Both the position numbers and the translations under genes were made by a program. From contig AJFK01000212.1 in assembly GCA_000467715.1 (NCBI GenBank), positions 1 through 41,078 on the forward strand: a DNA stretch of 41,078 nt. Reading direction: 5' to 3'. Every line of letters begins with the position of its first letter. Within the stretch, counting starts at the first letter, position 1. The notes beneath the pieces were generated by a model, which searched no databases, had not been told where the DNA came from, and was given only the letters and a program-made list of their open reading frames with translations. This document shows positions 1 to 41,078 of the stretch, in pieces. The DNA comes from Hysterium pulicare CBS 123377 (lineage: Eukaryota; Ascomycota; Dothideomycetes; Hysteriales; Hysteriaceae).

Positions 1-300
1 TTTTTTTATAGTAATAATTAAAATCTTTATTAACTTTTATTAAAAAATTAAATAAAAATAAAAGTATTAATAATTAAATTATATTAAATTATATTAAATT
101 AAATATATAAATTAATATTAGATTTATAATAAATATATATAAATTAAATTTAGAAAAGCTATAGCAAAACTATCTATCTATAGAGAATATAATAGTACTT
201 GCTATGCATTTATACTAATCCTTAACTTATGTGATACAAATATAATTATTAGATTATGACTATGATTTCACATAAGCTAATGAAAATTGCTTCGAATAGC
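1..300. other. AT-rich block at the window edge
   Basis: The first ~170 bases are almost entirely A and T, rich in TTAAAT/ATTAA runs. Base composition then rises to normal by about position 300. No gene, intron or clear repeat unit is visible. Such abrupt AT-rich edges are typical of AT-isochores or RIP-degraded transposon blocks in filamentous ascomycetes. Here RIP is an inference from composition only, because too little of the block is in view to find a transposon relic. Confidence 0.6.
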
Positions 301-673
301 TAGAAGATTGATTTGCATTGAACTGATGAACGAACTATAGGAACCCAGAGTACAAGATAGCAAATAAGAGTGAGAGCAAAGGGAGAGTGCGCTCGATGAC
401 CCGGCAGTCTACATTCTTTCTTCTCGGACTTTCAGTCCACTGGAATGCGAAATGCCATATCAAGAATAGTGGCTTATTGGGATTGCAAGGATCCAACTAA
501 GCAACAACCGCCATCTAGCCATGATGCAAAGAAAAACGCAAGATTGGAGCATGGAACCGGACGGTTGATCAGAGGAAAGCCATCAACATTAAAGGCCACG
601 CCTGCAACAAACACCCACGCCGGAACTGTATATTAAGCATTCATTCAACCATCATCCAGCAACAGGCGTCCAT
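301..673. other. Intergenic region downstream of YPT1
   Basis: This stretch lies between the AT-rich edge and the YPT1 stop codon and probably holds the YPT1 3' UTR. A 63-codon frame at 445-636 has no recognisable motif and is treated as noise. I see nothing else in it. Confidence 0.4.
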
Positions 674-1647
674 CTAGCAACAGCCACCAGCTGATCCACT
701 CTGCACGCCTTGGCCCTGCCCGATGGGTACTGTAGGCTTATTGTTGACCGTGGTCGTTCCCATACGCTCCTTGATCTGTCTAGCCATTGTCAAAAATGCT
801 TGCTCCACGTTGGTAGCGCTCTTCGCGGAAGTCTCGAGGAAAGGGATTCCAAGGCTATCAGCGAATTCCTAGAGCGTAGTGTGTCAGTGATTGGTGGAGA
901 AGGGAAATATTCACTCAGCATAGATATCATACCTTCGCCACCGTGTACTCAACCACTTTCTTATCTGCCATATCGGATTTGTTGCCGACAAGCAATTTGT
1001 TCACGCCTTCAGTTGCATATCGGTCGATCTCTTGCAGCCACTGTTTGACGTTGTTGAACGAGTCCATGTCCGTTACATCATACACAACGCAAATACCGTG
1101 CGCCCCCCGGTAATACGAAGAGGTGATTGTTCGGAATCGCTCCTGACCAGCCGTATCCCACTATCGTATAGGCAATAAGCAAGTCGAACACTGGAGCTGA
1201 GAATCAATCTTAGTGTCCACTTACGATCTGAAGCTTTACAGTCTTGCCATCTAACTCGATGGTACGGATTTTCTTTGCGTCTAGTCAGCAAAATTACCAA
1301 AGTCGCCGATTCCTCAAGATCCATAGTATTAACATACGAAGTCAACGCCAATAGTTGAGATGTAGCTCTCGGTATATGTGTCATCCGCAAAGCGCAATAG
1401 TAGGCAGGATTTCCCCACACCGGAGTCCCCGATGAGAAGGAGCTTGAAGAGGTAGTCGTATCTAGCGGACATTTAGGTTAGCTATAGTCCATCCGGTTTG
1501 CTTGGAAGTCTTTGGGAGGCAATCGAAAGCCCAGGGTTTGCTCTACAACAGGAAATGTTAGCATGATCGTCATCCTTTGGAGTAGCAGGTCGTTTAGGCG
1601 ATGAATAGGTGGCGGCGAGCGAGGGTTACGTACCACTCTGGATTCAT
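674..1647 (-). CDS. YPT1: Rab1-family small GTPase Ypt1 (5 exons)
   Basis: Rab GTPase of the Ypt1/Rab1 subfamily, which controls ER-to-Golgi traffic, tethering and autophagy from Golgi membranes. Exons on the minus strand: 1647-1637, 1461-1338, 1272-1225, 1160-933 and 868-674, giving 201 residues, the usual family length. The first exon codes only MNP plus two bases of the next codon. Visible motifs are the P-loop GDSGVGKS (15-22), WDTAGQE (62-68), NKSD (121-124), an SAK motif, and a C-terminal Cys-Cys for double geranylgeranylation. The Rab effector region (TIGVDF) is intact. All joins keep frame and use GT-AG ends; the exon 3 acceptor reads GCAAAG, which is less usual but is forced by the protein. 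The start is supported by the canonical MNPEYDYLFK N-terminus. Assignment to Ypt1 rather than Sec4 or Ypt31 rests on near-complete agreement with the Ypt1 family as I know it. Confidence 0.97.
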
Positions 1648-2274
1648 TTTGCTGACTGGATGAAGATTTTAGTTTTTACTATGTGCTCAGTGGAATTCGC
1701 AGAGCTCGAGAGAGAGGAAGAAGGTCTTGATCGGGGGTGATTGTAAGCACGAAGTTGTGAGGTTCAGGTGTGTGTATTAGCTAGTCTCCAAGCAACCCAA
1801 GGGATTACTTAAGTCACAAAGAGGATGCACAGGCCATTTCATGTGACCTGGTGACCTCACATGTCACTTCACGGCGCCATCCTTGTGGTGAACCTCACAG
1901 GCAGATGGCATTCATTCTCAGGATTTGACTAAGTCCGCCCACCTCCAGATGAGTATGAAATTAGTGTCGGTGAAGGCGCCTACAAGGTCATCCATTTATT
2001 CCGTCTGACGTCCTCTACATCACATGACAGCTGTGAGGCTGATGCACGCCGTCAGGTTGTCAAACCACAGAACTACAGACAGAGAAGAGTTATCTATTAA
2101 TTCCTATGGGACCACTTTCTAGCTCATGCGCCAAGAATTCCATCCCCAATAATACATTCCATCAAACGAGAGAAGTATGGACAAGAATCGAACTCAGCAA
2201 ACCGCCATGGCTCGCTATCGTACCAGAACCGAAGTATTTTGTATGTACCAACAGATTTGAGTTGACACAAGAGT
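1648..2274. other. Intergenic region between GGC1 and YPT1
   Basis: This 627-bp gap separates the 3' end of the carrier gene from the start of YPT1, so it should contain the YPT1 promoter and 5' UTR. Around 1840-1880 there are several GTGACC/TCACATG-type short repeats, possibly transcription factor sites. No coding signal is convincing. Confidence 0.35.
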
Positions 2275-3546
2275 CTACATTATATTGTTGAAGGCCGGGA
2301 TAAGCGTCTGCGCCAACCAAAAGGAAAAAACCAGCTTTGGGCCGGTCATGAGAAGCTTGGGAGTCAAGCCCTTGAAAAAGGCTGTCGGACCTTCGTGCCT
2401 GACCATATTCGATATAATTCGGAATCCACCCTCTGGGTTGTCAAAGTTTCTATTTTGTATTCTGGTCTTGATTACATCAAGAGGGGCCGAGACGATGAGA
2501 GATGCACTGGCACCAGCGATGGAAGCGACAAAGTTCTGCGACCAGCTCGCGGCGTTGTAATCTGTTAGTTTGAAGAAATATTCTTTAGCGGCGGCTGAGC
2601 CTCCGAACAACTAAAGACATGTTAGGGTCATATAAAACTCTACAAGATGACGAGACTTACAGCGAACGATCCGGGAGCATTACGAGCAGCTGTCCATCCC
2701 CAGCCACGGTAGAGACCGAAACCTTCGTCTGCAACGATTCTGAGTACACCTCGACCCCTGAAAGCCTCTGGGTTCGTCTGTCTCTTGATCTTGAGCACGT
2801 CTAGCGGGAGAATTACGATCTCGCCAATTCCAATCAAACTATGTCTAAAGTTAGAAAGACCTCCTCCATCACATGAGGTGTTGAGCTACCTTCCGGCGGT
2901 AGCATGCATGATAGTCTTGCCGTTACCTTTCCCAAACGTTCGATCAAAGCTGTCGCCGTGGTTCTTTGCAAGGTAGTCCCGCACGAATGGCTGGCCTCCG
3001 TATTTGTATACTCGTTGAAGTACCTAACAACGTCAACTCCAATCATCGGCACTCCATTCCTGCTAAATCAATACCTTATAAGCAGCAGCATATCCAAGAC
3101 CAGGGAACAGTGATAGGAATCGGCCGGGGACAGATGCTTGCGCCTTATCTCTAAATACGACTGAGTTAAGCTGCGAAGCAGATGTAATCTGAAGGAAGTA
3201 GATTAGCTGAAGTCGTCTCCATTGGAGTTCTTCCGATCCTACCTTGCCATAATTGCTCATCAAACGTTTCGCTGTGGTGTCGACCTTGAGGATTCAGCAG
3301 TCAGCAAGGAGAGGAAGAGGGGGCTGTTGCTTGTGAGGATGTACCGGGTGGAAGACTATTAGTTCGGCGATACCAGCACATCCTACACACATTAGAAAAG
3401 GATCGAGTAAAGTATGCATCCTAAGTCTCACCGGCGCCTAACAGCCGTGCACGCGTGGATTCTTTCTTGAACTCCTTTGCGGACGAAGATGTTCCCGCGA
3501 CTGCTTCGGCGGCCTTCGCAGCGGCCTCTTTCGTTGTCGGACTCAT
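2275..3546 (-). CDS. GGC1: Mitochondrial GTP/GDP carrier (SLC25 family, 7 exons)
   Basis: Mitochondrial carrier protein of the inner membrane, closest to the yeast GTP/GDP exchanger Ggc1/Yhm1, which supplies matrix GTP and affects iron homeostasis. Exons: 3546-3432, 3382-3345, 3284-3243, 3188-3075, 3023-2890, 2838-2661 and 2610-2275, together 318 residues, the normal carrier length. Three carrier signature motifs are seen, one per repeat: HPVDTTAK near residue 51, LPLDVLK, and APLDVIK. The first, together with AELIVFHP and KRLMSN, is characteristic of the Ggc1 branch. The N-terminus is Ala/Lys/Glu-rich (MSPTTKEAAAKAAE), as in fungal orthologues, and supports this start. Seven exons in about 1.3 kb makes it one of the most intron-dense genes here; all introns have GT-AG ends and preserve phase. 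I am sure of the carrier family and fairly sure of the substrate branch. Confidence 0.92.
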
Positions 3547-4169
3547 GTCAACCTAGGGATAAAGAGGCGGAGGAATAAGATGGAACAATCGGAAATATGT
3601 AAGCGGGTGACGAGTTGCAATTGTGAAGATGGATTGGGGAACTCAGGATAGATTGATGCGCGTGGACTTTCACCTTTTTTTTCTCGACATTCGAACCCTA
3701 GTCATTGCATGTGGCTCGACTGCGAGCGCTCAGACCATCAACTAAATTGGGGTTTCCACCCGACCTGCGGCATGTTGCTTACAACGCTAAGCCTTTTGTG
3801 TACGTAACTTGCGCGGGCTTCTACCTCTCCTTCTACATAGGCTTGATGATGGCAACTAGCTTTAATCACTTTTACTGAGGTTGAATGGCCTATGTAGATT
3901 CCTCGCACTAGAGTTAATAGGGGCAGATAGAGCTAGCCATCATATTTTTCCACTCCATCAAAGTTGTTATATCTAGGTAGGCAGCTTCCAAGGTCAACAG
4001 GCTCTGAGGTCCAAAAAACACCATTACATACCCGAGCTAGGTAGGTATTAAGAATCTACAAGCACTTGGAACTCAGGTATGAACAACCAACTCCATCCTT
4101 CCTTCAGACAGCCTTGGAAACCACACAGCTCCACCGCCCTAAGCCTAACCTATTGCCATCATATGCCTT
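3547..4169. other. Intergenic region between epimerase and GGC1
   Basis: This gap holds the GGC1 promoter on one side and the 3' end of the epimerase gene on the other. It carries CTAGGTAGG-type sequences near 3973 and 4036, related to the palindromic TACCTAGGTA words seen elsewhere in the window. No coding or RNA gene is visible. Confidence 0.35.
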
Positions 4170-5644
4170 TTAAGGGTTGTAATACTTCCGCCAGTCATGC
4201 TCCTCCCTAAACCCCAGCACTTCTCGTATCTTCCTGTTGCTTAAAGGAGCCTCCCATTCTCCCATATCTCTCGTGATTGGTGTGTTTGGGCAGTGTGTCT
4301 TCAGGAACTCTCTGGTCGGAACGACTGCGGTAATGGTGTCGTTAGTTGCATTGAAGACTTGGAAACCTAGACCATTTTTCTGAATACACAGATCGCAGAT
4401 CTGCGCAAGGTCCCTTGCATCTATGTACGACCAAGCATTGCGTTTTCTGCAACTCGGCTCTTGGATATACTTTGGGAAGTCGCGCTCATACTCGTGTGGC
4501 TCGATCACATTTCCAATCCGAAGAGCGTAGATATCGGCCTCAAACCTTCGGGCGAAACCTCGGGCAGTTCGTTCGCCACATAGTTTACTGAAGGTGGAGT
4601 ACAATTAGCATGATGTTTAATACTTCTGCTCATAGTGTTCTGATCTTCAGACACTGCTTAAGTGGATGTGGGTAGTGAACTTATAAGCGAAAAGTACAAA
4701 GGCGGTAACATAGACTTTAACTGGGACCTTCCGTACGATATGGCATACGTATCCATAGGATTCACGTCGTAATCTTCCTCGAGAGGGAATGAGTGGTAGT
4801 CCAAATCACCCTGACCGAAACAAACTTCACGGAATTATCACCAATAAGCTAATAGACACAGCTGTAGGATATTCAACTTGCCTTCATACGTCGTCTCACT
4901 GCTAGCGATGATGATTTTCCTCACGCCGAGCTTGCATGCAGCCTCTATAACATTGTAGGTGGCTAGAACGTTGCCTTTAAAGCATTCGTTGTCGGGAACG
5001 AGCATGTTTCGAGCGTATGCAGCGAAATGGATGACTGCGTCTGGTGGTCCTGGTACTGATTGTCCTTCATATCCAGCAAAAGTAAAATGTGCCGTGAGCG
5101 CATTGACTATAGGTAGGGGCACAATTAGCATGAACTTCCAAAAGGGGTTTTAGGACTGCCAGAACCCGCTTAATACGTCTGCTTATAGTGTTCTGATCTT
5201 TAAGTGTGACGTACGTAGTGAACATGTAAGGGAAAAGTACAAAGACGGGAACATAGACTTTGCACCCGGACGTTACGTACAGCACTGGCCGCTGTCCGTC
5301 AAATCCGTTTTCAATGTGAATACATTTGGATCTGGAAACGGAACAAGGTCCAAATTGAGAATCTGGTACTAAAGGTGGGTATAATTAGCATAAACTTCAA
5401 AAAGGGTTTTAGTACTACTGGAACCTGCTTAATACTTCTACTTATAGTGTTTAATCTTTAGGTGCTACTTAAGTAGAACATAGGTAGTAAACGTGCAAGG
5501 GACAAGTATAAATACGGGGACATAGACTTCCAAATGTACCCCGACCTTACGTACTCCTCGTTTCACCAATCCGGGTATCACATGCCTGCCAGCTTTTCCC
5601 GATCCTCCTGTGAAGACGATCCGTTTGCCATTTGACTGTGCCAT
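4170..5644 (-). CDS. NAD(P)-dependent epimerase/dehydratase, extended SDR (5 exons, three introner-like introns)
   Basis: Short-chain dehydrogenase/reductase of the extended, epimerase type, predicted to be a soluble NAD(P)-dependent enzyme acting on a nucleotide sugar or similar substrate; the substrate is not evident. Exons: 5644-5555, 5368-5281, 5106-4882, 4824-4737 and 4587-4170, giving 302 residues. Motifs are the N-terminal Rossmann glycine motif TGGSGKAG (about 12-19), HFAAYA after strand 4, an SSETTYG segment, and the catalytic YxxxK in MDTYAISK. An intron interrupts that last motif after two bases of the Ser codon. Introns 1, 2 and 4 are 186, 174 and 149 nt, similar to one another, and annotated separately as introner-like elements. 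Intron 3 is a 57-nt GC-AG intron with donor GAAG|GCAAGT. An in-frame ATG at 5722 would add 26 hydrophobic-leaning residues; I prefer 5644 because the Rossmann strand then begins close to the N-terminus as usual. Confidence 0.9.
4588..4736 (-). mobile_element. Introner-like element C (epimerase intron 4)
   Basis: This 149-nt intron runs from GTACGGAAGGTCC at 4736 down to CCACCTTCAG ending at 4588 and sits in phase 2 inside the Ser codon of the catalytic YxxxK motif. It shares the blocks AAAGTCTATGT, TTTGTACTTTTC, GTTCACTAC, CACTTAAG, AGATCAGAACACTAT, AGAAGTATTAA and CATGCTAATTGT with the other copies. It is the shortest member: about 30-40 bases between the AGAAGTATTAA block and the branch site are missing relative to copies A and B. 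Confidence 0.8.
5107..5280 (-). mobile_element. Introner-like element B (epimerase intron 2)
   Basis: This 174-nt intron has donor GTACGTAACGTCCGGGTG at 5280, branch site CATGCTAATTGT and acceptor CCTATAG ending at 5107. It is in phase 1. It shares ordered blocks with copies A and C over nearly its whole length, including AAAGTCTATGT, GTACTTTTCCCTT, TTCACTACGTACGT and AACACTATAAGCAGA. Removing it exactly restores the epimerase frame (GQC/FNALT). Confidence 0.82.
5369..5554 (-). mobile_element. Introner-like element A (epimerase intron 1)
   Basis: This 186-nt intron has donor GTACGTAAGGTCGGGGTA at 5554, branch site TATGCTAATTAT and acceptor CCCACCTTTAG ending at 5369. It is in phase 0, between Gly30 and Tyr31 of the epimerase. 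The core contains the perfect palindrome CTACTTAAGTAG, and the two ends (AAGGTCGGGGTA and TACCCACCTT) are nearly complementary. It matches copy B in ordered blocks and copy D especially at the two ends and the core. Confidence 0.82.
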
Positions 5645-6008
5645 GCTCTGAGAGAGCGATGCTTCGTGTAGGAGAGGTAGAAATGTAAGGTATAGAATTA
5701 GGTGGGGGGAAGAAAAAGCCACTCAATTGATGAACAAATTTTAGTTATCTCCCAGGAAAAGGGTTCTGCGTCTTAAACCTGCATCCTAATGATCCTAATG
5801 ATGAACTGTAAATTTACGTCATTATTTCGGCAGTTCTAATTTGTTATCGATACGGCACCCGTATGGCTTGCTTGCTCTCCAATAAGGAGGTTTAGCACGC
5901 GTGCCCTAGCCTTAGCACAATTTCTCTCCCCTCCCATACGAAGTCCATCTTGTCACCTCTGCCTACGCAACGCCTATACCACCTCTCTATGGTTGAACAT
6001 CATTACAC
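5645..6008. other. Divergent intergenic region, epimerase / conserved unknown protein
   Basis: A 364-bp gap between two divergently read genes, so it should contain both promoters. Pyrimidine-rich stretches occur at about 5920-5990, just before the plus-strand start, as is common upstream of fungal start codons. No further structure is visible. Confidence 0.35.
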
Positions 6009-6925
6009 ATGACCACCGGGCTGATGCCGAGGTTCATATCATACGTCCGCATCCGCCGCTCCAGTACAAAATCCGCGCACCTGACGCCCACAACCTCTCC
6101 GGCTCTGGGACCATTCTCAAGAACACTTGCCAACGCGCGGAACAGAGACGCCTCGGTCTCGGCGACATGGTTCACCAGCACTGCTCCCTGTCGCTCTCCC
6201 GATCTTGGTGATCATAATCGCAAACCTCTAGATGAACGCACCTTGAAGCTGGGCAAAAGTATGATTTGCTATCCTCGAGTGTTTTCCACGCGCTGACAGT
6301 GGGGTATTTAGCTATTCGAATACTACATGAGCGCCTTCCTACCCTTTTGGCATCGCCCCTCCCTCAAGATATCTTGTCCCCACATATTACGCTTAACCTT
6401 TTCCCTTCGACTCACCCTCATCTCCCGACTGTGAGCGGCAAGATCGCATATACTGCAGCATTATGGACTGCACCTGTAGCATGGGGAAGGGTTCCTGTGG
6501 TGGGGAATGTGAAGTTGATCGTTCTCTCTGAGCGGATGGTTCAAAATGGAGGAAACTCAACGGCTGCTGATATGCGCCACGAAAAGTTAATCGTCAAGTG
6601 GAAGACTTGTGGCAAAAGCAGAAGCAAACAAAACGAGGGCCAGGTCGACAAAATTACAGAGTTTCTTGGAGGCGATAGTCAGAGTGAAGAAGAATTTTGC
6701 GGGCTCTTCTTTTTTGAATTTGACAGTGAGGGCAGGATATTGACGCACACCATTGAACATGCCGAAGAGGGTGGCAGTTGGGACAGGACAACGAGAGTTG
6801 TCAGTGTCACCGACTGGCTGCTTGGCCGAGCATGGGGAAAGAAGCCGGAAGAGGGTACTCCAGGACTTGCTCTGGCGGAGTGCCAGAGGGATGAAAACCA
6901 CAGACTCTTAAGGAAAGGAAGATGA
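6009..6925 (+). CDS. Conserved fungal protein of unknown function (2 exons, possibly mitochondrial)
   Basis: I do not know a function for this gene. Exons 6009-6258 and 6312-6925 give 287 residues. The 53-nt intron has donor AAAA|GTATGA, a GCTGAC branch site and acceptor TTTAG; it rejoins LDERTLKLGK to TIRILHERLP in a natural-looking helix. The first ~60 residues are rich in Arg, Ser and Thr with almost no acidic residues, as in mitochondrial presequences. The middle contains NLFPSTHPHLPTVSG and APVAWGRVPVVGNVKL, and near residue 215 lies GLFFFEFDSEGRILTHTIEH, a strand-rich pattern like the end of an NTF2-like fold. I recall similar uncharacterised proteins across Pezizomycotina, which supports a real, conserved gene. 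The mitochondrial location and the NTF2-like fold are inferences. An alternative acceptor at 6299 would make a 41-nt intron, too short to be likely. Confidence 0.72.
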
Positions 6926-7741
6926 TGATAACATGTGCGTGCAGCTCAAGCACCCGCCTTCGGCTGCAGATCTCGGTGTTGGGGACAAAAAGAGGAAACT
7001 TCGCTTGTGGTGTTGGGTGTATAAGAGTGTAAGGTAAATCTTCTTTTAGTAGTTTGATTGTCTGTGCTTTATCCCCTCGGCCTTCAAATGTTGTATAACT
7101 GTAAAATAGCCTAGTATCATTAGAAATATCAAGCTCTGAGTGTTCATCTTTCAAGGTTGCAAAGCTAGGAACCCAATTAGGTAGCATTACTTACCTAGTT
7201 AATCGCCAAACGTAAAGGTTACCGGGTTAAGTGTTCAACAAGTAACATCCCTGCACCAAATGCTCCTCTATGGCACCTACTTGAGATGCGAAGTTGCATT
7301 ATGAGAAACTGTCGTGGCAGGATCTGAATACTAAGTATCAATCAAGCCCCTGGCAATCGCATATCACTCACTTCTCCGCAATTGATGCAGTGCCACTGGG
7401 GCGTTGCATGGGATGGCGTTGACAGACGTTGTGATGCCGTCTTAAAGTGTGTCGGCTAGTGATTGGCTGCTTGTGAAGTAAGTATGCGGTCGCAAATACG
7501 GCCGTGCGTGCTCAAGGAAGCTCTCGCTCGGACGTCTTCCAGCGCTCACAGCAACCCTCATCTAATTCCTGTCTTGCCGCATTGTCAATCCCTTCAGCGA
7601 CCCTTCTACCTAGTTGTTGGCTATACCTTTGCTTTCTGTTAGCCGCCGTCGCCCGCTAGCTCCCCCGCCTGGGTCGTCCTAGCTCCCAACCCCATTGCAT
7701 GTTTCGTCTTCCGCCAGTACCACAGCCTCGCGACCGCAAAC
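6926..7741. other. Intergenic region upstream of EDE1
   Basis: This 816-bp gap holds the 3' UTR of the preceding gene and the EDE1 promoter. The last ~180 bases before the EDE1 ATG are C/T-rich, as expected for a fungal 5' leader. ACCTAG-type words occur near 7191 and 7608. A 126-codon minus frame at 6807-7187 lacks recognisable motifs and overlaps the upstream gene's 3' end; I treat it as noise. Confidence 0.35.
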
Positions 7742-10700
7742 ATGTCTGAATCTACGACAGGTGCGGACCTGAGTACGTTGCCCGTGTCTGCTGCTCTCCT
7801 TCGCGTGGATAACTCTGCTAACCGCCGCTTCCTGTGCCTAGATCATCCTATCCTGAACCTGACTCCCGAAGAGAAGCGCATCTTCAGCCACCTGTTTGCA
7901 CAAGCGGACACTGAGAAGCTTGGTGTAGTCACGGGCGAGGTTGCTGTGAAATTCTTCGAGAGAACGAAACTAGCACCAGCCGTTCTGGGCGAAATATGGC
8001 AGATTGCTGATACTGAGAATCGAGGCCTGTTGACATCGTCAGGATTCTGCATGGTGCTGCGTCTGATCGGCCACTATCAAGCTGGAAGGGATCCGACTCC
8101 AGATCTCGCATTTAGACGTGGATACCCCCATAACGGACTTGGTCTTGAATGCCGGCTAACCTTCCTGCAGCTGGTCCTCTTCCTAAGTTCGACGGTCTCA
8201 GCCTCCCTCCCGCACCCGCACCTCCTAATTTTCCGGCTCCACCCGCGGGCCTTCAACCGCAGATGAGTGGTGGACCAATTCGAGTACCTCCGCTGTCTCC
8301 AGCGAAAGCAGCGGAGTACGCCTCCTTGTTTGATAAATCCGGTGCCCAAAATGGGATACTTTCAGGTATCAGTCCGAAAGATTCAACTGCTTGTCACATG
8401 GCTAACCGCGTGGGCGTAGGCGAGAATGCGAAGCAGATATTCGAGAAAGCTAGGTTGCCAAACAACATCCTTGGTCAAATATGGAATCTAGCAGACACGG
8501 AACAGCGGGGAGCGCTTGGTGTAACTGAGTTCATCATCGCTATGCATTTGCTTGCTTCTTATAAAACAGGAGCTCTGAAGGCTCTTCCTACCAATCTCCC
8601 CGCTGGTCTTTATGAGGCGGCCTCTCGAAGAGGTCCTGTACCTCCTCCGCCTGGGCGCCCAAGACCAGATGAGCCAGTATCTGCTATTCCGCGGCAGTTC
8701 AGCGGGTCAGGACCTCAACGAAACCAGAGTCCAATAGGTCGGCCATATGGGACCCCCCCTCAGTCTGCGCAACACACGGGCAACGAATGGCTTATTAAGC
8801 CTCAAGAAAAAGCCTCGTATGATACCTTATTCAATAAAGTGGACACAGTTGGACGTGGGTTCATAACTGGAGAGCAGGCTGTCCAATTTTTCAGTGATTC
8901 GGGATTACCTGAAGATATTCTGGCTGCTATTTGGGATTTGGCCGATATAAAGTCGGAGGGCCAATTAAGCAGAGACGAGTTTGCCGTCGCTATGTACTTG
9001 ATACGGCAGCAGCGAACACCAGGGATAACTCTCCCTGTCACGCTGCCATCCAATCTAGTCCCTCCCAGTATGCGGAATCAAGCACGGCCTCCTGCATCCA
9101 CTGCAGCGCCAGGGCTAGATAACTCTACCTACTCGAATCAATCACAACAGTCACAACCGAGGTCAGCGGCAGAAGACTTGTTCGGTTTAGATGCCTTCAC
9201 GGCTCCTGCCCCTGCCCAAACTCAGCAGTCGACTGGCGGTTCCGGCTCCTTCACCAAGCCGTTTGAGGCCGACCCATTTGGGAGTAAAACAGCTTCACCT
9301 ACGTCGCCACAGGCGTTCCAGCCGTCGCCACGCAACCCAGCATCCAGTTTCAAACCATTTATGCCTACCTCGTCATTTGGACAGACTCTCGCGTCTCATT
9401 CCACTGGTGCATCAGCCAGTTCCTCGCTGGCCCAACCCCGTGGAAATCAACCTCAACAGTCATCAGCAATGGATGACTTGTTGGGCGATAATGACCCTGA
9501 AGTAAGCAAGAAGCTAACCCAAGAAACTGCGGAGCTTGCGAACATGTCCAACCAAATTGGCACGCTGCGAAATCAGATGCAAGAAGTCCAGAACAAGAAA
9601 TCCACCACAGAAAACGATCTTACCAGTGCTAGTACCCAGAAGCGTGATCTAGAGCTGCGCCTTTCGCAGTTCAGGTCTCAATATGAGCAAGAAGTCAAAA
9701 ACGTCAAATCATTGGAAGAACGCCTTTCAGCCTCACGCAACGAGACAAGGAAGCTCCAGCAAGAACTGGCTATGGTTGAAGGCACATATCAAGATCTTCA
9801 GACTCAGCACCGCCAAGTAGCCACCGCTCTGGATGCTGATCAACGGGAAAACGCTAATCTGAAAGAAAGGATTAGACAACTAAATGCCGAAATCAGTCAA
9901 TTACGACCTCAGCTTGACAAGATGAGATCCGATGCCCGTCAGCAGAAAGGCATGGTATCTATTAATAAGAAGCAGCTTACAACGAATGAAGGAGAACGGG
10001 ACAAGGTCAAATCCGAGATGAATGACTTAAACAAGTCTGGTCAAGAAGGGTCCCGAAGTCCTTACCCTACACCGCAGGAGACTCCCGGCGTGGCCAGCCC
10101 AGCTACATCCACAGCGAGCCACAGTACGAATCCATTCTTCAGAAAATCTCCCCAACCAGCAGCTGAGAATACAATGTCCCCTTCAGGATTCTCTCGTGAC
10201 GGCACTGCCCAACCTCATAAGGACTTTGACAGTGTTTTTGGGAATTTTTCCTCGCCACAAACTACGGGGCCACCTCCAACATCATTTAGGTCAGACAGCC
10301 AGAGCCATGTACCGGTATTCTCGGCTCAGTCAGGCCATTCTGTGCGCTCTTCGGAACCTGATGTCCCTACGCCATCTACCTCACCACCCCTTTCATCATA
10401 CCAAGAATCTCCGAGAACTGGCGAGCCGCCTGCTCCCCCAGAATCGAGACAATTTGCCTCTAGTTTTTTGCCACTTCGCGATAACGTCCCCCGTTCTGAT
10501 TCATTTTCCTCCTCCGTTAAAGTGTCCGCTCCAGCAAGTAGATACGGTCCGACGGGAAATGAAACCCCGACAATCTCAAAGAGTTCGCCTTCAGCTACCC
10601 CCGTTCCAGAAGCTACAGGTCTAGAGCGTTCTGAGACTTCCCGTACTGAGACCAACAATTTTGGCTCGTCGTTTTTCGATCGCAATGCCACGGCATCACC

Positions 10701-12384
10701 CGCTGCAAGCACTGCCAGCGAAGCCCAAAAGTCTGGTCCTAAATCTGAAGATCGAAAGGATACATTTTCGAGCTTCGGCCCGGCCTCAACAAGTCGCGAG
10801 ATTCCTGGTGCCTTTCCTGGGGATATGAATTCGCCAATTCAACAAGAGCCTACTGGAGAGAGCAGTCTCAGCGATCGAAGCAAGAGCAGCAATCGACAGC
10901 CAGAAGGAGTCCAGAACAATCGCTCAGACCCTTTCTCTCTGAACAGGGACCAACAGCGAGGCCCAAGCGCTGCCAAAGTTGATTTTGACGCTGCATTCGC
11001 TGGCTTTGGGAGTGGGCGCCAATTCCAGGAGAGGCAGCCCACGGGATCGTCGGTGAACGGACCTTCCGATTCGGCGGCGGCAAGCAAATTCAACAAAGAG
11101 TTTCCCCCGATTGAAGACCTTGGTCACGACGACGATAGCGATAGTAATAGCGAGCAAGGGTTTGCAGACAACTTCACCTCCGCGTCCCCACAACAACATC
11201 GCCAAGGCCGCGGACAAAGCCAAGGCCAGCCGCAATCAAGGCCAGCTACAGGGACAACAGGCGGCGATGCGACCACGGACGACTTCTTGAGACATCGTCC
11301 CATTGTGACACAGACTGATTCGAGCGCGAGTGCTCTGCCCAGCCCAGGAGCGCAAAAGTCACCACCAACCTATGATCAAACGGTGGGTACGAACAACAGA
11401 AGTGGATCGAATCAATTTCCCCCAGAGTTTGGCGGATTACTTCCATCCCGACAGGACCCAACCGTCTCTCCTCCCGGGTCTCAATCCCCGGAGAAGAGCT
11501 TCAGTTCACCAACCACAGGGGGTCAAGGGGCAGCGTTATTTGGTGGCGCACTCTCCTCGAAAGCGGGTACCTCTGCGCCAACAACCGCATTCTCTGCGTC
11601 ACCTCCTCCAGCAGACACGCCCACTTCAACTGTTCCGTCGGATGCTTATCACTCAGCCGTATCGTTCCCGAGCGTCGAGACTAATAAGGGTTCATCGTCT
11701 ACGGCTAATCCCCCCCAGGCAGCAAAATCCACGTTCAATGATGACTTCGAATCTGGTTTTGACGATCTATCAGAGGCTAAAGAGGTGGACGAGAAGACAG
11801 ACGATGATTTCATGCTCGGCTCTCATCATCGCGAAGGTCTTGACGAATTCAACCCGGTATTTGACTCGCCTGCGGCCTCAAAATCAAACACAATGGCATC
11901 TCAGCAGACACCAACCGGTAAACCAGCCCACGGAGCAGAAGATAGTTTCAGCGATTTTGAGCATCTTTCCCAGAGTTTTGGACAAGCTAAAGCCCCGCAG
12001 CAACCTACTGCAACATCGACACAAGATTGGGACGCCATCTTCTCCAGTCTTGATTCTGCTCCACATGAGAAAGCATCAGGGGCCCAAGGCGACCTCGGCA
12101 AATCTGCGTTTGATAGCCTTGGGGTGGATGAGCCCTCAACTTCGACCTCGAAGCAGTCTCAAATGCCACAGCTTGCCAGAGCACTCAGCGCAGGAACGGA
12201 ACACGACGACCCTATATTGAAAAAGCTAACTGGAATGGGTTATGCAAGGGGAGATGCCCTAGCAGCGCTCGAAAAATTTGACTATGATATTAATAAGGTC
12301 AGTAAAATATCCATATCTAGCCTTAACCTGATGCAGCATCTGATAATTTTTAAGGCGGCAGATTATCTAACCTCCGGCCACTAA
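7742..12384 (+). CDS. EDE1: EH-domain endocytic scaffold Ede1/Eps15-like (5 exons)
   Basis: Early-arriving scaffold of clathrin-mediated endocytosis at the plasma membrane, orthologous in layout to yeast Ede1 and animal Eps15. Exons: 7742-7772, 7842-8117, 8171-8365, 8420-12297 and 12355-12384, 1469 residues in all. Three EH domains are seen at about 18-105, 145-240 and 290-385, each with a DxxxxGxxxxxE-type EF-hand loop and an IWxLAD core (IWQIADTENRG, IWNLADTEQRG, IWDLADIKSEG). A Pro/Gln/Ser-rich linker follows, then a coiled coil at about 525-705 with heptad Leu, Glu and Gln. After that comes a long Ser/Thr/Pro-rich disordered region with DPF-like motifs, and a C-terminal UBA domain (LTGMGYARGDALAALEKFDYDINKA) for ubiquitin binding. 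The last coding exon supplies only ten codons, stop included. Introns are 69, 53, 54 and 57 nt; three are multiples of three without in-frame stops. The start is set by the short exon 1 joining cleanly to NHPILNLTPEE. Confidence 0.95.
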
Positions 12385-12911
12385 TTGGAGATGGGACCCG
12401 ATTGGTATTACCAGCATTGATGTTTTGTGTAAAATATTACCCTCTCTCGACATAGCCTGGTATCAAATAGGTTAGCGTTAGTTGGCGTATAGCAGCTCTT
12501 CGATTCTAAGTCACGTTAGCAAGCAAACCAGCGCGCATATGGACGGTCTTTTATTTTCGCCGATCGTTCTGTACACCTATTTTGGTCGGACTTCCATGTC
12601 AATCATTCAAATAATTTGGCCAGAAGCCTTTCGTTTTGCATATATAGTCGGTAGTAAATTCCACTTTGTAGTTTTTCAATGTATAACCATCATAGTGGGC
12701 GAAAGAACGTGACTACCAAGACTATGTCAGTCTCCTTTATTCTACCTCCCACCAAACTGCATAGATCGTTTCGATGTAAGAAGCTACAAAGCCAGTTCGC
12801 TTCATGAGGCGGATCTGGAAAGTAAATTGGTTATGCTGTGCTGCCGCGAGAGCTTGGAAAAGGCTATGTTTGAAGAGCCACGAAATAACTTATCCCCGTA
12901 TACCGTCCTGC
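12385..12911. other. Convergent intergenic region EDE1 / FAD oxidoreductase
   Basis: A 527-bp region between two convergent stop codons, presumably both 3' UTRs and terminators. A 76-codon frame inside it has no recognisable motif. I see nothing else. Confidence 0.35.
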
Positions 12912-14176
12912 TCATATGTATCTTCTAGGGTCCAAACTCCTCAAATCCGCACTCTTGGCCTTGCCTTCCCAGACCAACTCAGCCAAACACTTGCCTGTCG
13001 CAGGCGCATTCTGGATCCCCCAACAGGTATGTCCAGCGCCTATGAACAGCCCCTTTACACCAGTCTCTCCGATTAACGGCCCGCCTCCTTGACTCACATT
13101 CGGTAAATAACAAGCTTGTCTCGTGGTCACTTCTCCACTCCTCAGTTCATCGCTGATACTCCCGACGTACTCGATGATGTCTTCACAACGACTGAGATCC
13201 ACTTGTACGAGATCACTCGCCTCCGGAAGCGGAATCAATGTGTCTCCTTCTCCACACGCATAGACTTCATTGTTGGGGCGCGCGTATATCTCTGGCGTTA
13301 CGGTATGCGAGCGCTTACCCTTGGGTAGCTGGATGCTAGTAAATAGAGCATAAGCGGAGACCGGCCTAGAAGGACGGATTGTGACACTATGTGCCCTTAA
13401 TGCGGATATAGGTAATTTCTTCTCTATCGTTTGCGTCCAGGGTCCGGCTGTCAAGATCACCGTATCTGCCTCTAGTTGCCTCCTTTCTCTATTCTCCTTA
13501 CTCAGGTACGTCACAGATTCAACACTCGTCGCATTCGAGGAGCGATTTATACTCGTCACAGACCCATACACAATCTCCACTCCGTGCTCTTCCGCAAGCC
13601 GGGCCATAGATGTGGTGAACTGGTAAGGGTGTACTTGTGCTGTGGTCGTCGGATCACCCATCTCGTCATACCCACACACTCCTTCCGCAATCACCCAATC
13701 CAAGTCTTTAGGCACGCCTGCTGCTCTTAATAAACCAATAGCCTCCTGTGTCCTTTTATGTAACGAGACTGCGTCTCCCTCAATACTCTTCTTGCCGTTC
13801 GTAGGTACTCTGCCTCTCGCATCTACCTGCCCGCAATGCACGGCTCTGTAGCCCCACCGCTCCGCTCCGCCATACTGGTCTGCGAGCTCTTCGTGTAATC
13901 GGTAGCTCAGAGGGACGATGCACTTCGGGTACGCCCAAAGAGCCAACAGTCCTCCTGCCTTTCCACTTGCACCCCCTGCTATTTTTGTAGCCTCTAGTAA
14001 GGTGACTTTATGGATCGATGGATTGAAGAAAGGATGATGCGAGAGAAAATACGCGGTCGTTGAGCCAATGATTCCGCCGCCTATGGATCAATGTCAGTAT
14101 ATCGAGTTGTGGGAGGTGCTAAGGAGGGGCATGAGAGTGGACCTATTATGACAATGTTCTTCCTTTGCTCAGACAT
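12912..14176 (-). CDS. FAD-dependent oxidoreductase, DAO family (Tda3-like, 2 exons)
   Basis: D-amino-acid-oxidase-fold flavoprotein. Exons 14176-14143 and 14080-12912 encode 400 residues. The N-terminus spells a strand plus the dinucleotide-binding GxGxxG (NIVIIGGGIIGSTTAYFL); the intron falls within the first of these glycines. GGASGKAGG follows, a feature of DAO-family FAD binding. Near the C-terminus GLFIGAGHTCWGIQNAPATG is the second FAD-contacting segment, and its CWGIQNAPATGK wording is what I associate with yeast Tda3, a putative oxidoreductase linked to endosome-Golgi traffic. Substrate is unknown. An in-frame ATG at 14269 would add 31 residues rich in Arg, Ser and aromatics (MIPTFRLELGSPKIYF), which could act as a mitochondrial presequence; I chose 14176 because the Rossmann strand then starts at residue 7. 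It is convergent with EDE1. Confidence 0.88.
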
Positions 14177-14783
14177 GGTTGATTTCGCCCAAGTACGATA
14201 AGAGCGATTTACCAGTGAACGGAAATATATCTTTGGGGAGCCTAATTCGAGTCTGAATGTTGGTATCAACGAAGTGGGCGAGTGACACGCTGTTGCTTAT
14301 CAACATAACACAAATGAATGCATCTCGTTTACATAGATACGTCATAGTACTATAAGAGGGGGGAGTGCACGACTCGGCCTCTGGACGTGGTGACTATCCA
14401 CATCTGAACTCTGCAACAGCCCGTGGATGAGCCTTCCCAGCGCAAGAGCTCCCCTTTTCATCATGATTGTTCGCCCACTTGCTTTATGATAACAAGGGAT
14501 TGGGGGAAAAGTTAGAAACCCAATTTCGTTGTAATTTCGATGTTTTGCTGATGCAGAACTGTGTGGTTCTTAGAAATTTCGTCTGCCTCCACTAACTTTC
14601 CGTCTACAGTGAGTTGCAGTCTGCAAGCTCATCTTGAAAGTGCTTAGATACGCAATGCCTGTGCCAGTACCAGTTCGGGCATGCTTAGACTCTAAAGGCA
14701 ATCCCAAACACTCCTTTGCCCTACCTTTGTAGAGCGCGCCTCTCCACAAACCTAGAACATTGCTATCACACCCTGGAGGAAGG
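14177..14783. other. Intergenic region between WW-domain gene and FAD oxidoreductase
   Basis: About 600 bp holding the promoter of the oxidoreductase and the 3' UTR of the WW-domain gene. A frame at 14570-14881 is the antisense shadow of the Gly-rich tail. Nothing else is evident. Confidence 0.35.
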
Positions 14784-15781
14784 TTAAAAGTCGCCGCCGC
14801 CGAAGTCACCACCCCCATCTCCTCCACCATAATCTCCTCCGCCATCTCCTCCGCCATAATCCCCTCCACCATCCCCACCATCCCCGCCCTCTAATGCTTC
14901 GCCTAAGAGTACGCCGCCTAGCAAACCGCCGCCCACTCCCAAAGCAGCTGCCCCGCCAGTACCAAGCCCCCCGCCTTGTCGCTTTGGAGGTTGTTGATAG
15001 TACTGTTGCTGAGAATATCCGCCACCATAGTAACCTTGTTGCTGAGGGTATCCTCCATATCCAGGAGCTGGAGAACCATACGGCTGCTGAGAGGGGTATC
15101 CGGCTTGCGGCGGCCTGGAATGGGAACCGGCTTTGCCTAGCAATTTCCCTAGGAAGCTCCCTTTGGATTTGCCCTTCTCGCCCTCTGGTAATGGTGATTG
15201 AGCTTGGTAACCTTGTTGTCCATACTGTTGGCCGTATCCGTACCCACCGGGCTGCGCCGCATCAGATTGTTGGTAGTAGCCGTCTGACGCGCCTCTGCTA
15301 TTCGGCCTCCCAAGCCTCGCATTCTCCTCTTCCTGCAGCTTACGCGCCAGTCTCTCGTCTTCACTGATATCGTGGCTCGAGCCTGGGCCGCCTGCCCCTC
15401 CCGAGGCGGCGTATGGATTGTTGGAGGACAAGCCCGTTTTCTCAGCAGAAAGATGCTTCGCGTCGCCAGAAAGGTAGGAAGGAGGCGGACCGCCAGGCGC
15501 TTCTTCACCTGGAGGATAGACTGGCTCGGTTGGTTTGTCCCATTGGGATTTCTTGGTGTAGGTGTTCACGTAGAACCATTCGCTGTACTGAGCTGTAGGA
15601 TGGAGGTGGTCAATCCTGCGGTCGGATGCAACGGAAAAGGGGATGAAGGCACTTACCATTCCAGACGGCTTTCCACCCTTCTGGTAGTTTTGGAGGCGGT
15701 GGACCCTGTAATAAATCAGTCCCTGTTCTGAAGGCAGGCTTGAGGATCGTCGCTCACTGAAGGAGGCGCAAAGTCGGCCAT
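14784..15781 (-). CDS. WW-domain protein with Gln/Tyr/Gly-rich tail (Wwm1-like, 3 exons)
   Basis: Exons 15781-15758, 15705-15657 and 15592-14784 give 293 residues. The N-terminus is a Pro-rich lead (MADFAPPSGPPPPKLPEGW) into one WW domain. It starts at LPEGWKAVWN, has the Tyr-Phe-Tyr core (EWFYVN) and ends KKSQWDKPTEP, so both signature Trp residues are present. WW domains bind Pro-rich ligands. The middle has a SEDERLARKLQEEE helix, then a low-complexity region of PQQQGYYGGGY-type segments. A short Gly/Ala hydrophobic stretch (GTGGAAALGVGGGLLGGVLLGEAL) precedes a Gly-Asp tail built from near-identical GGGDYGGGDG units. This order resembles yeast Wwm1, a metacaspase-interacting protein, and related fungal proteins; the functional link is inference. 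The small intron-bounded exons are forced by the WW frame. Confidence 0.85.
14787..14890 (-). repeat. Gly-Asp-rich tandem repeat at the end of the WW gene
   Basis: Imperfect ~30-bp units of a GGA/GGC-rich sequence encode repeated GGGDYGGGDG motifs, the last two with Phe replacing Tyr. The repeat ends right at the stop codon. Such repeats vary in copy number by slippage. Confidence 0.6.
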
Positions 15782-16490
15782 GAGATTCGACTTGGCGTTT
15801 ACTTGGCTACTCTAGTAGGTGATGCAGAAGGTGTTAGAGGAGAGACTGAGGGATTAAGCTGGAGCGACCAGATTGGGGGTGGGGTTTAATACCTATGGGG
15901 CGGGGCGTTCCAAGATTGGTGCGAAGCTAGCTGACAGGGCTGTGGGTGCGTAATCGACGTAATACATTTGTGGCTGTGTTCGAGTGGCGTGACGCAGGGA
16001 CTACACATGCACGTGACATGGTATGGAATCGAGAATAAAACTTCAAAGATTGTATAACCTTTGGGCCTTTGGGGTGGGAAAATCAAGGAAAGGGCTGATA
16101 GGGTGTTTCCTTGCGTTCTATTGCTGAGTGGAATGGGGGAACGGGGATTAGGCTAGTTCGCACCGGTGAGGCTATGTGTTCGAGTAAATTGGAAAGCCGG
16201 ATAGCTAATGCACATAGGCAGACGCCCGCCAGATATCACGATTCAATTCGGTGGAAACAGTTATTAATATTCCATGCAATGCTGGAAAATACTCATTTGG
16301 TCGAGAAAGTGATACCTGATGCATTGCATTAAGATTAGTATCAGCGAAGATAGTGCAGTTTACTCGAAACTGTGCCATGGCACTTCTTCATGAATATTAG
16401 CTGTAAAAATAGTCTTGTTCTTTCCAATCAACTATGCAAGTGTACAAGGGATCCAAGATGGCTTCTCCCCCAAGCCCTCGAGCATGATCT
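15782..16490. other. Intergenic region upstream of the WW-domain gene
   Basis: A 709-bp gap with the WW gene promoter on the left and the 3' end of the F-box-like gene on the right. Frames at 16111-16332 and 16372-16698 show no motif and are treated as noise. Nothing else is seen. Confidence 0.35.
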
Positions 16491-17507
16491 TCAGCCTTCG
16501 GGCCAGTTCTCCCCCACAACCCATCCTTCAGCTTCCTCCTTCTTGTCTCCGAGCCGTCGCCATACCGTACTTATGACTCTAGCCCCAGGATTCGGCCTCG
16601 TGAGTAATTTCACGCCGGTGCCCCTCCTTCCCCTCCACACTTCCATATCTATCTTTCCGCCGCAAATATTTCTCAACACCTCAACCACCGGTGAATGATC
16701 ATCTCCCCATACACTGCTGTACGCGTTTTCGTCAGGGTAGAAAATCCGGGTTTCGAGTTTCAAGAAGAGCGGGACGGAGGAAGGTGTGGGGGAGAGAAGG
16801 GTCCGGGTTAGAGTACCAAGAGCGTAGTGAGCGGTCAGGGTTGTGGATGGAGAATGCGGTGACAGGTTTTGTGGGATCGCGAGTTGACCAAAGCCAGGGA
16901 AGACGCCGCGGATACGAGGCCGTTGGGTGCGGGATGTATTGGACGATTCAGAAGTAGCAGAGGATTCGGAAGTAGAAGAAAGTAGCCTGGCAAGCGTGTT
17001 GTAGGGAGGCGGCACCTGGAGGTTGTAGTATCCGCAGATATACACGCAGCGCGCTTGGCGGAGGAGATTCGGGTACAGCGACTTGAGAATGATGATGCCG
17101 TAAGGATAACTCAGATACAGACTGATGCCTCCTTTGGTTGGTCCCGATTTGCGCAGTCTCATGTACTCACCCAGTTCGGCATTCACCTGCTTGTTCGTTT
17201 GCAGCAAAGCGAGAGGTGTGGGGTGTGGTAGATGTGTTGAATAGCCACGTTCTCTAGGTACTCTAGGGGGTTCGGAGACTGAGAGTAGAGACGGATCGCA
17301 ATGGCTTCGAACCACAGGGACATGATGCGGTGGGAGGCCTGGAATTTCGGTCCGGGGGGTACAGCTTTTCTCGTCTGCACCTTCAACAGCGGCACTTGTA
17401 ATTGTAACAGAGTTCGCGTCGGAGAGGGCAAATTCGTAGATGGCCAGGCGCAGTTCCGTAGGCAGCTCGAGGAAATATGGCCGCGGTGATGAAGCCGGAG
17501 TAGGCAT
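16491..17507 (-). CDS. Fungal F-box/2EXR-like hypothetical protein (single exon)
   Basis: Intronless gene of 338 residues from the chosen start. The N-terminal FLELPTELRLAIYEFAL is the hallmark of a very large family of fungal proteins with a degenerate F-box or 2EXR domain, most of unknown function. It is followed by PLALLQTNKQVNAELGEYM, the second conserved helix of that family (usually LLxxCRQIxxEa). The remainder has a Ser/Thr-rich insert and a C-terminal half with no recognised motif. If it is a true F-box protein it would recruit substrates to an SCF ubiquitin ligase, but that is inference. The frame is open up to an ATG at 17663, which would add 52 residues including a hydrophobic run (LLLCLASVYISGA). 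I chose 17507 because the family motif normally lies near the N-terminus. Confidence 0.75.
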   Translation of the reverse strand: MPTPASSPRPYFLELPTELRLAIYEFALSDANSVTITSAAVEGADEKSCTPRTEIPGLPPHHVPVVRSHCDPSLLSVSEPPRVPRERGYSTHLPHPTPLALLQTNKQVNAELGEYMRLRKSGPTKGGISLYLSYPYGIIILKSLYPNLLRQARCVYICGYYNLQVPPPYNTLARLLSSTSESSATSESSNTSRTQRPRIRGVFPGFGQLAIPQNLSPHSPSTTLTAHYALGTLTRTLLSPTPSSVPLFLKLETRIFYPDENAYSSVWGDDHSPVVEVLRNICGGKIDMEVWRGRRGTGVKLLTRPNPGARVISTVWRRLGDKKEEAEGWVVGENWPEG

Positions 17508-17754
17508 GCTCGACGGTGGATAGGTGGACAGAGACCTGCTCTGCTTGGTGGCATGGGGCAACGTCGGCGATGGTGTGAACTTAAACTTAAGCCTAACGGA
17601 GCGAGTCGCACCCGAGATGTAGACGGATGCCAAGCACAACAACAAACTGTATGGACCTAACAATCACCATAATACGCTAAACTGTTGTGAATTCGGAGGC
17701 ACTGCTTCCCACAGCTATTACTCCATCAAACAATTTGATATTATACTATGATTT

Positions 17755-20243
17755 CTAAATGAGAAGCGCAAATAGTAGGTACGTCTTCTTACCATAATCG
17801 GTAGCACTCTTGCCAAGCCGACTGCGGCTGGATTCATCCGCATCCAGGGCTTTCTCCAAGATGTTTAACAGCGGTTGAAATGAACCCCCTTGCACCTGTG
17901 ATTCTGGAGATCCAAGATAGTGCTGGATAAATAGAACATCGAAGAGTAGCTGCTTAAGTTTTTCGTTTCGCGTTTCCTTTCTCCCGTGCTTCTCGTTGTT
18001 CGTGTATTCTTCCTTTCCTTCTTCGCCAGCATTCTGGGGGATCCAGGGCGCGCCTGGCTGGTCAGCGTTTGACGTTATGAACGTCCAAATCTCGCCCCAG
18101 AGACTACAGACTTCCGCACTACCCACATTTCTCATCACACGGACTGCATCAGGAGTCCATAAATCACCGCCATAACTTCCCATATCCTTCGTCAAGGTCT
18201 GCAAAAACCCGAATGTGGCAGGCGAAGGTTGAATCGGCAACGGGGGGTTTCCTTCCCATAGAATACGGCCTTGGGGGCGTTGAGAACGTGCAAAGTGGAG
18301 GAGTGACTTCTTATAAGCTTGTAATGATGGCTGTACAACATGCCTTGTCAGAGTCAGATAAAGAGGCTCAAAGAGTGCCGACGTGAAGGGGTTGAAGAGC
18401 GGAACGGATCTCGTGTCTCGAAGCCACAGTCTGGGAAGACGCTCGCCGATTTCTCGAGTGACTCGGATGACGAACACAGTCTGATAAGTCTTGGATTTCT
18501 GGGTGCTAGAAGTTAAATGAGCTATCATGTCCGTAATACTCTCGGTAAACTTCGTCAAGGCATCTGTGAGTCCCTCTTGCGTAGCTTCCTCGAGTAGTCT
18601 AGGGTCTTCCTCGCTCAGCAGACTTTGTTTAGAATCAAGTCCAAGATCGTCCTCTGAATCTCCTGACTCATCCTCGAAATGGCTATCCCATTGTACCTCC
18701 TTCATGCTCTTGATAATAGATTTAAGCTCCGATACAGATTCAGACCATCTCTCGTACTTTTCTAGCACGCGAAGTACTGTTTCATCCTGTCCGTGACTCT
18801 CATTAAGAATATGTTGTTTGAATGCTTGTGCACCGTTGCTTATATCCATCAACGTTGAAGTGGAAGTCCAGAGAAAGGTGTTAGGGTCCGTGTCAGTAGA
18901 AGCGCATTCTGCTATCACATTGGAGATCTCAGAGGCAATAGTAGAGAGTCCTTGGGCACGGTTCCACGCAATGCTCCTCAGCTGAGAGTTCAATACATCT
19001 CGAAGATCATCAAGCACTGCAGAAGATCTTAGTCCCGGCATTCTAGTAGTTGAACCCATCCAAGTCTCAATCAAATCATGTCTGAGTGATGAAGTTGTCG
19101 ATAGACTTTTCGTATCTGACAATGCAGCCGTTATCCCCTGCAAAAATGCAGAGATAGCTTGCTTGGCCCACGAGTTTAGCAACTTCTCCGCATCGGATTT
19201 TTGTAGCTCGTCATGGCGTGACCAAGGGGTATAGTTCCGGGTTTCCTGTGCAATCCAGCGTTCTTGGGTGTCCAGATTCAATTCAGCGAGCGTTCTAACC
19301 TCCGGATCTTGCATGAGGGGCTGTGCCTTCAGCTTGAATAGTGAGTCCGCAAGTCGCCGAGGGAAAATCGCAACAGTATCATGGAATGTTCTCAAGCATA
19401 GATTGAGACTATTCATACCATCCATAGTTACGTCTTGGTGATTTCTGAAGGATGCTTTAATCGCCTCCATTCGGACATGATGAAAGTGTCTTAGAACGTC
19501 CGTGGGCGTAGAGCTTGTGGCTAGCGAGTAAGCACACATTCCCTCCATGAGCGAGATTGTTTCAGCAATAGGACTGGAAAACTGCTTGGCTATTCGAGCC
19601 AACAATCTCCGACGCAGGGTTCCGAGCTTGTCCCGAGTCTGATCAACTAATGGAGGTGGAATCTTGGATTGTGAAAGGTCCTTGTGAATAAGTCGTGCTA
19701 TTACCAGAACCTTCGCGGCAAGCAGATAGGTCCGGTCCTTCTTCATCAATCGGTTGATGACAATCGGACAAATCTGAAGGATTGAAAGTTGTGATGCGAA
19801 TGCATATCGTAGCTGATCTATAATCGTAGGATTGGTCAATTGCTTCTTATGTATTTGTTCTCAGCCCGAACACACTGACCGCGCGTCCGTAGAAAATTGT
19901 CCATCCTTGTGGTATTTTGGGATAGTCGATCCACGGCACGCGAATTGCACCTTTGACCTACCCGACCTAAAACAGTCTCTACGCCTAGCATATTCTCTTC
20001 CATGTGAATGATTATTTCGGCGGTATCGAGAAGATCGCGATAGCTTGCTCTATGTTATCTTGTCAGTTGTGCGATCTTTCGATATAGAAACAATACCCAC
20101 CCAACAAGGGAACGGAGCTTCTCGCGGTTGTCGCCAGCATTGGAGCGAAGCTGACTCTCCAGCTTGCGAACAATTGGAACCGGATATTGAAAAGCATCTT
20201 CCCAAGACTTGAAGGATCGGGGATCGGGAGCTTCTGTAGTCAT
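17755..20243 (-). CDS. COG1: Conserved oligomeric Golgi complex subunit 1 (3 exons)
   Basis: Subunit of the COG tethering complex, which captures retrograde vesicles at the Golgi. Exons 20243-20101, 20049-19880 and 19817-17755 give 791 residues. The N-terminal ~95 residues match the Vps51/Cog1 N-terminal helix region: FKSWEDAFQYPVPIVRKLES, then SYRDLLDTAEIIIHMEENM, which forms the inter-subunit coiled coil. Helical repeats follow (YAFASQLSILQICPIVINRL; LLAAKVLVIARLIHKDLS). The C-terminus reads YGKKTYLLFALLI, matching the end of fungal Cog1 proteins, so the GTAAGA inside it is not used as a donor. For intron 2 I chose the acceptor at 19818 (ATTATAG) because it keeps phase with the donor at 19879; earlier AGs do not. 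The gene ends 91 bp from the longer reading of the F-box-like gene. Confidence 0.88.
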
Positions 20244-20466
20244 GGTAAGTAGTGAAACATATCAAAAAATGCACGACTACATCTACCCTCGAGCGCACAC
20301 GCTGAATCGGTCCGACGTTATTGCGAGCGACATTTAGTATCTCACGTGATCAGTGTTACCTAATAATATTGGTATCACAAAGGGGTCATGTTGGATCATA
20401 AATTGTAGCATGAGGTCGCCTTTGATCAAGTCTTCTAGCTGAAGGCATAATAAGGCCGTCCATATC

Positions 20467-21877
20467 TCATTCTTCTACACTATCCTCATCATCTTCTTGC
20501 CTCCGCTTCGCCAATACTTCTTTCCACTGTCTCGCAAATTCTCGAAGACTGCCTTCTCCACCTCTACTAGCATCTACAACATCCCGTGGAAGCTTATGAG
20601 CGCTATATTGGGGCGTAGTGAAGCCGTAAGCTTCAGGATCATCCCGACGAACAAGTCGAAATTCTGGAATGAGGAGTTCTTCAGTCTCCCACCCCCCCGA
20701 ATCTGTTGACGCATTATTCGCTGTTTGCTCCCGATCATCACCGCTCTGCAAAACCAGAGGTCGTGACACTACTGTCTCTTCTGAGGTCAAAGGTAGAGGA
20801 TCGGGTAAGGTGAGCAATTCCAGCCAACTGAATAGCAAAGGGTCAGTCCTTTGTGCCCACGGGTTGATATCCACAAGCCAAACACGATTGTGAGGTGGTG
20901 GGACGTAGACATCGAACGCAAAGTTCTCATCCGGAAATGTGTCCCGCAGCCGTACGTCAAAGAAGCGTTGAATCGTATCGCGCAACTTATCTTGCATCTT
21001 GAAGAGAAATTCGAAGTGGTTGAGGTCACGCTGGCACAACGCGATGAGTCTGCGTCGTCGCACGAAACAACGAAATTCAACCGACGGATTTAATGTTATG
21101 TGCTTGCGGAGTACTAGATGGAAAGGTATCTTTGCCACGGATAAACTAGTGCTCTCTTCCACGTCGTCCTTGGCATCATCTTTGACGGTGTCGTCAAAGG
21201 CGTGTTCTAAATCGTGAGTGATGAAGTCACTCGACTTCAGGAGCAGGTAGACATCACTGGGCGTTCTACATTCCATACTGTTGGTTGCCGCTATCCAAGT
21301 GGCGTCTTTCGGAGCAGACCAGTTCAGCTTCGGAACGACCTTCCCACCCAGGTCCTCTATAGTTGATTTGATAACTTCATGTACGTCGCGCCATGGGGTC
21401 GACGGATCGCCTCCCTCATCTTCTGAATCCGACGCATTCTCGGCGGCGGAGAATATTCCGCTATCAGTGTCGGACCATTGGGAATGTTCGTTGTCCTCGG
21501 GCGGGAGAATTATGCCGTCGGCACGAAGGTAGGTGAGGAACGGATCAGATAGAGGAATGAGCCGAGCCTTTGGGGTGATGGCCCTATAGCTTTAACAAAT
21601 CAATCAGTGTTTGAATGACTGGTGAGCGATAGAGAAAGTACCGGGGATACCAAGCATGGGAGGAGCAGTTGAGAATATGACTCTTCGTGACTGGAGGAAA
21701 GGGAAGCTCCGTCAAGACTTGTGACGGGCCTTTGGACTCGCTCGAAATTGCTGGAACCGCGGCCATATGGTTGTCGAAATCTTCGAATACCCTGTTGTCC
21801 GTGGTGATACGGAACTTCTTGTTAGTCACTTGTGGCGCAGGAGTTTCGGTTCCGTGTTTGGCTTTTGATGGAGACAT
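20467..21877 (-). CDS. CDC123: Cell division cycle protein 123, eIF2 assembly factor (2 exons)
   Basis: D123/Cdc123 family protein, an ATP-grasp-fold chaperone that binds eIF2-gamma and promotes eIF2 complex assembly in the cytosol. Exons 21877-21642 and 21583-20467 encode 450 residues. Family landmarks in order: [41 protein letters not shown], an acidic segment ([22 protein letters not shown]), [65 protein letters not shown], and the metal/ATP-site segment [20 protein letters not shown]. The single 58-nt intron splits the Arg after WYP. The N-terminus is uncertain: MSPSKAK at 21877 adds about 60 atypical residues before the conserved part, and MAAVPAIS at 21766 is an alternative. The gene is divergent from CWC21 with a 122-bp gap. 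Confidence 0.93.
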
Positions 21878-21999
21878 GGTGAATAGTGAGCCGGTGGGGC
21901 AAAATATAGGTATGAAAAGCGACGCGACCGAGTCATGTACGAATGCACCACACTGTCGGACCACCGCCAACACACTGCGACCACCAAATTCCATCTAGA
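21878..21999. promoter_or_regulatory. Short divergent promoter CDC123 / CWC21
   Basis: Only 122 bp separate the two opposed start codons, so both transcripts must start within this stretch or within the neighbouring 5' coding or leader regions. No single TATA box stands out. It is a candidate bidirectional promoter linking a translation factor and a splicing factor. Confidence 0.5.
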
Positions 22000-22586
22000 A
22001 TGTCTTCCAACGTCGGTCTCTCTACTCCACGAGGCAGTGGTACCTCTGGTTACGTCCAGAAGAATCGATCATCCCTCAGACCCCGCGATAATGCAGTGCC
22101 GTATCCAAAGGACTGGGACAATCTCAAGCACCGCCAAAGGCAGCCAGATGAGGAAATTCTCGAGCATGACCGTCGGCGTGAAATCGAGGTCAAAGTTTTC
22201 GAACTGCGGGATAAGCTTGAAGATGAAGGGTCGGCCATCATACCTGCTGTTGTCAATCCCGATAAGTACTGACTGCCCACAGCGTCGAGGAAGACGAAAT
22301 CGACGACCAATGCACAGCACTACGCAAGAAGCTCGAAGCTGAGCGAGCCAAGGGGCAGTCTAGTGGGCCCAATGCTCGAGGTTTAAAACAACATCAGGTG
22401 CACGAGCTTGCCAAAGCCAAGATCGAAGAAAGTGAAGCCATGCGTCGAGCATTCGGTATCCGAGAGGACTACGAGGAAGGAAGCCATTGGAAGAAACAAG
22501 AGGAGCGATTCAGGAATTCTCTTGTGGAGAAGGGGAAGGAGGAGGGACATAGACTCGAAGAGCCGAACGGAGATGAATCCGATTGA
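22000..22586 (+). CDS. CWC21: Pre-mRNA splicing factor Cwc21 (2 exons)
   Basis: Small spliceosomal protein of the cwf21/SRRM2 N-terminal family, which sits near the catalytic centre with Prp8 and Snu114. Exons 22000-22229 and 22283-22586 encode 177 residues. The N-terminus MSSNVGLSTPRGSGTSGYVQ is diagnostic of the family and fixes the start; an upstream in-frame ATG at 21943 is ignored. The cwf21 domain follows: EILEHDRRREIEVKVFELRDKLEDEG joined by the 53-nt intron to VEEDEIDDQCTALRKKLEAE. The C-terminal half is charged and helical (KIEESEAMRRAFGIREDYEEG). The intron begins GTCGGC, not the usual GTANGT, and ends CCCACAG, with CTGAC as the branch site. It is divergent from CDC123. Confidence 0.94.
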
Positions 22587-23354
22587 GCATGCGCAATAAA
22601 TTGTCTGCTGCCTGAGTGCCACTCGTCAGGCTCTGAATCACGAGCTGCGGACTTGAAGCGGAAAATGTCGTCATTTCCTTGCGAAAATATACGTCCAACG
22701 ATGCTTATACAACAGGGTGTTATTACTTTTGAAGGTTGGTGGATTCCTCTCTAGTTGTCCATGCTCCTCGAGAAAGCATGCTAAGACTTCCCAGCACTCA
22801 TACTACTTTTCATTTGATCCGGGGTTCAGATATACCGACCTTCTATGCTTTGTTCCAGGGAGACAACGTACTATAGTATCACAGGCGCGATGGAGCCAGA
22901 GGAAACCAATCCGCCACTATTAGGTTTGGTAATTATATGGTTCCACAGAGAAGAGGTTCCCATTCGAGGTCGACATGTTGATGACTGCCTCCAGGCCGAG
23001 TGAACCGCCGTGCGTGGTGCACAGTTATCCGACAGTACGTAGGCCTAGCAGTATCCGAAACGTTTGCTTCCATCCTGCCGATCATTGCCCCAATCTGTTG
23101 GTTTATGTGCTGCGCATCAATCCTTCCAGGCACCATGACGACCTTGTTTCACTCTGCTTTCTGGCTGCGCCTCCAAACGTGAACAAAATCCCATCCATGA
23201 TTTGGCCTTCATTTCGTCTTCCTTCAGCATCCATATCTTCAATGCGGACACTTATGCCCAACATTTTCCTCTCCTTCCGGCCATACAAAATGTTGAATTC
23301 GTTTAGGCCTTTCTACAAAAACTTCTGAGAATCTTTTCAAGCCTTGAGACCAAA
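22587..23354. other. Intergenic region CWC21 to MFS transporter
   Basis: A 768-bp region containing the 3' UTR of CWC21 and the transporter promoter. Several short frames on both strands have no motif and mutually overlap. I see no RNA gene. Confidence 0.35.
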
Positions 23355-25206
23355 ATGAGCCGCTCCGCACAATGGCTGGCACGGGAATTGGGTCTAGCAA
23401 CTCTTGCCGCAGCAAGCACAGATACCTACATCCTCATACTCACCCGCTTCCTGCGTATGTTCGCATATGGCTCTGGTGCTCTTATTCTAGCACTCTATTT
23501 CGAAGCATTAGGTTTCTCGGACGAACGCATTGGACTTTTTATGACTCTCACGCTGCTTGGAGACGTCGTCCTTAGCCTCCTTCTTACGCTTGTAGCCGAC
23601 AACGTGGGCAGAAGAACGACATTGTTCCTCGGTTCTATCATGATGGCATTCTCAGGAGTGGTATTTGCAACAACCGGAAACTACTACGCTCTGTTACTTG
23701 CAGCCATGCTGGGTGTGATAAGCCCAAGCGGAAGCGAGATCGGACCGTTCAGAGCTGTAGAGGAGTCTACGTTAGCACATCTGACTGAAGCATCAAAACG
23801 CTCAGATGTTTTTGCTTGGTACGTAGTCCTCGCGGTCCTAGGTACATCTGCTGGACTGGCAGTCGGAGGATGCATTATAGATTATTGCCAATCGTTAAAC
23901 GGGTGGGAGGAGGTGGACGCCTATCGCGTGATCTTCTGGATATACACCGGTATAGGCCTCATCGAGGCCTTGCTGACCTTTTTTATGAGCCGGCAATGCG
24001 AGCGCGACAGTAAGGCTGCTCCGGGTGAAGCTGGCAACGAAACGGAACCTCTTCTAGGACCCCGAAGCAACTCGCAACGGGACGCACGTTCCCAGGAGCA
24101 GACCAGCTTCAAGATTTTCGCACGTATCTCACTACGAAGCCGTTGGATTCTCGTCCGCCTATGCGGTCTCTTCTCCATCGATTCTCTCGGTTCGGGCATG
24201 GTGCCATCTTCGCTCATTAATTTCTACATGGACCGCAAGTTTCATCTCCCAAAAAGTAAACTCGGCGGTATCATGTCAGGCACCTGGGTTATATCCAGTG
24301 TAGGAAATATTTTTGCCACCAGTCTGTCGAAGCGCAGTAATACATTTGAGTCAATAAACTCGAAAGAAGTAGGCTAACCACACTACAGTCGGTTTGATCA
24401 AGGCAATGGTCTTCACGCATTTGCCCTCGGCTATATTTCTTAGCCTACGTACGTCAGGTCCGGGTACAAAGTCTATGTCCCGTCTTCGTACCTTTCCCTT
24501 CTATATTTAAACCCTGCATCTTACTTAAGTAGTATTCAAACATTAAATTACTACAAGTAGAAATGACAAGAAGGGTTCAGTAGTGCTACACCTTATTTTG
24601 GAACATTATGCTAATTATGCTCCCACCTTTAGTCCCAGCTCCTGACTCCTTGGTGTTAACAATATGCCTCCTGGTGGGAAGGGCGAGTTTAAGCTCCATG
24701 GACCAGGCTCCAAGATCGGCGTTCTTGTCTGCGGTTGTGCTGTCGGAGGAGTAAGTTGTTCTCTATCTACCTGCGCACTACACTCCAATGACTGACAAGC
24801 GATTATATGTAGACGAACAGCCGTGATGGGCATTGTCAACGTTGTCAAAATACTAAGCCAAAGTGGAGGCCCCGCCATTACTGGAGTACTGGCAGGTCAT
24901 AGGAACTTTTGGATTGCTTTCGTGGTGGCTGGCTCACTGAAGGCAGCTTATGATGTTGGATTGTTAGTCTGGTTCGCCAATGCAAAGATTCAGGGTCAGC
25001 AGAAAGGGCAAAGCAGGGATAGGCAAAGTGAAGCGTCCAGCAGTACCGAGGAAGACTCGTTGAGTTCGATGGACAATAGCCATGAGCAGGAGGACGGAGG
25101 GGGCAGTATTCCAAGCAGTCCATCGTCTAGATCTCGGAAGCAAGCTGATCCCGATACCGTTTCTGAGCGAGTTGAGAGGACGGAAGAAGGCAGCAGCAGC
25201 ACCTAA
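23355..25206 (+). CDS. Major facilitator superfamily transporter (4 exons, one introner-like intron)
   Basis: Twelve-helix-type membrane transporter of the MFS; substrate unknown. Exons 23355-24336, 24389-24448, 24633-24750 and 24813-25206 encode 517 residues. The first half has six predicted helices, including LILTRFLRMFAYGSGALILAL. The loop 2-3 MFS motif is seen as LVADNVGRRTTLFLGS (D-x2-G-R-R), and there is a charged central loop around 220-250. The second half includes FTHLPSAIFLSLLPAP, VGRASLSSMDQAPRSAF and VNVVKILSQSGGPAITGVLAG. The C-terminus is a hydrophilic tail of about 60 residues rich in Ser, Gln and Glu. Intron 2 (24449-24632, 184 nt) belongs to the same family as the long epimerase introns. 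Exon 2 is only 60 nt. Joins are confirmed by the continuous sequence AIFLSL/LPAPDSL and VLSEE/RTAVMGIV. Confidence 0.9.
24449..24632 (+). mobile_element. Introner-like element D (MFS intron 2)
   Basis: This 184-nt intron begins GTACGTCAGGTCCGGGTACA and ends CTCCCACCTTTAG, with branch site TATGCTAATTAT. It shares CAAAGTCTATGT, CTTTCCCTT, TACTTAAGTA and the entire 3' end with the epimerase copies, but its inner part (about 24540-24600) has diverged more. It is in phase 1, in the sense direction of the host gene. The host frame is restored exactly by removing it. Confidence 0.82.
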
Positions 25207-26051
25207 ACAAATATGACGCAGATTTTGCCTGACTACGAATAGAATAACCATTGAGCGCCCTTTGTGCTAAGTTTAGCGGGATGAGAAGATTCACCAAGTG
25301 CCATGGTAGTAAAGTCGCGTAGGAGAAGGCATTAGACCAGAATAGACGTGCGGCGTACCTTTACGATCGTGTCCGAAGTCCGTTCGGTCTGACAGCAGCT
25401 GGCGGTTTGCTGCAGATGAGCAAAGTTCCGAAAAGAACTTAGGGTGCGCCTACGTACCGTCAGGTTGTCCGCACGTCCTATCGGCATTCAATGGCTGCTT
25501 ATCGGGAAGAAGCAAAAGTTTCGGCCCAGTCCGGGCTTAGCCCTTACATAAAGATCCCTGCCACTCACCATGCTTACTACCTAGGTAGTCATCGAAGCAC
25601 CCGAGCACCGAAATCAATTCACTCGTTAATAAATACTGCACCTGCAACCACGTTATAGACATATATTACCTTCGGGCCGAGTTTCAAAATTCTTTGTTTC
25701 AGACTCTTCTCTTTGACTCTTCGTAACGCTAAAGGCCTTTGTTGGCAGACTCTTCACACTTATTTTTTTAACTTCTTCAACTTCTCCTACATACTTCATT
25801 CTTACTTATGTATACTTAATTGCCCTCGTACACTCCTTTCAACCACACTACTTGTGTTGTCTGGGTAGAGCCCATGCCTCCTGACTTAGACTCATCGGCA
25901 ATCCCAGCAATCAGCTGAAGACATTACAGTGCTCCAGAGGAAGGCTCAAGTCGGCAAAGTGGGCTGAGAACCCGAACGGGACTGAACGGCTCACATCATT
26001 CAAAGCTACGTTACGAAGATAAGTCCACGCTTCCTGCTGAGATCACCTGCC
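25207..26051. other. Intergenic region upstream of the PABA synthase gene
   Basis: An 845-bp region. Positions 25576-25589 hold a perfect 14-bp palindrome, ACTACCTAGGTAGT. From about 25690 to 25860 it is strongly C/T-rich with CTTCTTCAAC-type tracts, as in promoters and leaders of expressed fungal genes. No coding frame is convincing. Confidence 0.45.
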
Positions 26052-28589
26052 ATGGCTCCGGCAACCAGGGTGAGGTCTGGACGGATCCTGTATATTGACG
26101 CCTACGATTCATTTGCCAACAATATCATTGCTCTGGTAGAGGACACTCTCGGTGCCAAAGTCATTACCATTAAGATTGACGATGCCCGCTTTCTGAATCA
26201 GGATTCATTACTGTTCATTCGCTTTCTCAAAGATTTTGATGCCGTCATAGCCGGACCTGGACCAGGGACCGCAACGAATGAAAGAGATGTTGGCCTCATG
26301 CAGCGGCTCTGGGACTTGGAAGATGCAAATTTGATTCCTGTGCTTGGTATATGCCTCGGTTTCCAGAGTCTGGCTGCAGCATTCGGGGCTACAATTGATC
26401 GATTAGCGGAACCGCGGCATGGTATCATATCCGAGGTCCTACACAAAGGGTGCTCAATCTTCAAGGGCGTTAATGAAGTCAAAGCAACGCAATACCACTC
26501 TCTTCAAGCCAATATTGGGCATCCTATTCAGACACAGCGTGCGGTCTCATACCCAGGAGAAATTTGGCAGCCGACAAAAGCCTGTCCAGAACTCAAGCCA
26601 TTAGGATGGGACTTTGAGAATTCTCGAAACGGCCCAGTGTTAATGGCCATCCAACATATCGAGAAGCCGTTTTGGGGCGTCCAATTTCACCCTGAATCTA
26701 TCTGTACGAATCAAGAAGGCAGGAAGGTCATGCAGAATTGGTGGAATGATGCACAGATATGGATCCGAGCGCAGTTGATAGCACGTCGAAAGAGCTCTGT
26801 TTCCTCTACATCTAAGATGAGGTTGGCCGATTTCGACAGCTTGAGGTTTCGTGATAGTGAGGAATGGCCTCGAAATAGTTCGTTCAGTTCGTACCTTCAC
26901 GTTACGTCGGAAGTCGCATCGTATGACCCGGAGAGCCTTGCCAGAATCATGACCCATGGGGATTATAAGACGCTTCCAAGCCTCCCTCCAGAGACAGTCC
27001 ATGTGGCCACATGCGGAAGTGGTCGGTTGAGAGTGGCAGATGTCTGCAATTTACTCGACATTCCGGGGAAAGAGGCAATTGTACTAGAATCGTGTCTGCA
27101 AGAAGATCTTCTGCCTCTGAAAACTGGAACAGGCCGATATAGTATTATTGGTCTGGTGATTCCAGGGGAAACCCTTCGGCTACATTATTACACGAAGGAA
27201 CGGAAGCTTGAACTGCGAACAGGGAATGATGAGTTGTACCTTGAAACAGATGTTGCAGAGGTATGGACATACATTAGGACTTTGATGGAATATCTCAAGC
27301 CTGAAACCCAGCCTGTTGGACCTACATTTGCTCCCTTCTGGGGCGGACTCATGGGGTACGTTTCATATGAAGCTGGCCTAGAGACAATTGGAGTTGAACC
27401 TTCACCTCATGGCACAGAACCTAATATTCCGGACATCTGCTTTGCTTATATCACCCGAAGCATCATTTTCGACCACAATGTGAAGAAGATCTATGTACAG
27501 AGTATCCGTGGTCAAGACAGCGATTGGGTTTCCGAAATACAGGAGCGAATTTATACGAGGCATACCTTTAAGAACCCTATAGAAAACAATGTCGAGATTT
27601 CCCTTACCAATTATATCAAGAAGTCGACCCTAACTGGGCCTTCGCGGACGTCATATTGCGATCAGGTCTCAAGATGCCAAAACTCCATCTCCGCTGGTAA
27701 TTCATACGAGCTCTGTCTAACGACCCAAAATACCATTCTTTCGCCCAAAGAAGTAGCCCCCAACCCGCAGCTTTCCTGGTCGCTCTACCGTAAATTAATG
27801 CAAAATAATCCCGCCCCTTTTAGCGCCTATCTCCATCTCCAGGCGAACGCCACTCTGCAGGTTCTCAGCTCGTCCCCCGAGCGCTTCATCTCCTGGGATC
27901 GAAATGGATGCTCTCAATGTCGACCCATCAAAGGTACCGTAAAAAAGGGGCCAGGAATAACACGTGCTGATGCAGAAGCTATCCTCTCTACCTCCAAAGA
28001 ACATGCCGAAAACCTCATGATTTTGGATCTGGTACGGCACCAGCTGCATGGAGTGTACGGCGCAGGGAACGTCCACGTAAGCAAGCTGATGGAGGTGGAA
28101 GAGTACGAGACTTTGTGGCAGCTTGTCAGTGTGATAGAAGGCGTACCGAAGGGTGTACAGAAAGCTAGGACACCCGAAGAATGGGAAGAACCTCCCGATT
28201 ATGTGTCCGGAAAAAGGCGCTCCGCAATCACCGGCATTGACGCGCTTGCTGCCAGCTTGCCGCCCGGGTCAATGACTGGCGCACCTAAGAAACGGTCGTG
28301 CGAATTACTCAAGGACATTGAAGGGAATCAGCGGCGCGGGATCTACTCAGGCATCCTTGGATATCTCGATGTTGGGGGAGGTGGAGATTTCTCGGTTGTC
28401 ATAAGAACTGCAATAAAGATAGGAGAGGAGACAGATACTTCAGTAGGAGGAAATGAAGAGAAGGAGGGGTATGACCTGTGGCGGATTGGTGCAGGGGGTG
28501 CAATCACAAGTCAGAGCACACAAGAAGCAGAATATGCGGAAATGGAACTTAAGTTTTGGAGTACTGCGAGAATATTTCAAGAGAAATAG
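26052..28589 (+). CDS. ABZ1: Aminodeoxychorismate (PABA) synthase, fused PabA-PabB
   Basis: Bifunctional enzyme that makes 4-amino-4-deoxychorismate from chorismate and glutamine, the first step to p-aminobenzoate and folate. Single exon of 845 residues, typical of fungal ABZ1/pabaA. The N-terminal class-I glutamine amidotransferase covers about 10-235: YIDAYDSFANNI, GPGPG, the nucleophile in GICLGFQS (Cys101), and the His-Glu pair in FHPES. The chorismate-binding PabB part spans roughly 300-840, with FAPFWGGLMGYVSYEAG, SSPERFISWD, PIKGT, a DLVRHQLHGV segment and PPGSMTGAPKKRSCELL, ending in RIGAGGAITSQS. PIKGT, where anthranilate synthases have PIAGT, marks it as PABA synthase and not TrpE. 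The start follows a C/T-rich leader; an intronless gene of this length is unusual among its neighbours but normal for this family. Confidence 0.96.
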   Translation: MAPATRVRSGRILYIDAYDSFANNIIALVEDTLGAKVITIKIDDARFLNQDSLLFIRFLKDFDAVIAGPGPGTATNERDVGLMQRLWDLEDANLIPVLGICLGFQSLAAAFGATIDRLAEPRHGIISEVLHKGCSIFKGVNEVKATQYHSLQANIGHPIQTQRAVSYPGEIWQPTKACPELKPLGWDFENSRNGPVLMAIQHIEKPFWGVQFHPESICTNQEGRKVMQNWWNDAQIWIRAQLIARRKSSVSSTSKMRLADFDSLRFRDSEEWPRNSSFSSYLHVTSEVASYDPESLARIMTHGDYKTLPSLPPETVHVATCGSGRLRVADVCNLLDIPGKEAIVLESCLQEDLLPLKTGTGRYSIIGLVIPGETLRLHYYTKERKLELRTGNDELYLETDVAEVWTYIRTLMEYLKPETQPVGPTFAPFWGGLMGYVSYEAGLETIGVEPSPHGTEPNIPDICFAYITRSIIFDHNVKKIYVQSIRGQDSDWVSEIQERIYTRHTFKNPIENNVEISLTNYIKKSTLTGPSRTSYCDQVSRCQNSISAGNSYELCLTTQNTILSPKEVAPNPQLSWSLYRKLMQNNPAPFSAYLHLQANATLQVLSSSPERFISWDRNGCSQCRPIKGTVKKGPGITRADAEAILSTSKEHAENLMILDLVRHQLHGVYGAGNVHVSKLMEVEEYETLWQLVSVIEGVPKGVQKARTPEEWEEPPDYVSGKRRSAITGIDALAASLPPGSMTGAPKKRSCELLKDIEGNQRRGIYSGILGYLDVGGGGDFSVVIRTAIKIGEETDTSVGGNEEKEGYDLWRIGAGGAITSQSTQEAEYAEMELKFWSTARIFQEK

Positions 28590-29426
28590 TCCTGATACTC
28601 TCAGGAAGAAGTCAAAACATACTCTGGAGTGGAAGGGATGAAAGGGCTTTTCTAAACCCACCGTTCTCGTTCCTTGACGGCATAGAGGTGTAATGCCATC
28701 ACAAAATGAAGAAACGAAGCTCAACGCTTCCAATAGAATATTTTAGACTCTACAAATCGAAGGCATTCAACATCAGGGCTATGCACAGAGCCTGGAGTCG
28801 GGTAGACGTCCAACTGTAATGTTGATTGAGGCTGATGGCACCTTCCATCTATCTATGTACGCTCTGGTATTGTGTTATGCTGGGTGGTATAGTCATAATT
28901 AGGGAGACCCGGAAGGGAAATAGAAGTGCAGTATTGATGATTATTTTTAAATAGAGCTTTATCTATGATACTCGTGACACCTTGTTTAAACCCTTTATCC
29001 GGTGGGCGGTGAAAGCAGGGTATGGCTAATAGAACTCAGTAAGCAGGTGTCATAGTGGTGGATTGGCCTCAAGCTCTGTTGCAGAGGCTAGATCTTCTAT
29101 GGGCAGCTTTGAGAAAAGTTTATGTGAGCGCAGAAAGGCCTGGCTATTATGATAATATTAAGGTCTATGCTCTTAATTCAAAGAAAGAGACTAAGGCTTA
29201 ATGTGGTCAAGGAAAGGCCCATGACCTGGCAGACAAAAGCCGTTTCCTTCATTAAGCAGGCCTAAAGCAAGCCACCTCCTATGCTATGAGGCTGGGCCTA
29301 CGGAACATAGAGTTAAACGGACAATCGCTCAGGGTGCTTGATCAATATCTTGTAAAGGCGTCTATGCCATAGGGCAGAGCCCAGCCACTGCTCCCTTTGC
29401 CTGAAGACGAAACGCTTAACACCAAA
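28590..29426. other. Convergent intergenic region ABZ1 / ASXH-like gene
   Basis: An 837-bp region between two convergent stop codons. The part around 28880-29180 is moderately A+T-rich with no open frame of note. It is longer than two 3' UTRs would usually need, and could hide an old decayed insertion, but I cannot identify one. Confidence 0.3.
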
Positions 29427-30238
29427 CTACATCATCTTTTGGCCCCAGAATCTCTCAGCTTCGCTCTCCTTCCATGCATCAAACGTCCCATTGGCCCGCT
29501 CCTCCATGGCTTTAGATGCCTTATCTTGCCAAGATTTACCATACAGCCCATCTCCAAGGTCTTGTTTGAACTTCTCGATATCGGTCATAAGACAGCTGTT
29601 TGAAATACTGATTTCGATTGGTTGCTTCACGGCGACACCATCAAGAGCAATTTGGGCCATCAGGTTCTGGTTCTTTGGTGTATCAGGCAGAAGAGCGATC
29701 AGTTCAGCTTGCTCGGAAGTCACGAGAAGATCCCACGCTTCGACTGATGTAAGTAGACGCTGAAAAAGATTAGCTGCATTTCGATCCAGAGATGGAGAGA
29801 AATTACCTTCAGATTGGCATTCACAAGCTTGCTTCGAGAGTTCGTCACTAGGTAATCCGGCTGCCATACCAGACGGCCTCTTGGAACTTTAGGCGCGCGT
29901 GGAGTGGTCTTAGTTGGCTCTTTGGGTAGATCTGCAAAGCGCTCTGGCTTCTTTCGATCTCTTTTCGGCCTTCCGCCAGTTGAATCGTGCTCTGGGGGTG
30001 GTGCTGACGGTTCTGGAGCCAAACCAGCACTCTTTGCAGGGGGTTTTGCTGGGCCTTTTCGAGCCTGAGGGGGGTTGGTTGGTGCTTTCTTGGCACGTTT
30101 CGGTTTCGGTTGAGTTGGTTCATAGTCGCTATAGTTGACACTGAGGTTTGGAGAGTCACCAGGATCCTCCAAGGCAGGTCGTTTGCGCGTACTTCCCGTT
30201 GACGGAGTCGATTCGGCAGACGAGAGTGGGGACGACAT
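29427..30238 (-). CDS. ASXH/DEUBAD-domain-like nuclear protein (2 exons)
   Basis: Exons 30238-29807 and 29759-29427 encode 254 residues. The first half is a Pro/Lys-rich, probably disordered, basic region (RKRPALEDPGD, PKPKRAKKAP, RPKRDRKKPE) with nuclear localisation-like clusters. The second half begins RLVWQPDYLVTNSRSKLVNANLK, then RLLTSVEAWDLLVTSEQAELIALLPD. The order of a 'conserved start - SxLVNxNLK - W-x-LL-x-x-E/D-x-x-E-L-x-x-LLPD' is what I know from the Asx homology domain, which in animals activates the deubiquitinase BAP1/Calypso. A role in a chromatin-linked complex is inference. The 47-nt intron has a GCTAAT branch site and sits inside this domain. An in-frame ATG at 30379 would extend the N-terminus by 47 residues; I prefer 30238 (MSSPLSSAEST). 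Confidence 0.75.
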
Positions 30239-31443
30239 TGCGGTTCGTGAGCAAGGGTGAGACTTGTGAGGTGGGATAAAAGAGTCCTGAAATATAGAAG
30301 CTGTAGATTGGAAAGATTCTTGACACTTGACAGTAGCGAACCCAGGTGCTAAGTCAACTCGCTCAGGAGCTTGCAACAAGTTCGGCGGTTGTGGTTGTGG
30401 TGTAACAGTAGGAAGTTCAGGAGTAGCTGGTGGAAGAGATTGTAGAAGAGATGGTGTGGTTGAAAAATCAGAGTCAGTAGATCTAGGTTATAAGTCAGTG
30501 GAATGAACAATCACTTCGGTCAGCTATTGTCCCTATTGTGACTATTGTGGCACCAGAACATAATAGACTTCGGCTAAACCCCGGCTGATACTTAAGATTT
30601 CTTAATCACACGACTCACGTGAAGGGGCAACAGAGAGCATGGATAAGTCAGGGAATACGTAAAGATGGCCTACCTGAGGGGTAAAGACATAGTGAGAAAA
30701 GGCTCAGATGGCAGAGAACAATCGCAACGGTGTTGACTCGATTTGATCTGCTTGGACTGAAGAAACGTAGAGCTTTCTAGAAGTCTCTGGCAAGGTTTGA
30801 ACTGCCCCTTGGCGTATTACCGCGTTAGAGCAACTTCATTGTTATTTTTCTACGGGCGAATGTGATGACTTCGGGACCCAATCGTATTTGGGGAGGTGCA
30901 CATGAGAATGAGTTAACCCAAAGGCGTAAATTCAACTTACGTGAGGACTTTCTAATTAGAGAAGCAAAAAGATAGAGAACATAGAAAGCCCGCACTCCAA
31001 GTTTCACAGCCGTTCTCGAGGGAGAGAATGAGGCTCGGTCGCCACAAAAGGTCGTGAAGGATGGAGCTTCGTTAGAGCGAGATAGCTGTTCATGGTGCTG
31101 ACCAGTTTGTCGAGAGAACAGTGCAATAGAAGGGTAGCGGGCGATCTACGGGCAACGAAGGCAACAATATAGATGCTCGGTGGAAATTCACAACTTGGCC
31201 ATGAGGTTGCGGCCTGGCATCAGACACATCGGTAATGCCCTGGTAGCGAACAGGTTGACAAACCGTAGACACTGGAGAAGCTGTCCTGAGGCCCGAGCTT
31301 TTTGATTTTCGTGTCCTCCACGACCACACGACTCACCAATTCGCCCGCCTCAACAAGTGCACCGAGTCTTTTCTCGCACTGCACGAAGACTTTCCACGAC
31401 TGTTGTATTCATTGTCTCTTGGAAGCAGTCCTGTCCCATCAAC
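30239..31443. other. Divergent intergenic region ASXH-like gene / SEC22
   Basis: A 1.2-kb region between two divergent genes, holding both promoters. Short frames on both strands carry no motif. A partial inverted repeat (GAAGTCTCT at 30780-30788 against AGAGCAACTTC at 30827-30837) encloses a B-box-like GTTCAAACC on the minus strand, but it does not fold as a tRNA. Confidence 0.35.
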
Positions 31444-32355
31444 ATGATTCGGCACACGCTGATTTCCCGACTCGATGGTCAGCATCCCCGTGAAGCCTAC
31501 GACACTTCACTTTAGACTGACAATTAGTAGGCTTGGTTCTTGCGGCTTCGGTGGATGATGGCGAGGTACCAAAATCCGGGTCTCCCCAAGAAACAAAAGG
31601 CTCAAGCTGATATGCTTAGACCGACGGCGAGTTCAACGAAGCGAAAGGGAAGGTCAAGCTCGTCCTCCGCCGTCTTAATCGCAATTCGGAACCACAAGCA
31701 AGTATAGAGAGTGGATCGTATACATATCAGTAGGTTCTGCTTCTTCGGTCGCGCCGATGACTCCACAGGCCCGCAAAATCATTCAACTGACGGTCATCTC
31801 CAACAGCTACCTCATCAATGAAGCGCTCGTCTTCCTTTGCATATGCGACCGCTCTTATCCGCGTAAACTCGCCTTCACATACCTCTCCGACCTCCAATCT
31901 GAATTTACCACCACCTACTCCTCGAGCCAGTACCTCTCCGCATCATGTCGACCCTATGCTTTCGTCGAATTCGACACGTTCATTCAACGCACGAAGAAGA
32001 CATACCAGGACAGTCGGGCGACCCAGAATCTAGATAAATTAAATGACGAATTGAAGGATGTGACGAAGGTCATGACAAAGAACATTGAGGATTTGCTTTA
32101 CAGAGGCGACAGCCTGGAGAGGATGGGCGATATGAGTCAGAGGCTGAGGGAGGACAGCAGAAAGTACAAAAGAGCGGCTGTCAGAATCAACTGGGAGCTG
32201 TTGTTGAAGCAGGTAAGCCAATTTTCACCAGTGCTGGCAAACTACAAGGAGTTTCTCTTCACACTGTAACAGCGAGCTGATATATGCTTTAGTATGGACC
32301 CATAGGAGCTTTGGGTTTAATCATGATCATTTTTATTTGGTGGCGTTTCTTCTGA
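31444..32355 (+). CDS. SEC22: Vesicle-trafficking R-SNARE Sec22 (5 exons)
   Basis: Longin-type R-SNARE of ER-Golgi transport, anchored by one C-terminal helix. Exons 31444-31477, 31531-31565, 31620-31729, 31807-32212 and 32293-32355 give 215 residues, the family's standard length. The longin domain (about 1-120) reads MIRHTLISRLDG, LVLAASVDD, LNRNSEPQASIESGSYTYHY, CICDRSYPRKLAFTYLSDL and RPYAFVEFDTFIQRTKKTYQD. The SNARE motif (about 125-185) carries the ionic-layer Arg in IEDLLYRGDSLERMG. The transmembrane anchor is YGPIGALGLIMIIFIWWRFF, after which the protein stops. The four introns are 53-80 nt. Splicing was set by the known family sequence; the acceptor of intron 1 is TTAGTAG at 31530, not the AG three bases earlier, to give D-G-L. 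Confidence 0.96.
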
Positions 32356-33066
32356 CTGTAGAGCAACTCCATTCTAGCACAGATCGCTTGTGGCTGTACG
32401 ATAAACGACTGCATTGGGTGGTGCCCTGGCCGGTGAATGGCTTCTATCGGAAGGGACAAAGGTAATGTTAGCTTATAACTTTTCTTCCTTCCATCATTGT
32501 ATGGCGCAGAGATAGACGCCATCATAGATAATACAAAGATACCCGGAGCTGGAACTTCTCTTGTTTAGTTCAGAGATCATGTAATGGACTGCCCGAATCT
32601 TCTATTCATTGAATCGCATAACGAGTTTGAAATTTCAATCTCGAGCAAATGCCTTATTCTCATATAAGCCCGAACGACGGGGTGCTTCCTCTATGAGAGC
32701 AGGCAGCTCGTCAAAATCCTCGATTTCCTTGCTGGAGCTCCGTAGCTCGTCCTGTTCGTGTTGCGGGGAGGGACGCCTTTCCTAATGTGGCAATTGGTGG
32801 GTCTTATCCCATGGCTGTGCAGAAATCCAGATGAATCATTCCGAGATACAACTCAACGGCATACATGAACAGTTTGACATGCAACCATGCTACTGTAGCA
32901 GTTACCCTCGCTTCTCCGACCACTAGTTATGACTCATTGTGGCCCGTGCATTGCCTTCAGAGCTACCCAGTCCATGCGTAGAGTATATAAGAACGAGCAA
33001 TCGATTCACCGTTGTGGTCCGAACATCTTCAATTGGTCTTTCTCTTCTCTAGTCATCACTGAAGCA
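32356..33066. other. Intergenic region SEC22 to REI1-like gene
   Basis: A 711-bp gap with the SEC22 3' UTR and the promoter of the zinc-finger gene. A TATATAAG element at about 32983-32990 lies some 80 bp before the next ATG and may be a TATA box. Other short frames look random. Confidence 0.4.
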
Positions 33067-34226
33067 ATGCTAAGTGCTACGCCCTCCAGCCTGGGCACTA
33101 ACGCCGATAACCATGCTGAGCAATCTCCCTCCCCACTCCCATCAACAACCTACTTGTGCACTTCGTGCCACATCCCCTTCCAAAATGGGCAGGAGCAGCG
33201 CATACACATGAAAGAGCCATGGCAGTACGTCGGAATCGACACGACTATGGCCTGGATCCCGAGAATTGACACCAGAACAGCGTATGCAACATCAAGCGGC
33301 GCATTGCATCATTGCCGCCGATATCCCTCGATGTATTCGACATACAGATCGAGAAAAAGATTGACATCAGAGAGGCATCTACCAGCAGCAGAAGCAGTAT
33401 CTGCGATGAGGAGGTCTCGGACGACGAGGGCGAGCAAAGCGCATCGCCCTTTCAATGTCTGTTCTGCAGCCGAGGCTTCGCAAGCGACGACGCCGGCTTT
33501 GCAACGAACCTCGAGCACATGCGTACAGCCCACGGGATGTCCGTACCAGACCCGGATATGGTGGTAGACATGCAGAGCTTCGTGGGGTACCTGGCCACGG
33601 AGGTCCGGGTGTGGCACGAATGCCTCTACTGCGGCGCCACGAAGCCCTCGACCCTAAGCATACAGAGCCATATGAGGGACAAGGGACATTGTCTCTTGAA
33701 CTTGGACAGGGAACCGGAACTGCTCGATTTCTGGGAGAGCCCGCGATGGGTCGACGAGGACGGCGCCGTCGCACTGGAGCAGGAACGCCCAACTAATTTG
33801 TCGGCGACGGAGCTCCGCTTCGCCTCTGGCAAGGTGATCGGCTCGAGACATAGTGCTCCCGCGACTAAGAAAGGGCCCAAGAAACGGGGCCTCGCCATGA
33901 GAGCTTTGCCCCCGGGTTCCGAGGATGCAGAATTGTCGCCATTGGCCGTCGGGCCGCAGCTGGCGTCGGGCCGACAACTGGCGTCGGGCCGACAACTGGC
34001 GTCGGGCCGACAACTGGCGCGTCGTGAAGAGATGAGCTTACTAGGCGTTCCGCAGCAACAGCGGCAGGCGCTCGTTTTGGCTGAGAAGAAGGCACAGAGG
34101 AGCGAGGCGGTGGCTCGCCGGGCGAGGGAATGGGTGTATGCGAAGGGAGCGAATTCGCAGAAGTTTGATCAGATGGATAACCAAATGAAGTGGGGGAAAC
34201 AAAATCACAAATTGCTGCCTAGATAG
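33067..34226 (+). CDS. C2H2 zinc-finger 60S biogenesis factor, Rei1/Reh1 family (2 exons)
   Basis: Cytoplasmic pre-60S maturation factor of the Rei1/Reh1/ZNF622 family. Exons 33067-33224 and 33281-34226 encode 367 residues, shorter than most Rei1 proteins I know. Finger 1 is C31-x2-C34-x12-H47-x5-H53 in YLCTSCHIPFQNGQ; the last His codon is completed across the intron (CA|C), which confirms the splice. KRRIASLPPIS follows, the family's 'HYNLKRRVxxLPP' equivalent, though HYN is HVC here. Later fingers are FQCLFCSRGF with HMRTAHG, and HECLYCGATK with HMRDKGH. The C-terminus (LLGVPQQQRQALVLAEKKAQR, then FDQMDNQMKWGKQNHKLLPR) matches the Rei1 tail that enters the ribosomal exit tunnel. An 18-bp tandem repeat lies at 33960-34013. 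The coding sequence is more G+C-rich than its neighbours. I cannot say whether it is Rei1 or Reh1. Confidence 0.87.
33942..34030 (+). repeat. 18-bp coding tandem repeat in the REI1-like gene
   Basis: Three perfect copies of CTGGCGTCGGGCCGACAA occupy 33960-34013, preceded by one degenerate copy at 33942-33959 and followed by a partial one. They encode repeated LASGRQ units. It is a multiple of three, so copy-number change would keep frame. Confidence 0.85.
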
Positions 34227-35348
34227 GTGGTTAAGAGACATTTGTTGGATGGGTGGATATTTCCGTAGGTTATAGAATGCATATATTCATTCCATCACCA
34301 TTTAATCTGTTACTATTCCTAAATACATGTATGATGATGATGTAGCACCTCTTCGTTAGTGCTGGAAGTGCATACAACTCGTTGAAGAGAGCGGTCTCAA
34401 TTGGAATATTGACATAACGTCTTTGTCGCCAAAATCTTCATCACGGGTGCAGGTCTGGCCAATACCTTAACGAACGAACCGTGCTTCTCGTTGTTTTATT
34501 GTAATGGTTACATTTATTGATAACAACCATATACTCGTAGTCTCCGTGCATGCCTATTCCGTGACCGATCATACCTAGGTAGCAGCTCGCTCAAAAAGTA
34601 GCTTGAATCCGTTTGGTTCGAAGAAGCTGATAGTATGACGAGGAACATCTACACAACCCTAAACTATCTGGCATCTCTTTGACCACCATAACCGCCGCAG
34701 AAGTATGAAAGGACGCCTTCCTCGATTTCGTTGAGCTCTTTGAAGTGCTTCGGTGATGTGAGGATAACGCATCTGGGAGGCAAAAGTCTACTATCCAGCG
34801 AAGCACGAATACGAAAGACCTATAGTAATCCACTGCTGGTCTTTGCGCGCGGGCTGCACGCCTGACGACTACGAGATAATAGGGCACAAGTAAGGAAATA
34901 GTATGAGCAGTTAAATCCTGACAGAAGACTTGTGAGATTGACTGACTTCCTTTCTAGATCGTAGTCTTCTGTTGGCTATGTGTATGCGACGTGGCGGTAG
35001 TATCGAATCTCGGAGAAGTAATGACGTATATTACTTACTAAAGAATGGCAAGGAGCGGAACGCATCGACCTTGTCCGATTCGATTCGCTACTCATTAACG
35101 CAATAGATGGATTTCACAGAGACAGCAACACCCTGTGGGTACCATGTAGAAGAGGTAATAATTGACATCTCAGTGGATGAGAATCTTTCATAGGTTGGAG
35201 GATTGAGAGGATTTGGACGATAATGCCTATGAAGGGTATGTCATTGAAGTGGTCTTTGCTGTGTTTCCGCCCGGAGGATTATCTGTAGATCCTAACCACG
35301 TATCACTACATAGACTATGTCCTAGAAGACGTACTAGCTTATGTTCCA
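34227..35348. other. Intergenic region REI1-like gene / RS-rich gene
   Basis: About 1.1 kb between two convergent stop codons. It contains a TACCTAGGTA palindrome at 34572-34581. Frames at 34591-34887 (minus) and 35213-35596 (plus, overlapping the RS gene) show no motif. No gene is supported. Confidence 0.35.
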
Positions 35349-36283
35349 TCATCGTCTCCTATATCTGTGCGATTTTTCATGAGGAGACCTACTTCTACGC
35401 CGCCAGTTGCGGTCTCTGGAACGCGATGCCGACCGCGAGCGCTCTTCGACTGAATACCTTCGCTTTCGCCGGTGCTGCTCCCCTTCCTTCTGGCGATCAA
35501 TACTTCTTGATCTGTGTCTTCGCTTGTACGAATATTTATGCCTCAATCCATCTCGAGATCGTGATCGAGTCCTCCGTCTCCTATGTTCTTCCCTAGATTG
35601 GCTCCTTGAGCGCCGTCTCGTTCTCCTTGAGTCTTTGTCCTCTTCTTGTCTTCGGTCTCTCCTGCCATTACCGTGCTTTCGTCGACCATCCCCGTCCCGC
35701 ATCTTTCCACCCAGGACACCACCCTCTTCATCATCCCTGTTTCCAGTCATTCCAGTGCATTTGCCAAGTCCGACACCTTCGCTTGCTTTGCCGACGTCAC
35801 CTTCCGCGGCGACCTCTGCTATAGCCCGTGTCACATCGACTTCGCTCGCCTTTTCGCCTAACGGTGTTAAGTTTGCGTTTGTTGAGGTACGTTGTGGTAT
35901 AGGAAGCCCCATTGCAGCGAGCATCGCATCTTCTTCGGCTTCCTTTATTCGCCGTTTCTCTTCGGCGAGCCTTTCGGCAGCAGATTGCTTATCATCTGAG
36001 TCACCTCTGGCGTACCAATTGAGGTCCTTTCCTTTTTGCCATCGACCGACAGCTTGGATGATATGAGTGGATGGTAAGAAAGTCTGAGATTATCGAACGA
36101 GACGTACGAGCCATGACAGAATGTCCAAGATAGTTCTCGCGCTGGGAGTCGGCTTTGACATCTTCCCATTTGAACTCGCCGCGGCCACCACTATGTAACC
36201 AAATCTTAGAAGGTGAGATATTCAATGGGGCGCCGAGAGACTAACCGGCTTCCCTCCTTTCGAACAGTCTGAAGAAGATCCAT
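35349..36283 (-). CDS. MMTAG2-like protein with RS-rich tail (3 exons)
   Basis: Exons 36283-36246, 36190-36108 and 36052-35349 encode 274 residues. The N-terminus reads [20 protein letters not shown], then [37 protein letters not shown]. This is the signature of the 'multiple myeloma tumor-associated protein 2' (MMTAG) domain, a small eukaryotic family of unclear function. A Glu/Lys/Ala helix follows ([27 protein letters not shown]). From about residue 150 the protein is Arg/Ser-rich with [14 protein letters not shown] and similar stretches, as in splicing-associated RS proteins; nuclear localisation and a link to RNA processing are inference. The first exon is 38 nt and its join (CG|T) restores GSRGGRGEF. 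It is divergent from MED6 with a 400-bp gap. Confidence 0.88.
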
Positions 36284-36683
36284 TTGTGATGTTGCGATCT
36301 TTGCTGTTGATGTTCAAATCCCCCGATAGCGTACAAAGTCGATGGGACGACGTTCGGCTGAGTAAAGGCTTGGCGGCGCGGGAACAGCCGCCGAGCCTCA
36401 AGCTCCCCTGCACTTTGTCTCCGCCATTGTCGGGCACTTGGCGTTTGGCGCGCAGTCAGACGTTCACCGCAGCCTCCATCAGACATTCATCCCAGCCTCC
36501 ATCCGGAGCCACAACTTGTAGTCCGAATGACTGACTGGCCTAATGGCAATTTCGCCCGCCAGACCGTCGATGAACACAGAACTACTATCGTGCTATCCCA
36601 AGCCTCCCTCCGATCTGCGCTTGTCGCATGCACATTGTTGCTCTCAACCCACGCCATAATCTGTGAGATTTCTTCCGGGAATT
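36284..36683. promoter_or_regulatory. Divergent promoter region MMTAG2-like / MED6
   Basis: A 400-bp region between two opposed start codons, which must hold both promoters. It is locally G+C-rich around 36360-36500, and no strong TATA box is seen. Short frames here are noise. Confidence 0.45.
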
Positions 36684-37852
36684 ATGGCTCCTTCTGAAAT
36701 ACCACTGGATGAGACCTTTTGGTCTGATCCAAATGCGGTGGCCTTCTATGGTGGTATTCACAAGAACTCAGGCAAGCACCCTCTCGCTCCGCTGCATTGA
36801 CCTCCTCCTGACGACAACGAAGTCCACCACTATTTCTCCCGCTCATCTTTCTGGGACATGACCTCGAACAACAATGTCGTCTTTCAGAATGCTGCACACA
36901 CGCCTGAACAGCACCACCTTCTTGCAGACCGGCTTGCATTTGAAGAGGCCGTACGGCGCATGCCGTCTGGCGGCCTCCAGTTCATGGTGACTGGTGAACC
37001 CGAGAATGAGGATGGGGCATGGGTAATACAGAAGCAGCAACGCACGGTGAGGCCAGGTTTAGAAGATGAGATTGAAGTGGTGGGGACGTACTGGGTCGTT
37101 GGAGACAGGATATTTATGGCACCGAGTACAGCAGATATTCTGGGTAATAGAATTGTGGGTGAAAATCTCTTTTCATTCATCTATCTATCTCGCTGTCTGC
37201 TGGATTCGATATCTAACAGATTTCTTAGTTGTCAATCACGACGTCCCTAACTTCCTTCTTCAATATCGCATCCAATCTGGCCTTTTTCACCCCAGCAACC
37301 GGCCACACCTACCTGCCACCCAACCTCAAACCCTCAGCCTCAAAGCCTCCAGGTCTTCCTGAATCTGCCAGCCGAGCAACCTCACCCGGCATTGTGCCTC
37401 TCGAATCTTCTCAGAACACCAAAACTTCCCAGGCAGGCGAACCGTCTGCTCCCCAGTCCACGATTACAGACGCCAAATTTTCAGATAACTTCCTCATGCA
37501 CTCGCTACACCAGACTCTCACCTTTTCAAATGAATACACAGATGAGAACCCGGTACAGGGAGAGCCAGGCGGTTTCCGTTTGACGTATACTAATCAGCGT
37601 GTCGCTGCGCAGAATGCTGCGAACGCTGCAGCTCAGCTAAAGGCACAGACAGCGGAGTTTCCAGGTCCGGATGGCGTAGGAGCGGGAATGGCGGGAATGG
37701 CGAGGATGAGCGTGGATGGGGAGAGTGCGATAAGTACTGCAGCACCAACGCCAAAACCTACGGTAGAAGGGTTGGGACTGAGTTCAAGAAAGTCCAGTCT
37801 AGTCGCACCAAAAAGAAGGAAGTCTATGAAGCCGACAAGTCCAACATTATAA
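36684..37852 (+). CDS. MED6: Mediator complex subunit 6 (3 exons, first intron GC-AG)
   Basis: Head-module subunit of the RNA polymerase II Mediator. Exons 36684-36771, 36823-37154 and 37229-37852 encode 347 residues. The N-terminal Med6 domain is recognised by PLDETFWSDP, GGIHKNS then VHHYFSRSSFWDMTSNN, FEEAVRRMPSGGLQFMV, GAWVIQKQQR, YWVVGDRIFMAPSTADIL and SITTSLTSFFNIAS. The C-terminal third is Pro/Ser/Ala-rich with a basic end (APKRRKSMKPTSPTL). Intron 1 (51 nt) begins GCAAGC, not GT. I find no GT donor that preserves GGIHKNS-VHHYF, and CTGAC lies 10 bases before the acceptor, so a GC-AG intron is the best reading. Intron 2 (74 nt) has TCTAAC before TTCTTAG. Confidence 0.92.
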
Positions 37853-39476
37853 TTTGACAGGGTTTTAATTTAACGATTCATTCAGAAGAACGTGAGGTTC
37901 ATGAAGGTATGCTGTCCTTTTTCAAGAGGACCGAAGAAGTTCGGCGCAGTTGAGGGTGTTTATATTGGTTAGAATCTTTACACATCCTCCGTAGCTAACA
38001 GCGATATCCACCACTATAAGATTTTATAGGGAAGACAATAATACACGATTGCACTTTCGTAATTGGACCACCACATTAACATCTGTCAGAAACCTCGCAC
38101 CCCAGGATTGTGCCGAACCTCATGTAGAACACACAGATACAAAATCAAGGCTCAGGGCATTTCCAACCAGTTGCCAATTGCAATTTCGGGATCTCATGCT
38201 CTCTGTAGTCTTCATAATGCTTCCTTGTTCAATGATATTCATCGTTCTCATAACCGTATCAACAGTTCTTGGGTGAGACAATTCACTGAAATTAGATGTC
38301 ACTTTTCCTATGTATTCAACGACAGTAGGCTATGAAAGCAACGTCTTCGACATCCGCTAAGGGCTAGGTACGCCTTTAGAATCGCATTGCTGAGGTAAAA
38401 CAATGTACGCAGAGAGCAAGAGGAGTCATCACGAGGTTTATACGCAGCTTGGAATCCAGCGAATTGTTATGTTACCCTCTTCCGAATTCCTCCGTTCAAA
38501 AACCGAGATCACCATATCTCACATGCTGTGCGTATCCTCTTCCCATGTATGCTATACTATGTTAGCTAAGTTTGATAGTAGCTCCACATCCACGACGCAA
38601 CCCTCTGCAAAGTTCTCGACGACACGAATCAATACCATCAAGATGAAGGTCAAGATCATCGCCAAGAGACAAAGATCAAGGTCACCGTCAATATCAACCA
38701 CTAGGTCTGGACGCTCAGTGGACGGAGCAGGATTCGCTCACCTCCGCGAACTTCATGAGCCAGAGCTCATCCTACTCGATCGCCGGTCCGATATACTTGC
38801 TTTTACCAGACAGCATGGAGAAGGGTGGCTGGAGGTAGTTACCCACACTGCGGCAGTTTCTGCGCCAGATTTGTGTTGGCGTGTTCTCGGTGTGGTCTGC
38901 TTTCCTGCGCTGGGTGTCGAGATAAGCTCAACCGCAGACATTCACAGACATTCACTATCTAAGAAGCGTGGTGTCTGGTGGGCCTAACAAAATGGATTCA
39001 TAGGTAGTTGTTCTAGGAAACGCCCTATCGCATCGGGCTCTCCGTAGTTAACTTTCGCCCTCCCGTTCACATTGAATCTACCTTCAGGCCATAGCTAGAA
39101 GACAAGGAACTCATAGTTCCCGAGAGTTAGTCAACCATGCATGAATCGTAGTATGGCGCTGTGGACTTCCGTGGCCGGACGAGTTGCACGCTCGATTACA
39201 CTGTATGGTTACTCCTAACGCAAATGAATAATTTTCCATGCTGGGACTCTGATGAAGGATGCCGAATACGTGCAACAACCCATGGGAGGGCGATTCGATA
39301 ATCTCCAAGAGGAAGCGACGGTGCGGCTTTCACCGGTTACCTGCCTTCCAAGGCTGATAGGTAGCCACGTGATTGACCTTCCACCACCAGGGCAGCCTCC
39401 ACCTCCCACTCTACTCACCACCACAAACCACAACGTGTTTCCTCTCTAACTATTACGGAGCATCCGCAGTGAAACA
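37853..39476. other. Long intergenic region MED6 to sulfotransferase-like gene
   Basis: About 1.6 kb, the longest gene-poor stretch in the window. The longest frame is 194 codons on the plus strand (38403-38987). It is Ser/Arg-rich in its middle, has no motif that I recognise and shows no clear intron or promoter context, so a real gene is possible but unsupported. The rest should include the MED6 3' UTR and the promoter of the next gene. Confidence 0.3.
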
Positions 39477-40789
39477 ATGATTGCAAAAGGCGATAGAGCT
39501 ATTGACCAGGACAAAAATGTGTACATCCGATTCAAGAAAATCCTAGTTCTGGGTATGCCACGAACTGGTACCAACTGTAAGCTCACTCTGAATTCGCTTG
39601 AGTTTGGCTTCTTACTAACATCTACTTTGTCGTAGCTATGCTTCTCGCACTCACCAAACTTGGCTTTACACCCTATCACATGAAGGAAGCCATGGCCAAT
39701 CATCCACGGGACTTGCCTCTTTGGGTTGAGGCCGCTGAAGCAAAATTTCTCGGAAAGACAGAGCCGTACGGTAGAGAAGAGTTCGATAAACTGACAGGCA
39801 AATATGATGTGAGAGAAATCTGATTGTTCAGCGATGTTAGCAACTGACCCGCTTGAAAGGCTGTAACCGACGCTCCTCCCGTCTACTTTAGCGACGATTT
39901 GATACGGGCGTACCCAGACGCCAAGGTGATCCTCACCTGCCGTGACCCCGACGAGTGGTTGGCATCGATGAATAAGACTATCTTCGCCGTCCTTCGATCC
40001 CGAATGGCCCGGATCCTTGCGTATCTCGACCCCGAGATGTTTGGGAATCAGCTCAAGTTTGTTGAGATAACATCGAAAGAATTCCACCCAGACCGCGGCG
40101 GCCCGAAGACTCGCCAACTGTTCGTAGACCACTACGAGCATATCAAGAACATTGTGCCGAAGAGGAAGTTGTTGGAGTACAGTCCGCCGTACGATTGGGA
40201 GACACTGTGCGGCTTCTTGGGTGTTCCTGTGCCAAATGAGCCCTACCCATATGTCAACGACGCTAATGGGTTCATTAAAGAGTTCAAGGTGATCCGCAAT
40301 CGGATCCTGCTGCGTGGAATGAAGAAGGTTGCGGTTGCACTTGCTATGCTCGTCCCGCTAGTTGTCGGCTATGTGATTATGTGGTCACGAATGGGAATCA
40401 TGTACGCCAACGGATGCGCCGCAGCTGTTTCGATAACCCTCGCAATTCTCGACTTTGCAATGTACCGGAAAGTCTCGAATCCAAAGCCTTCGATTACCGC
40501 AAAGTCTAAGCGCGACAGGCCGATCCCGCAGGCCGCACCTGACACAAAGCAAGTAATTCAGCAAGGCTGGACCAACTTCCAAAACGTAATTCAACAGAAC
40601 GATAGGCGAATTGGCCATGAGATACGGGAAGAAGTTGCAAGGAGGGAAACAGAGAACAACCGACCACAGATCAGGGAGAGGTATGTAGAGACTGAGGAAA
40701 ACGGCTCTGGTCCACGCAAGGCTGTCAAGACGCATAAAGTCGTTCACAGTAACAAGACTGAGGGCGGTGAAGGTAGGGAGACAGAGTGA
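39477..40789 (+). CDS. P-loop sulfotransferase-like protein with membrane helices (3 exons)
   Basis: Exons 39477-39576, 39636-39808 and 39860-40789 encode 400 residues. The N-terminal ILVLGMPRTGTNSM (about 22-35) is the phosphate-binding loop of the fungal sulfotransferase-like P-loop family (RTGTxS); intron 1 splits its Ser codon. Further family features are LTKLGFTPYHMKEAM, PVYFSDDLIRAYPDAKVILTCRDPDEWLASM, and PYDWETLCGFLGVPVPNEPYP. Two hydrophobic segments follow at about 247-267 (VAVALAMLVPLVVGYVIMW) and 275-292, then a charged, probably cytosolic tail of about 100 residues rich in Arg, Gln and Glu. The acceptor of intron 2 is TTGAAAG at 39859, forced by the frame (KYD/AVTDAPP). Members are widespread in fungi, often next to secondary-metabolism genes, but no such genes are seen here. 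Enzyme activity and sulfate donor use are inferred, not shown. Confidence 0.85.
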
Positions 40790-41078
40790 GCACCGAGTAC
40801 TTGATATGAGAAGCGATAGGATTGCAGGCGAGGTCCACGACAAGCACAGTTTGGGGTTTCGGAGATGACACGAATCGGTAGTCATGAATACGTACCAGAA
40901 TCTAGCATACTGCACCAGGGTGCCTCTTGTTTTGTACTAGGGTATCCCAACATGCTCTTGCCATCTTTTGTATGTGAGAAGATGTATTGATCGTGCTGGG
41001 TGATGAGTGTTGCGTGCTAGGTAAGGGAAGGGAGTCTTGGACGCTAAGTACAGTCGTTTTCGAAATCATCCTTCTTTT

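Follow-up and report, generated by a model that had tools for sequence, protein, structure and literature searches.

Four long introns in two unrelated genes of the fungus Hysterium pulicare CBS 123377, together with dispersed copies elsewhere in its genome, are, judged by their sequence, a fungal introner-like element (ILE) family. We consider it likely, at a probability of about 0.78, that this is a single family in which a spliceosomal intron of ~185 nt was copied from one or a few sources into coding exons genome-wide, by way of its excised RNA. The origin of new introns is an open question, and ILEs are among the few sources that have been observed. To our knowledge, the mechanism by which ILEs are copied in fungi is unproven. 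The present family offers a large alignment in which an insertion motif and a reading-frame preference can be measured, and two pairs of rival ideas therefore become testable: RNA-based reinsertion versus DNA transposition, and pure insertion bias versus selection acting through the decay of unspliced messages.

The four introns lie in a 41,078-nt stretch of contig AJFK01000212.1 (the window; Table 1). A direct check of the sequence bore out the claim of the first-pass annotation that they are homologous, along with its coordinates and GT..AG borders; their mean column identity is 78%. Exact excision had also been claimed, and indeed removal of the introns leaves an uninterrupted epimerase of 302 amino acids and likewise restores the reading frame of the MFS-like gene, a label that is our own reading of the protein (Pfam gave no match to the 65-amino-acid peptide across the M1 junction). 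Compared with PDB 3aw9, the spliced epimerase is gap-free at ILE junctions one and three; ILE junction two falls where the alignment is poor and has a one-residue gap next to it, and the ordinary-intron junction adjoins a six-residue gap. The elements had been described as about three times longer than other introns, and this holds because the median of ordinary introns is 55 nt, as calculated from 31 introns of the same loci predicted by a small unvalidated gene finder, whose coding models took in 43 of the 58 elements analysed below. The list of shared motifs stood only in part. ATGCTAATT is present in all four copies, but the CTTAAG core is absent from E2; the quoted AACACTATAAGCAGA is exact in E2 alone, and the quoted end, CCACCTTTAG, in two of the four, E1 and M1. 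An Rfam 15 scan of the window gave 0 matches above the gathering score, and a search of the assembly for 5.8S rRNA found none.

Table 1. Elements, the ordinary epimerase intron and host genes at the two starting loci (positions in the window)
Feature	Position	Strand	Description	Basis
ILE copy E1	5369..5554	-	186 nt, phase 0; epimerase intron 1	Sequence; spliced CDS for phase
ILE copy E2	5107..5280	-	174 nt, phase 1; epimerase intron 2	Sequence; spliced CDS
Ordinary intron	4825..4881	-	57 nt, read as GC..AG; epimerase intron 3	Keeps the 302-aa frame; borders are our reading from the sequence
ILE copy E3	4588..4736	-	149 nt (internal deletion), phase 2; epimerase intron 4	Sequence; spliced CDS
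Epimerase host gene	4170..5644	-	NAD-dependent epimerase/dehydratase, 302 aa once four introns are removed	Spliced CDS; Pfam; PDB 3aw9
ILE copy M1	24449..24632	+	184 nt, phase 1 (our reading), codon split C|TC; MFS-like gene	Sequence
M1 host gene	23307..25206	+	MFS-like transporter; limits at either end approximate, placement of further introns incomplete	Open frames 23307-24377 and 24796-25206

Searching the 37.2-Mb genome by DNA query and by patterns yielded at least 60 copies. Of these, 58 were analysed; two found later (L084 and L085), both read as phase 1 and with 3′ ends moved by hand, are excluded from every statistic. This count is a minimum (one search scored the best 40 of 59 candidates). 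Of the 28 matches from the first search, 21 cover the whole 186-nt query. Five pattern searches gave 41, 33, 21, 42 and 42 matches, and since the reversed-pattern control gave 0 in each, the repeats are beyond chance. With a divergent copy as query, six places were found, every one among the known copies. To arrive at GT/AG borders, 11 of the 58 ends were shifted manually by 1 to 5 nt; two copies were merged from two pieces. This dispersed, multi-copy occurrence in genes supports the interpretation of the first-pass annotation that the introns form an introner-like family. No second introner family was seen in 188 kb of fetched, element-masked DNA, since an all-against-all comparison returned a single 28-nt match.

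Sense-strand coding evidence of at least one of four kinds accompanied 55 of the 58 copies; none was shown to be intergenic, and the remaining three had none of the four kinds. Orientation is sense wherever it is readable; in 7 of 58, codon scores were better for the antisense strand. When 57 junction peptides were examined with Pfam (E1 was omitted, its automatic frame being wrong), a domain crossed the junction in 25, from many families and above the Pfam cut-off in 23, and 32 had no domain across it. The splice signals are better preserved than the body of the element: donor, branch and acceptor blocks are 0.93-0.94 conserved and other blocks 0.79-0.90, CTRAY occurs within the last 40 nt in 55 of the 58, and in 49 the branch A is placed 18 nt upstream of the end. 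Nearly all copies can be read as introns that would be removed by splicing. An aldo-keto reductase paralogue (58% identity) is continuous through the insertion point and has no intron; together with the homology among copies, this suggests that the introns were newly gained.

We then considered where the element inserts. The preferred site is (A/T)|T(C/G)A, with T at +1 in 33 of 57 copies (null 15.5), A at +3 in 32 (null 15.7) and a split A|TG in 12 (null 1.3); the null was built on the first, automated phase assignment with E1 dropped, leaving 57 of 58. AG upstream was seen in 0 of 57 (null 3.4, p 0.03), a modest depletion, and depletion of G at +1 was not significant (9 of 57, null 11.6). 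This preference differs from the AG|G proto-splice site and does not fit plain reverse splicing there.

Insertions are also unevenly distributed among reading frames. Phases 1/2/0 were 38/12/8 by automated assignment, which relied on open-frame length with one hand correction, and 40/12/6 after curation, when a curator aware of the bias assigned or upheld 11 by hand, guided by protein context that could be recognised. Phase 1 was found in 9 of the 31 ordinary introns. In a conditional logit with curated phases, phase added to the model beyond the site (LR 17.5, p 1.6e-4), and the site and phase effects are separable. The element carries its own TAA at nt 6-8, and phase 1 puts it in frame, so that an unspliced message stops at once. 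We tentatively tie the phase-1 excess to this carried TAA stopping unspliced transcripts. It counts against this reading that, by automated phases, 18 of the 20 copies outside phase 1 also run into a stop further on in the intron. Selection through decay of unspliced messages has been proposed for Drosophila (PMC2809761). However, there is something close to an even chance that the excess is a by-product of the motif at the insertion site, of codon composition or of longer context, and that neither translation nor decay plays a part. T(C/G)A is itself commonest in phase 1 of the coding flanks of these copies (460 of 910), and the available text of PMC8469720 cites an earlier report of codon-phase preference in fungal ILEs. 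The stop, moreover, is not extra-conserved in phase 1: 32 of the 38 phase-1 copies retain it, as do 19 of the 20 others (automated phases); continuing selection to keep it there is unsupported. Against the by-product reading, phase still adds LR 16.4 (p 2.8e-4) when bases -4 to +5 are modelled in the 58 copies with hand-curated phases, and LR 11.9 (p 2.6e-3) when bases -1, +1 and +3 are modelled in the 25 copies whose junction is spanned by a Pfam domain. By rank of identity the bias has no clear trend, with phase 1 in 13 of 20, 17 of 20 and 10 of 18 copies. A stronger proposal is that the ~60 sites, in all three frames, form a natural experiment on intron acceptance: with the motif allowed for, phase-1 insertions would survive about four times as well as phase 0, because phase 1 alone frames the TAA and unspliced messages stop and are discarded, while insertion would not be a simple reversal of splicing because its site, (A/T)|T(C/G)A, is not a proto-splice site. 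We regard this full proposal as unlikely; if true, the carried stop codon is part of the element's success as an introner.

Spread through RNA is our preferred reading because the copies lie in genes, in sense orientation, bounded exactly by the two splice sites and without the marks of a cut-and-paste transposon. By sequence, they are full-length GT..AG units with their own branch site and acceptor, inserted seamlessly and with no target duplicated. The source would be one or a few copies of this ~185-nt unit, and the excised, folded intron RNA would be the copied intermediate. It may enter the transcribed strand of another gene by reverse splicing into DNA or by capture of the intron RNA at a break. 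Insertion followed the site preference, and phase-1 insertions might survive since their unspliced transcripts run at once into the TAA. The consensus is predicted to form a long hairpin (MFE -46.6 kcal/mol, z -3.6), and its self-complementarity score of 28, stronger internally than at the termini, was not reached in 500 shuffles. On the other side, the folding advantage of single copies (n = 54) over shuffled sequences is slight (mean z -1.4), and broken pair cells numbered 478, against 493 +/- 6 in shuffles. Stability did not correlate with closeness to the consensus in 53 copies (rho 0.09, p 0.54), and RNAalifold returned 4 pairs for a 29-copy alignment and none for the 58-copy one, with no useful structure.

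The same strong self-complementarity would suit a non-autonomous DNA transposon (a MITE-like introner) moved by a transposase, with the sense copies in genes being those left after selection, as would the target preference T(C/G)A, which is short and self-complementary. Target-site duplications (TSDs) or terminal inverted repeats (TIRs) also mark most introner families outside ascomycetes, according to the portion of PMC9860276 consulted, which describes ascomycete families as an outlier in this respect. We think such a transposon improbable here. The imperfect 15-nt near-terminal inverted repeat of the consensus, with 12 of 15 matches, would suit it but was not significant by shuffling (p 0.064); no target duplication of 1-6 nt rose above permutation (smallest p 0.08), and in offset 4-nt windows the matches numbered 3 at most. 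AG or GT as the duplicated target was rejected, with no support from permutation or flank counts. Intergenic insertions, furthermore, should survive, and no such copy was shown. Ordinary transposons within older introns, or gene duplicates carrying one intron along, might be suggested by hosts from large families (MFS, aldo-keto reductase), but this is barely credible and largely contradicted by similarity that spans GT to AG, ends at the exon border and joins unrelated genes, by the lone 28-nt match in masked DNA and by the intron-less paralogue.

The closest known relatives in kind appear to be the Dothideomycete ILEs of Fulvia fulva, Dothistroma septosporum and Zymoseptoria tritici (van der Burgt 2012, Collemare 2015). 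As described in the consulted parts of PMC4457414 and PMC3443670, these too are multi-copy canonical introns in unrelated genes, are not canonical transposons, are co-linear with transcribed DNA alone and at times occur two per gene; they are also described as having a stable predicted structure and decaying towards ordinary introns, to which the hairpin of the present consensus may correspond. Unlike here, where AG is absent upstream and T(C/G)A is favoured downstream, an AG/GY preference is reported for them second-hand in the part of PMC8469720 at hand; the likeness between the families is one of published descriptions. That preference is also absent from Hypoxylaceae elements and may not define the ILE class. 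The symmetrical sister (stw)introns of Hypoxylaceae/Xylariaceae, as far as the sections used of PMC8469720 and PMC12403724 describe them, are likewise self-complementary, seamless, without TSD, confined to the coding strand and endowed with near-terminal inverted repeats. Those passages of PMC8469720 report neither phase bias nor a bordering-exon pattern for them, whereas both are significant here. A [D1,2] stwintron was rejected: those start with GGU, whereas G precedes GT in 10 of our 58 copies, and simple GT..AG excision restores the frame. Like the DNA-transposon introners of algae and other protists (Gozashti 2022), the present family is dispersed and makes introns in coding exons; unlike them, it has no TSD and no significant TIR.

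The first-pass annotation held that introns are, or recently were, multiplying in this genome. The copies show a past, near-star burst, since no pair among the 58 exceeds 92% identity; ongoing activity is unsupported for these copies on the same ground. Median identity to the consensus is 89%, and mean pairwise identity is 0.773, against a star expectation of 0.759. C-to-T changes occur most often at CpA (131 of 721), which hints at repeat-induced mutation.

The first-pass annotation had claimed that three introns of an epimerase gene and one of an MFS-like transporter gene are homologous introner-like elements (ILEs). All four are confirmed as homologous, with the stated coordinates and GT..AG borders; their mean column identity is 78%. 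The motifs quoted for them hold less evenly: the CTTAAG core is found in some copies and is missing from the second epimerase copy (E2), AACACTATAAGCAGA is exact in E2 and in none of the other three, and CCACCTTTAG is exact in two copies and not in the other two. Exact excision restoring the protein, also claimed, stands for the epimerase, since removal of its three ILE copies and one ordinary intron gives an intact product of 302 residues. Aligned with PDB 3aw9, the first and third ILE junctions are gap-free, and the second falls in a region that aligns weakly, with a one-residue gap adjoining. Excision of the MFS copy joins a C|TC codon and leaves the transporter-like frame continuous; its short junction peptide has no Pfam match, and the transporter was named by eye.

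Family copies and related features in the assembly (C and L numbers denote contigs and loci)
Feature	Contig	Position	Strand	Remark
Epimerase copy E1	C168 (the window)	5369-5554	-	
Epimerase copy E2	C168	5107-5280	-	
Epimerase copy E3	C168	4588-4736	-	
Ordinary epimerase intron, 57 nt	C168	4881-4825	-	apparent GC..AG, GCAAGT donor, read from frame
MFS copy M1	C168	24449-24632	+	
L016, first copy	C144	22187-22318		
L016, second copy	C144	22742-22927		
L075 copy	C206	11755-11931		MFS-type gene
L071 copy	C304	23589-23768		MFS-type gene
L083, aldo-keto reductase paralogue	C188	94797-95165		without the intron

A whole-genome search, suggested at first pass, covered the 37.2-Mb assembly (596 contigs). 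Gene structure and the proteins encoded suggest that the assembly is fungal; searching it for 5.8S rRNA gave no hit. A single copy as query returned at least 28 matches, the consensus at least 41, and the MFS copy at least 32, with two places counted twice each. Pattern searches of the genome hit the 3′ end 41 times, the 5′ end 33 times, the core 21 times and two further patterns 42 times each; the reversed-pattern control gave 0 hits in every one. Searching the fetched loci with a profile yielded 58 distinct copies, two of them merges of two pieces flanking a central deletion, and two copies added later bring the family to at least 60. The shortest of the 58 measures 132 nt and the longest 192 nt. 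With 11 ends shifted by hand by 1 to 5 nt, all 58 copies start with GT and end with AG; the donor is GTACGT in 44, the acceptor TAG in 48, CTRAY lies within the final 40 nt in 55, and the branch A is 18 nt from the intron end in 49.

Pfam, codon scores, the gene finder and hand reading together give coding evidence for 55 of the 58 copies; C182_16700, C581_62860 and C157_2927 are so far without it, and no intergenic copy has been demonstrated among the 58. A Pfam domain spans the junction in 25 of 57 junction peptides (all copies except E1), 23 above the Pfam cut-off, with SIR2 and CorA slightly under it; the other 32 have no Pfam domain across the junction. Domains spanned include MFS, P450, ABC-2 membrane, amidohydrolase, acyl-CoA oxidase, GH3, aldo-keto reductase, amino-acid permease and methyltransferase. 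Codon scores over ±150 nt prefer the sense strand in 51/58 copies and exceed the 95% shuffle level in 39/58 on the sense strand versus 6/58 on the antisense strand. Read residue by residue, the aldo-keto reductase paralogue L083 (58% identity), which lacks this intron, is uninterrupted at the insertion point, which is also covered by the match ranges of three weaker paralogues (35 to 47%). L083 has an in-frame TAG in the aligned part, away from the insertion point, and may be a pseudogene or carry a short intron.

The copies show a preference for certain insertion sites. Against random same-phase positions within the same genes, T at +1 occurs in 33 of 57 copies (15.5 expected), A at +3 in 32 (15.7), both together in 19 (4.0), and A or T at −1 in 39 (28.2). 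The split A|TG is found 12 times versus 1.3, and AG upstream of the insertion never, versus 3.4 (P = 0.03). This target differs from a proto-splice site. Fungal ILEs have been proposed to be copied either by reverse splicing into DNA or through intron RNA captured at breaks (PMC8469720); the target, not being a proto-splice site, speaks against a plain reversal of splicing. Spread by a DNA transposon is less likely: flanking exact repeats of 1 to 6 nt are nowhere above permutation. The family agrees with fungal ILEs as described in its genic, sense, splice-site-exact copies free of target site duplications and in a consensus predicted to fold (related literature: PMC9860276, PMC12403724, PMC3443670, PMC3510045).

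That consensus is a long imperfect palindrome (minimum free energy, −46.6 kcal/mol; z = −3.6), with a self-complementarity score of 28 versus a mean of 13 and a maximum of 26 in 500 shuffles. Individual copies have a mean z of −1.4 (54 copies), stability does not correlate with identity to the consensus (rho = 0.09; 53 copies), and RNAalifold did not recover the hairpin from copy alignments. Broken pairs occupy 478 of 3293 cells versus 493 ± 6 in column shuffles, and cells with both sides changed number 35 versus 24; common descent of the copies could produce so small an excess. Conservation peaks at the donor, branch site and acceptor (0.93 to 0.94).

Phase is biased as well. Phases 1, 2 and 0 count 38, 12 and 8 when assigned by open frames, 40, 12 and 6 after hand curation and 19, 3 and 3 among the 25 Pfam-spanning copies; ordinary introns predicted by the gene finder in the same loci give 9, 12 and 10 (n = 31). 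Elements placed by that gene finder are in phase 1 in 30 of 43 cases (Fisher P = 8.5 × 10−4 versus ordinary introns). In a conditional logit over positions along each host exon, with curated phases, the site effect has an LR of 98 (18 df; P = 5 × 10−13), and phase given site an LR of 17.5 (P = 1.6 × 10−4), with phase 1 weighted about 4 times as heavily as phase 0. On the Pfam subset, a smaller site model gives P = 2.6 × 10−3 for phase. The element starts with GTACGTAA, read in phase 1 as xGT ACG TAA, a stop at intron nucleotides 6 to 8; the median first stop would fall at nucleotide 87 with all copies in phase 0 and at 94 with all in phase 2. New introns have been linked to decay of unspliced messages in a proposal for Drosophila, where the early stop falls in phase 2 with canonical donors (PMC2809761); here, in contrast, the donor context shifts it to phase 1, the favored phase. 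It is plausible that the phase 1 preference is tied to this early stop and to decay of unspliced messages. However, phase 1 copies do not keep the stop more often than the rest (32/38 versus 19/20 in other phases), and 18 of the 20 non-phase-1 copies also reach a stop, further into the intron. In searches of freely accessible papers (main texts), we recognized neither a description of this insertion motif nor an introner for which a carried stop codon had been connected with phase 1.

Identity to the consensus ranges from 0.69 to 0.95 (median, 0.89; 58 copies), and the closest pair is 0.924 identical; fungal families thought active elsewhere show 98 to 99% (PMC4457414). Mean pairwise identity, 0.773, is near the 0.759 expected under independent decay from one source. 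The MFS copy is distant from all others, at 0.73 to the consensus and 0.75 to its nearest copy, E1. Because E1, E2 and E3 are each nearest to a copy in another gene (for E1 a copy on contig C248, with E2 second), their sequences fit separate insertions into the epimerase gene. A second gene, at L016, also holds more than one copy: two lie in one reading frame with about 420 nt between them, and one of the two has lost its centre. The L075 and L071 copies, in two different MFS-type genes, occupy positions about 7 nt apart within the same WRWCF motif, in phases that differ by reading of the frames, and are probably parallel insertions at an almost identical site. Across the 58 aligned copies, C-to-T changes occur most often at CpA (131/721, versus 97/950 at CpC and 70/735 at CpT), which may be a trace of repeat-induced mutation or reflect a subfamily.
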